From Parabacteroides merdae ATCC 43184 (lineage in GTDB: Bacteria > Bacteroidota > Bacteroidia > Bacteroidales > Tannerellaceae): a stretch of 64,000 nucleotides of DNA. The notes under the pieces were generated by a model. That model did no database searches. It was not told where the DNA came from and saw only the letters and a list, made by a program, of their open reading frames with translations. A program made the position numbers and the translations under genes. This document shows, piece by piece, positions 1 to 64,000 of the stretch. The stretch is from NCBI RefSeq assembly GCF_025151215.1, contig NZ_CP102286.1:3844001-3908000 (forward strand), in the 5' to 3' direction. How positions within the stretch are numbered: position 1 is the stretch's first letter; every line of letters begins with the position of its first letter.

Positions 1-3000
1 ACAACCATGTACGCACAGGACATTTCGCAAACAATGTCAATGAATTTGCAAAATGTCACATTAAAAGAATTTTTTAAGAATCTGGAGGCACAGACTTCTT
101 TTTCGGTTGTTTACCGGGATATTATCCTGAGTGAAAATCCTGATGTAGTCGTTTCTGCTTCCAATCGCCCGTTAAAGGATATCCTGTCTCAGGTACTGGA
201 AAAACACGGCCTTTCCTACAAAGTGAGTAATAAGACGATCGTTATCGTTAAGGCAGAAGCGCAGGCTCCCGTGAAACAGCGAAAAACCAAGAAAATATCT
301 GGTGTGATTACCGATGAAACAGGTCTTCCGGTAGCTGGAGCGAATATCGTAGTCAAGGGAACGACTAATGGGACCATTTCGGATATGGATGGAAACTTCT
401 CTTTAGAGGCTGCTCCGGGGGAGATGTTGGAAATATCCTATATCGGTTTTTTGCCTATGGAAGTAAAGATCGATAACAAGAATACGTTTGACATCCTGAT
501 GAAAGAGGATGCACAAGGTTTGGATGAAGTTGTCGTGATTGGTTATGGTACGGTAAAGAAAAGAGATTTGACTGGAGCTGTCGCTTCTGTCAATGCTGCC
601 AAGATTTCAGCTGTTCCGACCTCTACGGCATCGGAAGCCTTGCAGGGACGTATTCCGGGGGTTGTCGTTTCGAACGCCAACTGGTCGCCAGGCTCTACTC
701 CGAACGTGATGATCCGTGGTAAACGTTCGATCACGGCAAGCAATGATCCGTTGTATGTGATTGATGGTGTTCCCGTTACTGGCGGTATTGGCGAAATCAG
801 CCCGTCGGATATAGAGTCGATGGAAGTGTTGAAGGATGCGTCGGCAACAGCAATCTATGGTGCTCGTGGTGCGAACGGTGTTATCCTGATTACGACCAAG
901 CAGGGGAAATCAGGCAAGACTCAGATCGATTATAACGGATATGTCGGGGCGCAGACAATTTTGAACCAGCTCGATTTTTGGGATGGTCCGGAATATGCCG
1001 AATATACGCGCGAGTCTTATCGCAATACGAGCAATAATTCGATCCGCTACAACTCGGATGTGGCTTCAAAGGAGCAGGATATGGTTTGTCCGGGATTTAC
1101 ACGTGACCCGTCGATCATGGAATCGGTCATGATGGGTTGGGGTGACGATGGCGTTTACTATCCGTCCCATGTGCGTACGACCCGCTATATGGATCATGTG
1201 ACCCGCACCGGTATGGTGACCGACCATCAATTGAGTATCCGAGGTGGTGGCGAACGGACGAACTTCTTGGCTTCCGCTACTTACAATAAGAATAACGGCA
1301 TTTTCAAGGATGAGGATTATGAACGTTATTCGATCCGTTTGAATCTGAACCACGAAATCAACAAATATGTGAAGATCGGGGCGCAGACGCAATATTCGCA
1401 TGCCATTCAGCAACGCGGGGCCGGACTTGCCAGTGGTTGGCGTTTAAGCCCGTTGGCTCAGTTGTGGGATGAGAATGGCGAGATTATTCCGTTACCAGGG
1501 TCTTATAATGTCTACAATACGATGATGGACCTTGTTCCGGGTGCAGTGGACCGTCCTGTGAAAACAACCCGTTACCTGGGTAGCTATTCTCTGGATATCA
1601 AACTGCCGGTCGACGGACTGAAGTTCCGCTCTAACCTGGGCCTCGATGCCCGTACCGTACAGGACTACGAATTCTGGTCCGCTAAAACGAGTAATCGTGG
1701 CATGGGGACTTCTTATGCGAAGAATGCCGTTGACAAATACACGATGTTTACTTTGGAAAACATGCTTTTCTATGATAAGACGTTCAACGACAAACACACC
1801 TTGGGCGTGACTTTATTGCAGTCCATTCAAGAAGACAAAAGGGAAAGTGTGAACGTCGCAATGGAGAATCTGCCGGCCGATAACCTGAAATATTATGATC
1901 TGGGGTCGGGCTTGGTGACCAATACGATCGGCAGCGCGATGGTCAAGTGGAATATGGCTTCTTTCATGGGACGTATCAATTATAACTATTTAGGACGTTA
2001 CCTCCTGACGGTTTCTGCCCGTTATGACGGTTCGTCTCGTCTGGCTGACGGACACAAGTGGGTGCTTTTCCCTTCTGCCGCATTGGCATGGCGTATCAAT
2101 GAAGAATCTTTCATGTCGAGTACATCCGGATGGTTGGATAACCTGAAATTAAGACTTGGTTTTGGTAAGACTGGTAATTCGGCCGTAGATCCTTACCAAA
2201 CGAAAGGTACGTTGTCGTTGATTCGTTATCCGTTTGATAATGGTGGAACTCCAACGATCGGCTATGCCCCGAATGCGATGGCGAACAGTCTGTTGACTTG
2301 GGAAACGACGGACCAGTGGAATTTGGGTATCGATTTCGGTGTGTTGAGAGGACGTATCAACGGGACGATTGACTTGTATATGCAGAATACACATGATTTG
2401 TTGCTGAAACGCCAGTTACCGGTTGTTTCCGGTTTTCCCGATGTGCTATCGAATGTGGGTAAAACGCGTAATAAGGGTATAGAAGTTTCTATCAACTCTA
2501 TGAACATCAATTCGAAAGACTTCCAGTGGACAACTGATTTGATGCTGTCTTCCAACAAGGAAGAAATCGTTGAACTGTATAATGGCAAGAACGACGATAT
2601 CGGTAGCAAATGGTTTATCGGCCAGCCGGTGAATGTTCATTATGACTACCGGAAAGTAGGTATCTGGCAGAACACGGAGTCAGATCTTGCCGAGATGGCA
2701 AAATTCGCCGCCAACGGTACGGAGTTTGCTCCGGGCGATATCAAGATACAGGATGTGAATGGCGACTATAAGATTACGGATGCCGATAAGCAAATTCTGG
2801 GAAACCCACGTCCGAAGTTGATTGCCAGTATGGTGAATACTTTCAACTATAAAGGTTTCGACCTGTCGGTCTTTTTATATGCGAGTTTCGGTGCTATGCT
2901 GTATAATGATATTTATGCTGTGGAACATTGCGGACGTAACGGCGGTGTGAAAGTAGACTACTGGACACCGAATAACCCGACGAACGCTTATCCTCGTCCG

Positions 3001-3300
3001 AGTATTGATGAGGAGCGCCCGATCTACATCACATCCACTTATTATGAAAAAGCGGATTTCTTGCGTGTAAAGACAATGACATTGGGATATACCTTGCCGA
3101 AGACCTTGACCAATAAGTTCCTGGTGGAGAAACTGCGTGTTTATTTTACAGCCCAGAATCCGTTTATCTTTACCAATTATACGGGTATTGATCCGGAAGC
3201 AGCTAAAGTAAATTCGGCCGGTAACCCTGAAACCAACGGTAGTGGTTTCGGCACTCCGAGTGTCAGTTCCTGGATTTTTGGTATAAACTTGACTTTGTAA
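1..3300 (+). CDS. SusC/RagA-family TonB-dependent outer-membrane transporter (5' end cut by window)
   Basis: Outer-membrane beta-barrel that imports glycans or other nutrients with its SusD partner, powered by TonB. The frame is open from base 1. The first ATG (position 7) is followed directly by the mature-like YAQDISQTMSMN and has no signal peptide, so the true start lies upstream of the window. Counting from that ATG, an STN domain occupies about residues 12-82, a carboxypeptidase-like regulatory domain (SGVITDETGLPVAGANIVV onward) about 95-170, then the DEVVVIGYGTVKKRDLTG TonB-box/plug start and the barrel, ending in a typical aromatic-rich strand. The STN domain is the signal-transduction type that often works with an anti-sigma/ECF sigma pair; any such pair would lie upstream. 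A SusD gene follows 23 bp downstream. The substrate cannot be read from the sequence. Confidence 0.95.
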   Translation, partial: TTMYAQDISQTMSMNLQNVTLKEFFKNLEAQTSFSVVYRDIILSENPDVVVSASNRPLKDILSQVLEKHGLSYKVSNKTIVIVKAEAQAPVKQRKTKKISGVITDETGLPVAGANIVVKGTTNGTISDMDGNFSLEAAPGEMLEISYIGFLPMEVKIDNKNTFDILMKEDAQGLDEVVVIGYGTVKKRDLTGAVASVNAAKISAVPTSTASEALQGRIPGVVVSNANWSPGSTPNVMIRGKRSITASNDPLYVIDGVPVTGGIGEISPSDIESMEVLKDASATAIYGARGANGVILITTKQGKSGKTQIDYNGYVGAQTILNQLDFWDGPEYAEYTRESYRNTSNNSIRYNSDVASKEQDMVCPGFTRDPSIMESVMMGWGDDGVYYPSHVRTTRYMDHVTRTGMVTDHQLSIRGGGERTNFLASATYNKNNGIFKDEDYERYSIRLNLNHEINKYVKIGAQTQYSHAIQQRGAGLASGWRLSPLAQLWDENGEIIPLPGSYNVYNTMMDLVPGAVDRPVKTTRYLGSYSLDIKLPVDGLKFRSNLGLDARTVQDYEFWSAKTSNRGMGTSYAKNAVDKYTMFTLENMLFYDKTFNDKHTLGVTLLQSIQEDKRESVNVAMENLPADNLKYYDLGSGLVTNTIGSAMVKWNMASFMGRINYNYLGRYLLTVSARYDGSSRLADGHKWVLFPSAALAWRINEESFMSSTSGWLDNLKLRLGFGKTGNSAVDPYQTKGTLSLIRYPFDNGGTPTIGYAPNAMANSLLTWETTDQWNLGIDFGVLRGRINGTIDLYMQNTHDLLLKRQLPVVSGFPDVLSNVGKTRNKGIEVSINSMNINSKDFQWTTDLMLSSNKEEIVELYNGKNDDIGSKWFIGQPVNVHYDYRKVGIWQNTESDLAEMAKFAANGTEFAPGDIKIQDVNGDYKITDADKQILGNPRPKLIASMVNTFNYKGFDLSVFLYASFGAMLYNDIYAVEHCGRNGGVKVDYWTPNNPTNAYPRPSIDEERPIYITSTYYEKADFLRVKTMTLGYTLPKTLTNKFLVEKLRVYFTAQNPFIFTNYTGIDPEAAKVNSAGNPETNGSGFGTPSVSSWIFGINLTL

Positions 3301-3323
3301 TTTTAATCTTAATAAATCAAAGA

Positions 3324-5126
3324 ATGAAAATGAAATCTGTATATTGCTATATGCTGGCAGGTCTGATGTTATCTGCTTCAAGTTGCAGTAGTTGGTTAAG
3401 CGAAGACGATGCACCGGTGATGTCGTACGATTATTATGAAACGGAAGCCGGTGTAAATGCAGCCATTACGGCAGCTTACGGTTTTCTTCGTTGGGGAGTT
3501 GGTGGTGAACGTTTCGATGTATTGACCGAATTAGGAACCGATTTGTTCACGGAAGGGGAAGATGGTAGTAATCGTGAATCGTATAATAAATATGCGACAC
3601 AGTTGAATCCGGACGACGGTATTCTGTATGAAATGTGGGAAAATCACTACAAAGGGATTAGTGATGCCAATATCGCCATGCAGAAGATTCGGGATTCCCA
3701 AGACTTGTTGGAGAGTGTGAAAATACAAAGTTATGCCGAAATGCAATTTATCCGCGCCTATTTATATTTTGATTTGGTGCAGCAGTTTGGGCGTATTCCT
3801 TTGGTCACGGAAGGTAGTTTCGAGATTCGGACGGACTTCAAGCGTGCTCCGATCGCTGATGTTTATAATGTTATTATCAGTGATTTACGTAATGCCGCCG
3901 AAAATTTACCGGAGAAGGCTTCTGTTTTAGGACGTGCCACACGTTACTCAGCTGCCCATTTGTTGGCGAAGGTTTATCTGACTCGTGGTAGCGCAGTCAA
4001 AGATGCGCGTGGTCAGAAAGCGACAGATATGGATAGTACGCTTTATTATGCTGAGCAAGTGATCAACAGTGGAGCTTATGCTTTGCAAGAAAACTTCTCC
4101 TCTCTGTGGGATATCAAGAATCAGGGGAACTCCGAAGCTGTGTTTGCCGTGCAGTTCACAACCGAGCCGATGTTTAACGGAGATGGTAACAAGCAGCATC
4201 TCTATTGGCTGTCTTGGTATGAAGATCAGCCGGGTATGTTGAGAGATATTGAAAACGGTCGTCCGTACCGTCGTCACGTGGCGACAAAGAAAACGATGGA
4301 CGATTTATTCGATCGTTTGCATGATTCACGTTTTTATAAGAGTTTCAAATGGGTCTACTATGCAAATAATGTAAGCACGCTGCCTGTTTGGGAGTCGCTT
4401 TCTTATGACGGAAACGTCTATTTTACGCCGGATCCTTCTAAAGGGCAAATAGAGGGCGAGTTGAAATTCCAGCATGGCGATACGGCGATTTATTATACGA
4501 TGCAGGAAACAGGGCTTGCTTCTAATAGTGACGAGATGCGGAAATTGCGTGCAGACTATACTTATTCTTATTTCCCTCGCGAAATGCATTCGATCCGTTA
4601 TTTTCCGTCACTGGTGAAATACCTTGATCCGAGCCGTCCTTCTGTGTCTGAAGAAAAGGGATCTCGCGAATGGGTGCGTATGCGTTTGGGAGAAACGTAT
4701 TTGTTGGCAGCGGAAGCTGCCGGTCGTAAAGGTGATTTCGACAAGGCTGCTGAATATATCAATGTGATCCGCAAGCGTGCCGCTTGGGCCGAAGGTGAGC
4801 AAAAAGACCAGCAGATCTGGCTTTTCGAAGGTGGAGTGAACGATACGAAGAGTACGTATGATGCACTTAAAGTTTCTCCGGCTGATCTACAAGGTGATTT
4901 TATCGAATTTATTCTGAACGAACGCGGACGTGAATTACTGGGAGAAACCAATCGTTGGGAAGATTTGGTTCGTTGTGAACTGCTGTATGATTGGGTGAAG
5001 AAATACAATCCGGATGCAATCTACATTAAACCGTATCACAAACTTCGTCCTATCCCGCAGAAACACATCGACCGTCTGAATCCTGTTGGTGAGCTCAGTG
5101 AAGAACAGAATGAAGGTTATTATTGA
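3324..5126 (+). CDS. SusD/RagB-family surface lipoprotein
   Basis: Nutrient-binding lipoprotein that caps the SusC barrel at the cell surface. It starts with a lipoprotein signal peptide (LMLSASSC, acylated Cys near residue 21), followed by a SusD-like region with GVNAAITAAYGFLRW, the RAYLYFDLVQQFGRIPLV TPR-type motif and the C-terminal FILNERGRELLGE motif typical of the family. At 600 residues it is of usual size. It is co-transcribed with the SusC gene and followed by a strong terminator. Met-3 (base 3330) is an equally possible start. No glycan enzyme lies next to it, so the substrate is unknown. Confidence 0.93.
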   Translation: MKMKSVYCYMLAGLMLSASSCSSWLSEDDAPVMSYDYYETEAGVNAAITAAYGFLRWGVGGERFDVLTELGTDLFTEGEDGSNRESYNKYATQLNPDDGILYEMWENHYKGISDANIAMQKIRDSQDLLESVKIQSYAEMQFIRAYLYFDLVQQFGRIPLVTEGSFEIRTDFKRAPIADVYNVIISDLRNAAENLPEKASVLGRATRYSAAHLLAKVYLTRGSAVKDARGQKATDMDSTLYYAEQVINSGAYALQENFSSLWDIKNQGNSEAVFAVQFTTEPMFNGDGNKQHLYWLSWYEDQPGMLRDIENGRPYRRHVATKKTMDDLFDRLHDSRFYKSFKWVYYANNVSTLPVWESLSYDGNVYFTPDPSKGQIEGELKFQHGDTAIYYTMQETGLASNSDEMRKLRADYTYSYFPREMHSIRYFPSLVKYLDPSRPSVSEEKGSREWVRMRLGETYLLAAEAAGRKGDFDKAAEYINVIRKRAAWAEGEQKDQQIWLFEGGVNDTKSTYDALKVSPADLQGDFIEFILNERGRELLGETNRWEDLVRCELLYDWVKKYNPDAIYIKPYHKLRPIPQKHIDRLNPVGELSEEQNEGYY

Positions 5127-5178
5127 TGTCTGTCTTTAGAGATAAAGCGATATAAAAAGTAGGTATTAGTTAAAAGTG

Positions 5179-5225
5179 GCCGGCTACAATGGAATAGATG
5201 ATATTCCGCCGTAGCCGGCTTTTTC
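5179..5225 (+). terminator. Rho-independent terminator after susCD
   Basis: GCCGGCTAC (5179-5187) pairs perfectly with GTAGCCGGC (5211-5219) and is followed by a run of T. It lies 53 bp after the SusD stop and closes the operon. Confidence 0.9.
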
Positions 5226-5226
5226 T

Positions 5227-5638
5227 GTGTTTTTTCTAAAGAACCTTGAAAAAAGGAAGGAGGAATATCGGATTTTTGAATCTTCTGTTTATCTTTGTCG
5301 TGTACAGTAAGCAGGATAAAGCGTTATCGCTGGTACAACTTTGGTGGTGAACACGAAAGTTTATATATTATCTCTTGATTGAAACCTCGAAATTTCTAGA
5401 TAACTAGTGGATAGTATGTGAATTTTGTTCGCGTTTTTTCTTGTCATGCAAGATGGGTGTTTATGCACTTGCGTATTCAAGATAAAAAACGTGGGTAATT
5501 ATTGCATACAACTAGTTATAGGTTATTCGAGGTCCTTAATCGAGTGTATGTTGCTAATTCCCACGTTTCTTTATAATAACCATATAATTGGGGAATTGTT
5601 GGATATATGGGATTTTTTCAGGTCGAATTTAAGTAAAT
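5227..5638. other. Gene-poor stretch with one promoter-like box
   Basis: No convincing coding region. A TATCTTTG box (5290-5297) fits the Bacteroidetes -7 consensus TAnnTTTG but has no well-spaced TTTG -33 element. It could drive the unrecognised ORF at 5639 with a leader of more than 300 bases. Overlapping ORFs here (for example 5425-5706) have no family resemblance. Confidence 0.3.
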
Positions 5639-6049
5639 ATGGAATTACCTTTATCTATTTCAAATCTTCAGGAGCAATGGTTGCTATCTTTTTTGAAAAA
5701 ACTTGATCCTGCCAATATTACTGAGCTTTTTTGGCAATTGCGGCCTTATGTAGTCTTGCATCATGTGGAGTTTAAGGAGTCTTCGTTTTCTTTTTCATCA
5801 GTTGGTATTATTAATTTTGTAGATATTGTCGGTTTTGTCCGTAAGAATGATACTTTGGGTATTCTGTTGAGGAACGGCTGTTTCTATTTGTTTTCTGCAG
5901 TAAGTAGGGACCGGCAGTGCATATTGGTTTGTGATCCTGAATTTTATAAGCAAACGGGAAGAAGGTTGGGAGGCTGGTCTCTTTTTGTTGCGAAACGGCA
6001 ATTATTGTGGTGGAAAATAAAGGAATATCTGCATCGGAATATATTTTGA
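5639..6049 (+). CDS. Hypothetical protein, 136 aa
   Basis: I do not recognise this ORF. It has an ATG start, a plausible amino-acid mix, no signal peptide and no clear membrane segment (begins MELPLSISNLQEQWLLSF). It ends in a basic, tryptophan-rich tail (KRQLLWWKIKEYLHRN). It sits 46 bp before the tricorn protease gene, which has its own -7 box. It could be a real lineage-specific gene or a chance ORF. The codon pattern is more AT-rich than that of its neighbours. Confidence 0.4.
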   Translation: MELPLSISNLQEQWLLSFLKKLDPANITELFWQLRPYVVLHHVEFKESSFSFSSVGIINFVDIVGFVRKNDTLGILLRNGCFYLFSAVSRDRQCILVCDPEFYKQTGRRLGGWSLFVAKRQLLWWKIKEYLHRNIF

Positions 6050-6062
6050 GCTTTACTTTTTT

Positions 6063-6070
6063 TACCTTTG
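6063..6070 (+). promoter_or_regulatory. Promoter -7 box for the tricorn protease gene
   Basis: TACCTTTG matches TAnnTTTG, 26 bp before the start codon. A TTTG at 6045-6048 is closer than the usual -33 spacing, so only the -7 element is convincing. Confidence 0.5.
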
Positions 6071-6095
6071 TCGGTTGACTAAACGATAATTAGGT

Positions 6096-9000
6096 ATGAA
6101 GAAGAAACTTATCTTTTCTTTATTGGTTCTGGCTGGTGTCCCTTCACTGTCGATGGCGGTGGACGAAGCGCGTTTGTTGCGTTTCCCGGCTACGAACGGC
6201 AATGAGATTGTTTTCTCGTATGCGGGCGACCTCTACAAGGTTCCGGCTACGGGTGGCGAAGCCAGGCGCCTGACTTCGCATGTGGGGTACGAAATGTTTC
6301 CTCGTTTTTCACCGGACGGCAAAACGATTGCATTCACCGGGCAATACGATGGTAATACAGAAGTGTATACCATGCCGGTGACGGGTGGAGAACCGCTGCG
6401 TGTGACCTATACGGCAACAAACAGCCGGGATGACTTGGGTGATCGTATGGGACCGAACAATATCGTGATGACCTGGACGCCTGATGGCAGTCGGATTGTG
6501 TATCGCAACCGCATCAGCGATGGCTTTAGCGGAAAGTTGTTCACGGTGGAAAAGGAGGGTGGCTTGTCTGAAGCCATACCTCTTCCTGAAGGTGGATTCT
6601 GCAGCTATTCTCCCGATGGTAAACAGTTGGCTTATAACCGTGTCATGCGGGAGTTCCGTACCTGGAAATACTACAAAGGCGGGATGGCGGATGATGTCTG
6701 GATCTATAGTTCCGATAAGAAGACAGTCGAAAACATTACGGACAATCCTGCACAGGACATTATCCCGATGTGGATCGGCGATGAAATCTTCTTTCTTTCC
6801 GACCGTGACCGAACAATGAACATCTTTGTTTATAATACGAAGACCAAACAGACGGACAAAGTCACTGACTTTACCGAATACGACGTAAAGTTCCCAAGCG
6901 CAAATGGCAATACGATCGTTTTTGAAAATGGCGGTTATATTTATAAGATGGATGCTGGGAGTAAGAAGCCCGAAAAGGTGAACATCACCTTGACTTCCGA
7001 CAATATTTACGCCCGTAGCGAAATTAAGGATGGAGCTGACTATATTACCGAGGCCTGCCTGTCGCCCGACGGTGAACGTTTAGTGGTGACTGCCCGTGGC
7101 GAAGTGTTCAACTTGCCGGTTGAGAAGGGTGTGACAAAGAATATCACCCGTTCGCCAGGAGCACATGACCGCAATGCGCAATGGTCGCCCGACGGCAAAT
7201 TCATCGTCTATATTTCGGATGCGACCGGAGAGACAGAACTCTATATGCAGGATGCCATTGGAGGCGAACACGTCCAGCTGACAAAGGATAATGACACTTA
7301 TATCCGCGGTTTTGAACTAAGCCCGGATTCCAAAGCGGTTGTTTATACGGATCGTAAGAACCGTATGAATCTCTTGGACGTTGCTACAAAGAAGGTGACG
7401 ACCTTGTTGCAGGACCCGATGGGCGAGCCGCGGGGAGTGACTTTTTCGCCGGATAGCAAGTGGCTGACTTATACCCGTACAGGGAACAATGAATATAGTA
7501 TCGTTTATGTTTATAATCTGGCTGAAAAGAAAGAATACCCGGTGACAGACAAGTGGTATGATTCCTCTTCCCCGGTATTCAGTACGGACGGTAAATATCT
7601 GGTTTTTGCATCTGCCCGTGATTTTAATCCGACTTATGGATCGCTGGAATGGAACCATGTCTATAATAATATGTACGGGGTTTATTTGACGTTGTTGTCC
7701 AAAGATACTCCTTCGCCTTTCATTGAGAAGGATGCGGAAGTCTCTGTTGCCAAAGAGGAATCAAAGAAAAATACATCGGTTAAGAAGGAGGAGACAAGGA
7801 AAGACGAGTTTGCCACTTCTGCTGTCAAGATCGATTTCGATGGGATTACGGATCGTGTCGTCAAGTTGCCGGTGAGTCCTTCCTATTATGGGAATTTTTA
7901 TTCAGACGGAAACAAGGTTTACTACTGGGGACGTGGAGGTACGAGAGTATTCGACTTGAAAGAGCAGAAGGAAGACGTGGTGGCCGATGGCGCTTCTATG
8001 GGTGTCGAACCCGGTAGCAAGAAAGTGCTCTTCTTCAAAGGTGATGCTCTTTATGTGACGGATATTCCTTCGGGAAAGGCAGACTTGGGTGATCCGGTGA
8101 ACTTGTCGAATATGAAGATTGCGGTCGATTATCCGAAGGAATGGGCGCAGATTTTTGATGAGGCATGGCGGGCTTATCGCGATGGTTTCTATCTAGAGAA
8201 TATGCATGGGGTAGATTGGAATGCGGTCAAAGCAAAATATCAGGTGCTTGTCCCATATGCCAAGACACGTCTGGATTTGAATTACATCATCGGTGAAATG
8301 ATCGGCGAACTGAACTGTGGTCATGCATATGTGAATCCGGGTGAAGTAGAACGTCCCAACAGGATAAAGACGGGGCTGTTAGGCGCTGAGATCTCCCGTG
8401 ATAAGAGTGGTTTCTTCCGTTTGGAAAAGATCTTGCCGGGCGCTTCCTGGAGCAAGTCGTTGCGTTCTCCGTTGACGGAGCCGGGCATTGAGGCGAAGGC
8501 TGGCGAGTTTATCGTGGCGATCGACGGTGTGCCGACAAACAGTGTGAAAGACATGTATTCGTTGTTGGTCGGCAAGGCTGGTGTCCCGACGGAGATTTTG
8601 TTGAACAGTAAACCGCAGCTGGAGGGAGCACGCAAAACCGTGATCAGTCCGCTGGAAGAAGAATATTCTTTGTATCATTATAACTGGGTACAGGATAATA
8701 TTAAGAAAGTCGATAAAGCATCGAACGGCAAGATCGGCTATATCTATATTCCGGATATGGGACCAGAAGGACTGAATGAATTCTCCCGCTATTTCTATCC
8801 GCAGCTCAACAAGGAAGGGTTGATTATTGACGACCGTGCCAATGGGGGGGGGAATGTTTCGCCGATGATCCTCGAACGCCTTTCCCGTGAACCGTATCGG
8901 TTGACGATGCGTCGTGGTTCAGCCCGTATCGGAACTGTTCCCGATGCCGTGCAAGTAGGTCCGAAAGTATGCTTGATCAATAAATATTCGGCTTCCGACG

Positions 9001-9335
9001 GCGACCTCTTCCCTTGGGGCTTCCGTGCGCTGGGATTGGGCAAACTGATCGGGACTCGTACGTGGGGTGGAATTGTCGGTATCAGTGGCTCGTTACCTTA
9101 TATGGACGGGACGGACATCCGTGTACCTTTCTTCACAAGTTTCGATCCGAAAACCGGTAGCTGGATTATTGAGAATCATGGTGTCGATCCTGATATCCTG
9201 ATCGATAATGATCCCGTCAAAGAATGGAACGGTGAAGACCAGCAACTCGACCGTGCCATTCAGGAGGTCATGAAAGAACTCCAGGACCGCAAACCGCTTC
9301 CGGGAGTGCCGACACCGAGAGACTTTAGTAAATAA
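6096..9335 (+). CDS. Tricorn-type S41 protease with TolB-like propellers and PDZ domain
   Basis: Large serine protease, exported by a cleavable signal peptide (cut near LSMA/VDEAR), so probably periplasmic. The first ~300 residues and the following ~330 form two TolB/WD-like propellers with repeated FSPDGK and WSPDGKFIVY motifs. A low-complexity Lys/Glu linker lies around residues 545-570, a PDZ-like region around 765-840, and the S41 catalytic domain after that. Expected catalytic residues by family resemblance are His743 (NCGHAYVN), Ser967-Asp968 (YSASDGDLF) and Glu1026 (IIENHGVD), close to the archaeal tricorn numbering. Length (1079 aa) is normal. A G10 tract lies inside the catalytic domain (N-G-G-G-N region). 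Confidence 0.93.
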   Translation: MKKKLIFSLLVLAGVPSLSMAVDEARLLRFPATNGNEIVFSYAGDLYKVPATGGEARRLTSHVGYEMFPRFSPDGKTIAFTGQYDGNTEVYTMPVTGGEPLRVTYTATNSRDDLGDRMGPNNIVMTWTPDGSRIVYRNRISDGFSGKLFTVEKEGGLSEAIPLPEGGFCSYSPDGKQLAYNRVMREFRTWKYYKGGMADDVWIYSSDKKTVENITDNPAQDIIPMWIGDEIFFLSDRDRTMNIFVYNTKTKQTDKVTDFTEYDVKFPSANGNTIVFENGGYIYKMDAGSKKPEKVNITLTSDNIYARSEIKDGADYITEACLSPDGERLVVTARGEVFNLPVEKGVTKNITRSPGAHDRNAQWSPDGKFIVYISDATGETELYMQDAIGGEHVQLTKDNDTYIRGFELSPDSKAVVYTDRKNRMNLLDVATKKVTTLLQDPMGEPRGVTFSPDSKWLTYTRTGNNEYSIVYVYNLAEKKEYPVTDKWYDSSSPVFSTDGKYLVFASARDFNPTYGSLEWNHVYNNMYGVYLTLLSKDTPSPFIEKDAEVSVAKEESKKNTSVKKEETRKDEFATSAVKIDFDGITDRVVKLPVSPSYYGNFYSDGNKVYYWGRGGTRVFDLKEQKEDVVADGASMGVEPGSKKVLFFKGDALYVTDIPSGKADLGDPVNLSNMKIAVDYPKEWAQIFDEAWRAYRDGFYLENMHGVDWNAVKAKYQVLVPYAKTRLDLNYIIGEMIGELNCGHAYVNPGEVERPNRIKTGLLGAEISRDKSGFFRLEKILPGASWSKSLRSPLTEPGIEAKAGEFIVAIDGVPTNSVKDMYSLLVGKAGVPTEILLNSKPQLEGARKTVISPLEEEYSLYHYNWVQDNIKKVDKASNGKIGYIYIPDMGPEGLNEFSRYFYPQLNKEGLIIDDRANGGGNVSPMILERLSREPYRLTMRRGSARIGTVPDAVQVGPKVCLINKYSASDGDLFPWGFRALGLGKLIGTRTWGGIVGISGSLPYMDGTDIRVPFFTSFDPKTGSWIIENHGVDPDILIDNDPVKEWNGEDQQLDRAIQEVMKELQDRKPLPGVPTPRDFSK

Positions 9336-9336
9336 T

Positions 9337-9442
9337 TGACAATTAACAATGGACAATTGGCAATTAAAGAAAGGACAATGAATGCTTTTCTTGATTGTCA
9401 GTTGTCCGTTGGATTAATTGTCAATTGACAATTATCAATTAG
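9337..9442. repeat. CAATTG-rich intergenic repeat
   Basis: Spacer made of variants of TTGACAATTAACAATGGACAA and its complement, able to fold on itself (TTGTCAATTGACAATTATCAA near the right end). The same kind of spacer occurs at 28657-28757 and 61624-61706 in this window. Confidence 0.7.
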
Positions 9443-9448
9443 AAAAGT

Positions 9449-9973
9449 ATGGAACGCTTTGCCGCAATTGACTTTGAGATCGCTAATGGAAAGCGCAGTA
9501 GTATTTGCAGTATCGGGGTTGCTATTATTGAGGACAATAAGGTAATCGATTCTGTTTACATGCTGGTCCGTCCCTATCCGAACTTCTACACTCGGTTTAC
9601 TACTGCCATTCATGGCATAACCATGCAGGATACAATCGACTCTCCCGACTTTGAGGAAGCCTGGACCAGGATAGCCGGCAGATTGCAAGATATCCCACTG
9701 GTTGCCCATAACAGTTCTTTTGACGAAGGTTGCCTGCGGGCAGCTCACGAAGCCTATGACCTTGCCTATCCCAAATATCAGTTTTATTGCACCTGCCGTT
9801 TGTCGAGGCGCATGTATCCTTTCCTGGCTAACCACCAACTACAGACTGTTGCCGCTCATTGCGGATACGATCTGACCTATCATCACCATGCAATGGCTGA
9901 TGCTTATGCCTGTGCTCATATCGCGGCAACCATGATGCGGGAAAAGGGAGTCGAAAGGCTGTGTGATTTATGA
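9449..9973 (+). CDS. DEDDh 3'-5' exonuclease (DnaQ/RNase T-like)
   Basis: Predicted two-metal 3'-5' exonuclease of the DNA polymerase III epsilon superfamily, cytoplasmic. All DEDDh positions are visible: Asp8 and Glu10 (AAIDFEIANG), Asp92 (LVAHNSSFDEG), His146 and Asp151 (HHAMADAYA). At 174 residues it is a stand-alone nuclease domain with no polymerase, BRCT or UvrC-like partner. Bacteroidetes often carry such single-domain forms. It is separated from the protease gene by a repeat spacer and converges on the minus-strand symporter gene. Confidence 0.88.
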   Translation: MERFAAIDFEIANGKRSSICSIGVAIIEDNKVIDSVYMLVRPYPNFYTRFTTAIHGITMQDTIDSPDFEEAWTRIAGRLQDIPLVAHNSSFDEGCLRAAHEAYDLAYPKYQFYCTCRLSRRMYPFLANHQLQTVAAHCGYDLTYHHHAMADAYACAHIAATMMREKGVERLCDL

Positions 9974-9994
9974 CGAGGCAGATGTTTGAGAAGC

Positions 9995-11182
9995 CTACGG
10001 CTGACTTGTCCCAGTCTTTTGCTTGCCGGCGATCTTGTCTACCACAACTGCAATCGCCCCGTCGCCTGTCACGTTGCAAGCAGTCCCGAAACTGTCCATC
10101 GCGATGTAAAGGGCGATCATCAGCGCCTGTAATGTCTCGTTAAACCCTAACATGCTTTGCAGTAATCCGAGTGCTGCCATGATAGCGCCACCCGGTACAC
10201 CGGGAGCTGCTATCATTGTGACCCCTAACATCATGATGAATCCGGCAAGAGAAGTGAAGGTGACAGGTTCGCCTGACATATACATGATTGCCATCGCGCA
10301 GGCGGTAATCTTCATCGTGCTACCTGCCAGATGGATAGTAGCACAAAGGGGAATGACGAAGATTGCGATGTTCTCCCGCACCCCGTTCTTGACCGCCTGA
10401 GCCAATGTTACAGGGATGGTGGCGGCTGAGGATTGTGTCCCCAGTGCGGTCGCGTAAGCCGGAAGCATATTTTTCAGTAGCCGCAACGGATTTTTTCCAC
10501 TCATGCTGCCGGCAATCGTAAACTGGATAAGTAATAGCAACACATGCAGGACAAATATCACGATTATCACTTTCAAGAACATGGTAATCACGCCCATGAC
10601 TTGCCCGCTCACCGTCATGTTCAGGAAAATGCCGAAGATATGAAGTGGCAATAAAGGGATGATAACCGCCTCGATCAGTTTCGTAATGATTTTCTGGAAA
10701 TCGGAAAAGGATTCGCGCAATGTTTCCCCATTAATATAAGACAAGCCAAGCCCGATGGTGAAGGATAGAAGCAAAGCTGTCATGACATCCATCAAAGGTG
10801 GCATGGCGACTATAAAATAGGGTTGCAACATGAAGTCTTCGGGATTTTCCATTGCTGTTAACTCCGTGTTGACCGGTAGGATATGTGGGAAGATTGCCGA
10901 ACTGCTGAAATAGGTGAAGAAACCAGAGAAGATAGTTGAGCCATATGCGATCAGTGCGGTCAAGGCCAGCAATCTGCCGGCCCCTTTGCCTAATTCCCCG
11001 ATGGCTGGTGTCACCAACCCTAGAATAATGAGTGGGATCGAAAACGACAGGAAGTTGCCGAACAAAGAATTAAATGTAACAAAGATGCGGGCGATCCCGC
11101 CGGGCAGGAACTGCCCGAATACAACGCCGGCTGCGATGGCAATGACAACCTTAGCCAGCAACGACACTTTTAGCTTTTTCAT
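9995..11182 (-). CDS. Dicarboxylate/amino acid:cation symporter (DAACS family)
   Basis: Inner-membrane sodium- or proton-coupled carrier for acidic amino acids, C4-dicarboxylates or Ser/Thr. It has multiple hydrophobic helices and the family's serine-rich hairpin and pore motifs (ALGTQSSAATIPVTL about two-thirds along; DGAIAVVVDKIAG near the end). Length 395 aa is normal. Its 5' end overlaps the 3' end of the NhaC gene by 32 bases, so the two are probably one transcript and translationally coupled. Substrate specificity cannot be assigned from sequence. Confidence 0.9.
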   Translation of the reverse strand: MKKLKVSLLAKVVIAIAAGVVFGQFLPGGIARIFVTFNSLFGNFLSFSIPLIILGLVTPAIGELGKGAGRLLALTALIAYGSTIFSGFFTYFSSSAIFPHILPVNTELTAMENPEDFMLQPYFIVAMPPLMDVMTALLLSFTIGLGLSYINGETLRESFSDFQKIITKLIEAVIIPLLPLHIFGIFLNMTVSGQVMGVITMFLKVIIVIFVLHVLLLLIQFTIAGSMSGKNPLRLLKNMLPAYATALGTQSSAATIPVTLAQAVKNGVRENIAIFVIPLCATIHLAGSTMKITACAMAIMYMSGEPVTFTSLAGFIMMLGVTMIAAPGVPGGAIMAALGLLQSMLGFNETLQALMIALYIAMDSFGTACNVTGDGAIAVVVDKIAGKQKTGTSQP

Positions 11183-12623
11183 TTTTCCTTTTTATTTTGA
11201 ACCCGATCGCAGCAATCGTGATGCTCATCAACGGGCTGATTAGATTAAAGAAACAATAAGGAAGGTAGATGAATGTCGCAACTCCGAGGATCGTTGCCTG
11301 TGTCATACCGCAAGTATTCCACGGGATTAGTACGGAAGTGACGGTGACCGAGTCTTCTACCGTACGGCTCAGCAGACGGCTTTCGTATCCTTTCTTTTCA
11401 TAAATATCCTTGAACATATTTCCAGTCAAGATGATGGAAATATATTGGTCGGCCGTACAGATGTTGAGGAACAGTCCCGATGCGACAGTCGACGTTACCA
11501 GCCCGACTGTCCGTTTCATAAAGCGCAGAAATACGGAAGTGATGCTGCCCAACATTCCGCTTGCCGCCATCGCCCCGCCGAAGCACATGGCACAAAGGAT
11601 CAGCCAAATCGTATTCATCATGCCTGACATGCCTCGTGTGGCAACCAGGCTATTCAGTTCCGGATTTCCGGTTTTTATGCTTGTACTGCCGTAAAATGTC
11701 ATTAATAGGCCCTTAAAATTGGATTGGATGTTTCCTACTGGTAAACCGGAAATTTCCAGCAACAGGTGTGGCTGGAAAATCAGCGCGAACATGCCAGCCA
11801 ATGCTGCCGAAATGAACAGCGTGATGATCGATGGAACTCTTTTCGCAATCAGGATGCCAGTGACGACCGGTACGATCAGCAGCCACGGTGTGATATGGAA
11901 CGTATTGTTCAGGGCGATCGAGTACTGTTCGATCTGGTCTGTTGCCGTCGCTTCGTGTGAAAGACCGGCTACCGTGAAGATAACGAGCGTGATCAACATA
12001 GAGGGAATTGTTGTGATCATCATGTAGCGGATATGTTTGAAAAGAGGTGTGTCCGTTACCGATGAGGCAAGGATGGTCGTATCGGAAAGTGGAGATATCT
12101 TGTCCCCGAAATAGGCCCCCGAAATGATCGCCCCGGCAATCCATCCGTCGGAGAAGCCTTGTGCCTGTCCGATACCTAAGAGGGCGATCCCGATGGTGGC
12201 AATGGTAGTCCATGAACTTCCCGTCATGACTGAGACGACTGCACAAATGATACAGGTCGATGCCAGGAAGAAACTAGGATGAATGATCTGCATCCCGTAA
12301 TAAATCAAAGTGGGGACGACACCACTTATCATCCAGCTGCCCGACAACGCTCCAATGATCAGTAAGATGATCAGAGCTGTCGCAACGCCAGTGATATTGT
12401 TGATCATCGCCAGCTCCAGCGCCTTCCAGCGTACTTTGCTGTAGGTCATGGCGATCAGGCAGCAGATGGCGGTAGCGGTAAGTAACACGATCTGGCTGCC
12501 GCCACTAAGGGCATCGCTACCGAATATGCGTATTGTCACAAATAAAAGGGTTACCAATACAAGTATGGGAACCAAGGAAAGTAAGGGCGAAGGAATCTTC
12601 GTCGGATTATGCTCCATTCTCAA
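11151..12623 (-). CDS. nhaC: NhaC-family Na+/H+ antiporter
   Basis: Inner-membrane sodium/proton (or metabolite-coupled) antiporter of about 12 helices. Family features include MTGSSWTTIATIGIALLGIG and GAYFGDKISPLSDTTILASS in the first half and the DSVTVTSVLIPWNTCGM motif near the C-terminus. It is 490 aa long. Start may be Met-1 or the Met two codons later. It has its own -7 box and leads into the overlapping symporter gene, suggesting coupling of a sodium gradient to organic-acid or amino-acid uptake. NhaC relatives also include malate/lactate antiporters, so the exact exchange is uncertain. Confidence 0.9.
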   Translation of the reverse strand: MRMEHNPTKIPSPLLSLVPILVLVTLLFVTIRIFGSDALSGGSQIVLLTATAICCLIAMTYSKVRWKALELAMINNITGVATALIILLIIGALSGSWMISGVVPTLIYYGMQIIHPSFFLASTCIICAVVSVMTGSSWTTIATIGIALLGIGQAQGFSDGWIAGAIISGAYFGDKISPLSDTTILASSVTDTPLFKHIRYMMITTIPSMLITLVIFTVAGLSHEATATDQIEQYSIALNNTFHITPWLLIVPVVTGILIAKRVPSIITLFISAALAGMFALIFQPHLLLEISGLPVGNIQSNFKGLLMTFYGSTSIKTGNPELNSLVATRGMSGMMNTIWLILCAMCFGGAMAASGMLGSITSVFLRFMKRTVGLVTSTVASGLFLNICTADQYISIILTGNMFKDIYEKKGYESRLLSRTVEDSVTVTSVLIPWNTCGMTQATILGVATFIYLPYCFFNLISPLMSITIAAIGFKIKRKNEKAKSVVAG

Positions 12624-12651
12624 TAATACTTAATTCTATGTGTTTACTTTG

Positions 12652-12659
12652 CAAATTTA
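12652..12659 (-). promoter_or_regulatory. Promoter -7 box for nhaC-symporter operon
   Basis: On the minus strand the sequence reads TAAATTTG, a match to TAnnTTTG, about 30 bp before the nhaC start codon. Confidence 0.55.
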
Positions 12660-12709
12660 ATAGAAAAGCTCTGAAGTGTTTCTATTATGTAAGTGATTTT
12701 AAGAACGTA

Positions 12710-13405
12710 TTAATGATTTTGCAGTAATAACTCCTTCAATTCTTTCACCCCTTCCGATGCTCCTTTCCGTATGAAGCGGATATCGTTACGATAGGCTTTT
12801 ACCTCTTTCGGGTCGATGAGGTAGATTGTCTGGCCGTGGCGTACGTAGTTCAGTAGTCCTGCCGCCGGGTATACGTTGAGCGAAGTCCCGATCACCACAA
12901 AGATGTCACAATCTTCCACTAGTCGGATTGCAGGGTCGATCATTGGAACCGCCTCGCCGAACCAGACGATGAAGGGGCGGAGTTGTACTCCATGAGGATC
13001 CTTGTCCCCGATATGCAGGTCTGGATTTTCTGGCGAAATATCGTATGTCGTATTCAGGTCACGAATGGAGCAAGCTTTCAGCAGTTCGCCGTGCAGATGG
13101 ATCACATGGCTGCTTCCCGCCCGTTCGTGCAGGTTGTCGATGTTTTGTGTAATGATATGGACGTCGAATTCTTGTTCCAAGTCGGCAAGTCCGATATGTC
13201 CGGCATTAGGTTTCGTGTTCAGTAATTCCCGACGTCGTTGGTTATAAAAGTTGAGTACCAGTTCCGGATCGGCAGCAAAACCTTCTGGGGTTGCCACATC
13301 TTCCACCCGATATTTTTCCCATAGTCCGTCCGAGTCACGGAAAGTCGAAATACCACTTTCGGCGCTCATCCCGGCACCGGTCAGTACGACTAATTTCTTT
13401 TTCAT
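12710..13405 (-). CDS. cobB: Sir2-family NAD-dependent protein deacylase
   Basis: Cytoplasmic sirtuin that removes acyl groups from lysine using NAD+. Visible motifs are GAGMSAESGISTFR (NAD binding), TQNIDNLHERAG, catalytic HLHGE and the C-terminal GTSLNVYPAAGL. Length 231 aa is normal. The usual four zinc-binding cysteines between HGE and RPFIVWFGE are missing: the insert is short with only one Cys (KACSIRD), so the small zinc module is apparently absent or metal-free. It is monocistronic with a -7 box just upstream. Confidence 0.9.
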   Translation of the reverse strand: MKKKLVVLTGAGMSAESGISTFRDSDGLWEKYRVEDVATPEGFAADPELVLNFYNQRRRELLNTKPNAGHIGLADLEQEFDVHIITQNIDNLHERAGSSHVIHLHGELLKACSIRDLNTTYDISPENPDLHIGDKDPHGVQLRPFIVWFGEAVPMIDPAIRLVEDCDIFVVIGTSLNVYPAAGLLNYVRHGQTIYLIDPKEVKAYRNDIRFIRKGASEGVKELKELLLQNH

Positions 13406-13429
13406 AAGGCTGTTGTTTTATATTTTTTA

Positions 13430-13437
13430 CAAATATA
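13430..13437 (-). promoter_or_regulatory. Promoter -7 box for the sirtuin gene
   Basis: Minus strand reads TATATTTG, matching TAnnTTTG, 25 bp before the start codon. Confidence 0.55.
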
Positions 13438-13520
13438 GAAAAGAAAAATTATTCCGGTTTCCCAACATTCTCTGATTTTAAGTAGCGGAGTGGTGTATTA
13501 GGATGTTTTTATATATAGTT

Positions 13521-13550
13521 CGGGCATGAATTTTATGTAATCCATGCCCG
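13521..13550 (-). terminator. Hairpin terminator after the GH76-GH125 operon
   Basis: CGGGCATG (13521-13528) pairs with CATGCCCG (13543-13550), about 30 bp past the GH125 stop on the minus strand. The following tract is AT-rich but not a clean T run. Confidence 0.55.
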
Positions 13551-13582
13551 GATCAGTTCTGTTCGTAAGCGATATTTATCTG

Positions 13583-15052
13583 TTATCCTAAATTGTTCAG
13601 AATATCGACTTTGCCTTCATTCACCAAACGGTAGATCATTTCACCGAACAACGTGTTGACCCAGGCGAACCAGGAACGGGTAAACTTGCTCGGATCATCC
13701 TTATAGAACGATTCGTGCATAAATCCTGTATCTGCATCCGTGTCGCGCAGCATCTTGACGCATTTGCGGATTTCCTCGTTGTCGTGTGTTGTATTGCAGC
13801 GCATGATGATACTCATCGGCCAGATATATCCGAAACCGATATGCGGGCCGCCGATACCTTCGCCTGCCTTGCCTTGGAAAAAATAAGGATTTGCATTGCT
13901 GAGTACCAGCTTGCGGGTGTTCAGGTAGACTGGATCGTCCATGTCCACACAGCCTAGATACGGTAGCGCGAGCAAGCTCGGAACATTGGCATCATCCATA
14001 AATACATGGTTGTAGAAACCATCTACCTCGAATGCATATACTTTGCCATATTCAGGATGGTTGACAATACCGTATTTCTCGACAGCAGCCGCTACCTCAT
14101 CCGCCAATGAATCGCAACGACGGGCAAAATCGTTATCATTTTTGATCTCGCGCATCATCTCGGCTAACTGGCGGAGTGACGTGATGGCGAACAAGTTTGA
14201 CGGGATCAGGAATCCGAACAGAGTCGCATCATCTGACGGGCGGAACGATGAAACGATCAGGCCGACTGGATTGACCGGACTGCCCCAACCGTCGTTTAGT
14301 AAGGTATCGCCTTGGCGGTCTGTCTTGCGTCTGAATTGATACGGACCGAGGTTGTCCTTACGCTGTTGTTCGATAAAAGTTTTGTAAATGCTCTTCATCG
14401 CTTTGTCCCAATCGGCATCGAAAGGGGAAGTTTCACCTGTTTTCTTCCAAAAATGGTAGGCGAGGCGGATCGGATAGCAAAGTGAGTCGATTTCCCATTT
14501 GCGCTCATGCAATTCCTTTTTCATATCAGTAAAGTCGCTTTCCCATTCACTGCCGGTCGGTCCTTCGTTGAAGCCGTTAGCATACGGGTCGATGTTGATA
14601 CACCAGGTCTGGCGGTTGATGACGCCGGCAAGCATGGTTTTCACTTTCGGGTCGTCGTTGGCGAACTGGATATGCGGGAATACCTGTGCCGATGAGTCAC
14701 GGAGCCACATGGCGTGGATATCACCGGTCAGGACGAAGGTGTCGGGCTTACCATTCACCATCTTGTGTTCGCAAGTCGTATCCAATGTATTTGGAAAACA
14801 GTTTTCGAACATCCAGGCGAGCTTCGGGTCTTTCAGCTTGGCCTTTGTGGTGGCGATCGCTTTCTCTACGGCTTCGGATGTGAATTGCCGTTTGCTCGGT
14901 ACCGGACGTTTACAGACATATTGGGTGGTGGAAGCAGCCCCGGCTAATTTGTCGTCGGCTTTTTCAGCCATACGGGCAAATGAGTGCTGGCCAACCATAA
15001 GGCTTGCCAACGAAAGGCCGCCTGTTTTCAGAAAGTTTCTGCGTGTTGTCAT
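13583..15052 (-). CDS. GH125 exo-alpha-1,6-mannosidase
   Basis: Predicted exo-acting alpha-1,6-mannosidase that trims mannose from alpha-mannans or N-glycans. The N-terminus (TTRRNFLKTGG with a hydrophobic stretch) is a twin-arginine-type signal, so the enzyme is probably exported folded to the periplasm. The fold-typical motifs TGDIHAMWLRDSSAQ, GPTGSEWESDF and GGPHIGFGYIWPMSIIMR are present. The 489 residues are typical of the family. It lies 11 bp downstream of the GH76 gene and is surely co-transcribed; together they suggest alpha-1,6-linked mannoside use. Confidence 0.92.
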   Translation of the reverse strand: MTTRRNFLKTGGLSLASLMVGQHSFARMAEKADDKLAGAASTTQYVCKRPVPSKRQFTSEAVEKAIATTKAKLKDPKLAWMFENCFPNTLDTTCEHKMVNGKPDTFVLTGDIHAMWLRDSSAQVFPHIQFANDDPKVKTMLAGVINRQTWCINIDPYANGFNEGPTGSEWESDFTDMKKELHERKWEIDSLCYPIRLAYHFWKKTGETSPFDADWDKAMKSIYKTFIEQQRKDNLGPYQFRRKTDRQGDTLLNDGWGSPVNPVGLIVSSFRPSDDATLFGFLIPSNLFAITSLRQLAEMMREIKNDNDFARRCDSLADEVAAAVEKYGIVNHPEYGKVYAFEVDGFYNHVFMDDANVPSLLALPYLGCVDMDDPVYLNTRKLVLSNANPYFFQGKAGEGIGGPHIGFGYIWPMSIIMRCNTTHDNEEIRKCVKMLRDTDADTGFMHESFYKDDPSKFTRSWFAWVNTLFGEMIYRLVNEGKVDILNNLG

Positions 15053-15063
15053 CTGTTTGTTAT

Positions 15064-16257
15064 TTATTTGATGTTATTGATTTCGGAAAAAAGTTCGACC
15101 ATGCAGGCGTTATCCAACAGCCATTTATGCTCTTTGGTCTTGATACCGGTCCAATCGTTGTCGAGGAATCCGTTTACGTCGCGGGTATGATCCCATGCAT
15201 AACGTGCGTTGTCCGCCATCGTCCGGATATATTCGGGATTATGGTCTACCTCATAGAGGGCAGTCAAGCCACGCAGCAGGATCACGTTGAACCAAGGGCT
15301 GGCGGTGTAGAAGCGGGTTGCCGTACCGTCTACGGCTTTGCGCACTTCGGTAAAACGTTGGTAGGCGCCTCGGGCGGTTTCCTGTGCGTCTTTCAGATAG
15401 GCTTTGTCGCCTGATTGCTGGTAGAGCAGGACGCCGGCTTGTATCATCTGTCCGCTGTTGTAGGTATATTTTGCCTTGTCCACGCTTCCGTCCAAGCGGA
15501 CATTATCCCAATAAACGAAATCTTCCGGATCGCGGAGGCTATTCTTGGTCCAGTCGTATGTCTTCTTGGCCTGTTCGAGATAGGTATTATCTTTCGTCAG
15601 GTTATATAGTTTCATGCAGAGGACGGCTGCGGGTGCATTGGAGCATGTGTTCTTGGACGTTTTCTTTTGCTCGCACCAGTAAATGCCGCCGCCCAGTACA
15701 TCGTCCCATCCGCTGTATATATAATTGTATAGTGTCTGTGCCTTTTCCAGATATTTCTTATTTTTCGTCAGTGCGTACAAGTCGCAGAAATCGATCGCCA
15801 ACCAGTCGTTGTCATCATAAAAACGGTCGCTTTCCCCGTTGAACATCGGATAGCTCTGATAACAGAACGGTTCGCGTATATTATCCCAATATTGTTCCAG
15901 CCCCGGCAGAATCCTTTCTTCCAGCACTTTCAGATATTTCTTGTCTCCTGTTGTCTTATAAAGTGCAATCCCTCCTGACAGCATCCCGGAGTAGGGCCAG
16001 AGGAACGATACCTCCTGATTGCGTTTCTGCTCGGCCCCTTCCGCCAGATATGTGACCTGATTGTCGGGATTGGCCGGATACGTTTCTTGCAACAATCCGT
16101 ATTTTTCGACGTTATATTTGTCCAGGATGTGGGTGAACATGGAATCGGCGATAGCGAGGTCGCGACCGGTAGAAACAGTCTCTGTTGTGTATTGGCAGGA
16201 GGTCGCTCCCAATAGGCATCCGCAAAGGGATAAAATCGAAAATAATTTTTTAATCAT
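15064..16257 (-). CDS. GH76 alpha-1,6-mannanase-like lipoprotein
   Basis: Predicted endo-alpha-1,6-mannanase (alpha/alpha barrel). It has a lipoprotein signal (LLGATSC, Cys21), suggesting attachment to the outer membrane. The FYDDNDWLAIDFCDLY stretch carries the paired Asp residues expected at the GH76 active site, followed by the GGGIYWCEQKK and CSNAPAAVLCMKLY motifs. 397 aa. First gene of a two-gene operon with the GH125 enzyme. No SusCD pair is adjacent, so uptake must be encoded elsewhere. Confidence 0.9.
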   Translation of the reverse strand: MIKKLFSILSLCGCLLGATSCQYTTETVSTGRDLAIADSMFTHILDKYNVEKYGLLQETYPANPDNQVTYLAEGAEQKRNQEVSFLWPYSGMLSGGIALYKTTGDKKYLKVLEERILPGLEQYWDNIREPFCYQSYPMFNGESDRFYDDNDWLAIDFCDLYALTKNKKYLEKAQTLYNYIYSGWDDVLGGGIYWCEQKKTSKNTCSNAPAAVLCMKLYNLTKDNTYLEQAKKTYDWTKNSLRDPEDFVYWDNVRLDGSVDKAKYTYNSGQMIQAGVLLYQQSGDKAYLKDAQETARGAYQRFTEVRKAVDGTATRFYTASPWFNVILLRGLTALYEVDHNPEYIRTMADNARYAWDHTRDVNGFLDNDWTGIKTKEHKWLLDNACMVELFSEINNIK

Positions 16258-16285
16258 GGTCTAATAGAATAAGTTATTTTTTTTG

Positions 16286-16293
16286 CAAAGATA
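16286..16293 (-). promoter_or_regulatory. Promoter -7 box for the GH76-GH125 operon
   Basis: Minus strand reads TATCTTTG, a strong TAnnTTTG match, about 29 bp before the GH76 start. Confidence 0.6.
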
Positions 16294-16519
16294 CTATTCT
16301 TTTGAAAAAACGAAACTCTGATGGTATGCAAATACCGCTGAGGTTTGTTTTTGTGTACAGCTTTCGTCTTTATGATCAAAATTACACTACCATTCCTTCT
16401 TTCTTTTCTGAGTTAATAGGGTATCTTTCGAAAATTATTTGCTATGGTGATATTTTTTAATATTTTAATTGATAGTAAATCTCTCTTTTGGACTGTTGAA
16501 ATGACTGAATGTGGGTTCG

Positions 16520-16542
16520 GATAGTCCCGATGTGAGACTATC
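16520..16542. promoter_or_regulatory. Inverted repeat in the mannosidase/FKBP divergent intergenic region
   Basis: GATAGTC (16520-16526) and GACTATC (16536-16542) form an inverted repeat with a 9-bp spacer, upstream of the FKBP promoter. It may be an operator. The rest of this 389-bp gap holds only the two promoters. Confidence 0.3.
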
Positions 16543-16583
16543 ATGTCTAAGATGAGTTATCGTTACATAAAAAAGTCTTCTTG

Positions 16584-16617
16584 TTTGGTGTTTATGTGGT
16601 TAAAAGCATTACATTTG
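16584..16617 (+). promoter_or_regulatory. Promoter for the FKBP gene pair
   Basis: TTTG (16584-16587) and TACATTTG (16610-16617) fit the -33 and -7 elements. Spacing is 22 bp, slightly longer than the usual 19-21. Confidence 0.45.
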
Positions 16618-16646
16618 TGGTTCATAATTAGTTGAAAAGAAAAAGA

Positions 16647-17234
16647 ATGGATAAGATTAGTTACGCACTTGGCTTAAGTATCGGGAATAATTTCCAGAAC
16701 TCGGGCATTAATAATCTTCAGGTTGAGGATTTTGTAAAAGGGTTGAAGGATGTGCTGAATGAAGCACAACCGGAAATCAGTTACGATGAAGCAAAGCAGG
16801 TTATCAACGACTACTTCATGAATCTTCAGAAAGAAAGACTGGAGCTTAATAAGAAGGCCGGAGAGGAATTCTTGAATATCAATAAGGGAAAAGCCGGAGT
16901 CGTTACGTTACCCAGTGGTTTGCAGTATCAAGTGTTGAAGCAAGGTGAAGGAGCCAAGCCGACTGCTTCCGACAAAGTAAAATGCCATTATCATGGAACA
17001 TTGATCAACGGAACGGTATTTGACAGTTCTGTACAGCGTGGCGAGCCCGCTGTGTTCGGAGTGTCGCAAGTGATTCCGGGATGGGTGGAGGCGCTGCAGT
17101 TGATGCCGGTAGGTTCTAAATGGCGTCTTTTTATTCCTTCCAATCTGGCCTACGGCGAGCATGGTGCGGGCGATGCGATTGAACCGAACAGCGCATTGGT
17201 TTTTGACGTTGAATTGTTGGACATAGTAAAATAA
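16647..17234 (+). CDS. FKBP-type peptidyl-prolyl cis-trans isomerase
   Basis: Proline isomerase and folding helper with the FklB/Mip layout. An N-terminal helical dimerisation region (MDKISYALGLSIGNNFQN onward) is followed by a C-terminal FKBP domain (about residues 95-195) with KVKCHYHGTLINGTVFDSS, VIPGWVEALQLMPVGSKW and PSNLAYGEHGAG. I chose the ATG at 16647 over the in-frame TTG at 16632. There is no signal peptide, so it should be cytoplasmic. The gene lies 14 bp before a paralogous lipoprotein FKBP. Confidence 0.92.
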   Translation: MDKISYALGLSIGNNFQNSGINNLQVEDFVKGLKDVLNEAQPEISYDEAKQVINDYFMNLQKERLELNKKAGEEFLNINKGKAGVVTLPSGLQYQVLKQGEGAKPTASDKVKCHYHGTLINGTVFDSSVQRGEPAVFGVSQVIPGWVEALQLMPVGSKWRLFIPSNLAYGEHGAGDAIEPNSALVFDVELLDIVK

Positions 17235-17248
17235 CATAATAGAGAAAA

Positions 17249-17974
17249 ATGAAAAAGATTAGTGTATTGGTTGCTACAGTGATTGTAGCTATGGGTATTA
17301 CATCATGTGGTGATTCACACAAAAGCGCATCTCTGAAGACTGCCGCAGATAGCGTGAGCTATGCCATCGGTATCAGCACAGGTGCAGGTTACAAAGAAAA
17401 TTTGAAGACTTTGCCGGGCGATCCTGCTAACGTTGATGATCTGATTGCCGGCTTTATCCAGGCTATCAAGGGCGATTCTTCCGCTATGAAGATGACTCCG
17501 CAGGCTGCTCAGGCTTATGTTCAGACTTACTTCATGGAAGCCTCTGCAAGAGATGCCAAGAAGACGAAAGAAGAAGGCGAAAAGTTCTTGGCTGAAAACA
17601 AAACGAAGAAAGACGTTATCACGACTGAAAGTGGTTTGCAGTATCAGGTAGTTACGGAAGGTAAAGGTGCAAAGCCGACTGCCGACGATAAGGTGAAAGT
17701 TCACTACACTGGTACTTTATTGGACGGAACTAAATTCGACAGCACGATGGATCGTGGCGGTGAACCGGCAGAGTTCCCGGTTGGCGGCGTAATCAAGGGC
17801 TGGACGGAAGTGCTGCAGTTGATGCCGGTAGGTTCCAAATATATCGTTTGGGTTCCTTCTGAGTTGGCTTATGGCGAACGTGGCGCAGGACAGGATATCA
17901 AACCGAACAGTACACTGAAATTCGAAATCGAGCTGCTGGATATCGTAAAAGACAGCACTGCTGACAAAAAATAA
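17249..17974 (+). CDS. FKBP-type peptidyl-prolyl isomerase, lipoprotein
   Basis: Second FKBP of the pair, with a lipoprotein signal (VAMGITSC, Cys about 20), so it acts in the periplasm or outer membrane. A helical N-terminal region (SVSYAIGISTGAGYKENL) is followed by a linker and FKBP domain with KVKVHYTGTLLDGTKFDST and PSELAYGERGAGQDIKPNS. 241 aa. Clearly a paralogue of the preceding gene: one cytoplasmic and one exported form in one operon. Confidence 0.93.
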   Translation: MKKISVLVATVIVAMGITSCGDSHKSASLKTAADSVSYAIGISTGAGYKENLKTLPGDPANVDDLIAGFIQAIKGDSSAMKMTPQAAQAYVQTYFMEASARDAKKTKEEGEKFLAENKTKKDVITTESGLQYQVVTEGKGAKPTADDKVKVHYTGTLLDGTKFDSTMDRGGEPAEFPVGGVIKGWTEVLQLMPVGSKYIVWVPSELAYGERGAGQDIKPNSTLKFEIELLDIVKDSTADKK

Positions 17975-18000
17975 TAAACTGTCGTTTTATACCGTAATTG

Positions 18001-18043
18001 GCGGGCGAAATATGTTAAATAGCATTTTTCGCCCGCTTTTATT
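18001..18043 (+). terminator. Rho-independent terminator after the FKBP pair
   Basis: GCGGGCGAAA (18001-18010) pairs with TTTTCGCCCGC (18026-18036) and is followed by TTTT. Confidence 0.88.
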
Positions 18044-18096
18044 ATTTATTTCATACTTTTTTCTTTCACAATGATATAGTATTGAAATTAATTATA

Positions 18097-18104
18097 TACT
18101 TTTG
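18097..18104 (+). promoter_or_regulatory. Promoter -7 box for the Lrp-type regulator
   Basis: TACTTTTG matches TAnnTTTG, 40 bp before the start codon. Confidence 0.5.
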
Positions 18105-18144
18105 ATACATTAAATCTAAAAAAGGAAAGTAAAGTAAGTAAGCA

Positions 18145-18612
18145 ATGGAGAAGATAGACAAACTGGACCGGCAGATATTGAACATTATTTCAAAGAATGC
18201 CAGGATTCCTTTTAAGGATGTGGCCGAAGAATGCGGTGTTTCGCGTGCTGCCATTCATCAACGGGTACAACGCATGATTGATATGAATGTGATCGTTGGG
18301 TCAGGCTATCATATTAATCCGAAGATTTTGGGTTATAACACATGTACTTATATCGGTGTAAAACTGGAACGAGGTTCGATGTACAAAGACGTGGTTCCCG
18401 AATTCGAGAAGATACCGGAAGTGGTTGAATGTCATTTTACGACCGGACCGTATACGATGCTGATCAAGTTATATGCACGCGACAATGAGCATTTGATGGA
18501 GTTGCTGAACGCACAGATACAGGAAATACCGGGTGTGACCGCTACGGAAACGCTTATCTCGTTGCGCCAGAGTGTAAAGCGTGAAATCCCTATTTGTGAT
18601 ATTTCCGAATAA
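18145..18612 (+). CDS. Lrp/AsnC-family transcriptional regulator
   Basis: Small feast/famine-type DNA-binding protein. An N-terminal winged HTH (LDRQILNIISKNARIPFKDV followed by CGVSRAAIHQRVQRM) precedes a ligand-sensing RAM domain (VECHFTTGPYTMLIKLYARD). 155 aa, normal for the family. Single gene between two terminators, so its targets are not obvious from context. Confidence 0.92.
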   Translation: MEKIDKLDRQILNIISKNARIPFKDVAEECGVSRAAIHQRVQRMIDMNVIVGSGYHINPKILGYNTCTYIGVKLERGSMYKDVVPEFEKIPEVVECHFTTGPYTMLIKLYARDNEHLMELLNAQIQEIPGVTATETLISLRQSVKREIPICDISE

Positions 18613-18630
18613 GAGAAGATAGAATATATG

Positions 18631-18663
18631 AGCCCGGCCTCGAATGAGTTGCCGGGCTTTTTT
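18631..18663 (+). terminator. Rho-independent terminator after the Lrp gene
   Basis: AGCCCGGC (18631-18638) pairs with GCCGGGCT (18651-18658), followed by a T run. Confidence 0.88.
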
Positions 18664-18680
18664 ATATGCCATACAATTTA

Positions 18681-18688
18681 TATTTTTG
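18681..18688 (+). promoter_or_regulatory. Promoter -7 box for the subtilase-xse operon
   Basis: TATTTTTG matches TAnnTTTG, 20 bp before the subtilase ATG, just past the preceding terminator. Confidence 0.5.
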
Positions 18689-18708
18689 CAGAAAAAGATA
18701 AAGCAACA

Positions 18709-20079
18709 ATGTCAAAATATTTGTCCATACTGTTTCTTTGTTGTCTTCCAACCTGGTTATGGGCGGGGGAGAATTATCGTTTTCGTGTCTATTTGAAAGA
18801 CAAAGGGGATGACGGCTTCCGGGTGGAGGAGCCCGAAGCCTATCTTTCCAGGCAAGCGATCGAGCGGAGGGCAAAAAATGATATCGCTGTGACGGATGCT
18901 GATTTTCCCATATCCCGGTCATATATTGCAATGTTGTCTGAGACAGGTGCGACCCCTGTTGTGCAAAGCAAATGGTTTGCGACTGTCGTGGTGGAAAGTC
19001 CCGATAGTACGGTGGCTGAACAGTTGCAACAGCTGGCAATTGTTGATTCCGTCAAGTGGATTTGGAAAGGGAACCTGCGGGTTCCGGCCGAGGAAAAGTG
19101 GGAAGATCGTTTTGTGTCGGAGGATGAACCGCTACATAATGAATATGGCTATTCCTATAAACAGATCAAGATGCTGAATGGTACTAAATTACATGAAGCA
19201 GGTTTTCGGGGTGAAGGAATGCGGGTGGCCGTAATTGATGCCGGTTTTATGAATGCGGATCGGGTGTCGGCTTTCGATTCGCTCAGGTTATTAGGAACGC
19301 ACAATGTCGTATTTCCTGGTAAAAGTGTGTTTGTCGGGGACGATCACGGGACAAAGGTCCTTTCCTGTCTCGCCGCCGATATTCCGGGTGTGATGGTCGG
19401 GACTGCCCCGAAAGCCTCTTACCTGTTGCTTAAGAGTGAGGACAGCGATTCCGAATATCCCGTCGAGGAAGACTATTGGACTGCCGCTGTTGAATATGCG
19501 GACAGTGCTGGTGTGGACGTGATCTCTTCGTCGCTTGGGTATTTTGCTTTTGATACGGATGAACTGTCGTACGACCAGGATGCCTTGGATGGTAGGACCG
19601 CTATGATCAGCCGAGCGGCTAACTTGGCTGCCGATAAAGGGATACTTGTCTTTTGCAGTGCCGGTAATGAAGGAAGCGGCGATTGGGAAAAGATCACGTT
19701 CCCATCAGACGCAGGCGGGATCTTTACGGTCGGTGCGATAGATGAAGATAAAAAGAAAAGCGGTTTCAGTTCCGTTGGCTTTACTGCCGACGGGCGTGTG
19801 AAACCGGATGCCGTAGCATTAGGTACGAGTAGCTGCGTAATTGGGCCGGACGGCAATGTCAGGTATGCGAACGGGACCTCTTTTGCCACGCCTATCCTTG
19901 CCGGGATGGGAGTTTGCCTTTGGCAATCATTGCCGTGGTTGAATAACAGGGAGATGATCGAACTGCTGCATCGCTCGTCCAGTCAATATAAACATCCGGA
20001 TACGGAGTTAGGATACGGTATTCCCGATTTCTATAAAGCATATAAGAAGGAAAGGAAAAATGGGGTACGGTCAAAATAA
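18709..20079 (+). CDS. S8-family subtilisin-like serine protease
   Basis: Exported serine protease. I start it at the ATG at 18709 because the longer frame runs back through a terminator. Signal peptide SKYLSILFLCCLPTWLWAG. Catalytic triad motifs are VAVIDAGF (Asp), GDDHGTKVLSCLAAD (His) and NGTSFATPILAG (Ser). A propeptide-like region lies before the Asp motif. 456 aa. No type IX secretion tail is visible. Its last 20 bases overlap xseA, so a protease gene leads a conserved repair/isoprenoid gene run. Confidence 0.93.
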   Translation: MSKYLSILFLCCLPTWLWAGENYRFRVYLKDKGDDGFRVEEPEAYLSRQAIERRAKNDIAVTDADFPISRSYIAMLSETGATPVVQSKWFATVVVESPDSTVAEQLQQLAIVDSVKWIWKGNLRVPAEEKWEDRFVSEDEPLHNEYGYSYKQIKMLNGTKLHEAGFRGEGMRVAVIDAGFMNADRVSAFDSLRLLGTHNVVFPGKSVFVGDDHGTKVLSCLAADIPGVMVGTAPKASYLLLKSEDSDSEYPVEEDYWTAAVEYADSAGVDVISSSLGYFAFDTDELSYDQDALDGRTAMISRAANLAADKGILVFCSAGNEGSGDWEKITFPSDAGGIFTVGAIDEDKKKSGFSSVGFTADGRVKPDAVALGTSSCVIGPDGNVRYANGTSFATPILAGMGVCLWQSLPWLNNREMIELLHRSSSQYKHPDTELGYGIPDFYKAYKKERKNGVRSK

Positions 20080-21397
20080 TCAGAATCAGGAGCGGCAGGC
20101 GTTTTCTTTGCTGGAGCTGAACAACCGGGTGAAAGGGGTTATCCTGAATGCATTCCCGGAGACGTGCTGGGTGCGTGCCGAGATGAGTGACGTGCGTACG
20201 AATGCAGCATCTGGGCATTGTTATCTGGAGTTTATCGAAAAGAACGCGATAACCGGCCAGCTGGTTGCAAAGGCACGCGGTTCCATCTGGGCGAAAACAT
20301 TCCGGATGCTGAAACCTTATTTTGAGATGGAAACCGGGCAGATATTTGCCTCCGGGTTGAAAGTATTGGTGAAAGTGTCGATCGAGTTTCACGAACTTTA
20401 CGGGTATAGCCTGACCGTGCTGGATATCGATCCGGCCTATACGTTGGGAGACATGATCCGGAAACGGATGGAAATCATCCGGCAATTGAAGGAAGAGGGC
20501 GTTTTCACACTGAATAAGGAATTGCCGTTGCCAACGTTGCCGAAGCGGATCGCTGTCATCACTTCGCCAACGGCTGCCGGATACGAAGACTTCCTGAACC
20601 AGTTGGCAAACAACAAGGCCGGCTATCCTTTCTATCCGAAACTGTTTCCGGCTCTTATGCAGGGCGAACGGACGGAAGAGTCCGTGATTGCGGCATTGGA
20701 CCGGGTGTACCGCCATGCCGACTGTTTCGATGTGGTCGTGATTATCCGGGGCGGTGGTGCTACTTCGGACCTGAATAGTTTTGATTCCTATCTCTTGGCG
20801 GCAAATTGTGCACAATTCCCGCTTCCTATTATAACCGGTATCGGGCATGAACGCGATGACACGATCTTGGATATGGTAGCTCATACACGGATGAAGACAC
20901 CGACGGCCGTAGCCGAGTTCCTGATCGGGCAGATGGACAAAGCTGCCGGGGAGGTGGAAGAGTTACAACAGGACGTTTGTTCGTTGGCAACTGAGATCCT
21001 GTCCAGGCAAAAGAACTTCCTGCAATCATTAGGAAGTCGTCTGCCTGTCCTGGCAATAAACCGGATCGAGCGGAATCGTTCGCTTCTCCAACGGATAGGT
21101 ATGCAATTGCCAACGGATGCCCATGCATTTCTAAACCAGTGGGCATCGAAGTTGGAAGCGATGCAGGTGCGTTTGGCAAACCGTGCGGAGAGTAGTTTGG
21201 CAGAGCGGAGCCGTTTTGTCCAGTTGACCGAACAGTTTATCAAGATGGCTTCTCCCGACTATGTATTGAAGCGGGGTTACAGTTTGACGCTGAAGGACGG
21301 CAAGATCATCAAACAGGCTGACGGACTGGTTGTCGGCGACGAATTGATAACCTGTTTTGCAGACGGTGAAGTACGTTCGAAAGTACTGAAGAAATAA
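20060..21397 (+). CDS. xseA: Exodeoxyribonuclease VII large subunit
   Basis: Catalytic large subunit of ExoVII, which degrades single-stranded DNA in mismatch and recombination repair. N-terminal OB-fold (FPETCWVRAEMSDVRTNAAS GHCYLEF), catalytic core with PKRIAVITSPTAAGYEDF, VVIIRGGGATSDLNSFDSY and ITGIGHERDDTILD, then a coiled-coil C-terminal region. 445 aa, normal. xseB follows 37 bp later. The short gap holds two copies of ATCATAAATCAAAAA. Confidence 0.95.
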   Translation: MGYGQNNQNQERQAFSLLELNNRVKGVILNAFPETCWVRAEMSDVRTNAASGHCYLEFIEKNAITGQLVAKARGSIWAKTFRMLKPYFEMETGQIFASGLKVLVKVSIEFHELYGYSLTVLDIDPAYTLGDMIRKRMEIIRQLKEEGVFTLNKELPLPTLPKRIAVITSPTAAGYEDFLNQLANNKAGYPFYPKLFPALMQGERTEESVIAALDRVYRHADCFDVVVIIRGGGATSDLNSFDSYLLAANCAQFPLPIITGIGHERDDTILDMVAHTRMKTPTAVAEFLIGQMDKAAGEVEELQQDVCSLATEILSRQKNFLQSLGSRLPVLAINRIERNRSLLQRIGMQLPTDAHAFLNQWASKLEAMQVRLANRAESSLAERSRFVQLTEQFIKMASPDYVLKRGYSLTLKDGKIIKQADGLVVGDELITCFADGEVRSKVLKK

Positions 21398-21434
21398 ATC
21401 ATAAATCAAAAATCATAAATCAAAAACCCCCATC

Positions 21435-21623
21435 ATGGCAGAAACATATAATGAAGCAGTAGAGAAACTCCGTAAGATCGTTGCCGATATAGAGAATGGC
21501 GATCTGGACGTTGATATTCTTTCTGAAAAGGTAAAGGAAGCGACCCGATTGATCAAATTGTGTAAGGAGAAACTTTACAAGGCAGACGAGGAGGTCAAGA
21601 AAGTTTTGGAGGAACTGGAATGA
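21435..21623 (+). CDS. xseB: Exodeoxyribonuclease VII small subunit
   Basis: 62-residue helical partner of XseA, with the typical pattern [20 protein letters not shown] followed by [16 protein letters not shown]. Overlaps ispD by 4 bases (ATGA). Confidence 0.93.
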
Positions 21624-22318
21624 TGAAGAGATATGTCTTGATAGTCGCCGGAGGTCGCGGGCTGCGTATGGGAAGCGACTTGCCGAAGCAGTTTATCCCG
21701 ATGGAAGGAAAGCCAGTCCTGATGCATACGTTGGAGGCTTTTCACCGCTGGGACGCGTCTGCCGGTCTGATCCTGGTGCTTCCGGAAGATCACCAACCTT
21801 ATTGGAAGATGCTTTGCCGGGAGATCGGTTGTAAGGTGCCGCACCGGATAGCGAACGGAGGTGAGACGCGTTTTCATTCCGTCCGGAACGGATTGCATTT
21901 CCTTTCGGATGAAATCGGAAATCTGTCTGGAGGGGATGAAAAGACGTGGGTCGCCGTTCATGATGGGGTCCGTCCTTTTGTCGCTCCCGAAGTTATCGAC
22001 CGGTGTTTTGCCGAGGCTGAAGTGTCGGGTGCTGCTATCCCGGTTGTGCCTGTGGTTGATTCTCTCCGCGAGTTTTCCGGCGGGTCGAGCCGTCCGGTCG
22101 ATCGTTCGCGTTATCAGGCGGTGCAAACCCCGCAGGTTTTCGATTATGATTTGCTTTTGAAAGCGTATGAACAGCCTTACTCAGAATTGTTTACCGACGA
22201 TGCTTCGGTTGTGGAGGCTTGGGGGCATACGGTCAAGACTGTTCCGGGAAACCGGGAAAATATAAAGATTACGACTCCGTTCGATCTGTTGGTGGCAAAG
22301 GCGCTGCTTGCAAAATAA
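21620..22318 (+). CDS. ispD: 2-C-methyl-D-erythritol 4-phosphate cytidylyltransferase
   Basis: MEP-pathway enzyme that joins CTP with MEP. The nucleotidyltransferase signature [19 protein letters not shown] is at the N-terminus. [11 protein letters not shown] and a [18 protein letters not shown] region near the end complete the fold. 232 aa, normal. Cytoplasmic. Starts within the xseB stop codon. Confidence 0.94.
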
Positions 22319-22328
22319 ATATTTGTAT

Positions 22329-24425
22329 ATGCTCGATCTCGACAAACGTTCCATCATGTATCTGCCGGGCGTCGGCCCGAAAAAGGCGGAGATATTGCAG
22401 AAGGAAGCCGGTATTTCTTCGTATGAAGACATGCTGTTCTACTTTCCGTACAAATACATTGACCGTAGTCGTTTCTACAAGGTGGCAGAAGTGACCGGGG
22501 ATATGCCTTATATACAGATGAAAGGGCGTATCTTGTTTTTCGACACGGTAGGTGAAGGGCGTACAAGGCGGTTGATCGGGAAATTCACGGATGGGACGGG
22601 CACAATCGACTTGGTCTGGTTCAAAGGGATTAACTATGTTTTGGACAAGATCAAGACTGGCGTTGATTATATCGTATTTGGCAAACCGACCGAGTTCGGG
22701 CATATCTATAATATTCCCCATCCGGATATAGACCCTCTGGATCAAGCGGATAAGGTTGCCAACGGGCTGACACCGTTCTATAATACGTCCGAGAAGATGA
22801 AAAAGTCGTTCCTCAATTCGCGGGCGATTCAGAATTTGCAGTACACTTTGTTGAGCGGTTTGAACTGGACGTTGCCTGAAACTCTTCCTCCGGATGTCTT
22901 GAACCGTATCCGGATGATGTCGTTCCCGGAAGCGATACGGAATGTGCATTTTCCCGAATCGGTCGATAAATTGCGGAAAGCGCAATTGCGCCTTAAGTTT
23001 GACGAACTGTTTTTCATCCAGTTGAATATTCTCCGCACTTCCAACCTGCGCAAACTGAAGTTGAGAGGGATTGTCTTTCCTTCCGTTGGAGATTATTTCA
23101 ATACGTTCTATAAAGAATATCTACCTTTCGAACTGACGAATGCGCAGAAACGTGTTGTTCGTGAGATTCGTGCCGATATGGGAAGCGGGCGTCAGATGAA
23201 TCGCCTTTTGCAGGGAGATGTGGGAAGCGGGAAGACTTTGGTCGCTTTGCTCTCCATGCTGTTGGCGGTCGATAACCATTGCCAGGCTTGTATGATGGCG
23301 CCGACGGAGATTCTGGCAACCCAGCATTATGCGACAGTCATGGGGTTCCTGAAAGATATGGATATAAAAGTGGCCTTGCTGACCGGCTCAACGAAAAAGA
23401 AGGAGCGGAATAAGATATTGCCGGCTATCGCGAGCGGGGAGATCCAACTCGTGATCGGGACACATGCTTTGATTGAAGAAACAGTTGTCTTCTCCTCTCT
23501 CGGTCTGGCGATTATAGACGAACAGCACCGCTTCGGGGTGGAACAGCGTTCTCGGTTGTGGACGAAAAATGCGGTTGTCCCTCATGTCCTGGTGATGACC
23601 GCGACACCTATTCCCCGTACGCTTGCCATGACTTTATACGGCGATCTGGACGTCTCGGTGATCGATGAGTTGCCACCCGGACGCAAACCGATCCAGACCG
23701 TGCACCGCTATGATAACAAGAAAGCGCAACTTTACGACTTTCTCCGTAAGGAAATCGGACAGGGCCGGCAGGTCTATGTCGTTTATCCTTTGATCGAAGG
23801 CAGTGAGAAGTTGGATTATAAGAACTTGGAAGAGGGGTTCGAGACATTCAAAGAAGTTTTCCCTGAATATAAGGTATGTATGGTTCACGGAAAGATGAAA
23901 GCGGCCGACAAAGAGGCGGAAATGCAGAAGTTTATTTCCGGCGAGGCGCAGATATTGATGGCGACGACCGTGATAGAGGTTGGCGTGAACGTGCCGAACG
24001 CTTCCGTGATGGTCATCGAAAGCGCCGAACGTTTCGGTCTTTCCCAGTTGCATCAGCTTCGTGGACGGGTGGGACGTGGAGCGGAGCAGTCATATTGTGT
24101 GCTTGTCTCTTCCTATAAACTGAGCAACGAGACACGCAAGCGCTTGGAAATAATGGTGAGCAGCAATAACGGATTTGAGATTGCCGAGGCCGATTTGCGT
24201 CTGCGGGGCCATGGTGATCTGGAAGGGACGCGTCAGAGCGGAGAAGGGATAGACCTTAAGATCGCGAACTTGGCAGCCGATGGACAAATCCTTCAGTATG
24301 CGCGTGATATAGCTCAGGATGTTTTGAACGAAGACCCCGATTTGTTATCCGAACCTAATCGGATATTGAACGAACGCCTGAAAACTCTCTTCGCAAAGAA
24401 GGTAAACTGGGGAATGATCAGCTAA
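22329..24425 (+). CDS. recG: ATP-dependent DNA helicase RecG
   Basis: Branch-migrating helicase that remodels stalled forks and Holliday junctions. N-terminal wedge/OB region (YLPGVGPKKAEILQKE; MKGRILFFDTVGEGRTRR), Walker A QGDVGSGKT, DEQH box IIDEQHRFGVEQR, motif III MTATPIPRTLAMTLYGDLD, and C-terminal motifs including SQLHQLRGRVGRGAEQSYC. I use the ATG at 22329 (698 aa) rather than the in-frame TTG at 22308 inside ispD. Last gene of the subtilase-recG run. Confidence 0.96.
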   Translation: MLDLDKRSIMYLPGVGPKKAEILQKEAGISSYEDMLFYFPYKYIDRSRFYKVAEVTGDMPYIQMKGRILFFDTVGEGRTRRLIGKFTDGTGTIDLVWFKGINYVLDKIKTGVDYIVFGKPTEFGHIYNIPHPDIDPLDQADKVANGLTPFYNTSEKMKKSFLNSRAIQNLQYTLLSGLNWTLPETLPPDVLNRIRMMSFPEAIRNVHFPESVDKLRKAQLRLKFDELFFIQLNILRTSNLRKLKLRGIVFPSVGDYFNTFYKEYLPFELTNAQKRVVREIRADMGSGRQMNRLLQGDVGSGKTLVALLSMLLAVDNHCQACMMAPTEILATQHYATVMGFLKDMDIKVALLTGSTKKKERNKILPAIASGEIQLVIGTHALIEETVVFSSLGLAIIDEQHRFGVEQRSRLWTKNAVVPHVLVMTATPIPRTLAMTLYGDLDVSVIDELPPGRKPIQTVHRYDNKKAQLYDFLRKEIGQGRQVYVVYPLIEGSEKLDYKNLEEGFETFKEVFPEYKVCMVHGKMKAADKEAEMQKFISGEAQILMATTVIEVGVNVPNASVMVIESAERFGLSQLHQLRGRVGRGAEQSYCVLVSSYKLSNETRKRLEIMVSSNNGFEIAEADLRLRGHGDLEGTRQSGEGIDLKIANLAADGQILQYARDIAQDVLNEDPDLLSEPNRILNERLKTLFAKKVNWGMIS

Positions 24426-24636
24426 TATGTTGTGAAACATGTTTTGTTTTAATTGTGTGTAAATCAAAGGGTAAAAAGTTCGCTTTTGCTTTTCTTTGGT
24501 TTCATTGCGGAAATTTTTCGTTATTGAATTTTGCCGGCTTATCCAAAATTACGAACTTTGACGAGATAACGGTGGAATAAACCATTCTATATCATGATTT
24601 TTCATCGTGAAATTACTGTCGAAAGTGATAAGAATA

Positions 24637-25881
24637 ATGAAGATACGAGCATTACTGTTTATTTGTTGTACCACTATTCTGGTATCAGCTGTTGAAGCTA
24701 AGATAAAAGAAGATGAAGGAGCTCCGAAGCAAATCGTTCATATTGAAAAGATGGATAAGCGTGTTTCCGAATTGATGGCAGACCGTGTTAATATCCGGAA
24801 GAATATGGAACTGAAGGAACTTGCGACCCTCAGCGAGATCGAAATGGAAGAAAAGGAGAACTTGATGTTTCCCGCTGATGAATTGTACGGGTCCAATTGG
24901 GAGAACCGTTGGGTTGATCCGTTTCGGGGAGCTGCGAAGGTCAATTTTCCGGATTCGTTTGCGATAGACTGTTCCTCCTTTGTCTATCCTATCGCCATTG
25001 ATTCTATGGCAAGGATCACCTCTAAATATGGTCCCCGTCGTCGTCGTATGCATAAAGGAATAGATTTGAAGGTGTTGAAGGGCGATACGATCCGTGCCGC
25101 TTTTAACGGTAAGGTTCGTATCAAGGCTTTCGAACGTCGCGGATATGGCTATTACGTGGTGCTTCGTCATCCGAATGGATTGGAAACGATCTATGGACAT
25201 TTGTCTAAGATTTTGGTTGAAGAAAACCAGATCGTACGTGCAGGCGAGACGATCGGATTAGGCGGTAACACGGGACGATCTACCGGTTCTCATCTCCACT
25301 TTGAAACCCGCTTTTTAGGACAAGCCATTAATCCGGCTGAAATCATTGACTTCGAAAATGGCGTCCCTCATCAGGATACTTATGTTTTCCATAACGTAAA
25401 AATCAACGGGCGCAGAAGCAATATCTATACTTCTTCTTCCGATCGGCTGGTTTATCATCGTGTGAAATCGGGTGATACGTTGGGCAAGATTGCCCGAATA
25501 TATGGAACCAGCGTGAATGAATTGTGTCGTCTGAACGGTCTGAAAAGCACGTCTGTCTTGCGGATCGGACAGTCTATTCGTTGCAGTGCCGGCGCGGTCA
25601 CCTCTGCTAAAGCCGGAACGTCGAAACCGGCTGCTTCTGCTAGCGTAAAGCAAACCGTGAAGACTACGGTCGCGGCAGATGCTGCAGCTGTCGCTTCTAT
25701 CAACCAGACTTCTGATGCCGGGCGGCAAGAGGCTACTCCGGTTTACCATCGTGTGAAATCAGGCGATACGTTGGGGGCTATTGCCGCTAAATATGGTACG
25801 ACAGTCTCTAAGCTTTGTGAATTGAATGGCATTACGAAAACGACGATTCTGAAATTGGGCCGTTCGCTTCGCTGTTCTTGA
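24637..25881 (+). CDS. M23-family peptidoglycan endopeptidase with two LysM domains
   Basis: Exported cell-wall hydrolase or amidase activator of the lysostaphin/NlpD type. Signal peptide KIRALLFICCTTILVSAVEA. M23 domain (about residues 110-235) with RRMHKGIDLKV, the YYVVLRHPNGLETIYGHLS strand and GRSTGSHLHFETR, giving the zinc/catalytic His and Asp positions. Two LysM repeats follow, each starting YHRVKSGDTLG, separated by an Ala/Thr/Ser-rich linker. A GTG at 24607 would add 10 residues. Followed by a terminator. Confidence 0.92.
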   Translation: MKIRALLFICCTTILVSAVEAKIKEDEGAPKQIVHIEKMDKRVSELMADRVNIRKNMELKELATLSEIEMEEKENLMFPADELYGSNWENRWVDPFRGAAKVNFPDSFAIDCSSFVYPIAIDSMARITSKYGPRRRRMHKGIDLKVLKGDTIRAAFNGKVRIKAFERRGYGYYVVLRHPNGLETIYGHLSKILVEENQIVRAGETIGLGGNTGRSTGSHLHFETRFLGQAINPAEIIDFENGVPHQDTYVFHNVKINGRRSNIYTSSSDRLVYHRVKSGDTLGKIARIYGTSVNELCRLNGLKSTSVLRIGQSIRCSAGAVTSAKAGTSKPAASASVKQTVKTTVAADAAAVASINQTSDAGRQEATPVYHRVKSGDTLGAIAAKYGTTVSKLCELNGITKTTILKLGRSLRCS

Positions 25882-25907
25882 TTAAGAGTTGGCTGATATG
25901 ATATAAA

Positions 25908-25946
25908 GGGCTATTCGTTATGTGCATACGGATGGCTCTTTTTATT
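25908..25946 (+). terminator. Terminator after the M23/LysM gene
   Basis: GGGCTATTCGT can pair, with G-U pairs, with ACGGATGGCTC (about 25935-25945), followed by a T run. Confidence 0.65.
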
Positions 25947-25967
25947 TCCGGCTAAAGTAGCCTCTCT

Positions 25968-25999
25968 TTTGGTCAGATATGGATTTATCCGTATCTTTG
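25968..25999 (+). promoter_or_regulatory. Promoter for the DUF1599 gene
   Basis: TTTG (25968-25971) and TATCTTTG (25992-25999) are separated by exactly 20 bp, matching the Bacteroidetes -33/-7 consensus. Confidence 0.8.
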
Positions 26000-26023
26000 T
26001 ACGGATGTAAATGCTAAGAAAGT

Positions 26024-26581
26024 ATGGCTGATACGAAGGAACAATTCGAAAAAGTAATATCCCAATGCCGGGAACTGTTTGAAAAGAAGTTGAAAGATTA
26101 CGGTCCCTCGTGGCGAATCATGCGTCCGCAGTCGCTGACCGACCAGATATTTATTAAGGCAAACCGGATTCGCAGCCTTGAGATAAAAGGAGTGAGCATG
26201 GTGGATGAAGGTATCCGTCCTGAGTTTGTCGCAATCGTGAACTATGGGGTTATCGGCTTGATACAATTGGCAAAAGGATTTGCCGATACGACGGATATAA
26301 GCAATGAAGAAGCGCTGGCCTTGTATGATAAATACATCACGGCAACCAAAGAGCTGATGTATGCCAAGAACCATGATTACGGTGAGGCATGGCGCGGCAT
26401 GCGTATCAGTTCCTATACGGATCTGATCCTGATGAAACTTTATCGTACGAAGCAGATCGAGAGCCACGGAGGCAAGACGATCGTGTCCGAAGGCATCGAT
26501 GCCAACTATATGGACATGATCAACTATGCGTTATTCGGCCTAATCAAGCTGGAGTACGGAGAAGAAACAGTTGAAAATTGA
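26024..26581 (+). CDS. DUF1599 (nucleotide-modification-associated) tandem-domain protein
   Basis: 185-residue cytoplasmic protein made of two similar halves. Each half has a KDYGPSW/HDYGEAWR-type motif, a DQIFIKANRIR/DLILMKLYRTK-type motif and a VNYGVIGLIQL/INYALFGLIKL-type motif (about residues 1-90 and 95-175). The family has been linked computationally to nucleotide modification, but no reaction is established here. It is directly followed by a DoxX-like membrane protein gene, a common Bacteroidales order. Confidence 0.85.
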   Translation: MADTKEQFEKVISQCRELFEKKLKDYGPSWRIMRPQSLTDQIFIKANRIRSLEIKGVSMVDEGIRPEFVAIVNYGVIGLIQLAKGFADTTDISNEEALALYDKYITATKELMYAKNHDYGEAWRGMRISSYTDLILMKLYRTKQIESHGGKTIVSEGIDANYMDMINYALFGLIKLEYGEETVEN

Positions 26582-26590
26582 AAGTTGGAA

Positions 26591-27865
26591 GTGAAGAATA
26601 AGAATGCCGTTTTAAAGATATTGGCAGAATTGTGCCGCTTGCTGATCGGAGTTGTATTTATCTTCTCCGGTTTTGTCAAGGCGGTCGATCCGATGGGCGG
26701 GGCGATCAAGATCGGTGAATACCTGGCTTCCTTCGGACTGGATATGTTGCAGCCTTTTACGGTATTGTTGTCTTTCAACCTTTCGGCAATCGAGTTTGCG
26801 CTCGGTGTCTGTATGCTGCTGGGAGTGTACCGGCGGTATGTCTCTTTTCTTATCTTGATATTTATGGCGTTTATGACGCCGTTGACTTTGTATCTGGCCC
26901 TTTTCGATCCCGTATCGGATTGCGGTTGTTTTGGGGATGCGCTGGTGATCTCCAATTGGGAAACGTTCTTTAAGAATATCGTACTCTCTCTTGCCGCTAT
27001 TGTTACGTTTATTTATAACCAGCGCTTGTTCCAGTGCTTTACTTTCCGGGCATATTGGTTTGTCGCTTTGTATGCTTACCTGTTCGGTGTCGGTTTCGCT
27101 TATTATAATTACAATCATCTGCCTGTAATCGATTTCCGTCCGTATAAGATCGGTGCGAATATACCGAAGTTGATGGAAATGCCCGAAGAGGCTCCGCAGG
27201 ATGAATACAAGTACACGTTTGTGTATGAAAAAGACGGCGTGAAGAAAGAGTTTTCGCTTGAAGACTATCCGGCAAACGACAGTAGCTGGACATTTGTGGA
27301 TTCGAAGACGGAATTGGTCAAGAAGGGCTATCAGCCTCCTGTTGCCGCTTTCAATATTTACAATGGAAAGGGAGATGATGTGACGGAAGAGATCATCGGA
27401 AACCCCGGTCCGGTTTTGCTGCTTGTCGCTCCGAAGCTGGAAGAAGCGGACGACGAGCAGATGGATGAGATCAACGGCGTGTATGACTATGCGCTCGAAC
27501 ATGATATCCCGTTCTATTGCGTGACAGGTTCTTCGCCGGAGGCGATCGATACCTGGAGCGACAATACAGGGGCCGAATATCCTTTCCGGATGGCGGACGA
27601 GGTACTGCTTAAGACGATTATCCGTTCCAACCCCGGTCTGGTGCTGCTGAAAGGCGGTACGATACTGGGCAAATGGCACTACAACGATATTCCGGCTGAG
27701 GAAGAGGTCAAGGCGGTTATGGATCGCTGCTTGGACGAGAGCAATATAAAAAGTAAAGAAGATGGGACCCTTGCAACCAACCTATTGACTTTTACCGTAC
27801 CTTTGCTGCTTGTTTGGATGTATGACCTGCTGCGTTTCAGACGCAAACGGAAAGAAAAGAAATAA
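26591..27865 (+). CDS. DoxX-like membrane protein with C-terminal thioredoxin-like region
   Basis: About four N-terminal membrane helices of the DoxX/MauE type (LCRLLIGVVFIFSGFVKAVDP; CMLLGVYRRY) with a conserved Cys pair DCGCFGDA. A soluble, thioredoxin-like region without CXXC follows, then a final membrane segment near the C-terminus (TNLLTFTVPLLLVWMYDLL). It resembles the Bacteroides BT_3928-type proteins. The start is uncertain: GTG at 26591 or TTG at 26585, with no nearby ATG. The MauE/DoxX group often handles disulfide or quinone redox chemistry; the specific role is unknown. Confidence 0.85.
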   Translation: MKNKNAVLKILAELCRLLIGVVFIFSGFVKAVDPMGGAIKIGEYLASFGLDMLQPFTVLLSFNLSAIEFALGVCMLLGVYRRYVSFLILIFMAFMTPLTLYLALFDPVSDCGCFGDALVISNWETFFKNIVLSLAAIVTFIYNQRLFQCFTFRAYWFVALYAYLFGVGFAYYNYNHLPVIDFRPYKIGANIPKLMEMPEEAPQDEYKYTFVYEKDGVKKEFSLEDYPANDSSWTFVDSKTELVKKGYQPPVAAFNIYNGKGDDVTEEIIGNPGPVLLLVAPKLEEADDEQMDEINGVYDYALEHDIPFYCVTGSSPEAIDTWSDNTGAEYPFRMADEVLLKTIIRSNPGLVLLKGGTILGKWHYNDIPAEEEVKAVMDRCLDESNIKSKEDGTLATNLLTFTVPLLLVWMYDLLRFRRKRKEKK

Positions 27866-27897
27866 CTATTTGTATTACATATTTAATTAATTAAGTC

Positions 27898-28656
27898 ATG
27901 AGAAAGAATATTGTTGCAGGAAACTGGAAGATGAACACTACCCTTCCTGAAGGTCTTGCTTTGGCAAAAGGCTTGGATGAAGCTCTTAAAGGTAAAACTC
28001 CTAACTGTGATGTGATCATCGGTACTCCGTTCACTCACTTGGCAAGCGTTGCTGCTGCTATCGACACGAACAAGATCGGTGTTGCTGCTGAAAACTGCGC
28101 AGACAAGGAGAAAGGCGCTTACACTGGCGAAGTTTCTGCTGCTATGGTTGCTTCTACAGGTGCAAAATATGTGATCCTGGGCCACTCCGAAAGACGTGCT
28201 TACTATCACGAAACTCCGGAAATCCTGAAAACAAAGGTTGAATTGGCTTTGGCCAACGGTCTGACTCCGATCTTCTGTATCGGTGAAGTGCTGGAAGAAA
28301 GAGAAGCCGGCAAGCATTTCGAAGTGGTAGATGCTCAGATCAAGGGCTCTTTGTTCGACCTGTCTGCTGAAGACTTCGCTAAGATCGTTCTGGCTTATGA
28401 ACCGGTTTGGGCTATCGGTACAGGTAAAACCGCTACATCCGACCAGGCAGAAGAAATTCACGCTCATATCCGTGCTACTCTGGCTGCTAAATATGGTCAG
28501 GAAATCGCCGATAACTGCACGATCCTTTACGGTGGCAGCTGTAACGCAAGCAACGCTAAGGAACTGTTTGCTAAACCGAACGTAGACGGTGGCCTGATCG
28601 GCGGCGCTTCTTTGGCTGTCGATAAGTTCATGCCTATCATCGAAGCGTTTAATTAA
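27898..28656 (+). CDS. tpiA: Triosephosphate isomerase
   Basis: Glycolytic TIM-barrel enzyme interconverting DHAP and glyceraldehyde-3-phosphate. [13 protein letters not shown] (substrate Asn/Lys), VILGHSERR (catalytic His), [14 protein letters not shown] (catalytic Glu and loop 6) and [14 protein letters not shown] (phosphate loop) are all present. 252 aa. The codon bias is strong, as expected for a highly expressed gene. Confidence 0.98.
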
Positions 28657-28757
28657 TTGATAATTGGCAATTGGCAATTGACAATTATTCCGGGGAATTC
28701 ACCGGGGAGTATATTGTCAATTGTAATTGTCAATTGTCAATTGTCAACTGTCAATTG
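28657..28757. repeat. CAATTG-rich intergenic repeat
   Basis: Two blocks of TTGGCAATTGACAATT-type sequence and inverted TTGTCAATTGTCAACTG flank a CCGGGGAATTCACCGGGG core. Same family as at 9337-9442 and 61624-61706. Confidence 0.7.
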
Positions 28758-28759
28758 AT

Positions 28760-29251
28760 ATGAAATATATCTTGTCTTTATGTATATTGCTTGGTGCATC
28801 TGCTTTGTCCGCTCAGACGGATGGCGGTGGACAGGTGGAAGACATCATTGACGCCTTGCAGGAAAGAGTTCCCGGAAAGGGGACTGTTACGGTGCGCGGG
28901 TCGGATGCTCTCCGTAACATGCTCGGCAAACGGCTGCATGGTGAGGGGGTCGAAAAGACTGATAGCGCGGCCTTTCTGAAAATACAAGGCTATCGTACAC
29001 AAGTGTTCTCCGGTAATAACCAGCGTAAATCCAAAGATGAGGCTTTCCGGAAAGAAAAAGAAATTAAGGAACTTTTCCCTGATGTCTCGACTTATGTGAC
29101 GTACAATGCTCCGTTCTGGCGTCTGCGTATCGGTGATTTCCGTTCGCATGAAGAGGCTTATCACATGCAACGTCTTCTGATGGATGCATTCCCGGCCTAT
29201 AGGAAAGAGATGTATATCGTTAGGGAAGAAGTCAAAATCCCATTGAATTGA
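28760..29251 (+). CDS. Exported SPOR-domain protein
   Basis: Signal peptide [18 protein letters not shown], then a short linker and a C-terminal SPOR-like domain ([40 protein letters not shown]) which in other proteins binds denuded peptidoglycan. 163 aa. The ATG at 28760 is used because the upstream in-frame start lies in the intergenic repeat. One base separates it from folE. Confidence 0.88.
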
Positions 29252-29252
29252 A

Positions 29253-29846
29253 ATGAGTGAAGAAGTAAACGAGAAGACTTTGCTGGCCCGCGAAGAGCTG
29301 GCCGGCCATTATAAAAGTATTATCAATCTGCTTGGTGAAGATGTAGACCGCGAAGGTCTGTTGAAAACGCCCGAACGTGTAGCCAAAGCCATGCAGTTCC
29401 TGACCAAAGGATATCATGAAGATCCGGCAGCCGTGCTTCGTGGCGCCATGTTCAAGGAAGAGGACTACAAGCAGATGGTGATTGTAAAGGATATCGATTT
29501 CTTTTCTCTTTGTGAGCATCACATGTTGCCCTTCTTCGGGAAGGCCCATGTCGCTTATATCCCTAAAAAATATATTACGGGGTTGAGCAAGATTCCCCGT
29601 GTCGTGGATATCTTCGCCCGCCGTCTTCAGATTCAGGAGCGATTGACCATGCAGATCAAAGACTGCATTCAGGAAACGCTCGATCCGTTAGGCGTGATGG
29701 TCGTGATCGAGGCACAACATATGTGCATGCAGATGCGTGGTGTCGAGAAGCAAAACTCCTTGACTACAACCTCCGACTTCACCGGATTCTTCCAGCAGGC
29801 CAAAACGCGCGAAGAATTTATGAATCTGATCAAACATAACCGGTAA
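29253..29846 (+). CDS. folE: GTP cyclohydrolase I
   Basis: First enzyme of tetrahydrofolate synthesis; converts GTP to dihydroneopterin triphosphate. Zinc and active-site motifs are [20 protein letters not shown] and [15 protein letters not shown]. 197 aa, normal. Co-transcribed with the SPOR gene. Confidence 0.97.
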
Positions 29847-29848
29847 CG

Positions 29849-29932
29849 ATGTCGAAGATAAGAGGACAGGTCGGCATGAGTGTCGGTGTTCTTCTGCATT
29901 TCTTTATTTTGTCATGTTTGGGGGGGGGGTAA
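29849..29932 (+). other. Short lipoprotein-like reading frame ending at a G10 tract
   Basis: Just 2 bp after the folE stop, an ATG opens a 27-codon frame with a hydrophobic lipobox-like end (LHFFILSCLGGG) that stops right after a run of ten G (29920-29929). A change of one base in the run would extend it: +1 gives about 45 more codons, -1 about 32. It may be a slippage-prone gene, a remnant, or chance. Confidence 0.25.
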
Positions 29933-30068
29933 ACAGACTTTTCGCCATGATTCGCGAATTGCCTTCACCGCTTATGTTTGCTTTCATCGGAGAGCAAGCC
30001 GGATTTGGTGCATCCCATTTAAGTGACAGTAGCCGTGTTTCTGTTGCAAAACAGCCTAATCATTAACC

Positions 30069-30199
30069 TTTTGCCCTTGGTCGAATATGTTTTCGCCCTT
30101 GGTCGAAAGCCTTTTCGACACTTGTCAAAAGCCTTTTCGACACTTGTCAAAAGCCTTTTCGACACTTGTCAAAAGCCTTTTCGACTAAGGGCAAAAAGC
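30069..30199. repeat. 22-bp tandem repeat bounded by an inverted repeat
   Basis: Three exact copies of a 22-bp unit beginning TTTTCGACACTTGTCAAAAG (30112-30177) are followed by a divergent fourth. TTTTGCCCTTGGTCGAA (30069-30085) and TTCGACTAAGGGCAAAA (near 30180-30196) form an inverted repeat with one mismatch. A second GCCCTTGGTCGAA copy lies at about 30094. No gene is present from 29933 to 30410. Confidence 0.85.
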
Positions 30200-30410
30200 A
30201 AAGGAATGGTAGCTTTTGATGTAATTGATTGTTTGTTTGCTTATTAGTTAGGGTTGTTGCACTTTTATCTTTCACTTAAATATTGTGGATGTAGTGCAGG
30301 GAGACATGACTAACTTGAACCAAGACGAGACACTGGGTGAAGCCGAATCTTGTTTTCTCCATAAACTTATTTTTATCCTCCGATTACCCTGTGAAGAACG
30401 AACGCTATAA

Positions 30411-30452
30411 ACAAAACAAGCCCCTGAGGACGGTAATTGCCTTCGGGGGCTT
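30411..30452 (-). terminator. Terminator of the ATP-grasp-like gene
   Basis: AAGCCCC (30418-30424) pairs with GGGGCTT (30446-30452), with further imperfect pairing inside. On the minus strand it is followed by GTTTTGTTT, 45 bp after the stop. Confidence 0.7.
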
Positions 30453-30496
30453 CGTCGTATATTAAATACAGGATTAAGGAGGGGGGGATGTTAGAA

Positions 30497-31705
30497 TCAG
30501 AAAACCAGTATGTAGGCCCTGTATTTGGTTTCTTTTGTGACCGGGCAGAGAGAAATATATCCTTCTTTTATTTTCCCGTCTTTCATTTCAAGCGGATAAG
30601 CCTTCTTCATAAAGCAATGTTGCTCGTAGGCTTCTCCCGGTTTGCTTGTGTAAGTGATGCGCATGTCACCCCGGGCGTTGGGAGCCAGGTATTTTTGGCT
30701 GATGCGCAAAGCTACCATCCCCATTGTGTAGCGCATGTTCACTTCTATGCAGGGATGTATGGCGAATTCGCCGTTTGCTTTTTTGCGGTAGACCAACATG
30801 TCCACGCCCAAGTAACCGGTATAGATGTTTCCGTATATCTGCCGGATCGCCTCTCCGACAGTTTCTTTCAGTTGCTGGAATTTGTCTCCGAAGTTTTCAA
30901 CAAAGAAGCTTTCCAGATATGTCTGTTCGCCCAATACATTTCCGGAATAAGCTCCTTTCTTTTCAGCTCCGAATACGGAAAGCCCTTCATAGCGTATGTT
31001 CCCGTTTCCGTCTGAATAAAATTCCATCGCGAAATCCTGGTATTTGTCCAGTGCACATTCTATGCTGACACATCCCTGTTTGTTCAGTGCCCCTTCGATC
31101 CAGGTACGGTCTTTTGTAGTCAGTTTGCGTTCCGGTAGCCAAAGCAGTCCCCTGCCGGAAGATGAATAGGGAGTCTTCAGTATGAAGGGAGCATTCTGGA
31201 GGATCAGGTATTTTTCCACTTCTCTTACTTTTTTGCAGAATTTAGGTGATACCGGTACATCCATATCAGGTAGGAGTTCTCGTATTTTGTCCAGACATTC
31301 GGCAGCAGTCTGGCGGCTTGTCAATCGGGTATATTCTTCTTTCCATTCCGGGATCGTAAGGTTCAGGTTACCGCTTTTCCGCAGTTTTTCAAAAAGAGAA
31401 TGGCTATGTGGGGAAAGTCCCCAGGGGGTTGCTTGCATTTCGGGCAGGCTGTCCTTCTGCTTTTCGATTTCCTTGCGTGAGATTAGCTTGGCAAACGGCC
31501 TGAACTCCTTCGGTTGTAAGGAGAAGAAACGAGGTGAAACGATCTCTTCGGTAAAAACAAAATCCTCCGGGTCTGCATACCAGACGGGAAGATAGGATAA
31601 CTCCTTGATCATCCTCTGCACGTTTGCAGGCGGAGTGTAATTTTCAGAGCCTTGTAGTATGGCGGTTTCGTGTCCTGGGTTAAAAAAATGTATTTTGGAT
31701 TTCAT
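30497..31705 (-). CDS. ATP-grasp-like hypothetical protein
   Basis: 402-residue cytoplasmic protein common in Bacteroidales but without a known reaction. The middle and C-terminal parts look like an ATP-grasp fold: FILKTPYSSSGRGLLWL resembles the glycine-rich ATP loop and HPCIEVNMRYTMGMV the metal-binding Glu/Asn end. The N-terminus KIHFFNPGHETA is a conserved family start. I use the Met at 31705, since the longer frame adds only 12 low-quality residues. The partner substrate is unknown. Confidence 0.75.
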   Translation of the reverse strand: MKSKIHFFNPGHETAILQGSENYTPPANVQRMIKELSYLPVWYADPEDFVFTEEIVSPRFFSLQPKEFRPFAKLISRKEIEKQKDSLPEMQATPWGLSPHSHSLFEKLRKSGNLNLTIPEWKEEYTRLTSRQTAAECLDKIRELLPDMDVPVSPKFCKKVREVEKYLILQNAPFILKTPYSSSGRGLLWLPERKLTTKDRTWIEGALNKQGCVSIECALDKYQDFAMEFYSDGNGNIRYEGLSVFGAEKKGAYSGNVLGEQTYLESFFVENFGDKFQQLKETVGEAIRQIYGNIYTGYLGVDMLVYRKKANGEFAIHPCIEVNMRYTMGMVALRISQKYLAPNARGDMRITYTSKPGEAYEQHCFMKKAYPLEMKDGKIKEGYISLCPVTKETKYRAYILVF

Positions 31706-31735
31706 ACTATATGTATATAAATAGGGATATAAATG

Positions 31736-31805
31736 AGGCACGGATTACACGGACTGCACGGATTAATTATTTTTCTTTCCGTGTGAATCCGTGTAATCCG
31801 TGCCT
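31736..31805. repeat. GGCACGGATT inverted repeat (18-bp perfect arms)
   Basis: AGGCACGGATTACACGGA (31736-31753) is perfectly complementary to 31788-31805. It lies between the ATP-grasp-like and DUF349 genes. A shorter relative sits at 33864-33905 on the other side of the DUF349 gene. It may also act as a terminator. Confidence 0.85.
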
Positions 31806-31836
31806 AATTTATATCAGTTTACGGGATTTTTCCGTT

Positions 31837-33762
31837 TTATTCGAGGTTCTCGTCGATGGCATCTATCTTTTTAATGATGAGTGCCATTTCGTCTTTTAGC
31901 TTGTCGATCTTGCGTTCCATCTCTTTGAGCAAGCCGCCGCCGCCTTTGGAAGAGATGCTTAGGAACCCGATGTTGTTTTCGTAAGTTTGAAGTTCGTTCT
32001 TCATCCGTTCGTACATGCGCATCAGTTTTTCCCGTTCTCCGTAAAGTTTCCCTTTCCCCCGTTCGCCGTTGCTCATATCGCTGAGACTATTGCGGAAAGT
32101 CTGCATCTTGCGGTCGTTCTGGTCGACTTTAAGACGGTCGAACTGTTTGTCGACAGCTTCGTGATATTCCTTGTAAATCTTGTCTTTTTCTTTAAAAGGG
32201 ACATGGCCGATAGCGTTCCATTCTGTCATATATCCTTTCAAGGTAGCAAGTGCTTCGTCATGGTCGGCTTCGTCGATTGTGTTGATCTTTTCGATCAAAG
32301 TCTTTTTAGCAGCTAAATTCGTTTGCTCCACGCTCTTTTGGGAAGATACATTCTTGTTCTTCTGTTCGAAGAAATAGTCGCAAGCCGTGATGAAGCGCTT
32401 CCAGACGGCATCGGAATGTTTGCGGGCTACCGATCCGATCGTCTTCCATTCTTTTTGCAAGGCGATCATCTTTTCGGTTGTGCTCTTCCAGTCCGTACTG
32501 TCTTTCAATGCTTCGGCTTTTTCACACAAGGCTTTTTTCAGTGCGAGATTCTTTTCCATCTCGTCCTTTATATTCTTGTAGAATTCGCTTTTGCGGTTGA
32601 AATAAACGTCGCAGGCTGCGCGGAAACGTTCGAATATCTTCACGTTCGATTTCTTCGGGGCGAAGCCGATCGTTTTCCATTTGTCCTGCAAGGCAATTAC
32701 TTCCTTATTTTTTTCTTCCCAATCTTTGAATGATTTCAAAGCCGGGAAATCGATGTTTTCTATCTGTTCGCAAATGGCTGTCTTGGCTTCCAGGTTTTCC
32801 TGTTCCTTCGCTTTCAATCCTTCGAAATGCTCCTGATGGCGTTTGTTGATGATTGTGGAAGCGGCTTTGAAGCGGGACCAGAGGTCTTCGCGCAGTTCTT
32901 TCGCTACCGGACCGATTTCGCGCCATTGCTGGTGTAGTTTCTGAAGCTGATGGAAAGCGGATATGACATCCGGTTCCGTTTGCAGTTTCTCGACGGTTTC
33001 GCAAAGAGCCGTTTTCATTTCCAGATTCTTCTTGAAATCGTAGTCGCGGAACTGGTTGTTTATTTTGATGATATCATAGAACATCTCGCTGTATGTTTGG
33101 TAGTTCTTCCACAGTTCGCTGACGTGTTCCTGCGGAACGGCTTTCACTTCTTTCCATCTTTGCTGGATGTCCTTGAAATCATTATATAATTTGTTGAAAT
33201 CTTCCTGGCTTTCGATCAATGCTTTCAGCTGGTCGATCAGTTGGAGTTTCAAGGCATAATTGGCCGCTTTAACCCGTTCTTCCTCGGCAAGGATGGCAGC
33301 CCGTTTTTCTTTGTAGACGTTGAGCAGTTCTTTGATCTTGCTTTCGGTTTCGTCTTCGGGAGCGACAAAATCCTTTTCTTCACCACCGGCTGTGAGGAAT
33401 GCTTTCTTCAATTCGTCCACTTCGCTCCGGTGGATTTTGTAATAAGCCTGTTTGAGTGCTTCCACCTCGTTGCGTGTCGCGTCTGCCGCCGCTCCTACCA
33501 AACCGGTCAGTTTCTCCAGAATTTCTTCTTTCGACAATTTTCCCGTAGTCGCAACGGTTTCTTCACCTGCCGCAACTTCGTCTGTTTTGACTTCTGCTTC
33601 AGATGTTTCTTCTGCTGCAACTTCAGCGTCCGTTGTTTCGTTTGTTACAACTTCCTCCGCCGTGTTTTCCGGTGTTGTTTCCGGAGCCTTAGTTTCTTCC
33701 AATTTGCCGTTTTCTTCAGTTGGCAAATTAGCTTCGTGAGTGTCCTTCATATTCAATCGCAT
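31837..33762 (-). CDS. DUF349 coiled-coil protein
   Basis: 641-residue highly charged helical protein. An acidic Glu/Thr/Ala-rich N-terminal ~75 residues precedes about five tandem DUF349 repeats, each with a pattern like LQKEWKTIGSVARKHSDAVW or LHQQWREIGPVAKELREDLW. The C-terminal end is a coiled coil (LLKEMERKIDKLKDEMAL). DUF349 proteins are cytoplasmic and of poorly defined role; some have been tied to translation or stress. Start could also be the Met at 33750. Confidence 0.9.
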   Translation of the reverse strand: MRLNMKDTHEANLPTEENGKLEETKAPETTPENTAEEVVTNETTDAEVAAEETSEAEVKTDEVAAGEETVATTGKLSKEEILEKLTGLVGAAADATRNEVEALKQAYYKIHRSEVDELKKAFLTAGGEEKDFVAPEDETESKIKELLNVYKEKRAAILAEEERVKAANYALKLQLIDQLKALIESQEDFNKLYNDFKDIQQRWKEVKAVPQEHVSELWKNYQTYSEMFYDIIKINNQFRDYDFKKNLEMKTALCETVEKLQTEPDVISAFHQLQKLHQQWREIGPVAKELREDLWSRFKAASTIINKRHQEHFEGLKAKEQENLEAKTAICEQIENIDFPALKSFKDWEEKNKEVIALQDKWKTIGFAPKKSNVKIFERFRAACDVYFNRKSEFYKNIKDEMEKNLALKKALCEKAEALKDSTDWKSTTEKMIALQKEWKTIGSVARKHSDAVWKRFITACDYFFEQKNKNVSSQKSVEQTNLAAKKTLIEKINTIDEADHDEALATLKGYMTEWNAIGHVPFKEKDKIYKEYHEAVDKQFDRLKVDQNDRKMQTFRNSLSDMSNGERGKGKLYGEREKLMRMYERMKNELQTYENNIGFLSISSKGGGGLLKEMERKIDKLKDEMALIIKKIDAIDENLE

Positions 33763-33863
33763 TTAGGAAAAGGATAAATGTATCCTATATCAAGTCACAA
33801 ATTAAAGTAAATATTTTGGGATTACAGCATTTGGAAGCAAATAATTTGCAGGTAGATGTTAAA

Positions 33864-33905
33864 TTAGGCACGGATTGGAGCAAATTCCATGAAATCCGTG
33901 CCTAA
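33864..33905. repeat. GGCACGGATT inverted repeat, second copy
   Basis: TTAGGCACGGATT (33864-33876) pairs with AATCCGTGCCTAA (33893-33905). On the minus strand it lies just past the oadB stop and may double as its terminator. Confidence 0.8.
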
Positions 33906-33924
33906 ATATAATCCGTGTTTGAAA

Positions 33925-35160
33925 TTATCCTAAGAACGAGATCAATACGCCTGCGGCTACGGCAGAACCGATAACGCCGGAGATGTTGCTGGCCATGCAA
34001 TATTGAAGCACATGGTTCTTGGGGTCGTATTTCAATGCTATCTCATTTGCCACGCGGGATGCCATCGGTACGGCGCTCAGTCCGGTTGCTCCGATCAGCG
34101 GGTTGATTTTCTTCTTTGTGAAGAGGTTGAACAGTTTGACGAAGAAGATGCCGCCCGCTATGGAAAGGGCGAATGCAAGGAAGCCTCCGATTACGATACC
34201 GATTGTCGTGAAGTTCAGGAACGCCTCGGCTGTCATGGTCGCGCCGACCGATAATCCTAAAAAGATGGTCGCTGCATTCATGATGCTGTTCGATGCTGCA
34301 TCGAACAGGCGGAATGTATTGGTTCCGATCTCTTTGACCAGGTTACCGAACATCAGCATACCGATTAATGGCACTGCACTCGGCACGAACAGGGCCACTA
34401 CCGTCGTCACTACGATTGGGAAGATGATCTTCAAGACACGCAAATTTTTGATTTCCGTGGTGGACGGGTATTTCTTTTCCTGTTCCTTCATATTGATGGA
34501 TAGCTCTTTCTTTGAACAAAGTAGCTTGACTACCAGTGGGATGATAACCGGAACCAGCGCCATATAGGAATAAGCGGCAATCGCTATCGGTCCTAACAGA
34601 TGGGGGGCCAGTTTGATGGTCGTGAAGATGGCAGTCGGTCCGTCCGCTCCTCCGATAATTCCTAAAGAAGCTGCTTCTTTAGGCGTGAATCCCATCAGGA
34701 TGGCTACCAGCAGCACGGTGAAAATACCCAGCTGTGCCGCCGCCCCGAATATGGACAGACGCAGGTTGCGCAGCATCGGCCCGAAATCTGTCAACGCCCC
34801 TACACCCATAAAGATGATAGGAGGAAGGAACCCAGTCTTGATCAGCATGTAGTAAATGAAGTTCATCAGCCCCAACTCATGCGCGATGTCATGGAGCGGC
34901 ATCTCCCAAATGTTCTTCATCACTCCGTGCACGTTGATCATGCCGTTTTCGTCGGCCTGTATCACCCCCATATCGCCTCCGGGGAAGTTGGCAAGCAACA
35001 CGCCGAATGCGATCGGTACGAGCAGCAGCGGTTCATACTGTTTTTTGATACCCAAATAAAGCAGTATGAACGCAATGGCATACATGATCAGAAACTGCGG
35101 TTCAGCAATGATGTTGCTGAACGCAGTCATCTCATATAGATTTTGAAATATTTCATTCAT
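33925..35160 (-). CDS. oadB: Sodium-pumping decarboxylase beta subunit
   Basis: Inner-membrane subunit that decarboxylates carboxybiotin and exports Na+. Multiple helices and the family motifs GVGALTDFGPMLRN, LGIIGGADGPTAIF and the C-terminal NPLIGATGLSAVPMASRVAN are present. 411 aa, normal. Third gene of the oadG-oadA-oadB operon; its ATG shares a base with the oadA stop. Confidence 0.94.
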   Translation of the reverse strand: MNEIFQNLYEMTAFSNIIAEPQFLIMYAIAFILLYLGIKKQYEPLLLVPIAFGVLLANFPGGDMGVIQADENGMINVHGVMKNIWEMPLHDIAHELGLMNFIYYMLIKTGFLPPIIFMGVGALTDFGPMLRNLRLSIFGAAAQLGIFTVLLVAILMGFTPKEAASLGIIGGADGPTAIFTTIKLAPHLLGPIAIAAYSYMALVPVIIPLVVKLLCSKKELSINMKEQEKKYPSTTEIKNLRVLKIIFPIVVTTVVALFVPSAVPLIGMLMFGNLVKEIGTNTFRLFDAASNSIMNAATIFLGLSVGATMTAEAFLNFTTIGIVIGGFLAFALSIAGGIFFVKLFNLFTKKKINPLIGATGLSAVPMASRVANEIALKYDPKNHVLQYCMASNISGVIGSAVAAGVLISFLG

Positions 35161-37070
35161 TATTGTATCGTCATTAGTACGTCATCTTCAGAAACCGCAT
35201 CGCCGGAAGCTAGGCAGATCGCAGTGACTGTTCCACTAAATTCCGCACGTACGGCATTATATGTCTTCATGGCTTCCACATAGCAAAGCACATCGCCTTC
35301 CTTTACGACATCTCCTACTTTTACAGGTGTGTCGGAAGCACTTTTCACGAGGAAGAATTTGCCTTCCAGCGGCGAGAGCACTTCTTTGCCGGTACCGGCA
35401 GGAGCAGCAGTGGGGGCGGGTGTCGCGGCAGGAGCAGCCTGTGTTTCTGCCGGGACGGCATTCGCTGTGTCTCCGAATGCTACGGTTACCTTGTAGGATT
35501 GGCCGTTCACATCGACGGTCATTACTTGCGGAGTTGTCGGCATAGCCATTGCCATACTGGCCGGGGCAGCTTGTGAAGGAACGGTGGCAGGCTGGGCGGC
35601 TGTTTGCTTCTCGGCTTTTCTCTTGGCTACGTCGGCTTTGAATTCCACTTTGGCTTTTCCTGAACGGTAGGCTTCATACTGTGCCGGATGCATCGCATAT
35701 TCGAAGAGTTCTTCGTCGTCTTCGCCCGTTTCCCATTGTTTTTCGTTCATCAGCTTGCGATACTTGTCGAGCGCGTCAGGATAGTTGTCCTGCGGGTTGC
35801 CTTCGAAGAATTTGCGTCCTTCGGCTTTCGCCTTCTCGATGATTTCCGGAGCCAACGGACCCGGCAGGCGTCCTGCCTTGCCTAAAATCATGTCCCAGAT
35901 ATCGTCGGCGATCATGCTCCAGCGGGCCTTCCCTTTCTCCATCTGCATCACATTCATGAGCGCCAGGTTCTTCACATACTGGCTGAACGGAGTCACTAAT
36001 GGAGGGTAGCCGACACGCGGCCATACATAGGCAACTTCATCGAACAGCTTGATCAACAGCTGGTCTTGGCTCATGAGCGGCTTGTTGTTCTTGATATTGT
36101 TCTTGTTGATTGTCTCCAGGTTCTTTTCGAGGTCTGACATCAGGCTTCCCATCATGCCGCCTGGCAGGCCCGGACCGATCAGCAACGAGTTCATCAGGCG
36201 GTTCTTCGGGCTGATATACAAGCCGAGGAAGTCATCCATGAATTCCTGGATCAGGCTGCGGACTTTCATATAAGCCTTCATGTTGATTTCCGGCACTTTG
36301 TAGCCGGCGTCTTTTAACATCGCCTGCACGGTCAGCAGGTCCGCATGGCCTGTACCCCATGAAAGCGGTTCCATGCCAACGTCGATGTAATCGCAACCGG
36401 CGTTACATACTTCTAAGATCGAAGCCACGTTGAATCCGGGACCGGCATGGCTGTGATACTGAACCGGAATTTCCGGATGTTTTGCCTTGATGTTTGCTAC
36501 GATCTGCCCCAAAGAATGCGGACGGCCGATGCCGGCCATATCCTTTATACAGATTTCATCCGCTCCGAGTTCGATCAGTTCCATCGCCATCTTGGTGTAA
36601 TATTCGACCGTATGGATGGGAGAGTGGGTGATGCACAACGAGCATTGCGAGATCATCCCTGCTGCTTTCGCATATCGGATGGAAGGAGCAATGTTGCGTA
36701 CATCGTTCAATCCGCAGAATGTGCGGGCGATATCTGTCCCCTGTGCTTTTTTTACCTGGTAGAACAACTGGCGAACGTCGTCAGGTACGGGACTCATACG
36801 CAGGCCGTTCAGCGCTCGGTCCAGCATGTGGGTTTGTATGCCGGCCTCATGGAACGGCTTCGTCCATTCGCGTACGGCTCTGTTTGGGTTTTCACCGAAT
36901 AATAAGTTTACTTGTTCGAATCCTCCGCCATTGGTCTCTACGCGGGCGAAGCAGCCCATCTCGATAATGGCTGGCGCTACCCGTGTTAGCTGGTCTACGG
37001 TGGGAACATATTTTCCGGCAGATTGCCACATGTCACGGAAGACCAAACTAAATTTGATTTCTCTTTTCAT
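35160..37070 (-). CDS. oadA: Oxaloacetate decarboxylase alpha subunit (carboxyltransferase plus biotin domain)
   Basis: Transfers CO2 from oxaloacetate (or pyruvate-type acid) to biotin. The N-terminal HMGL-like carboxyltransferase TIM barrel includes KFSLVFRDMWQSAGKY, KDMAGIGRPHSLGQ and YHSHAGPGFNVAS (metal His pair). It is followed by the conserved carboxylase domain, an Ala/Pro-rich linker (about 480-565) and a biotinyl domain with EAMKTYN (biotin Lys602). In 'RDMWQS' Met and Trp replace residues of the usual RDxxQS. 636 aa. Forms a sodium pump with OadB and OadG. Confidence 0.93.
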   Translation of the reverse strand: MKREIKFSLVFRDMWQSAGKYVPTVDQLTRVAPAIIEMGCFARVETNGGGFEQVNLLFGENPNRAVREWTKPFHEAGIQTHMLDRALNGLRMSPVPDDVRQLFYQVKKAQGTDIARTFCGLNDVRNIAPSIRYAKAAGMISQCSLCITHSPIHTVEYYTKMAMELIELGADEICIKDMAGIGRPHSLGQIVANIKAKHPEIPVQYHSHAGPGFNVASILEVCNAGCDYIDVGMEPLSWGTGHADLLTVQAMLKDAGYKVPEINMKAYMKVRSLIQEFMDDFLGLYISPKNRLMNSLLIGPGLPGGMMGSLMSDLEKNLETINKNNIKNNKPLMSQDQLLIKLFDEVAYVWPRVGYPPLVTPFSQYVKNLALMNVMQMEKGKARWSMIADDIWDMILGKAGRLPGPLAPEIIEKAKAEGRKFFEGNPQDNYPDALDKYRKLMNEKQWETGEDDEELFEYAMHPAQYEAYRSGKAKVEFKADVAKRKAEKQTAAQPATVPSQAAPASMAMAMPTTPQVMTVDVNGQSYKVTVAFGDTANAVPAETQAAPAATPAPTAAPAGTGKEVLSPLEGKFFLVKSASDTPVKVGDVVKEGDVLCYVEAMKTYNAVRAEFSGTVTAICLASGDAVSEDDVLMTIQ

Positions 37071-37092
37071 GATATTTTATGTATAAATGCTA

Positions 37093-37380
37093 TTATAATT
37101 TCTCGATCTTAACGACTTTGCCTTTTCCACCGGTCATAACACTTACAGCCGATACGATTGCGGCAGTAGTCTGGTTCGTGATGCCGGCAGCCGGTGTGGA
37201 TGTAGCCGTCTGTCTTTGTGGTGTCACTTGTTTTTTGACAATAATCTCTTCGGGCGCATATTTGTTTACCAGTACGATCAGGCCCTTCCCAAGATTGATA
37301 ACGATCAGTAGGATAGCAAAAACAGTTGTCATTCCTACAATCATTAGCAAAAGTCCAGTTTCTATGTTTTCCATACTCAT
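37093..37380 (-). CDS. oadG: Oxaloacetate decarboxylase gamma subunit
   Basis: 95-residue single-span membrane protein: helix LLLMIVGMTTVFAILLIVIN, then a cytoplasmic tail. Position at the head of the oadA-oadB operon supports the call. It anchors OadA to OadB. Start may be Met-1 or Met-3. Confidence 0.85.
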   Translation of the reverse strand: MSMENIETGLLLMIVGMTTVFAILLIVINLGKGLIVLVNKYAPEEIIVKKQVTPQRQTATSTPAAGITNQTTAAIVSAVSVMTGGKGKVVKIEKL

Positions 37381-37446
37381 TAATTGACGGGAAAGCGTGC
37401 GGTTGGTGTGGCTGGCACAATCCTTCCCAAGTTAAAAATTCTGCTA

Positions 37447-37454
37447 CAAAATTA
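37447..37454 (-). promoter_or_regulatory. Promoter -7 box for oadGAB
   Basis: Minus strand reads TAATTTTG, matching TAnnTTTG, about 67 bp before the oadG start. Confidence 0.5.
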
Positions 37455-37519
37455 GAAAAATGTCTGAAACTCACTTATGGATTCTTCATAAAAAATATGA
37501 AAAGGGTTCGGACTTTTCG

Positions 37520-37527
37520 TATCTTTG
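37520..37527 (+). promoter_or_regulatory. Promoter -7 box for the TPR gene
   Basis: TATCTTTG, a strong TAnnTTTG match, 30 bp before the start codon. The -33 element is weak. Confidence 0.55.
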
Positions 37528-37556
37528 CCTCCCTGAAAACAATTTGTAATTAAATC

Positions 37557-38522
37557 ATGGGAAACTTCTTTAAATCACTATTCTCTTCTTCTAAGGCTGC
37601 AACACCTGAAGAGGAAAAAAGCAAGAACGATCAGAAAAATTTCGATATTCTGAAATACGACGGTGTCCGCGCCCAGAAAATAGGACAGGTAGCGTATGCC
37701 ATCAAATGTTTTACTGAAGCGTTGAAGTTGCAGGAGGATTTCGAGACGATGACTTATCTGGTTGCTGCCTATACGACGGCGAATAAGGCGGAAGAAGCTC
37801 TTGAGGTGCTGAACCGCATGGTGGAACTTGAACCGGATCATATCAATACGCTTCTGACACGTGTGAACGTGCTTTTCATGCTGGACAAGGATGCGGACGT
37901 GATTGCCGATTGCCGGCATATTCTCGAACTGGAAGAGACGAACCATTTGGCCTGGTTCCTGATGGGAAAGGCGAAGCGGACGACTTCCGACCCCTTAGGG
38001 GCTATTGCCGACCTGACGAAAGCGATCGCCTTGAAAGAAGATTTCACGGATGCCTATCTGATGCGTGCCCGGATATTGTTGTCGATGCAGCAGGCAACCG
38101 AAGCGCTTCCCGATGTGGAAAAGGCCATCACGCTGGCTCCGGAAGAAGAAACATCCTACTTGCTACGCGGCCGTATCCATGAAGCGATGGGCAATATTGA
38201 CGCTGCTGCGGCCGATTACCAGAATGTGTTGGAGTTGAATCCGTTCAATGACGAGGCGACGTTGCTCGTCGGCCAGCTCCTGATCACGCAGGAACGTCTG
38301 GATGAAGCCATTACTTTCTTCAACGAAGCGATTGATCTGAAACCCGATTTCGGCAAAGCATACGCCGAACGGGGCCGTGCCAAGAACCTGAAAGGAGACA
38401 AGGATGGCGCCTTCGAAGATCTGAAAAAGTCCATCGAACTGAATCCCGAAGGCGACGAAGCCCGGAAGCTGGAAGGGCAGCATACGAATTTCAACGATAT
38501 GTACAAGGGCGGGATCTTCTGA
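37557..38522 (+). CDS. Tetratricopeptide-repeat protein
   Basis: 321-residue protein with about seven TPR units from residue 35 on (for example AIADLTKAIALKEDFTDAYL, AITFFNEAIDLKPDFGKAYA, AFEDLKKSIELNPEGDEA). No signal peptide. The first ~30 residues are Ser/Lys/Glu-rich. TPR arrays bind proteins; no partner is evident from context. Confidence 0.9.
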   Translation: MGNFFKSLFSSSKAATPEEEKSKNDQKNFDILKYDGVRAQKIGQVAYAIKCFTEALKLQEDFETMTYLVAAYTTANKAEEALEVLNRMVELEPDHINTLLTRVNVLFMLDKDADVIADCRHILELEETNHLAWFLMGKAKRTTSDPLGAIADLTKAIALKEDFTDAYLMRARILLSMQQATEALPDVEKAITLAPEEETSYLLRGRIHEAMGNIDAAAADYQNVLELNPFNDEATLLVGQLLITQERLDEAITFFNEAIDLKPDFGKAYAERGRAKNLKGDKDGAFEDLKKSIELNPEGDEARKLEGQHTNFNDMYKGGIF

Positions 38523-38568
38523 GAAGGATGATTCAGATTTTACAATAACCCCCTGTTTTTTCTATTTC

Positions 38569-38604
38569 AACCCGGAAACCGAACCTTTTCGGGTTGTCTT
38601 TTTG
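38569..38604 (+). terminator. Terminator after the TPR gene
   Basis: AACCCG (38569-38574) pairs with CGGGTT (38590-38595), followed by GTCTTTTTG. Confidence 0.8.
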
Positions 38605-38818
38605 TAAGCGGGCCGGAACATTTTGTGACGTGCAGACAGCACGTTTGCGCGGTTCGTCTCCGGTACATGTGTTTTTGTCAATCCGAATCTTGTTTTCCTT
38701 GACAATCCGGAAAACCTTAACTTCCGGAGAGTCGAATATCCGGATCCTGCTTGGGGATGGTGCAGGAATATGGAACGTATAAAGAGCCCGGTTTCAGGGA
38801 GGCCGGCAGCCCTTTCGT
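38605..38818. other. Gene-free spacer
   Basis: No supported gene. It holds scattered GTCAATCCG and TCCGGA fragments and leads into the 21-bp repeat array. Confidence 0.5.
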
Positions 38819-38920
38819 GACGACCGTCTTCATCGCGCTGGCGACCGTCTTCGTTGCCATGACGACCGTCTTCATGCAGGGTGAACTGCGCACTTCAGAG
38901 CCATGAAGACGGTCGTCATG
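38819..38920. repeat. 21-bp direct repeats plus an inverted copy
   Basis: GACGACCGTCTTC-type cores begin at 38819, 38840 and 38861 (21-bp spacing). The third, extended to CATGACGACCGTCTTCATG (38858-38876), is perfectly inverted at 38902-38920. Confidence 0.85.
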
Positions 38921-39319
38921 GGAATTTTCTGCGCATCTCGCGGAAAATACCTCCGGAAATGTTTGTTGCCGCTGCTGGAGAAACCTTTTGGAAAGGTGGT
39001 TTTGACAGCTTTTTTCTTGTTTCTATGGGCATTTTTTACAATATTCCCAGGTTTCCCCGATATTTTTACCGGTTCAGCGTCAGGTCGGTTTCTCTAAAAA
39101 TAAAACTTATTGTCATCCCTGGCTTATTGTACGGTTTTTCAAAATACCCGTTAGTCTGAATCGAAACTGTAGCGCATGAAATTAGGATTTCTACCCCATA
39201 TTTTTTAAGAAACTCGTGTTTTTGCAAGATGTTGAACAACAGAAAAATACAAATATATGCCTTTTGAAGGGGGGTATTGTGCGTTTTAACGTCTTTCGAA
39301 GTCTGGTGTTCTGTGTTTC
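38921..39319. other. Gene-free spacer before the array regulator
   Basis: AT-rich stretch with no supported ORF, RNA or clear terminator. It forms the downstream flank of the minus-strand regulator gene and marks the left border of the accessory region. Confidence 0.5.
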
Positions 39320-40360
39320 TTAGATCTCTTCAGGATTACTTATTATAAGCTGATAGCCGGTTCCCCGACAAGATTTGATTTGGATAAATGGCATAGGGGC
39401 CAAGCTTTCCCGCAAGCGCACAATAGCAGCAGAGACCGCATCGCGTTCCGCTTTACCGATCTTTTCCTTTTTTAAGGCATTTCCGAGGATTTGTGAATAG
39501 ATAATTTGAGGTGCTATCACTGATTGTTGAGAATTAATCAGATGAGTAAACAGCTTCAGGCCTTGCCCGCTTAAAGTCACATGTAGGTTTTTGTATTTCA
39601 AGATGCCGCTTTTCTTGTCGAACTGTAATCCGAAAGGTAAGGTCCCTTCTTTGGAAAAAGAACGGACAAAAGCGACAACCGGCTTTTCTACAATTTTTGT
39701 TTCTACAACTTTCTTTTCAAGCAATACCGCGTTTAGTTTTTTTATTCCCCATTTATAACTGCCGTATAAAATTCCGACAAATAAACCATAAAAGAGTAAA
39801 AAGAGAAGGATGGAATCTGCCCGTTTTAAAACAAAGGAAAGCGGAATTTGCATAAATGCTTGTAATTCTATATTGTCTTCTATATTTTTATTCTTCCGAT
39901 ATATAACTGGCTTCAAAGCGGTAGCTTTTTTCATAAAAAGGCTATCGGTGTAACTTATCGTTGTTTTCTCTTTACGCTTACAACGCACCGCTGTTTGTGT
40001 TTCCATACCTAAATCTGCAAGTCTGGCGCGAAAAAGGCTATCCAGGAAAATCCGGTTCGGATCATTCAGAGACAGATAGTCCTGGTCACACCATCTTTCT
40101 TTTTCTTCATAGGAAATAGAGTCCGATAATAATAATGCCCCTCTATTAGTTTTTATCGGTATGGAACCCAATCGGGTGTTCATTTCTTTACTGATAGCAT
40201 CTTGAAAAGTAGCAGAGGCTTCAGTGAAAATCTTTTTACGGCATGAAAGGAATCCATGCCAGACCATTATCAAACAAAACAAAGTCATACACATATATAA
40301 TAATATGCATAGTCTTTTAAAAAAAAGGATTTTGTCTGTATGTCTATTCTCTTCTTGCAT
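39320..40360 (-). CDS. Membrane-anchored winged-helix (OmpR-type) regulator
   Basis: 346-residue one-component regulator with two membrane segments (about residues 17-38 and 184-205) enclosing a roughly 145-residue periplasmic sensor. A cytoplasmic linker follows, then a C-terminal winged-helix domain (about 240-340) ending VRLRESLAPMPFIQIKSCRGTGYQLI, typical of the trans_reg_C fold. It reads divergently from the NVEALA-peptide array, with three 11-bp direct repeats between them, so it is the likely controller. It has no receiver or kinase domain. Similar in layout to ToxR-like regulators but with a large sensor between two helices. Confidence 0.8.
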   Translation of the reverse strand: MQEENRHTDKILFFKRLCILLYMCMTLFCLIMVWHGFLSCRKKIFTEASATFQDAISKEMNTRLGSIPIKTNRGALLLSDSISYEEKERWCDQDYLSLNDPNRIFLDSLFRARLADLGMETQTAVRCKRKEKTTISYTDSLFMKKATALKPVIYRKNKNIEDNIELQAFMQIPLSFVLKRADSILLFLLFYGLFVGILYGSYKWGIKKLNAVLLEKKVVETKIVEKPVVAFVRSFSKEGTLPFGLQFDKKSGILKYKNLHVTLSGQGLKLFTHLINSQQSVIAPQIIYSQILGNALKKEKIGKAERDAVSAAIVRLRESLAPMPFIQIKSCRGTGYQLIISNPEEI

Positions 40361-40428
40361 GTTGCAAAAATATAAAAATGGACATCTATATAGGCTTTTC
40401 TCTTCAGATATATGTAATTCAAGTCCGA

Positions 40429-40461
40429 AGAAAACCTACAGAAAACCTACAGAAAACCTAC
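40429..40461. promoter_or_regulatory. Three perfect 11-bp direct repeats (candidate operator)
   Basis: AGAAAACCTAC occurs three times head to tail (40429-40439, 40440-40450, 40451-40461) in the divergent promoter region. OmpR-type winged helices commonly bind tandem direct repeats of about one helical turn, so this is a likely site for the adjacent regulator. Confidence 0.7.
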
Positions 40462-40530
40462 AAGAAGTCAGGAAATGGCATTCTATTTATCTGTTTAATA
40501 GCGAATTGTGAAATATGTGGCACAAACCTA

Positions 40531-40561
40531 TTGACATCCGAATTATATATCCCTACATTTA
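40531..40561 (+). promoter_or_regulatory. Promoter for the first NVEALA gene
   Basis: TTG (40531-40533) and TACATTTA (40554-40561) are 20 bp apart, close to the Bacteroidetes consensus. They lie about 70 bp after the direct repeats and 18 bp before the start codon. Confidence 0.45.
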
Positions 40562-40578
40562 CCTCAAAAACAAAAGTT

Positions 40579-40806
40579 ATGAAAAAAAGAGTTTCAGCAG
40601 TAGTAATTGTTTTGGTTTGTTTGGGTGGAGTTGCTTGTATCAAGACATTGTCGACATCATCTGTCGGCTTGCCTCAATTGGCATTTGATAATATTGAGGC
40701 TTTGGCGTCCGGTGAGAGTAGTGCTTATAGGTGTTACGGGATAGGCGATGTCGACTGTCATGGTGATAAAGTTGATAAGATGTATAGTGGCTATAGTTTA
40801 AAATGA
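40579..40806 (+). CDS. NVEALA-family small exported peptide 1 (75 aa)
   Basis: Small protein with a hydrophobic N-terminal signal or membrane segment (KKRVSAVVIVLVCLGGVAC) and the family signature FDNIEALASGE at about residues 36-46. The 30-residue tail has two Cys and many Gly/Asp residues. The ATG at 40579 is chosen because the longer frame would read through the operator repeats and promoter. The leader differs most from the other five peptides. The next gene starts 1 base after its stop, so there is no intervening hairpin here. Function unknown. Confidence 0.8.
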   Translation: MKKRVSAVVIVLVCLGGVACIKTLSTSSVGLPQLAFDNIEALASGESSAYRCYGIGDVDCHGDKVDKMYSGYSLK

Positions 40807-40807
40807 C

Positions 40808-41863
40808 ATGAGAATCTTCCTATACATATTATTAATAGGAATAAGTACATTAATCTCCTGCAGTGGTTCACCCGATCCTCTTTACCCTCGGTATACAACT
40901 TTTCCTGATGAGAAAATAGTAGCCACGCAGGAGATTTCTATTGATTCTGCCTTTTTCCGTTATCCCTACCGGGTAGCGGTAAAAGACAGTATCGCTATCA
41001 TCATGGATTTACATAATGACAGCCATTACTTTTACGCTTTTACTTATCCGGAGTGGAAGCCGATCGCACCGTTCGGAAAGCGTGGAGAGGCCCCCGGAGA
41101 AATGCTTTCGGCAGAGATGTTCCAGTTTTCTGCATTGGATTCAGTCTGGACATTGGATGCTAACCGGATGCTGATCACGCGCTGGTCTGTCTCTCCGACG
41201 GGCAAGACCGTTTTGCGCAAAGAGGAAATAAGATTAGATAAAACATTAGTTCGCTCTTTAGATTTTTATCGTACAGATTCAGCCTTTCTGATCACAAACT
41301 ACTTAGGTGATTTTCGTTATCACAAAGTCAGTCATAGTGGTAAACCGATCAAAAACATAGGTAAAATTCCCACCGAAATCAGCTATGAGCAAGATATTCA
41401 TCCCGCCTTAGCACAAGCTTGGCGTAGCTTTACCGATTACAACCCGAAAAACGGGATATACGCAATGGCGACCCAATTGGGAGAAGCCCTTGAAATATAC
41501 AATCTAAAAACTCAAACTCATAACGTTATATACGGTCCTGCCGGAGAACCTCAATTCATTGCAAAAGGAGGCGAAGGATTCCCGACCGGCATCAAAGGGT
41601 TTGTGGACATACAAGTCACAGACGATTATATTTATACCGTTTTCGATGGGATGTCCTGGAAAGAGCGGGACAAATTTTACGAACGCGGCATGTCTGCTCC
41701 CAAAGGAGGCCATTTCCTTTACGTGTTCGATTTGGCAGGAAACCCGGTTCGAAAATATACGCTCGACAAAAATATCTTGGGCATCCATATCAATGAAAAA
41801 ACAAACATCGGAATTGCGACCTGCGCGGAAAGCGATAATCCGATCGTGACATTCAAATTATAA
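40808..41863 (+). CDS. Six-bladed beta-propeller-like lipoprotein A
   Basis: 351-residue lipoprotein (GISTLISC lipobox, Cys about 18) made of repeated beta-rich blades, of the TolB-like/BF3222 type found beside NVEALA genes in Bacteroidales. Contains the blade motif FGKRGEAPGEM followed by SVWTLDANRM. No catalytic residues are recognisable, so a binding or scaffold role at the envelope is inferred. Immediately follows peptide 1. Confidence 0.78.
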   Translation: MRIFLYILLIGISTLISCSGSPDPLYPRYTTFPDEKIVATQEISIDSAFFRYPYRVAVKDSIAIIMDLHNDSHYFYAFTYPEWKPIAPFGKRGEAPGEMLSAEMFQFSALDSVWTLDANRMLITRWSVSPTGKTVLRKEEIRLDKTLVRSLDFYRTDSAFLITNYLGDFRYHKVSHSGKPIKNIGKIPTEISYEQDIHPALAQAWRSFTDYNPKNGIYAMATQLGEALEIYNLKTQTHNVIYGPAGEPQFIAKGGEGFPTGIKGFVDIQVTDDYIYTVFDGMSWKERDKFYERGMSAPKGGHFLYVFDLAGNPVRKYTLDKNILGIHINEKTNIGIATCAESDNPIVTFKL

Positions 41864-41870
41864 CAAGAAA

Positions 41871-42749
41871 ATGAAACAACTGCTCTACATATTATTCCTA
41901 TTATTTTTGTTAGCCGCTTGCCGGGAAAACAAGAAAGATCAATTTGCCCGTCTGGTTCAGGAATGGCAGGGAAAAGAGATCGTGTTTCCGCAGGATATGG
42001 CTTTCACCCGTTTCGTCACTGAGCAGGTGGAATACCGGATACCCGATGCAGAATATAAAGTGCTGATTTATGTCGATTCAACAGGTTGCATCAGTTGCAA
42101 ATTGCAACTGCCGAAATGGAAAGAATTGATCGCCCATGTCGATTCGGCAACAAACGGCAGCATCCCGTTCATCTTCGTCTTCCAGTCGAAAGACGACCGT
42201 GAGTTGCGGTACATCCTGAAACGCGACAACTTCGACCGTCCGGTCTGCATCGATCGGGACAGCCGATTGAACAAGTTGAACCGATTTCCGCAAGATATTA
42301 CATTTCAGACTTTCTTGCTTGATAAGAATAATAAGGTGAAGGTGATCGGCAATCCGGTGCATAACTTGGCTGTCAGGGATTTGTATTTGAAACAGATGAC
42401 CGGGAAAATATCACCGGGGCGCGACCGGATCAAAACGACGGCAAAAGCCATAAACAGCGAAGTAGACTTCGGCGCATTTTCGAAATCCGAAGAGAAAACG
42501 GCTGTTTTTGAAATAGAAAACACGGGAGACAATCCCCTTGTCATATTGGATATCAGTACCACTTGCGGTTGTACGACTGCAAACTATGACAAACACCCAG
42601 CGAAGCCGGGAGAGCGGCTTCGTATTGAAGTCAGGATGACACCGAAAGACACAGGCTTTTTCGATGAAATCGTCACACTTAAATGTAACACAGCAAGTCC
42701 TGTCAAAGTAAAAATAAGAGGGCAAGTTCAGGAAAGGGAGCCTGCCTGA
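41871..42749 (+). CDS. Thioredoxin-like/DUF1573 lipoprotein
   Basis: 292-residue lipoprotein (LFLLAACRE). The N-terminal half looks like a thioredoxin fold with a CISC motif (VDSTGCISCKLQLPKWKEL). The C-terminal ~95 residues are a DUF1573/Ig-like domain (EVDFGAFSKSEEKTAVFEIE; DISTTCGCTTANYD). Probably periplasmic redox or cysteine-handling function, apt next to Cys-containing peptides, but not proven. Fragments of the same DUF1573 end recur at 48196-48395 and 50531-50591. Confidence 0.82.
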   Translation: MKQLLYILFLLFLLAACRENKKDQFARLVQEWQGKEIVFPQDMAFTRFVTEQVEYRIPDAEYKVLIYVDSTGCISCKLQLPKWKELIAHVDSATNGSIPFIFVFQSKDDRELRYILKRDNFDRPVCIDRDSRLNKLNRFPQDITFQTFLLDKNNKVKVIGNPVHNLAVRDLYLKQMTGKISPGRDRIKTTAKAINSEVDFGAFSKSEEKTAVFEIENTGDNPLVILDISTTCGCTTANYDKHPAKPGERLRIEVRMTPKDTGFFDEIVTLKCNTASPVKVKIRGQVQEREPA

Positions 42750-42937
42750 AAAGCCTCAGAAACTACGACGGCAAGCTCCCCGAAACCCCTTAGAAAGGAG
42801 GTGTATGATGGTAATATAAACCGGACAAAACAGAATGATGCAAGTTCAGTACATCATTTGGCTATCTTGATCCTCTATAGAAAAGGTAAAGGTAGAAAAT
42901 TTACTGAATTAAAAACAATAAAACAAAGGTACGAAAA
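42750..42937 (+). promoter_or_regulatory. Divergent leader before peptide gene 2
   Basis: Gene-free 188 bp with a purine-rich AAAGGAGGT block, loosely resembling the structured leaders before peptides 3-5 but without their clear hairpins. May be the ancestral or decayed form of that leader. Confidence 0.35.
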
Positions 42938-43192
42938 ATGAAAAAGCATATATTTGGAGCAGCACTTTTAGTAGCAATAGCAGTGGCTGCTGGCTGGAAT
43001 TACCAGCAAAATAAACAAGATGTTCAACTCTCAGACTTGGCGCTGACGAACGTGGAAGCGTTGGCCAGTGGCGAAGGGAGTGGTGACTGTAAATGGAGAA
43101 CTGGACATAGCTCCGTAACCGGTTGGATCGCAATATGTGACTCATACGGTGTTGGATATTCATGCTCCTGCGGAGATATAAAATATTATTAA
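42938..43192 (+). CDS. NVEALA-family small exported peptide 2 (84 aa)
   Basis: Leader pattern shared with peptides 3-6: a short basic start, a hydrophobic stretch, AGWNYQQNKQ, then LSDLALTNVEALASGEG. The 40-residue tail is unlike its paralogues and has four Cys (DCKWR; IAICDS; YSCSCGD). Role unknown; the leader/tail contrast suggests a processed, secreted product. Followed by a strong hairpin. Confidence 0.82.
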   Translation: MKKHIFGAALLVAIAVAAGWNYQQNKQDVQLSDLALTNVEALASGEGSGDCKWRTGHSSVTGWIAICDSYGVGYSCSCGDIKYY

Positions 43193-43203
43193 TTATCAGA
43201 GGG

Positions 43204-43228
43204 AGGTAACTTTTGCGAAAAGTTACCT
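43204..43228 (+). terminator. Hairpin between peptide 2 and propeller B
   Basis: AGGTAACTTTT (43204-43214) pairs perfectly with AAAAGTTACCT (43218-43228) over a 3-base loop. No T run follows, so it could attenuate or stabilise the RNA rather than terminate fully. Confidence 0.65.
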
Positions 43229-43252
43229 TCTATAGAATATTCCATTTGGATT

Positions 43253-44377
43253 ATGATAACAAGAATACGACTCTTGCTTTTTATATACTTGTTCTGTACA
43301 AATAGTATTAACGGTATTTTATCTCCCTCCCGTGTGGAAAATACCATTCAAATGGACATGAATCACTACCAAAAAATCACATTTGATAGTTTGATTACAG
43401 ACATTTCCTGTACAAAACTAAGTAATACTGTATTTGATTTTTGTACAAATATGGTTCAATATAAAGATTTCCTATACTTTATGGGAAGTACTATGGCTGG
43501 AAAAAATGTATATATATACTCTAAGTCCGGAAAGTTCATAAAGGAAATTACATTTTCGGATGCCTTAATAGTCAATTCCATGTGTATTGTTCCGGAATTG
43601 GAGGAGTTGTGGGTCGTGAGCAGATTCAAAATTATCAACAAGTTCAAACTGGATGGCGCACCGGTCAAAAAAGTGTCTTTGCCTTTTCCTTGTGCCGCCA
43701 TCATACCGACCGCAAAACAAGATTTTCTGGTTTATTCGGGAGGAGCCAATACAGAAAGAGGACACATTGAAGGACACTTTATGGCTCTCACCGATTTCAA
43801 GTCTATCCACAAATTATATCTGCCCAAATGGGGGAAAAAAGAATGGTTGTTCGCACCTTATAATTTATATACGACAGATGCTGACGACATTTTGATTCTC
43901 CCGGATAACACAGACACAATCTATAGATATGATACTTCCGAGAAGGAGATACTCCCATATTATAGTCTTGATTTTCATGGAGAATTTCTAACCAGAGACA
44001 AGTATCCCAAAGAAGATGCGGGAATGGCTGAAATAATCGATAAGAAAAAATACATCCATAACTGTTATAGCTTTTATTTCGCTTCGGATTATCTTTTTTT
44101 CAAGTTAATGGGGAAAAGGGACGATTTTTGTGCTATCCGGTGTAAAGACAATATCCTCTTTTCTTTCGACCGTCTTTTTGACAATTTCAGATCCAAATAT
44201 GTGAATCCTTTTATCGGTTCAGATAAAAACAATCTTTATTTGCTTGTTCGCGAGAATGACCTTGCCGGTCATTACTTAAATATTAAATGCACATACCCGG
44301 CTATCCGGAAAATGTTACCCGGATTATTAACCACTGGGAACGATTGGATTTTACTAACGATTAAAATAAAGGAATAA
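43253..44377 (+). CDS. Six-bladed beta-propeller-like exported protein B
   Basis: 374 residues with an N-terminal signal sequence (ITRIRLLLFIYLFCTNSING) but no clear lipobox, unlike most of its paralogues. The body is beta-rich with blade-like turns (VYIYSKSGKFIKEITF; TIYRYDTSEKEILPYYSLDF). It resembles the 6-bladed propeller family but is divergent and lacks the GPxEY motif. Confidence 0.68.
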   Translation: MITRIRLLLFIYLFCTNSINGILSPSRVENTIQMDMNHYQKITFDSLITDISCTKLSNTVFDFCTNMVQYKDFLYFMGSTMAGKNVYIYSKSGKFIKEITFSDALIVNSMCIVPELEELWVVSRFKIINKFKLDGAPVKKVSLPFPCAAIIPTAKQDFLVYSGGANTERGHIEGHFMALTDFKSIHKLYLPKWGKKEWLFAPYNLYTTDADDILILPDNTDTIYRYDTSEKEILPYYSLDFHGEFLTRDKYPKEDAGMAEIIDKKKYIHNCYSFYFASDYLFFKLMGKRDDFCAIRCKDNILFSFDRLFDNFRSKYVNPFIGSDKNNLYLLVRENDLAGHYLNIKCTYPAIRKMLPGLLTTGNDWILLTIKIKE

Positions 44378-44380
44378 AAG

Positions 44381-45469
44381 ATGAAAAATATCACCCAACA
44401 GTTCTTTTTTATATGCTTGGTTTGCGTGCTTTTGAGCTCTTGCTCAGATCAAAAGGCAACAAAAATTGCTTTGATAGCGGATTTATCTCCTGAAGAATCC
44501 CGGCCGACATGGACGGAGTTGTTTTCTGATCGCTACGAAATTACTCTGCTGGAAACGACTTCCGGCAGTTTGATCGGGCAGATTGATAAGATCAGGAAGT
44601 TTCGGAACCATTATTATGTTTTATCCTCTAATGGCAAAACAATCCACCATTTCGACAAGGATGGAAAATTCGTATCGTCTTTGAACAGGCAAGGACAAGG
44701 GCCGGAAGAATATCCCCGAATAGAGGATTTCGATGTCTGCGAGGCAGATGGTAAAACTGAAGTATGGATTTCGGACAACAAAAGCCTGAAAGTATATGAT
44801 GCTACCGATTTTTCTTTCAAAAGAAAAATTTCCTATCCATTTGTAATCCACAAATTTAAAAAGATGGAGAACTCTCATGTCCTGCTTGTCACCGGACAGA
44901 ACGAAAACATTTTGACGTTGGTAGACAAAGAGGGGGAAATTATTGCCGAATATTTGAAAAAAGAAATACCCTACATCATGTTCCGGCCGGTACAATTTGC
45001 GGCTTATGGATCCAGTTATCTTTTCCAGTTAGGTATTTCAAACACATTCGTTTCATTCAACCCGCAAACTGAGCAATTCCAAATGGGACACTATGCCGGA
45101 GGAAATGAGTTTCTCACCGAAAAGCAGTTGTTGGAAATGTTTCAAACACACGGTATCGATTTTATCCTTGAAGCCAATAAATGCTCTTACATCAACAACA
45201 TGATTTCTTTAGGGAATATAATCTGGCTACAGACACATCAGGGTGGAAAAAACTACCTGACAAAAGTAGAAGAAGGACAAAAGGTCTCAACCCAATTCTC
45301 ATACGGGACAACTCTTTCCACTATTTCTGACGCAGAGAGCGATGACAGCATATTATTATATATCACGCCCGACCGTCTTTCGGAACACCCCGAAGATGTG
45401 ATCGACAAATTTGGCAATAAGATTATTTGCAATATGGAAGATAATCCTTATATATTAGAGTTTTTTTAA
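44381..45469 (+). CDS. Six-bladed beta-propeller lipoprotein C
   Basis: 362-residue lipoprotein (VLLSSCSD). It has a clear family motif LNRQGQGPEEYPRIEDFDV followed by VWISDNKSLKVYD in the early blades. Three bases separate it from propeller B. No enzyme motif is seen. Followed by the repeated leader R1 and peptide 3. Confidence 0.8.
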   Translation: MKNITQQFFFICLVCVLLSSCSDQKATKIALIADLSPEESRPTWTELFSDRYEITLLETTSGSLIGQIDKIRKFRNHYYVLSSNGKTIHHFDKDGKFVSSLNRQGQGPEEYPRIEDFDVCEADGKTEVWISDNKSLKVYDATDFSFKRKISYPFVIHKFKKMENSHVLLVTGQNENILTLVDKEGEIIAEYLKKEIPYIMFRPVQFAAYGSSYLFQLGISNTFVSFNPQTEQFQMGHYAGGNEFLTEKQLLEMFQTHGIDFILEANKCSYINNMISLGNIIWLQTHQGGKNYLTKVEEGQKVSTQFSYGTTLSTISDAESDDSILLYITPDRLSEHPEDVIDKFGNKIICNMEDNPYILEFF

Positions 45470-45550
45470 TGAATAATCATCTTAAATAAAGGAGGAGCAA
45501 TCAGAAAAGATAGAAAGAAAGTAAGACAGTCAAACTATAAATATCAAGTA

Positions 45551-45765
45551 AAAAGAAAGGAGTCTCTGCCTACCGCCTCACAAACGTTAGCAGAAACTCC
45601 CGGACTTTTCCTCATTCAATAACAAATAAAGAAGGAGGTAACGGCAAAAATAGTAAATTTGGAGTAAAGAAAAAAGGGTTGGGAATCACCTGTTCCGGGA
45701 AAAGATACCGGGTGAAAGAGCCACAATTAATAATAAAATGATAAATCCCTAAAAATAATAATAAA
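45551..45765 (+). promoter_or_regulatory. Structured leader R1 before peptide gene 3
   Basis: About 215 bp closely similar to R2 (48411-48627) and R3 (50609-50822), ending at the peptide start codon. Hairpin GGAGTCTCTGC/GCAGAAACTCC (45559-45600, one mismatch), a GAAGGAGGTAACG block, and a second stem around CACCTGTTCCGGG and CCGGGTG. No ORF is evident inside. Likely a 5' untranslated regulatory leader. Confidence 0.65.
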
Positions 45766-45999
45766 ATGGGGACAAAAATTTTGGGCGTAATCGCTTTTGC
45801 AGCGATCGCCGCCGCAGCAGCAGGCTGGAACTACCAGCAAAATAAACAGGAGGTTGAACTTTCTGACTTGGCGTTGGCTAATGTAGAGGCTCTTGCTAGA
45901 GGTGAGAGCGGAAGAGATCGTTGTGACGACTTCACTACAATGACTTGCTTGTCAAATGGACATACATATTATAACATGTATCCTGCTTGCGGTTTATAA
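45766..45999 (+). CDS. NVEALA-family small exported peptide 3 (77 aa)
   Basis: Starts MGTKILGVIAFAAIAAAAAG, then WNYQQNKQEVELSDLAL and the NVEALARGE signature. The 33-residue tail (DRCDDFTTMTCLSNG onward, ending PACGL) has three Cys. Nearly identical to peptide 4 up to the signature and unrelated after it. A hairpin and T run follow. Confidence 0.83.
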   Translation: MGTKILGVIAFAAIAAAAAGWNYQQNKQEVELSDLALANVEALARGESGRDRCDDFTTMTCLSNGHTYYNMYPACGL

Positions 46000-46011
46000 T
46001 TTATAAACTAT

Positions 46012-46046
46012 AGGTGCTGCTTAAATTTAACAGGGCAGCACCTTTT
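46012..46046 (+). terminator. Terminator-like hairpin between peptide 3 and propeller D
   Basis: AGGTGCTGC (46012-46020) pairs with GCAGCACCT (46035-46043), followed by TTTT. Fits partial termination after the peptide gene. Confidence 0.8.
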
Positions 46047-46057
46047 CCTAAAACGAC

Positions 46058-47080
46058 ATGATCATGAAAAGTCTATTCATTATTATTCTATGCTTTCTTT
46101 TCACCTCTTGTAGTGAAAACCAGTATCGCATTTTCACATTACCTGAAGAGACTCCTGTCAGCGGGGTTGACTATCCCTATGAACTCTTTATGAATTATCC
46201 TTGGTCAATAGATATCATAGATGATAAATTATTACTCTTTGCCACTAAAGGTGACTACTTTATGCGAATAGTTGATGCTAATAATGGCAAAGAGATTAAA
46301 CAAATTGGTCTATTCGGTGGCGGACCTAAAGAATTTGTACAACCCGTCTATTGGGGAAAAAATGGTAAAGATGTATATGTTTATGATGAAGCAAAAATGT
46401 ACCTGAGGACATATTCATGGCATGAAATCTTAAATGCGGAAGAATTACCGGAAGCGAAAACAATAAACTTGAAAGGTAATGAGAAAAATATCTTATTCGG
46501 CAAGGTACTTAATCAGGATTATTTTGTAGGTTCGGTCGTCGTTGGTATGCCCCATCCTATAATTATACTGGATAAAGAGTTGAACACAATCGGGAACATG
46601 GGGAATATTCCGGATAAAGACCATCAAAGTGAAGCATTAGTTACTTATGGAGGTTCAGTCAGTTCGTATGGAAATAAGTTCGTGTCTACAATGGCATCAT
46701 TTGGCTATATCGCCTGCTATGAGCAACAAGCAGATGGCACTTGCAAAATATTATGGGATGCTTGTGCAGAACAACCAATCTATAAGAAAGACCAATTAGA
46801 CCTGACTCTTTTGAAATTAGGTTTTGCAGATGTGAAAATGACAAAAAATTATATCTTCTGTAGTTATTTCGGGCAAAAATATGATCGGGACAATCGGAAA
46901 AACATAAAACCCAGAAACATGCTGGTGTTTGATCATCAAGGCAATTTACTGAAAAACTTACGTTCGGAAAGAAGTTTAGCCCGGTTCACCGTTTCCGAGG
47001 ACGAAAAAACAATCTATGCCGCGACTGAAGAACCGGAAGTGGCGATCATACGGTTTGATATTAGTAACATTCTGAAATAA
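46058..47080 (+). CDS. Six-bladed beta-propeller-like lipoprotein D
   Basis: 340-residue lipoprotein (CFLFTSCSEN) of the TolB-like type, with blade motif IGLFGGGPKEFVQPVYW and VYVYDEAKMYLRTY. Closer in layout to propeller A than to C. Start may be Met-1 or Met-3 (46064). Eight bases precede the next propeller gene. Confidence 0.78.
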   Translation: MIMKSLFIIILCFLFTSCSENQYRIFTLPEETPVSGVDYPYELFMNYPWSIDIIDDKLLLFATKGDYFMRIVDANNGKEIKQIGLFGGGPKEFVQPVYWGKNGKDVYVYDEAKMYLRTYSWHEILNAEELPEAKTINLKGNEKNILFGKVLNQDYFVGSVVVGMPHPIIILDKELNTIGNMGNIPDKDHQSEALVTYGGSVSSYGNKFVSTMASFGYIACYEQQADGTCKILWDACAEQPIYKKDQLDLTLLKLGFADVKMTKNYIFCSYFGQKYDRDNRKNIKPRNMLVFDHQGNLLKNLRSERSLARFTVSEDEKTIYAATEEPEVAIIRFDISNILK

Positions 47081-47087
47081 CAAGTTT

Positions 47088-48176
47088 ATGAAAACATGGA
47101 TTCTTCTCTTTTGCCTGCTGTTGGCTTCCTGCGGAGGTCGACAAGCACAATTTTCCGATCATGAGGACTTTTACTGGATAGACTTTCGTCCCTTAGTCAA
47201 GAATGAGGCATTGGAAGTGGGTTTGAATGAATGGGGGACAAACCCTCGATACGTGCAATTGGAAACCAACGAATTCATTCAGATCAAATTCATACAAAGG
47301 GTTATTTTGGACGGTGATAAATTCTTAGTAGTTCATTCGGACAGATTATCTCTATTTGATAAAGATGGGAAATACCAATATGACATCGGGGAAAAAGGAG
47401 AAGAGGAAGGAGAATATTTCAGAATGGGTGGTGTTGTTTTGCGAAATGACACACTGTTTGTCGTAGATGGGAATTATGATTTCACACTTTACAACTGGCA
47501 AGGAGAATATTTAGGAAAGTGGTTTCAGCCCAAAATACGGCATACAATGAATTTTTTCCTCGTTCCCAATACGGACCTATTCTTAGGGCATGTAAATAAT
47601 TTTACCGGGCAAAAGAAAGTTAGGTTCGTCTTTTTCCGGGACACAACAGCCATCAAAACGATTCCGGTTACGGAAAAACTCGAACCGGCATCACCAATGG
47701 TCGTATATAGCATACCTACTGAAATGAAAGCGTTTGACGGGCTTGTCCCCGCCTTCAAGGAAGTATTCAACGACACGATTTACCAAGTCGATGAAAGCTT
47801 GAATTTGGTCCCTTATGCTGTAGTCGAGTTAGGCAAATACAAGGCGACCAAAGAAGCCATGTTTGCTTGCACGGCTGAACAACTGATGAAAAAATGGGAC
47901 TTCTTCAACGGCAAAATTGCGCTTGCTGCAACTGGAGAGAAAGACGGTATCATTTATCTGGCTCACCATGATGTAACTGATCCGTACACTTACAGCTATG
48001 ACAAAAATACCCAACAAACGTTTTATCAAAAGGTCATCTATCCGGACAATTCTTACGGATTCAAGGAAGGAAGTACTTTCGTGCCTCATTTCATATCGAC
48101 AGACGGGAAATATCTGATCGATTACGAAATACCCGAAAACGGGAATAATCCTGTGATTGTCCTTGTCGAACGTTAA
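47088..48176 (+). CDS. Six-bladed beta-propeller lipoprotein E
   Basis: 362-residue lipoprotein (LLLASCGG), with the blade motif IGEKGEEEGEYFRMGGVVL and LFVVDGNYDFTLYN. Paired with propeller D behind peptide 3. A remnant of a DUF1573 gene follows. Confidence 0.78.
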   Translation: MKTWILLFCLLLASCGGRQAQFSDHEDFYWIDFRPLVKNEALEVGLNEWGTNPRYVQLETNEFIQIKFIQRVILDGDKFLVVHSDRLSLFDKDGKYQYDIGEKGEEEGEYFRMGGVVLRNDTLFVVDGNYDFTLYNWQGEYLGKWFQPKIRHTMNFFLVPNTDLFLGHVNNFTGQKKVRFVFFRDTTAIKTIPVTEKLEPASPMVVYSIPTEMKAFDGLVPAFKEVFNDTIYQVDESLNLVPYAVVELGKYKATKEAMFACTAEQLMKKWDFFNGKIALAATGEKDGIIYLAHHDVTDPYTYSYDKNTQQTFYQKVIYPDNSYGFKEGSTFVPHFISTDGKYLIDYEIPENGNNPVIVLVER

Positions 48177-48195
48177 TAAACAATTCATACCGTCC

Positions 48196-48395
48196 ATGAA
48201 AACATGCTTCTTATTCATGATATTAAGTATTCTGACCTCTTGTACAATTGGAAAGAACTGCAACCGGGAGAGAGCGGAACGATCACGGTCAGCTACGAAG
48301 CGGAACAGCCGGGCGATTTTTACCGAACGGTAGACATTTATGGGAACATTCCGAACAACTCGCTGATGGTGAGTTTTATCGGGACAGTGAAATAA
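48196..48395 (+). pseudogene. Remnant of a thioredoxin/DUF1573 lipoprotein gene
   Basis: An ATG at 48196 opens an intact lipoprotein signal (KTCFLFMILSILTSC), but the frame soon dies. In another frame the typical end of a DUF1573 domain is readable (LQPGESGTITVSYEAEQ, then SLMVSFIGTVK to the stop at 48395). Best explained by a large internal deletion joining the two ends out of frame. It occupies the same place in its unit as the intact gene at 41871. Confidence 0.75.
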
Positions 48396-48410
48396 AATAA
48401 TTAACGGGGA

Positions 48411-48627
48411 AAAGAAAGGAGTTCCTGCACACAGAACCTTGCAAGTCTAAGCAGAAACTCCCCGATTTTTCCTCATTCAATAACTAATAAAGAAGGAGGT
48501 AACGACAAAAGTAGTAAATTTGGAGAAAACAACAAAAGGGTAGGAAATCACCCGTTCCGGGAAATGGTACCGGACGAAAGAACCACAATTAATAATAAAA
48601 TGATAAATCCCTAAAAATAATAATAAA
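48411..48627 (+). promoter_or_regulatory. Structured leader R2 before peptide gene 4
   Basis: Second copy of the repeated leader: hairpin GGAGTTCCTGC/GCAGAAACTCC (48418-48461), GAAGGAGGTAACG, and an AT-rich end AATAATAATAAAATG shared with R1. The first hairpin loop differs from R1 while the stem is kept. Confidence 0.65.
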
Positions 48628-48867
48628 ATGGGAACGAAAATTTTGGGCGTTATCGCTTTTGCTGCAATCGCCATAGCGGCTGACTGGAATTACCAGCAGA
48701 ATAAACAGGAAGTTGAACTCTCAGACTTGGCATTGGAAAATATTGATGCGTTAGCAAGAGGAGAACATGGACCGGATTGGGGACATAGTAAACTCGTTTA
48801 TGAGCCAAATGGTTGTTGCAAAGATGATCCTTACTTAGATTGTTCTGGAGCATACAGTCCTTGTTGA
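48628..48867 (+). CDS. NVEALA-family small exported peptide 4 (79 aa)
   Basis: Leader almost identical to peptide 3 (GTKILGVIAFAAIA; WNYQQNKQEVELSDLAL), with the signature in the variant form NIDALARGE. The 36-residue tail has four Cys in a CC...C...SPC spacing (NGCCKDD; LDCSGAYSPC), similar to peptide 5. Confidence 0.82.
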   Translation: MGTKILGVIAFAAIAIAADWNYQQNKQEVELSDLALENIDALARGEHGPDWGHSKLVYEPNGCCKDDPYLDCSGAYSPC

Positions 48868-48891
48868 TAAAAATTATGCCAAGAGGCCTTA

Positions 48892-49355
48892 GAGCCTGTT
48901 TAAATTTTGCATTTGTTGGTTGTGAGAGTTGTATTGAGGATGTTTTTCTGTAGGAGATGCCGTCTTTTTTGTTGAAACACGTGACTTATTTTGCTTCAAA
49001 CAGTCAGAAAAAGTGCCGAAGATTCCCGTTTACAGGCTTTTTACACCCGGATGTGAACGGTCTTGACACCCGAGTGTGAATGATATCGAGACCCGGGTGT
49101 CAATGGGTTTATCTTATTATGTTATTGAAAATAAGTCATGTGAAGAAGAATCTTGGACAGGCGGTTAGTGATAGTATGATAGATGGAATAGGCATCCGTC
49201 ATACCTACTATCATTGCTTGTGTCTATTGATATTCAATTGATAAAAGGAAATTAGTGATAGTATGACAGTTGTTTTTCAAAATAATCCTATAATGCAATA
49301 AAGCAGGCCGATGAGGGCTATGCAAAATTTATTTCAGAGAAATTTAAACAGGCTC
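48892..49355. mobile_element. MITE-like element, 464 bp
   Basis: Terminal inverted repeats GAGCCTGTTTAAATTT (48892-48907) and its complement (49340-49355), with a further TGCAAAATTT match inside, flanked by a TTA direct duplication (48889-48891 and 49356-49358). It has no transposase ORF. The 3-bp TTA target and ends suggest mobilisation by an IS5-type transposase (inferred). It sits in the loop of a host hairpin: ATGCCAAGAG (48876-48885) pairs with CTCTTGGCAT (49366-49375). Confidence 0.85.
49043..49103. repeat. 23-bp direct repeats inside the MITE
   Basis: Three near-identical palindromic cores (ACACCCGGATGTGAA, ACACCCGAGTGTGAA, AGACCCGGGTGTCAA) start at 49043, 49066 and 49089, a 23-bp period. 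Confidence 0.8.
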
Positions 49356-49414
49356 TTAATCACGACTCTTGGCATGTTAAAACATATTATCAAACATTTA
49401 CATACGGTATTGAT

Positions 49415-50488
49415 ATGATTTTAAAACAAATACATAACATCAGCTTGGTCCTATTATTAATTTGCTCATCTTGCATAGACACTAAAGTCGATTCTATATT
49501 TATCAATTTAGAGCATGCAGAGAGTAGCATAAACTATTCTTCTATATTTGAACGGGTTGAATATATTAATTTAGATGCAGGAGAAGAATGTTTATTATCA
49601 GGAATCAAAAAAATCTATTTTGATTCAGATACACTTATTTTTCAAGATTCTAAAAATGAGGGAGTTTTCGTTTTTAATTTAAAAGATCATAAACTGGTGA
49701 GTCACATCAATAGGATTGGTCAAGGGCCAGAAGAATATCATAAAGACAATGCAATAGCTGTTGATTCTACTTCGAATTTAATACATATCTATGATATGAT
49801 GAATTTCAAAGTCAATGTTTATACCTATAAAGGAGAATATGCATATTCATATAAAATAGAATATTTTATGAGAGATTTTGCATGGATGGACAATCTGTTA
49901 TTAATCATACAACCTTGTATAAATAAGGTGTATAAGAGAAACGGTGTTTGGCTTTACAAGCCGATCGAAAAACAAGAATCTTTGCTGTTAGAGCATGATG
50001 GAGATGATCAGTCTTTTGAATTTATGTCTACCTATATCGAACAATCAGAAAATAAAATTTACTATTACGATCGAAACGACGATTGCATCTATCTTATAAA
50101 CAATAAATCCATTTCCAGACTTTACAAAATAGATTTGAAGCAGAAAGTGCCATTAGACATACGAACTGCATCAAATCAAAATCCCAAAGATTTAAATATG
50201 AAATCAATGATGTTTGATTTTGTTCCCTCTCCTCATTCTGTATTGTTATGCTATTTTATGTTTGGAGAAAAAGAGAATCCATATAGGTATGTTCTAATTA
50301 ATTCGAAAACAAAAGAAACCATCATATTTAAAAAATTTATAAATGATATGGATGATATTCTTTTCGCTGACAATAAGACATTCTGTATTAATGATCAATC
50401 ATGGTGTAGGCTCTCTCAACAATCCGAAGACAGTGAAACAGTACAGTTGCAAATTATGTATTTAAAGGATCAATTTGTTCATCATTAA
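49415..50488 (+). CDS. Six-bladed beta-propeller lipoprotein F
   Basis: 357-residue lipoprotein (LLICSSCID), very AT-rich in codon use. It has the clear family motif INRIGQGPEEYHKDNAIAV followed by IHIYDMMNFKVNVY. Separated from peptide 4 by the MITE insertion. Followed by a decayed DUF1573 scrap and leader R3. Confidence 0.8.
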   Translation: MILKQIHNISLVLLLICSSCIDTKVDSIFINLEHAESSINYSSIFERVEYINLDAGEECLLSGIKKIYFDSDTLIFQDSKNEGVFVFNLKDHKLVSHINRIGQGPEEYHKDNAIAVDSTSNLIHIYDMMNFKVNVYTYKGEYAYSYKIEYFMRDFAWMDNLLLIIQPCINKVYKRNGVWLYKPIEKQESLLLEHDGDDQSFEFMSTYIEQSENKIYYYDRNDDCIYLINNKSISRLYKIDLKQKVPLDIRTASNQNPKDLNMKSMMFDFVPSPHSVLLCYFMFGEKENPYRYVLINSKTKETIIFKKFINDMDDILFADNKTFCINDQSWCRLSQQSEDSETVQLQIMYLKDQFVHH

Positions 50489-50530
50489 TAAAATGAGCAA
50501 TAATCATGAAACATTATGGAACAATCAAGA

Positions 50531-50591
50531 GAATTCTATCGAACAGAATAGACATATTAACTCGCTGATGGTGAGATTTATCCGGTAAAAT
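50531..50591 (+). pseudogene. Highly decayed DUF1573 gene end
   Basis: TTCTATCGAACAGAATAGAC and CTCGCTGATGGTGAGATTTA align with the last ~70 bases of the remnant at 48196-48395, with small deletions and an in-frame stop. Lies just before leader R3, as the other remnant lies before R2. Confidence 0.6.
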
Positions 50592-50608
50592 AAAGCAATT
50601 AACAGGAA

Positions 50609-50822
50609 AAAGAAAGGAGTTCCTGCCTACAGCCTCACAAACGTTAGCAGAAACTCCCGGACTTTCCCTCATTCAATAACAAATAAAGAAGGAGGTAACG
50701 GCAAAAGTAGTAAATTTGAAACAAACGACAAAAGGGTTAGAAATCACCCGTCTCGGGAAATGATACCGGGTGAAAGGTTCAAAAACAAACATAAGTCTAT
50801 AAATTCCTAAAACAAAACGAAA
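50609..50822 (+). promoter_or_regulatory. Structured leader R3 before peptide gene 5
   Basis: Third copy of the leader: hairpin GGAGTTCCTGC/GCAGAAACTCC (50616-50657), GAAGGAGGTAACG, and a perfect second stem TCACCCG/CGGGTGA. The last ~40 bp also precede peptide gene 6 (52325-52365) without the rest. Confidence 0.65.
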
Positions 50823-51059
50823 ATGGGAAAGAAATTTTTTGGCGTAATCGCTTTTGTTGCGATCGCCACCGCCGCCGGCTGGAACTACCAGCAAAATAAA
50901 CAAAGTGTTGAATTGTCGGACTTGGCATTGGAGAATGTCGAGGCATTGGCAAGAAATGAAAGTGGAAAGAACAATAAGGCATTGGCTCAAAAGGCGAATG
51001 GAGAATACTGTTGTACTCCTTTAAACGGTAATAATTGTACTCAATCACCAGCTTGTTAG
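50823..51059 (+). CDS. NVEALA-family small exported peptide 5 (78 aa)
   Basis: Leader MGKKFFGVIAFVAIATAAG, WNYQQNKQSVELSDLAL, signature NVEALARNE. The tail carries four Cys (EYCCTPLNGNNCTQSPAC) with spacing like peptide 4. A terminator-like hairpin follows. Confidence 0.82.
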   Translation: MGKKFFGVIAFVAIATAAGWNYQQNKQSVELSDLALENVEALARNESGKNNKALAQKANGEYCCTPLNGNNCTQSPAC

Positions 51060-51073
51060 AATGTTAATATTAG

Positions 51074-51135
51074 AGATATGTCAGAATTTAATTCGCAAAT
51101 AATGTCTTATAAGATAAATTTGGGCATATCTTTTT
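51074..51135 (+). terminator. Terminator-like hairpin between peptide 5 and propeller G
   Basis: AGATATGTC (51074-51082) pairs with GGCATATCT (51123-51131, one G-U) and is followed by TTTT. The loop is long (40 bases). Confidence 0.55.
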
Positions 51136-51164
51136 GAATACTTCTAATCATCAAATTATTTCAA

Positions 51165-52322
51165 ATGAGAAAGTCTATTTTTTTTCATGATCAACAGAGA
51201 GTCTGGCTCCTTGTTTGTTGGGTCTTTATCACATTCGGTTGCCTTCCTGAGGAACAGAGGCTTACATCCGTTCCTGCCATAGAAGTAGACATAGCTTCAG
51301 ATACAGAGTTGAAATTGTCAGAATACTTTGAGAATTTTCGAATGCTCAAGCTTCCGACGGATACTCTTATGGGGAAAATAGAGAACATTAAGTGTGAAAA
51401 TAATAAAATTTATATCTCTGATGGACTAACTCTTTTTGCTTTCTCCGAAGAAGGAGAATTAGCCCTTTGCTTAGAGAAAAGAGGTGAAGCTCCAGATGAA
51501 TATTCTGGGATTTCAGATTTTGTGATAGACGGTGAAAATATTATAATATTGGACAGGAATCAACAAAAAACAATAACGTATGATCATTCAGGAAATAGTA
51601 TTTCAACATTTCATCTCAAGTACTATGCACAAGCTATTTCGCCGATAGTGAATAATACATTTTTTTTATATAACGGATTTGATACAAGTCACAAATTGCA
51701 TCGGATTAAAAATTGGAAAGAAGATTCCGCATTTTTAGAAGTAGATAAAAACCAAACAGGATACTTGTTCATATTCGCTCATCACAATTTTTATCAAGAT
51801 CATGATTCTATTTATTTTTTTCAACCGATCAATGATACTATTTACAAGTCTGTTGAAGGCGGAAATATGAATCCGTTCCTCCATATCGACTTTAAAGGGA
51901 AAAATATACCTACATCTTTTTTCAGTGATAAGAAATATGAAAACGTTAAAGATTTTTTCGACAATTTGAATAAAAGATCTTATGCCTATGGTATTTATAG
52001 TTTTATAAGGGATAAGCGATTCACGATGTTCGGTAGTTTCTATCAGAAAAATAAAAAATTGACATTATTCGACCATAAAAATAAATCATCGAATACTTTC
52101 GGTACAATTAAAGATGATGTTTATTTCAAGGGTTTGACGATCCCTATATCTCAATTTATTTATCATGCAAATAAGGATGGTTCTATCGTTGTTCCATTGG
52201 AAGCCTATTCTGTAGTTGAATGGCGAAATACATACACACCGTCTGAGCCATTCGGAAGTATAATCAATACAACAAAGGAAGATGATAATCCATTGCTTTT
52301 GATCTTCGATTTCAAACAGTAG
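51165..52322 (+). CDS. Six-bladed beta-propeller lipoprotein G
   Basis: 385-residue probable lipoprotein (WVFITFGCLPEE; the N-terminal region before it is longer than usual). Family motif LEKRGEAPDEYSGISDFVI followed by IIILDRNQQKTITYD. Single propeller behind peptide 5; no DUF1573 remnant follows. Confidence 0.78.
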   Translation: MRKSIFFHDQQRVWLLVCWVFITFGCLPEEQRLTSVPAIEVDIASDTELKLSEYFENFRMLKLPTDTLMGKIENIKCENNKIYISDGLTLFAFSEEGELALCLEKRGEAPDEYSGISDFVIDGENIIILDRNQQKTITYDHSGNSISTFHLKYYAQAISPIVNNTFFLYNGFDTSHKLHRIKNWKEDSAFLEVDKNQTGYLFIFAHHNFYQDHDSIYFFQPINDTIYKSVEGGNMNPFLHIDFKGKNIPTSFFSDKKYENVKDFFDNLNKRSYAYGIYSFIRDKRFTMFGSFYQKNKKLTLFDHKNKSSNTFGTIKDDVYFKGLTIPISQFIYHANKDGSIVVPLEAYSVVEWRNTYTPSEPFGSIINTTKEDDNPLLLIFDFKQ

Positions 52323-52365
52323 AACCAATCACCATAAGTTTATAAATCCCTAAAATAAAACAAAA

Positions 52366-52611
52366 ATGGGAAAGAAATTTTTTGGCGTAATCGCTTTTGC
52401 AGCGATCGCCGCAGTAGCAGGCTGGAACTACCAGCAAAACAAAAATGAGGTTCAACTCTCTGACTTGGCATTGGAAAATGTCGAGGCTTTAGCTTGGGAT
52501 GAGAATAAATCAAACTATCATTTGTTTCCATGTCCATCAAGTTCCGGAAATGAATGCCGTTTTAAAGACAGTGAACGTCCTGAATGTTATGGTCCAACGT
52601 ATTGTAGATAA
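52366..52611 (+). CDS. NVEALA-family small exported peptide 6 (81 aa)
   Basis: Leader as in peptide 5 (MGKKFFGVIAFAAIAAVAG, WNYQQNKNEVQLSDLAL), signature NVEALAWDE, so even the first residues after the motif differ. The tail has four Cys (LFPCPSS; GNECRF; PECYG; TYCR). Only the last ~40 bp of the shared leader precede it. The next gene starts 2 bases after its stop, with no hairpin. Confidence 0.82.
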   Translation: MGKKFFGVIAFAAIAAVAGWNYQQNKNEVQLSDLALENVEALAWDENKSNYHLFPCPSSSGNECRFKDSERPECYGPTYCR

Positions 52612-52613
52612 CC

Positions 52614-53777
52614 ATGTACAAATTACTATTTCATTATTTATGCATAATTTGCATTAGTATATCTTGCTCTCAGAGAAGAGAAAATATAAAGACCGTTGAT
52701 AATGACTTAGTTGAAATACAGAAGGAGGAACTTTTTTTCCCTCCTTCTGACGTATTACAACTAAAGTCCTATTATTTGTCTTCTTCGGTACAAGTAGGTG
52801 CTAAACATATATTGATTGGATATAACCATAAGGAACATGCTTTGGATTGTATCGATCTTCTGGAGAAAAAAATCATTCAAATTCCGTTACAAACAAGTGG
52901 TCCTAACGCCATAACTCGTTTAACTGGAATTTTTGCATATCAAAAAGACTCCATTTGGGTTGCTGATGAATCGGAATCCGTATTCCTGATTGATCCGAAA
53001 GGGAATGTGTTGAAACGTATTCAAATCCGTAATTCTTTGCAAGAAGACGAGGAATTGATCATAAATACGAATCATGCTATGTCTACAATTCGTTTGTATT
53101 ACAATGCCCTGCACCAGTCGCTGCTATGCACGGTAAAAGATAGGTCTGTTTCGCCACCCCGATTCAAAGTAAAAGAAATTTTCCTCGAAGAAAACCAAAA
53201 GGTAAAAACTTTCAATTTATCTCCATCTATTGCGGAACCAGACATAAGCAAAGGGTATGCGAACATGAGTGAACCGAATGTCAACTTTCGGGATGATTAC
53301 ATTTTATATAATTATCCGATAGAATCACATCTCTACAAGATCGATTTGAACACAGGATCTGGAAAAATGTACAAAGCTGATAGCGATTACACTTCCAATA
53401 AAGCTCAAAAGTGTAAATCCAAAACAGATTATACAGAATGGCAAAGACACGGATTTGAAAATCCTCATTTTTTTGATATCATGTATCTTCCGACATGTGA
53501 TATGTATGCCCGTTTGCATGTGGATGCCATTGATTTCGGTAAAAACGAAAACCTGGAATTATTATCCAGAGAACGGGATTTTTATTTATGTCTGTTTGAT
53601 AATGAGCTTAATAAAATAAAAGAAATCAAACTGCCCATAAACACATTCAATCCTTATACAGGCTGGTGTCAGCTTCATGATGGAATCCTTTTTTTTGTAG
53701 ATAAAATTACAGATCAAGAGATTTCCGAAGATTTAGAAGTGCATATCTTTCATCCTGTCATGATAAAGAATGATTGA
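52614..53777 (+). CDS. Beta-propeller-like lipoprotein H (DUF4221-like)
   Basis: 387-residue lipoprotein (CIISISC-type end: ICISISCSQR). Beta-rich repeats such as DSIWVADESESVFLIDPKGN and FYLCLFDNELNKIKEIKLP. It lacks the GPEEY motif and seems closer to the DUF4221 group of propeller proteins. Directly behind peptide 6 and 23 bp before the transglutaminase-like gene. Confidence 0.7.
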   Translation: MYKLLFHYLCIICISISCSQRRENIKTVDNDLVEIQKEELFFPPSDVLQLKSYYLSSSVQVGAKHILIGYNHKEHALDCIDLLEKKIIQIPLQTSGPNAITRLTGIFAYQKDSIWVADESESVFLIDPKGNVLKRIQIRNSLQEDEELIINTNHAMSTIRLYYNALHQSLLCTVKDRSVSPPRFKVKEIFLEENQKVKTFNLSPSIAEPDISKGYANMSEPNVNFRDDYILYNYPIESHLYKIDLNTGSGKMYKADSDYTSNKAQKCKSKTDYTEWQRHGFENPHFFDIMYLPTCDMYARLHVDAIDFGKNENLELLSRERDFYLCLFDNELNKIKEIKLPINTFNPYTGWCQLHDGILFFVDKITDQEISEDLEVHIFHPVMIKND

Positions 53778-53800
53778 AATATAGTTTCTCCCCTAAAACA

Positions 53801-55756
53801 ATGAATATGAGATTGCAATATAAAACAACTACAAAATATCTGTTTTTTTCGTTGCCTTTCTACTTGATGCTTTTTGCTTGCGGCTTACAAATAACCGATG
53901 TGGAATACGCTCTGCGGGAAGCCGGAGAAAACAGAGGGGAGCTTGAAGCGGTTTTGTCGCACTACGCAAAACTGGATGATCGGCAGAAACTGGAAGCAGC
54001 CCAATACCTGATTCGATACATGCCTTACCATACTTCTTATGATAAAGGCATTGAGGACTATTATCACGCCATTGATTCTGTCGTTGCTTTATCAGAAGAC
54101 AAACTTGAACAAGAAAAACATATCGAATCGCTTCGTCTTAGATTTGAAAGTAAATATAAACAGAAACGGGATATAGAGGTTATCACTTCGGAGTTTCTTA
54201 TTCAGTCAATCGATGAAGCTTTCAAACAATGGAGAGAATGCGAATGGGCCGAACATCTGGATTTCGAACAATTTTGTGAATATCTATTACCTTATAAATG
54301 TTTTGAAGGGCAGCCGCTTACCGAATGGAGGAATGCCTATTACGATATTTGTAAAGGAGATATTGATCTGGCATATTTGTGTGACGAGTATAAACGAAAT
54401 CCAATTTTTGCAGCAACAGAAGTGAATAACCAAATGAAAAACACACCTCAAAGTTTTGGATTATTAAAGACACTTCCGATTTATGATCCTGATATCATAC
54501 TGAAACTTCCTTTTTCTAATTGTGCCACGTATTGTTTAGGGGCTGTCTTAATCATGCGTAGTAAAGGAATTCCTGTCGCTTATGATTTTACGCCCAATTG
54601 GTCTACAGGTAATAATGGACATTCTTGGAATACAGTTTATACAACGCGTTTTGGAAACTTGGAGTTTGCGCCCCATACGACAGATCCGGGCACAGTTCAT
54701 TATCCATATTTGAAAGTCCCTAAGATTTTCCGCAATGTGTACAAACCCAATGAAGAGTATCTGAAAATCGCAACTGAGAAATATATCCCACCCAAACTCA
54801 GGAATATGTTTATACAAGATGTTACCGCTGAATATATGCCTACGATTGACATACGTATTTCGTTGCAGGAATCATTGAAGAGTGGACAATCTCCATTTAT
54901 AGCCATCTATGATGGAAATAATTGGACTCCTGTCTATTGGGGGAAAATAGCTGGTAGTCATGTGGTTTTCGAAAGAATGGGACTGAATACCTGTTATATC
55001 GCCTTGGCGTATGACTCTAATGGCAATGCTATTCCGATCAGCAAACCGTTTTTGGCTTCTGCTTCGAAGCATATCCAATTTATAGAACCAGACACTTCAG
55101 CTTTTCGTACGATCAGATTGAATCGAAAATATCCTTTGGGAGACAATGTATTTTCTATTAGAAAAAAAATAACAGGAGGTATTATCGAAACTTCTGAAAA
55201 CAGGGAATTTGATCATACAAAGAAAATAGCGGAATTACCTCAAGGGAATTTAACAAATGGCACAGTGTTTCTTGATAAAAATGCCGAATATCGATATTGG
55301 CGTTTTACATCTTCTGATACAAGTCAGTGTGACATGGCTGAAATTTATTTCTATGATGAACATGATTCGATCATTCAAGGCAACATTATCAAATGTACAA
55401 ATTCGATTTTTGATAAAAGCAACAACGCAGCTAATATAGCAGATGGTGATCAATTGACAAATTTCAGTGCCAAAGGAGAAGATTGGGTCGGTTTTGATTT
55501 TTGCCGGCCAGTAAATATATCCAAAATTTCGTATATTCGTCGTTGTGATGGAAATTCTATTCAGCCAGGATTGGAGTATTCTTTATATTATTGGGATAAT
55601 AATAATTGGCAACTTATCAATACCAAAATAGCGAATGATGTTTTTATCGAATTTGAAAATGTGCCTCAAAAAGCCCTTTTGGCCATTAAATGCTCGCAGG
55701 GAAAGCAACAAAGAATATTCGTTTGTGATGAAGATAATAAAATTGACTGGTATTGA
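53801..55756 (+). CDS. Transglutaminase-like lipoprotein with discoidin-like C-terminal domain
   Basis: 652-residue lipoprotein (YLMLFACG). After an uncharacterised helical N-terminal region lies a transglutaminase/protease-like core with Cys241 (FSNCATYC), His274 (NNGHSWNTVY) and Asp295 (HTTDPG) in triad order and spacing. The last ~140 residues resemble a discoidin/F5-8C or CBM32-like beta-sandwich (EYRYWRFTSS; NIADGD; GFDFCRPVNISKISYI). I chose ATG 53801, since the longer frame begins with TTG inside the previous gene's end. May crosslink or cut peptides or wall material; substrate unknown. Confidence 0.78.
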   Translation: MNMRLQYKTTTKYLFFSLPFYLMLFACGLQITDVEYALREAGENRGELEAVLSHYAKLDDRQKLEAAQYLIRYMPYHTSYDKGIEDYYHAIDSVVALSEDKLEQEKHIESLRLRFESKYKQKRDIEVITSEFLIQSIDEAFKQWRECEWAEHLDFEQFCEYLLPYKCFEGQPLTEWRNAYYDICKGDIDLAYLCDEYKRNPIFAATEVNNQMKNTPQSFGLLKTLPIYDPDIILKLPFSNCATYCLGAVLIMRSKGIPVAYDFTPNWSTGNNGHSWNTVYTTRFGNLEFAPHTTDPGTVHYPYLKVPKIFRNVYKPNEEYLKIATEKYIPPKLRNMFIQDVTAEYMPTIDIRISLQESLKSGQSPFIAIYDGNNWTPVYWGKIAGSHVVFERMGLNTCYIALAYDSNGNAIPISKPFLASASKHIQFIEPDTSAFRTIRLNRKYPLGDNVFSIRKKITGGIIETSENREFDHTKKIAELPQGNLTNGTVFLDKNAEYRYWRFTSSDTSQCDMAEIYFYDEHDSIIQGNIIKCTNSIFDKSNNAANIADGDQLTNFSAKGEDWVGFDFCRPVNISKISYIRRCDGNSIQPGLEYSLYYWDNNNWQLINTKIANDVFIEFENVPQKALLAIKCSQGKQQRIFVCDEDNKIDWY

Positions 55757-55808
55757 TTGTAGCAACCTGAATATAAAATGATATATTTTTTAATCTAAAA
55801 GATAGATT

Positions 55809-56672
55809 GTGAAACGATGGATTAACATATTATTGAATCTATTTCTCGCTTTGGTGGTTCTGATCGCCTTTTGGCTCTTCTCTCAAGTCTTCCTCCTCGC
55901 CTCCTTCCGCATCCCCAGCGACTCGATGGAGCCGGAACTGGTCGAAGGGGATTTCGTGGCGGTCTGGAAACCGACGCTCGGCGCACGGCTGTTCGACCTC
56001 AACGCGACGCTGCGGCTGGAACAGACCGAGATACACCGCACACCGGGATTTCGGAAAACAAAGCGGGGCGACGTGCTGGTCTTCAACTTCCCGCATCCCA
56101 ACGGCTGGGACAAGATCGAGATGCATATCCTGAAATACTACATCAAACGGTGTATCGGATTGCCGGGCGACACGCTTTCCATCCGGAACGGAAGGTTCCG
56201 GATAAACGGCACGAACGAACCGCTCGGGAACATGGATTCGCAGGAACGCATCGGGCGGACGTTGCCGGGAGAGTTTCCGGACGGTGTCTATAAGGCATTC
56301 CCGTTCGACTCCGTCATCAGTTGGAACATCCGGAATTTCGGACCGCTCTATGTCCCGAAAGCCGGTGACAAGGTCGAAATGAACCGGGAAAATTATCTGT
56401 TATACCGCAAGCTGATCGCATGGGAACAAAAAGCGGAAATCAACTATAATGATTCAACCGTTTTCCTGAACGGCGAACCGATACGGGAATACCGCTTCTT
56501 GAAAAACTATTATTTCATGGCGGGTGACAAAGGCCTGAACTCGCAGGACTCGCGCTATTGGGGCTTGTTGCCGGAAGAATATATCGTCGGCAAGGCGGCA
56601 TTTGTCTGGAAATCGGTCGATCCGTACACCGGGCAGTTCCGCTGGGATCGGTTCATGAAGAAAATCGAATAA
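55809..56672 (+). CDS. Signal peptidase I (S26) homologue
   Basis: 287-residue inner-membrane serine protease with one N-terminal helix (LLNLFLALVVLIAFWLF). Catalytic Ser39 (RIPSDSMEP) and Lys113 (YYIKRCIGLPGDTLSI) are present, and the C-terminal box is AGDKGLNSQDSRYWGLLPEE rather than the canonical GDNR start. GTG start; no closer ATG. It is extra to the housekeeping lepB expected elsewhere. Placement right after the peptide array suggests dedicated processing (inferred). Base composition is visibly more GC-rich than the preceding 12 kb. Confidence 0.88.
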   Translation: MKRWINILLNLFLALVVLIAFWLFSQVFLLASFRIPSDSMEPELVEGDFVAVWKPTLGARLFDLNATLRLEQTEIHRTPGFRKTKRGDVLVFNFPHPNGWDKIEMHILKYYIKRCIGLPGDTLSIRNGRFRINGTNEPLGNMDSQERIGRTLPGEFPDGVYKAFPFDSVISWNIRNFGPLYVPKAGDKVEMNRENYLLYRKLIAWEQKAEINYNDSTVFLNGEPIREYRFLKNYYFMAGDKGLNSQDSRYWGLLPEEYIVGKAAFVWKSVDPYTGQFRWDRFMKKIE

Positions 56673-56685
56673 AAAACGGATAAGC

Positions 56686-58518
56686 ATGGAAATAAAATAC
56701 ACCGGCATGGAACTCAAATTGCATAGGCATGGAATCCGGACTGCACTGGCATCCGTTTTCGGGGCGATGCTGATCGCCACGCCGTTCGTCGGCGACAGCG
56801 CATTGGCGAACGGCATTGTGACGGGGAAAGTCTTCTGGTTCCACCTGTCGATGGCGCTGATGGCGATCGGGACGGTTGTGACGGCATGGCCTGGCGGGAG
56901 GAAAAGCATCCCGTTTGCATTGCCGGACGGATTGTTGCTCCTCTTTGCCGGGATCACGCTCGCGACATACGACTGGCAGCTCGATCCCGAACCCGAAAAA
57001 CTGCTTTTCGGCGGGCAGTTGGTCGTGTTGTGGTTTCTGTTGCGCTATTTTCTTACAGAGGCTCCTTGCCTGAAGTTCTTTTTCTTATTTGTGCTGATGC
57101 TCACCGGACTGGTCGAAGCCGTCTGGGGAATGCAGCAATTGCATGGCTATGCCTATTCCAACCATTCGCTTTTCCGGCTGACGGGTTCTTTCTTTAATCC
57201 GGGGCCTTACTGCGGGTACTTAGCGGTCGTGCTGCCGGTTTGCCTGTGGACGGCGTTGCGGTTTCAAAAGGGGATGCATTATTTCGGTTGGGTATGCGCC
57301 GGAGCTATCCTGATTGTCCTGCCTGCCGGAATGAGTCGGTCGGCGTGGATGGCGGCGGTCGTGGCTTGCGGATGGGTGTACTGGACGGAACGGATCGGAT
57401 GGGAGAAGACGAAAGCTGTATGTCGAAGGTATAAGAATGCTACAATTCCTTTTATTGCAATTGTGGCGATATTGGTGGGATGTACCATTGCCGGGGTTTA
57501 CGGGATGAAACAAGATTCGGCGGACGGGCGATTGCTGATGTGGAAAGTGACGGTGAAAGCGATTGCCGGACAGCCGCTTGCAGGAACGGGGTTAGGCGGA
57601 TTCCCGGCGGCATACGCGGAGGCGCAAGGCGGGTATTTCGCAACAGGGAACGCAACAGACCGGGAGAAACGGGTGGCGGGATGTCCCGAATATGCGTTCA
57701 ACGAATACCTGCAGATCGGGCTGGAACAGGGGGTCGGAGGGTTGATCGTGTTCGTGGCATGGCTGGGGAGCATGGCGTACTATGGAATCCGGAACAGGCA
57801 GCAGGGAACGGCCGGTGGCGTGTTGGCGTTAGCGGTGTTCGCGGTGTCGTCCTATCCGTTGCAGTTGCCGTCGTTTTGGGTGGCGTTGGTGTTTTTGGGG
57901 GCGATATGCGTGACGGAAGATGGGACGCGGACAAGATCATCTGCCCTATCCGTATCACCGGTGTGCCATATTACGATGATAAGTCTGTTGTCGCTTGCCT
58001 CCGTCTGTCTGTTCATCTTGCAGAAAGGGCAATATGAGGCATATAAACGATGGGGACGGATGCAGATGATCTACAACAACAAGGCGTATGAATCGGTTGC
58101 GGAAGATTATCACGAGCTGCATGACAAGTTGAAGCATAAACCGGAATTTTTGTTTGAAGAGGCGCAATGCCTCAGCAAGACGGGACAACACGCCGAAGCG
58201 ATACGGGTGCTGGAACGGGCGAAGCGGCTGAGCGGAGACCCGATGATCCGGTACATGATCGCCAAAAACCGGCAGACGCTCGGAGATTACCGGGAGGCGG
58301 AAGAAGAATTGCTTCAGGCTATCGGGATACTGCCGGAGAGATTGTATCCATATTATTTGTTAGCCAAGCTATATGCAGAGCCGGAGTTCTACCAGGTGGA
58401 TAAATTGCGGGCTGCCGCCAGTGTCGTGCTGTCCAAAGAACCGAAGGTGGAAAGTACGGCAATCCGGGAAATGAGGGAAGAAGTAAAAAAGATAATAGAC
58501 AAGGGTGACTTTGATTGA
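56686..58518 (+). CDS. O-antigen ligase/Wzy-like membrane protein with C-terminal TPR region
   Basis: 610-residue polytopic protein with about 10-12 helices and the Wzy_C/ligase features GSFFNPGPYCGYLAVVLPV, GTGLGGFPAAYAEAQGGYF and FNEYLQIGLEQGVGG. A soluble C-terminal third has TPR-like helices (LFEEAQCLSKTGQHAEAIRV; GDYREAEEELLQAIGI). Families with this core include O-antigen ligases, polymerases and O-oligosaccharyltransferases; which one is unknown. GC-rich like the signal peptidase gene 13 bp upstream. Confidence 0.85.
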   Translation: MEIKYTGMELKLHRHGIRTALASVFGAMLIATPFVGDSALANGIVTGKVFWFHLSMALMAIGTVVTAWPGGRKSIPFALPDGLLLLFAGITLATYDWQLDPEPEKLLFGGQLVVLWFLLRYFLTEAPCLKFFFLFVLMLTGLVEAVWGMQQLHGYAYSNHSLFRLTGSFFNPGPYCGYLAVVLPVCLWTALRFQKGMHYFGWVCAGAILIVLPAGMSRSAWMAAVVACGWVYWTERIGWEKTKAVCRRYKNATIPFIAIVAILVGCTIAGVYGMKQDSADGRLLMWKVTVKAIAGQPLAGTGLGGFPAAYAEAQGGYFATGNATDREKRVAGCPEYAFNEYLQIGLEQGVGGLIVFVAWLGSMAYYGIRNRQQGTAGGVLALAVFAVSSYPLQLPSFWVALVFLGAICVTEDGTRTRSSALSVSPVCHITMISLLSLASVCLFILQKGQYEAYKRWGRMQMIYNNKAYESVAEDYHELHDKLKHKPEFLFEEAQCLSKTGQHAEAIRVLERAKRLSGDPMIRYMIAKNRQTLGDYREAEEELLQAIGILPERLYPYYLLAKLYAEPEFYQVDKLRAAASVVLSKEPKVESTAIREMREEVKKIIDKGDFD

Positions 58519-58574
58519 ATATTCTATTTGTGATTAAAAGAGACTCTGTATAGATAAAGTTTTTCTTGCAACTC

Positions 58575-58605
58575 TTTGTTTATTAAAAAAAAGCCTCTAT
58601 CTTTG
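58575..58605 (+). promoter_or_regulatory. Promoter for rpmH
   Basis: TTTG (58575-58578) and TATCTTTG (58598-58605), 19 bp apart, a near-ideal Bacteroidetes promoter, about 50 bp before rpmH. Confidence 0.85.
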
Positions 58606-58655
58606 CAGCCCAAATTGGTATGAGAATAAGATAATAATAAATAATATACAGAAAG

Positions 58656-58808
58656 ATGAAAAGAACATTTCAACCTTCCAACCGGAAAAGAAAGAACAAG
58701 CACGGCTTCCGTTCAAGAATGGCTACAGCTAATGGCCGCAGAGTATTAGCTTCTCGTCGTGCTAAAGGAAGAGCTAAATTAACAGTTTCTGACGAATACA
58801 ACGGATAA
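58656..58808 (+). CDS. rpmH: Ribosomal protein bL34
   Basis: 50-residue, strongly basic protein of the large ribosomal subunit, beginning [20 protein letters not shown] and continuing [19 protein letters not shown], which is diagnostic. The C-terminus is slightly extended (LTVSDEYNG). Strong promoter and own terminator. The usual bacterial partners dnaA and rnpA are not adjacent. Confidence 0.97.
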
Positions 58809-58833
58809 TTCTTTCCGTTTGAAGATTTTTCAT

Positions 58834-58880
58834 AAAGAAAGTAGAGGTTTTTACTAAAAAGCCTTTACTTTCTTTGTTTT
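58834..58880 (+). terminator. Terminator after rpmH
   Basis: AAAGAAAGTAGAGG.. pairs with ..CCTTTACTTTCTTT (ends near 58875), followed by GTTTT. Confidence 0.75.
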
Positions 58881-58903
58881 AACGGCTTTGTTTTCTACTT
58901 TTG
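58873..58903 (+). promoter_or_regulatory. Promoter for the PASTA-rluD-ddl operon
   Basis: TTTG (58873-58876) and TACTTTTG (58896-58903), 19 bp apart, 26 bp before the start codon. It overlaps the tail of the rpmH terminator. Confidence 0.75.
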
Positions 58904-58928
58904 ATCCGCCGACAAATACAAGATAGAA

Positions 58929-59561
58929 ATGAAAGACTTTTTGGTTAAACTGATAAAAAATCCGTACGTCTTAAATCTGTTGCTGGCTGTGGTCGTGGCA
59001 TGTGCTCTGGTGTTCGGAACATTGAAGTGGCTCGACTCGTACACCCGGCATAATGAGGCTGTGGTAGTGCCGGATGTTAAAGGATTGGGAATGGAAGAGG
59101 CCGCCGAATTTTTCAAGAATAGTAATCTGCGCTATAACGTGATCGATTCCGTCTTTTCAAAAGACGTGAAGCCCGGTGCGATTGTCGAGCTGGTCCCGAT
59201 GGCCGGTTCGAAGGTGAAGGAAGGACGTATCGTGTTTGTTACCGTAAATGCGCTCACTTCGCAGATGGCGACAATCCCGGAAGTGGAAGACCTTTCGTTC
59301 CGGCAGGCTTACGCCATTCTTCGTGCCCGCGGGTTTGAAAAGATCGAGATCGAATATGTCCCCGGTGATTTTAAAGACTTAGCTCTTGGTGTCGAGCTGC
59401 ACGGGCGTGTTTTGCAGAAAGGCGAGCATGTACCGCTGACCGCTCCGTTGGTGTTGAAGGTCAGTAGTGGGGATGCTGAGATGCCGGTCGACTCGCTCGG
59501 ACTACCGGATGACAGCGTGCCGGTCGAATCGTTGGATAGTGAAGAAGAAAACTGGTTTTAA
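58929..59561 (+). CDS. Single-span membrane protein with PASTA domains
   Basis: 210 residues: one N-terminal membrane helix (VLNLLLAVVVACALVFGTL, about residues 13-34), then PASTA-type repeats outside the membrane (VVVPDVKGLGMEEAAEFFKN; ATIPEVEDLSFRQAYAILRA; a third beginning LGVELHGRVLQKGEHVP). An acidic tail ends the protein. There is no kinase or penicillin-binding domain, so it is a stand-alone PASTA protein. Two bases before the pseudouridine synthase gene. Confidence 0.9.
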   Translation: MKDFLVKLIKNPYVLNLLLAVVVACALVFGTLKWLDSYTRHNEAVVVPDVKGLGMEEAAEFFKNSNLRYNVIDSVFSKDVKPGAIVELVPMAGSKVKEGRIVFVTVNALTSQMATIPEVEDLSFRQAYAILRARGFEKIEIEYVPGDFKDLALGVELHGRVLQKGEHVPLTAPLVLKVSSGDAEMPVDSLGLPDDSVPVESLDSEEENWF

Positions 59562-59563
59562 CT

Positions 59564-60643
59564 ATGGATGAGTTTTTAGACGAAATGGATGATGAACAGG
59601 TAGACGACCTGTTACAACCGGAAGAGGGTGAAGATAAGGCTCCTCAACTGTATGAACACTTCCGCTTCGTGGCCGATCGCGGGCAGTCGTTGTTGCGTGT
59701 GGATAAATTCCTGGTAGACCGGATGTTCGGTGCTACGCGTAACAGGATACAGTCGGCTGCCGATGCCGGTTGTATCATGGCAAACGGCAAACCGGTGAAA
59801 AGCAATTACCGGGTGAAACCGGAGGATGTTGTGACAATTATGATGACACGACCTCCGCGGACTTTCGAGATTCTCCCTGAAAATATCCCTATAAAGATCG
59901 TGTACGAAGATGACGATCTGCTGGTGGTCGACAAACCGGCAGGGTTGGTCGTACATCCCGGACACGGAAACTATACCGGAACGCTGGTGAATGCCCTTGC
60001 CTGGTATTTGAAAGACGATCCTACCTACGATCCCAATGATCCTGCCCTGGGACTCGTCCATCGTATCGATAAAGATACATCCGGCCTGCTGGTTGTCGCC
60101 AAAAAGCCGGAAGCGAAAGCACACCTCAGTATGCAATTCTTCCATAAGACAACCAAGCGGGAATATCGGGCCTTGGTGTGGGGGATCGTGCGTGAAGACG
60201 AAGGACGGATAGAAGGCAATATAGGCCGTAACCCGCGTGACCGTATGCAGATGACGGTTTTCCCAGAAGGCGACCAGGGAAAGACGGCGGTCACCCACTA
60301 TTCTGTTTTGGAACGTCTAGGCTACGTCACGCTGGTGAAATGCCGTCTCGAAACCGGACGTACGCATCAGATACGTGTCCACATGAAATATATCGGGCAT
60401 ACGCTATTCAACGACGAACGTTATGGCGGAAACGAGATCCTGAAAGGAACAACCTCTTCTAAATATAAACAGTTTGTCGATAACTGTTTCGCCATTTGCC
60501 CGCGGCAGGCACTCCATGCCAAGACGCTGGGTTTTGTTCATCCGACTACAGGCGAGGAAATGTTTTTTGATTCCGAAATACCTGCCGACATGACTGCGTT
60601 GATCGATAAATGGCGCGTATATGCAAATACTAAAGAATTATAG
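59564..60643 (+). CDS. rluD: RluD-type 23S rRNA pseudouridine synthase
   Basis: Makes pseudouridines in 23S rRNA. N-terminal acidic extension, then an S4 RNA-binding domain (about residues 40-100; LLRVDKFLVDRMFGATRNRIQ), then the catalytic core with LGLVHRIDKDTSGLLVVAKK (catalytic Asp) and the CRLETGRTHQIRVHM motif. 359 aa. Operon with PASTA gene and ddl, an order common in Bacteroidetes. RluC/RluD choice is by context. Confidence 0.92.
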   Translation: MDEFLDEMDDEQVDDLLQPEEGEDKAPQLYEHFRFVADRGQSLLRVDKFLVDRMFGATRNRIQSAADAGCIMANGKPVKSNYRVKPEDVVTIMMTRPPRTFEILPENIPIKIVYEDDDLLVVDKPAGLVVHPGHGNYTGTLVNALAWYLKDDPTYDPNDPALGLVHRIDKDTSGLLVVAKKPEAKAHLSMQFFHKTTKREYRALVWGIVREDEGRIEGNIGRNPRDRMQMTVFPEGDQGKTAVTHYSVLERLGYVTLVKCRLETGRTHQIRVHMKYIGHTLFNDERYGGNEILKGTTSSKYKQFVDNCFAICPRQALHAKTLGFVHPTTGEEMFFDSEIPADMTALIDKWRVYANTKEL

Positions 60644-61624
60644 ATGATGAAAAGGAACATTGCTATTGTAGCCGGAGGCGATTCCTCCGAAATCGTTATT
60701 TCATTAAAAAGTGCGGAAGGAATCTTCTCTTTTCTTGATAAAGACAAATATAATGTATATATTGCCATCGTAAAAAGAGACGAATGGGCGGTAAAACTTC
60801 CCGGCGGGGAACACACACCAATAGACAAGAATGATTTTAGTTTCCGTGAGAACGGCGAGATCAGACATTTTGATTTCGCCTATATTACGATCCATGGAAC
60901 TCCGGGAGAAGACGGACGTCTGCAAGGATATTTCGATATGATCGGAATGCCGTATTCTTCTTGTGGTATGTTTGTAAGCGCACTTACATTCAACAAGTTT
61001 GCCTGCAATCATTATCTGAAGGGATTCGGTGTCGATATTGCCCATTCTATACATTTGTTTAAAGGACAGACTGTGACAGACGAAGAAGTGGTCAGTCGTT
61101 TGGGGCTTCCGGTCTTTGTGAAGCCGAACGACGGCGGCAGTAGTTTCGGAGTGACGAAAGTGAAAGAAGCCTCGGCTATCCAGCCGGCGATTGACAAGGC
61201 TTTCAGTGAAGGTCGGGAAGTGGTCATCGAAAGTTTTATCGACGGGACCGAGGTTACATGCGGTTGCTATAAGACAGCCGATAAGGAGGTGGTGTTCCCG
61301 CTCACCGAAGTCGTAACGGATAACGAGTTCTTCGATTTTGACGCCAAGTATAACGGACAGGTACAGGAAATAACGCCGGCCCGTATTTCTGCAGAACAAA
61401 CAGAAAAAGTACAACGCGAGACATCGAGGATTTACGACATATTGGGGGCGAAAGGTCTGATCCGTGTGGATTATATCATTCCGGCGGACGGTGAACCAAA
61501 ATTGCTCGAAGTCAATACGACTCCCGGTATGACGGCAACCAGTTTTATCCCACAGCAGGTACGGGCTGCCGGTCTGGAGATGAAAGATGTGATGACAGAT
61601 ATTATAGAAAACGAGTTTAACTAA
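60644..61624 (+). CDS. ddl: D-alanine--D-alanine ligase
   Basis: Cytoplasmic ATP-grasp enzyme that makes D-Ala-D-Ala for peptidoglycan. N-terminal NIAIVAGGDSSEIVISLKSA (differs slightly from the usual SxEhxVS), ATP-grasp loop PVFVKPNDGGSSFGVTKV and metal-binding LLEVNTTPGMT. 326 aa, normal. Start at Met-1 or Met-2. Confidence 0.95.
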   Translation: MMKRNIAIVAGGDSSEIVISLKSAEGIFSFLDKDKYNVYIAIVKRDEWAVKLPGGEHTPIDKNDFSFRENGEIRHFDFAYITIHGTPGEDGRLQGYFDMIGMPYSSCGMFVSALTFNKFACNHYLKGFGVDIAHSIHLFKGQTVTDEEVVSRLGLPVFVKPNDGGSSFGVTKVKEASAIQPAIDKAFSEGREVVIESFIDGTEVTCGCYKTADKEVVFPLTEVVTDNEFFDFDAKYNGQVQEITPARISAEQTEKVQRETSRIYDILGAKGLIRVDYIIPADGEPKLLEVNTTPGMTATSFIPQQVRAAGLEMKDVMTDIIENEFN

Positions 61625-61706
61625 TTGACAATGAACAATTGCCAATTGCCAATTATATGAGAAACGAATTGTCGATTGTCAGTTGTCCATTGTCCATTGT
61701 CAATTA
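61624..61706. repeat. CAATTG-rich intergenic repeat
   Basis: TTGACAATGAACAATTGCCAA-type sequence followed by inverted TTGTCCATTGTCAATT, the same family as at 9337-9442 and 28657-28757. It contains in-frame codons that falsely lengthen the next ORF. Confidence 0.7.
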
Positions 61707-61713
61707 TAAAAAT

Positions 61714-62871
61714 ATGGAAGTTCCTATTAATGATTTTGACGATATCCGTCCGCTGAATAACGACGAGGTGAAAGACGCGATCGAATCGCTGATAGCCAAC
61801 GAAGATTTTGAGCGGGCCTTTCGGTATATAAATCCGGATGTGAATTGGAAAGAGTTTTCAGAAACCATGCGTTCCTTCAAGACAAAGGAGGATTTCAAAG
61901 CGAAGTTGGCATATGAAGCGGTAATGATGGTGGCAAATAAAACCACTTTCTCACTGACGATTTCCGGTCGTAGCCGTTTGCCGAAGGACAAAAAGCCTTG
62001 TACCTTTATTTCTAATCACCGCGATATTGTATTGGATGCCTCTTTTTTGAACGTCATGCTGTATGATGTAGGGTATGGAATGACACAGGTTGCTATTGGT
62101 AATAACTTGTTGATCCGTCCGTGGATCGAAACGCTGGTTCGTTTGAACAATAGCTTCATCGTGAAACGCAATGTCCCGGTGCGCCAGATGTTGGAAGTGA
62201 GTAAAGTCCTTTCCGCTTATATCCGTCGTACGATCACGGAGACGAAAGAATCCATCTGGATCGCGCAACGTGAAGGTCGTGCCAAGGATTCGGATGACCG
62301 TACCCAGGGCAGTATCTTGAAGATGCTGAACATGAGTGGTGACAAGGATATCCTGTCAAACCTGATGGAATTGAATATTTTTCCGGTTGCAATCTCGTAC
62401 GAGTTCGATCCGTGCGATTTCCTGAAAGCAAAGGAGTTTCAGCAGAAACGCGATGATCCGGACTTTGTGAAGAGCCAGCGTGACGACCTGTTGAGCATGG
62501 AAACCGGTATCCTGAATAACAAGGGACGTGTTCATTTCACCTTGACGTCGCCGATTAACGATCAGTTGGCGCAATTGGATCCGAATATGGAAAAGAATGA
62601 GTTGATCGCCGCTATCGCCTCCATTATCGATAAGGAGATTTACAAGCACTATCGTTTTTATCCTTGCAACTATGTTGCCTATGATATGCTGACAGGCACA
62701 CGCCGTTTCAGCGAACACTATGGATTGAAAGATAAAAAGCAGTTTGAAGATTATCTGCAAGGTCAGTTGGATAAGATTGTATTACCGAACAAGGATGAAG
62801 CATTTTTGCGTACGAAAATCTTGGAAATGTATACGAATCCATTGAAGAATTTTTTTGCTAATCAGGAATAA
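61714..62871 (+). CDS. 1-acyl-sn-glycerol-3-phosphate acyltransferase-domain protein
   Basis: 385-residue protein with a PlsC-like acyltransferase core. FISNHRDIVLDASFLN carries the NHRxxxxD catalytic form (variant of HxxxxD), followed by IAQREGRAKDSDDRTQGSIL in place of the usual FPEGTRS-type block. No signal peptide; no clear membrane helix. The ATG at 61714 is used because the upstream TTG lies in the repeat. Likely in phospholipid or ornithine-lipid acylation at the membrane; substrate unproven. Followed by a terminator. Confidence 0.85.
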   Translation: MEVPINDFDDIRPLNNDEVKDAIESLIANEDFERAFRYINPDVNWKEFSETMRSFKTKEDFKAKLAYEAVMMVANKTTFSLTISGRSRLPKDKKPCTFISNHRDIVLDASFLNVMLYDVGYGMTQVAIGNNLLIRPWIETLVRLNNSFIVKRNVPVRQMLEVSKVLSAYIRRTITETKESIWIAQREGRAKDSDDRTQGSILKMLNMSGDKDILSNLMELNIFPVAISYEFDPCDFLKAKEFQQKRDDPDFVKSQRDDLLSMETGILNNKGRVHFTLTSPINDQLAQLDPNMEKNELIAAIASIIDKEIYKHYRFYPCNYVAYDMLTGTRRFSEHYGLKDKKQFEDYLQGQLDKIVLPNKDEAFLRTKILEMYTNPLKNFFANQE

Positions 62872-62898
62872 GGTCAAACGTGTTTCATCACGATCTTT

Positions 62899-62940
62899 CA
62901 GGCCCGGATTTCACATCGTGTGATTCGGGCCTGAATTATT
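62899..62940 (+). terminator. Terminator after the acyltransferase gene
   Basis: CAGGCCCG (62899-62906) pairs with CGGGCCTG (62926-62933); on the plus strand it is followed by AATTATTTCT. Being symmetric, it may also serve the convergent minus-strand gene. Confidence 0.75.
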
Positions 62941-62979
62941 TCTGTTAGTAAGTTGGATTTTGTTTAGGCACACCTTTTT

Positions 62980-64000
62980 CTATTTATTCTCTTTCGCATA
63001 ATTCGACGGGCTCATACCGAATTGCTTGATAAAGGCGGACCAGAAATAAGACTGGGAGCTGAAGCCTGTAGCTTCCGAAATCTCATAGATCTTCATATTC
63101 CCCTGTATCAACAGCTCGGCAGCCTTTTTCAGACGGCTTATCTTGATTAACTCGTTAGGAGTCAGGTCGGAGATGGCACGGATTTTCCGGTACAAGGTCG
63201 GGCGGCTCAGGTGCATCAGGTCTGCGATCATATTTACATCTAAGGCTGGATTGCCGATATGCTCGTTGATGATCTCGTTCAGCTTTTCCAGAAAACTTTC
63301 GTCCGCTTTGGTATAGGCCATCGATTTCATATTCGCTATAGGAGAGTTGAAATAGAATTTGCGTATATTGTCGCGGTTGGAGATCAGATTGGAAATCTGC
63401 GCCATCAGCAGGTTGGTGGAGAAGGGTTTGTCCAGGTAAGCGTCGGCTCCTAATTCCAGACCTTCCAGGCGTGACTGTATGGTGTTTTTGGCTGTCAGCA
63501 GGATGACCGGGATATGGCTGAATTCGATCTCCGTCTTTACCTCTTTCAAAAGGGCGAAGCCATCCATGACAGGCATCATCACGTCGCTGATGATCAGTTG
63601 AATGCTGTGTTTCTTTAATAACGTGATTGCTTCGGCTCCGTTTCCGGCTATCTCTACATTATATAACTGGTTGACTTCATCGGCGATGAAAACGGCCATT
63701 TCTTTATTGTCTTCGACGATCAGGATCGTCGGGCGCGATTCGTCGTGGACGAATTCTATTTTTTGAGGTACGGTTTGCGTTATAGCCTCTTCTTCTGTCT
63801 GCTTGATGGATTCGGGCAGCTTGACGGGCAAGGTCAGGCGGAACATCGTCATGAATGGGCTGTCGGCAAAAGTCTCCAACTGCAAGCTACCGTGGTGCAT
63901 CTCTGCCAATGAACGTGCCAAGGGCAATCCAAGCCCTGTCCCCGGTTTATCCGTAGCGCCTTCTTTCACCCGGAAGAAAGGTTCGAATATTTTTTCCTTT
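62980..64000 (-). CDS. Hybrid two-component system regulator, C-terminal part (cut by window)
   Basis: The frame continues to the window edge. The visible part begins in the ATPase domain of a histidine kinase (KIFEPFFRVKEGATD and GTGLGLPLARSLAEMHHG), followed by a receiver domain (phospho-Asp in LIISDVMMPVMDG, Lys in AYLDKPFS) and a C-terminal AraC-type HTH (DVNMIADLMHLSRPTLYRKI; ATGFSSQSYFWSAFIKQFG). These proteins sense polysaccharide breakdown products through a periplasmic N-terminus, which is outside the window, and usually control a nearby SusCD locus. Confidence 0.93.
   Translation of the reverse strand, partial: KEKIFEPFFRVKEGATDKPGTGLGLPLARSLAEMHHGSLQLETFADSPFMTMFRLTLPVKLPESIKQTEEEAITQTVPQKIEFVHDESRPTILIVEDNKEMAVFIADEVNQLYNVEIAGNGAEAITLLKKHSIQLIISDVMMPVMDGFALLKEVKTEIEFSHIPVILLTAKNTIQSRLEGLELGADAYLDKPFSTNLLMAQISNLISNRDNIRKFYFNSPIANMKSMAYTKADESFLEKLNEIINEHIGNPALDVNMIADLMHLSRPTLYRKIRAISDLTPNELIKISRLKKAAELLIQGNMKIYEISEATGFSSQSYFWSAFIKQFGMSPSNYAKENK

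What the first reader, a model, noticed from the sequence alone, without database searches (positions are those of the whole stretch)
39320..58518. Candidate undescribed system: regulated array of variable NVEALA peptides with propeller lipoproteins and processing enzymes
One region combines a divergent membrane-anchored regulator, six NVEALA peptides, eight propeller-like proteins, a thioredoxin/DUF1573 lipoprotein, a transglutaminase-like lipoprotein, a signal-peptidase-I homologue and a ligase-like membrane protein, all (except the regulator) on one strand with short gaps. Seen: the layout, lipoboxes, conserved leaders and catalytic residues. Known: NVEALA and the propeller families are uncharacterised Bacteroidetes families often found together. 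Inferred: the peptides are exported, disulfide-bonded and processed, with each propeller acting as partner, receptor or chaperone. Signalling, antagonism or surface structure are all possible roles.
Basis: partly seen in the sequence, partly recalled or inferred. Interest (0 to 1): 0.85.

Follow-up and report, generated by a model that had tools for sequence, protein, structure and literature searches.

The report
Paired secreted peptides and propeller lipoproteins
Gut Bacteroidales carry a regulated, undescribed gene array in which small cysteine-rich secreted peptides are each encoded with a matching propeller-shaped lipoprotein and share one set of processing enzymes, which looks like a new way for these bacteria to make and recognise diversified peptides.

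Summary
In detail: six NVEALA peptides, eight propeller genes (seven confirmed by Pfam), a Trx/DUF1573 lipoprotein, a transglutaminase-like lipoprotein, a signal peptidase I, a Wzy_C/TPR membrane protein and a divergent two-TM winged-helix regulator. It is one copy of a syntenic system found in many Bacteroidales and on a Phocaeicola plasmid. Of 41 signal-peptidase loci with enough flank, 39 hold NVEALA genes, 38 DUF1573, 36 Wzy and 34 the transglutaminase; 20 control stretches hold none of these. In 38 Parabacteroides genomes, all 21 with this signal peptidase also have NVEALA.

The main new result: mature peptide and downstream propeller travel as cognate pairs. Propellers are related in 180 of 198 pairs with related mature peptides, against 102 of 7,455 with unrelated ones; near-identical leaders mostly carry unrelated propellers. 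+1 Gln enrichment supports cleavage after NVEALA, and even cysteine counts (133 of 152) support disulfides.

Best reading: an autoregulated system of secreted disulfide peptides, each with its own binding or immunity lipoprotein. Whether it serves antagonism or signalling is not shown. The neighbouring RND pump is not array-specific, and the "ligase" lacks WaaL's motif His. No description was found in the paper library.

The parts
39320..40360 (-). Divergent regulator: TM1, periplasmic domain, TM2, C-terminal OmpR/ToxR-type winged helix
40579..40806 (+). Head NVEALA peptide (conserved type C-x-G-x-G-[SD]-x-[DE]-C)
   Evidence: PF14055 44.3 bits on the longer ORF; start; same mature type in 30 of 128 modules from 29 loci
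40808..41863 (+). Head propeller lipoprotein (TolB_like)
   Evidence: PF15869 269.7 bits; NHL-type six-bladed model, pLDDT 91.7
41871..42749 (+). Thioredoxin-like (CxxC) + DUF1573 lipoprotein
   Evidence: PF07610 88.8 bits; CxxC in 60 of 61 relatives
42938..43192 (+). NVEALA peptide 2
   Evidence: PF14055 52.9 bits
43253..44377 (+). Partner of peptide 2, propeller-like, no Pfam hit
   Evidence: no Pfam family; 0.90-0.95 normalised similarity among the three loci that share this mature peptide
44381..45469 (+). Propeller lipoprotein (DUF5128/DUF4934)
   Evidence: PF17170 85.7 bits
45575..45768 (+). Upstream block shared with the stretches before peptides 4 and 5; holds TAAATTTG at 45654
45766..45999 (+). 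NVEALA peptide 3
   Evidence: PF14055 54.4 bits
46058..47080 (+). Propeller lipoprotein (TolB_like)
   Evidence: PF15869 64.9 bits
47088..48176 (+). Propeller lipoprotein (DUF5128/DUF4934)
   Evidence: PF17170 65.9 bits
48204..48395 (+). Remnant of a DUF1573 gene
   Evidence: PF07610 36.5 bits, profile 50-98 only; tblastn with the window's intact DUF1573 protein did not find it
48628..48867 (+). NVEALA peptide 4
   Evidence: PF14055 42.9 bits
49415..50488 (+). Propeller lipoprotein (DUF5128/DUF4934)
   Evidence: PF17170 93.4 bits
50823..51059 (+). NVEALA peptide 5
   Evidence: PF14055 49.3 bits
51165..52322 (+). Propeller lipoprotein (DUF5128/DUF4934)
   Evidence: PF17170 105.6 bits
52366..52611 (+). 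NVEALA peptide 6
   Evidence: PF14055 48 bits
52614..53777 (+). Propeller lipoprotein (DUF4221)
   Evidence: PF13970 60.7 bits
53774..55756 (+). Transglutaminase-like + F5/8 type C lipoprotein
   Evidence: F5_F8_type_C over cut-off, Transglut_core below it; Cys250 and His283 in 75 of 75
55809..56672 (+). Array-linked type I signal peptidase
   Evidence: PF10502 116.1 bits; TIGR02227 109.4 bits, cut-off 47; Ser-Lys motifs conserved in 16 of 16
56686..58518 (+). Wzy_C (O-antigen-ligase-like) membrane protein with C-terminal TPR
   Evidence: PF04932 55.4 bits; weak WaaL 7tpg match, E 0.0007

Best explanation
A regulated system for making diversified secreted peptides, each with a private partner protein. 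Step 1: the NVEALA precursor is threaded into the inner membrane by its N-terminal hydrophobic segment and cut after the conserved N-V-E-A-L-A by the array's own signal peptidase I (cut site supported; enzyme assignment inferred from co-occurrence). Step 2: the 28-71-residue mature peptide, usually with 2, 4 or 6 Cys, gains disulfides, with the CxxC Trx/DUF1573 lipoprotein as the likely helper (inferred). Step 3: the six-bladed NHL-type propeller lipoprotein encoded next to it binds that peptide specifically, as receptor or immunity protein (pairing supported by sequence; binding not shown). Step 4: the conserved head peptide and its propeller report to the membrane-anchored winged-helix regulator, which controls the array (inferred). 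I take the variable peptides to be effectors acting between cells, most likely antagonistic toward relatives, with the propeller as self-protection. In outline this works like a pheromone-controlled class II bacteriocin regulon, built from other parts. My confidence is about 0.8 for cognate secreted peptide-propeller pairs cut by a signal peptidase at NVEALA, and lower for the antagonism and self-sensing steps. The score below is for the whole statement.
For: Conserved order regulator / head peptide / TolB_like propeller / Trx-DUF1573 / (peptide-propeller)n / TG / SPase / Wzy in many genera. 39 of 41 well-flanked SPase loci hold NVEALA; 496 of 499 other array ORFs (regulator excluded) run with the SPase. 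Genus co-occurrence: 21 both, 0 SPase only, 2 NVEALA only, 15 neither, Fisher p 9e-9; family set 20/7/7/25, p 8e-5. Cut site: A at -3 and -1 in 129 of 130 anchored peptides (columns partly fixed by the anchor pattern), and +1 Gln 31 of 130 against 80 of 4,986 elsewhere in the mature part, p 4e-27, fitting the Bacteroidetes Q-rule (PMC10653852, passages). Even Cys number in 133 of 152. Pairing: 180 of 198 related-mature pairs have related propellers; 500 within-locus shuffles reach a mean of 51.5 and a maximum of 106. Leaders at least 0.85 alike: only 12 of 86 pairs have related propellers. One mature type, mostly found beside the regulator, makes up 30 modules in 29 loci. Propellers carry a lipobox in 179 of 239, against 26 of 200 control ORFs. 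A plasmid copy carries peptides, propellers, SPase, Wzy and TG together.
Against: Two genus genomes have NVEALA genes without this SPase (E <= 1e-40), one of them 99% complete (G303; its array is L260), so there another peptidase must serve or the peptides are not cut. In the family set 7 of 59 genomes have the SPase without a detected NVEALA gene and 7 the reverse. Mature peptides are acidic (mean net charge -2; 11% positive of 152), unlike most pore-forming bacteriocins (recalled). Pairing may partly reflect co-inheritance of neighbouring genes. The regulator covaries more with the head propeller (partial rho 0.35-0.40) than with the head peptide (0.15-0.18), with no significance test. Eighteen of 198 related-mature pairs have unrelated propellers, 13 of them through one locus. 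+1 Gln at 24% is far below the roughly 71% phylum norm. No array-specific exporter: the neighbouring RND adaptor occurs in 36 of 38 genus genomes, with or without the array. The plasmid stretch has no annotated DUF1573 gene or regulator. No killing, binding or expression data.
Confidence: 0.42

Rival explanations
1. Peptide signalling: all the peptides are pheromones and each propeller is a periplasmic or surface receptor feeding the membrane regulator; no toxicity is involved.
For: A membrane-anchored regulator with a periplasmic domain sits beside a conserved peptide and propeller. The regulator covaries with the head propeller. Peptides are acidic. Two sites in one genome keep different regulators (28% identical) while sharing near-identical SPase and Wzy genes.
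Against: Usually one regulator per array but several peptides, so most pairs have no regulator of their own. Variable pairs change between loci, which suits antagonism as well.
Confidence: 0.3
2. Surface structure: the peptides are subunits or decorations of a cell-surface assembly, the propellers are assembly chaperones, TG crosslinks them and the Wzy_C protein attaches glycan.
For: TG Cys and His invariant in 75 of 75; Wzy_C domain; the peptides of an array share one set of enzymes.
Against: The Wzy_C protein has Phe where WaaL has His in 65 of 65. Mature peptides are short, unalike and each tied to its own partner, which would be unusual for polymer subunits.
Confidence: 0.15
3. The peptide-propeller match is only hitch-hiking: neighbouring genes are inherited together with no functional pairing, and the array is a loose lipoprotein hotspot.
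For: Peptide and propeller are adjacent, so co-inheritance is expected; only 5 related pairs could be compared with the upstream propeller (4 downstream-related against 1 upstream-related).
Against: The leader, closer to the mature part than the propeller is, does not follow it; within-locus shuffles stay far below the observed value; plasmid copy and genus co-occurrence.
Confidence: 0.12

Closest known systems
Class II bacteriocin regulons with induction peptides (blp/pln type; recalled)
   Same: One regulated locus; several precursors share one leader type and one processing set; a conserved peptide sits next to the regulator; variable peptides each have a neighbouring partner gene.
   Different: No double-glycine leader, no peptidase-containing ABC transporter and no histidine kinase among the array genes scanned with Pfam; partner is a six-bladed propeller lipoprotein.
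Bacteroidetocins
   Same: Small secreted Bacteroidales peptides made from leader-bearing precursors.
   Different: Bacteroidetocins are predicted to be cleaved after a GG motif with a PCAT in the cluster (PMC10352776, passages); here the leader ends in NVEALA with an array-linked signal peptidase I and propeller partners.
ToxR/CadC-type membrane-anchored regulators
   Same: OmpR-type winged helix joined to a periplasmic domain through the membrane.
   Different: Here the DNA-binding domain is C-terminal and there are two TM segments; ToxR/CadC have it N-terminal with one (recalled).
WaaL O-antigen ligase (7tpg)
   Same: Wzy_C domain and the Arg of the R-L-x-x-W motif.
   Different: Phe where 7tpg has His, in 65 of 65; C-terminal TPR domain.
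NHL six-bladed propellers such as PAL (3fvz), NHL domain of Brat (1q7f) and DUF4221 (3s9j)
   Different: About 10% sequence identity; no shared function implied.

Membership tests
NVEALA peptide family (PF14055) | Profile match over the curated cut-off | tested here: met
   6 of 6 in the window, 42.9-54.4 bits, cut-off 27
Bacterial type I signal peptidase | S26 profile and catalytic Ser-Lys motifs | tested here: met
   PF10502 and TIGR02227 over cut-off; S39 and K113 invariant in 16 of 16. It is distinct from a longer homologue that the same search hits over its C-terminal part in 59 of 59 family genomes
Class II bacteriocin / bacteroidetocin | Double-glycine leader cleavage site | tested here: not met
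   Leader ends A-L-A in at least 126 of 130 anchored peptides; 12 of 164 could not be anchored and show variants such as E-A-S-A or E-A-I-A
Class II bacteriocin / bacteroidetocin | Dedicated peptidase-containing ABC transporter in the cluster | tested here: not met
   No ABC transporter or C39 peptidase among the array genes 39320-58518 scanned with Pfam
Class II bacteriocin / bacteroidetocin | Kills related bacteria | not testable with these tools
   needs an assay
WaaL O-antigen ligase | Wzy_C domain | tested here: met
   55.4 bits, cut-off 31.7
WaaL O-antigen ligase | His in the H-N motif of the periplasmic loop (catalytic role recalled, not read) | tested here: not met
   Phe338 in 65 of 65, aligned to His of 7tpg
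Transglutaminase-like (PF01841) | Profile match and Cys-His pair | tested here: inconclusive
   Window copy 17.9 bits, below cut-off 23; one relative reaches 24.7; Cys and His in 75 of 75; third residue not examined
ToxR/CadC-type regulator | OmpR-type winged helix | tested here: met
ToxR/CadC-type regulator | N-terminal DNA-binding domain with a single TM (recalled) | tested here: not met
   C-terminal domain, two hydrophobic segments

The most novel reading that the evidence does not exclude
A Bacteroidales peptide system of a kind not described before: a signal peptidase I dedicated to NVEALA leaders releases disulfide peptides that are each recognised by a private six-bladed propeller lipoprotein. 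Mature-peptide/propeller cassettes are exchanged between loci behind locus-specific leaders, while in some genomes the processing genes are homogenised between arrays whose regulators stay different.
Probability: 0.55. Interest if true: 0.88.

Novelty: categorically new. Interest (0 to 1): 0.8.

Why it matters
These arrays occur in human gut genera (Parabacteroides, Bacteroides, Phocaeicola), yet I found no function on record in the library searched. If the pairs are toxin-immunity or signal-receptor pairs, they would be a large, diversified and previously unread channel of competition or communication among common gut bacteria, and would give a role to several DUF propeller families. The pairing rule makes the question directly testable peptide by peptide.

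Tried and rejected
Chance cluster: rejected by 20 control stretches at regular positions in five genomes and by genus co-occurrence (my note says four genomes, which is wrong). RND pump as the dedicated exporter: an RND-like ORF lies downstream in 21 of 56 loci with 8 kb or more of downstream DNA (identified there by ORF length only; the adaptor in the own genome was confirmed by Pfam), but the adaptor occurs in 36 of 38 genus genomes regardless of the array, so I treat it as a neighbour and not a part. Divergent peptides in SPase loci without NVEALA: a simple filter for hydrophobic start and Cys-rich end over 12 chosen loci found none. Upstream-propeller control: only 31 modules and 5 related pairs, too few. 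Mantel correlation over all pairs is weak (rho 0.16 for mature-propeller, -0.07 for leader-propeller) because most pairs are unrelated, so binned counts and shuffles were used; the similarity thresholds 0.35 and 0.25 were set after seeing the bins, and 475 of 8,128 pairs with mature similarity between 0.2 and 0.35 are in neither count. Gene-family profiles for the linkage counts were built from these same loci, so they favour recognisable members. Literature: 'NVEALA' 0 papers; '6-bladed beta-propeller' with Bacteroides 7 listed, one followed; 'PF14055' only Plasmodium and other unrelated titles in the listing; propeller Pfam names 0; peptide, signal-peptidase and pheromone term sets gave no description among the titles listed (15 of 18, 1 of 1 and 8 of 17); BT0662/0664/0667 only in PMC10434189. 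Subscription papers and preprints are not in that library. Rfam: nothing at the gathering score in the window. The fold search for the regulator says nothing about its periplasmic part, because the winged helix filled the list.


Full report
What is there. The window is a stretch of a complete 4.38-Mb genome. Between 39320 and 58518 lie a divergent regulator and, on the other strand, six NVEALA peptide genes, eight propeller-type genes (seven by Pfam), a Trx/DUF1573 lipoprotein, a transglutaminase-like/F5-8C lipoprotein, a signal peptidase I and a Wzy_C/TPR protein. Base composition falls to 0.33 GC inside the array, against mostly 0.44-0.50 around it, while the SPase and Wzy genes are at 0.53-0.54.

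A conserved system, not a loose cluster. I searched PF14055 through genus (38 genomes), family (59), order (295) and phylum (296), and the signal peptidase through genus and family. In the genus, 21 genomes have this SPase (E <= 1e-40) and all 21 have NVEALA; 2 have NVEALA only (99% and 82% complete) and 15 have neither (Fisher p 9e-9). In the family set the table is 20 both, 7 SPase only, 7 NVEALA only, 25 neither (NVEALA at E <= 0.01; p 8e-5); 11 of the 59 are genus members counted above. NVEALA hits occur in 17 of 295 order genomes (E <= 0.001) and 2 of 296 phylum genomes (E <= 1e-4), both Bacteroidales and one of them this genome.

Of all 79, many cut short by contig ends, NVEALA is seen in 54, a propeller in 64, DUF1573 in 52, TG in 53, Wzy in 61 and the regulator in 27. 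Of the 41 with at least 8 kb upstream and 3 kb downstream the counts are 39, 40, 38, 34, 36 and 23. Of 499 other array ORFs (regulator excluded), 496 run in the direction of the SPase. A few loci come from the same genome or overlap. Twenty 20-kb control stretches from five genomes hold two propellers, one regulator-like ORF and nothing else of the set. Some arrays with regulator, peptides and propellers show no SPase in the stretch fetched (L247, L252, L253, L260). For three of these the genome has the SPase elsewhere, so processing may act in trans; the genome of L260 (G303) has none at E <= 1e-40, which counts against an absolute need for it. A Phocaeicola dorei plasmid carries NVEALA genes, propellers, lepB, an O-antigen ligase family protein and a transglutaminase domain protein, with transposase genes among them; no DUF1573 gene or regulator is annotated there.

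The leader and the cut. In 130 unique peptides (152 of 164 anchored; 12 without an anchor set aside) the block L-S-D-L-A-L-x-N-[VI]-E-A-L-A-x-x-E is the conserved part: N at -6 in 123, A at -3 and -1 in 129 each, E at +3 in 113 (columns -5 to -1 were partly fixed by the anchor pattern). A-x-A is the classic signal peptidase I motif (established knowledge). Gln is at +1 in 31 of 130 but in only 80 of 4,986 other mature positions, p 4e-27; no other position from +2 to +25 exceeds 5 of 130. The Bacteroidetes Q-rule says that signal peptidase I substrates expose Gln (PMC10653852, passages seen). The 24% is well below the 71% quoted there for the phylum, so this SPase may accept other +1 residues; none of the six window peptides has Gln at +1. 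Mature parts have an even number of cysteines in 133 of 152, and net charge averages -2.

Peptide-propeller pairing. I took 128 unique peptides with a propeller downstream, from 67 loci, and compared mature part, leader and propeller by normalised local alignment score. Of 198 pairs with related mature parts (>0.35), 180 have related propellers (>0.25); of 7,455 with unrelated mature parts (<=0.2), 102 do; the 475 pairs in between are in neither count. For peptides not next to a regulator, 45 of 50; global shuffles give a mean of 0.9 (maximum 5) and shuffles of propellers within each locus a mean of 14.8 (maximum 30). Over all modules, within-locus shuffles give a mean of 51.5 and a maximum of 106, against 180 observed (500 shuffles; 41 of 67 loci have two or more modules). 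The leader does not follow: of 86 pairs with leaders at least 0.85 alike, 12 have related propellers, and leaders of peptides not next to a regulator are more alike within a locus (median 0.61) than between loci (0.35). A Phocaeicola and a Bacteroides module share a mature part (0.77) and propeller (0.43) with leaders at 0.17. So the unit is mature peptide plus propeller, apparently exchanged behind locus-specific leaders. This is what specific recognition would give. Co-inheritance of neighbours contributes and was not fully separated, because the upstream-propeller control had only 5 related pairs.

Two kinds of peptide. The peptide beside the regulator is mostly of one type (C-x-G-x-G-[SD]-x-[DE]-C...): the largest mature cluster holds 30 of 128 modules in 29 loci. 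A few heads differ (for example in L144). It is followed as a rule by one orthologous TolB_like propeller (34-89% identical to the window's over 31 others). The other peptides vary. The regulator is poorly conserved (15-31% to the window's, 24 others). In the own genome a second array lies inverted about 88 kb away. A 6,149-nt stretch is 99.6% identical between the two. SPase and Wzy of the two sites are 100% and 99% identical in this genome and 92% and 96% in P. massiliensis (G306), but 74% and 87% in G304 and 72% and 77% in G095 (two Wzy copies cut short), so homogenisation is seen in two of four genomes. The two regulators of this genome are only 28% identical; the site-B one matches site B of G304 at 91%, while the site-A one has no close match among those compared (at most 32%). 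This fits separately controlled arrays that share machinery.

Enzymes. SPase Ser-Lys motifs are intact in 16 of 16. CxxC of the Trx/DUF1573 protein is kept in 60 of 61, and TG Cys and His in 75 of 75. The Wzy_C protein keeps the Arg of R-L-x-x-W but has Phe where WaaL 7tpg has His, in 65 of 65; the catalytic role of that His is recalled. Its function in the array is open. Propellers carry a lipobox in 179 of 239, DUF1573 in 54 of 61 and TG in 58 of 75, against 26 of 200 control ORFs.

How it most likely works. Cut after NVEALA by the array-linked SPase, disulfide formation, capture by the cognate propeller, and control by the two-TM regulator that senses the head peptide-propeller pair. The first part (secreted, cut, paired) is well supported by sequence. 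Binding, sensing and antagonism are inference. The closest known plan is a class II bacteriocin regulon, whose defining leader and transporter were tested and not met, so I do not file it there. Signalling alone is the main rival.

Prior art. No paper in the library holds 'NVEALA', and other searches found no description (listings, some capped). The only trace of a model-organism copy is a table in PMC10434189 listing BT0662 (O-antigen ligase), BT0664 (6-bladed propeller), BT0667 (lepB) and BT0669 (RND adaptor), with ratios whose second column, apparently an adjusted p, is 0.1 or more (passages seen). That these BT genes form this array is my inference from names and order.

Noticed in passing
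L036 3182-9326 and window 52356-58502: 6.1 kb at 99.6% identity in inverted orientation about 88 kb apart: a possible substrate for gene conversion or chromosomal inversion. In the L036 copy the DUF4221 propeller and TG reading frames are broken.
   Followed up: partly
window 45575-45768, 48437-48630, 50633-50825: About 190 bp shared upstream block before three NVEALA genes, each copy with TAAATTTG, which resembles the recalled Bacteroidales -7 element; possible internal promoter and recombination homology.
   Followed up: partly
L110 and L149 (Tannerella forsythia ATCC 43037 for L149): Two array units in tandem with Wzy before SPase, the reverse of the usual order.
   Followed up: no
L165 and L151: A contig filed as Patescibacteria carries the same type of array as a Proteiniphilum contig from the same sample, with the same match position and similar coverage in the contig names; possibly a binning error. 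The two were not aligned.
   Followed up: no
L262 (P. dorei plasmid pBdorCL06T03-4): Plasmid-borne array with IS1380-like and other transposase genes and a SusCD-fucosidase set nearby; suggests horizontal spread.
   Followed up: partly
downstream of many arrays, e.g. L113, L036 2042-3106: Arrays repeatedly sit directly upstream of what looks like a conserved RND efflux operon, across genera.
   Followed up: partly
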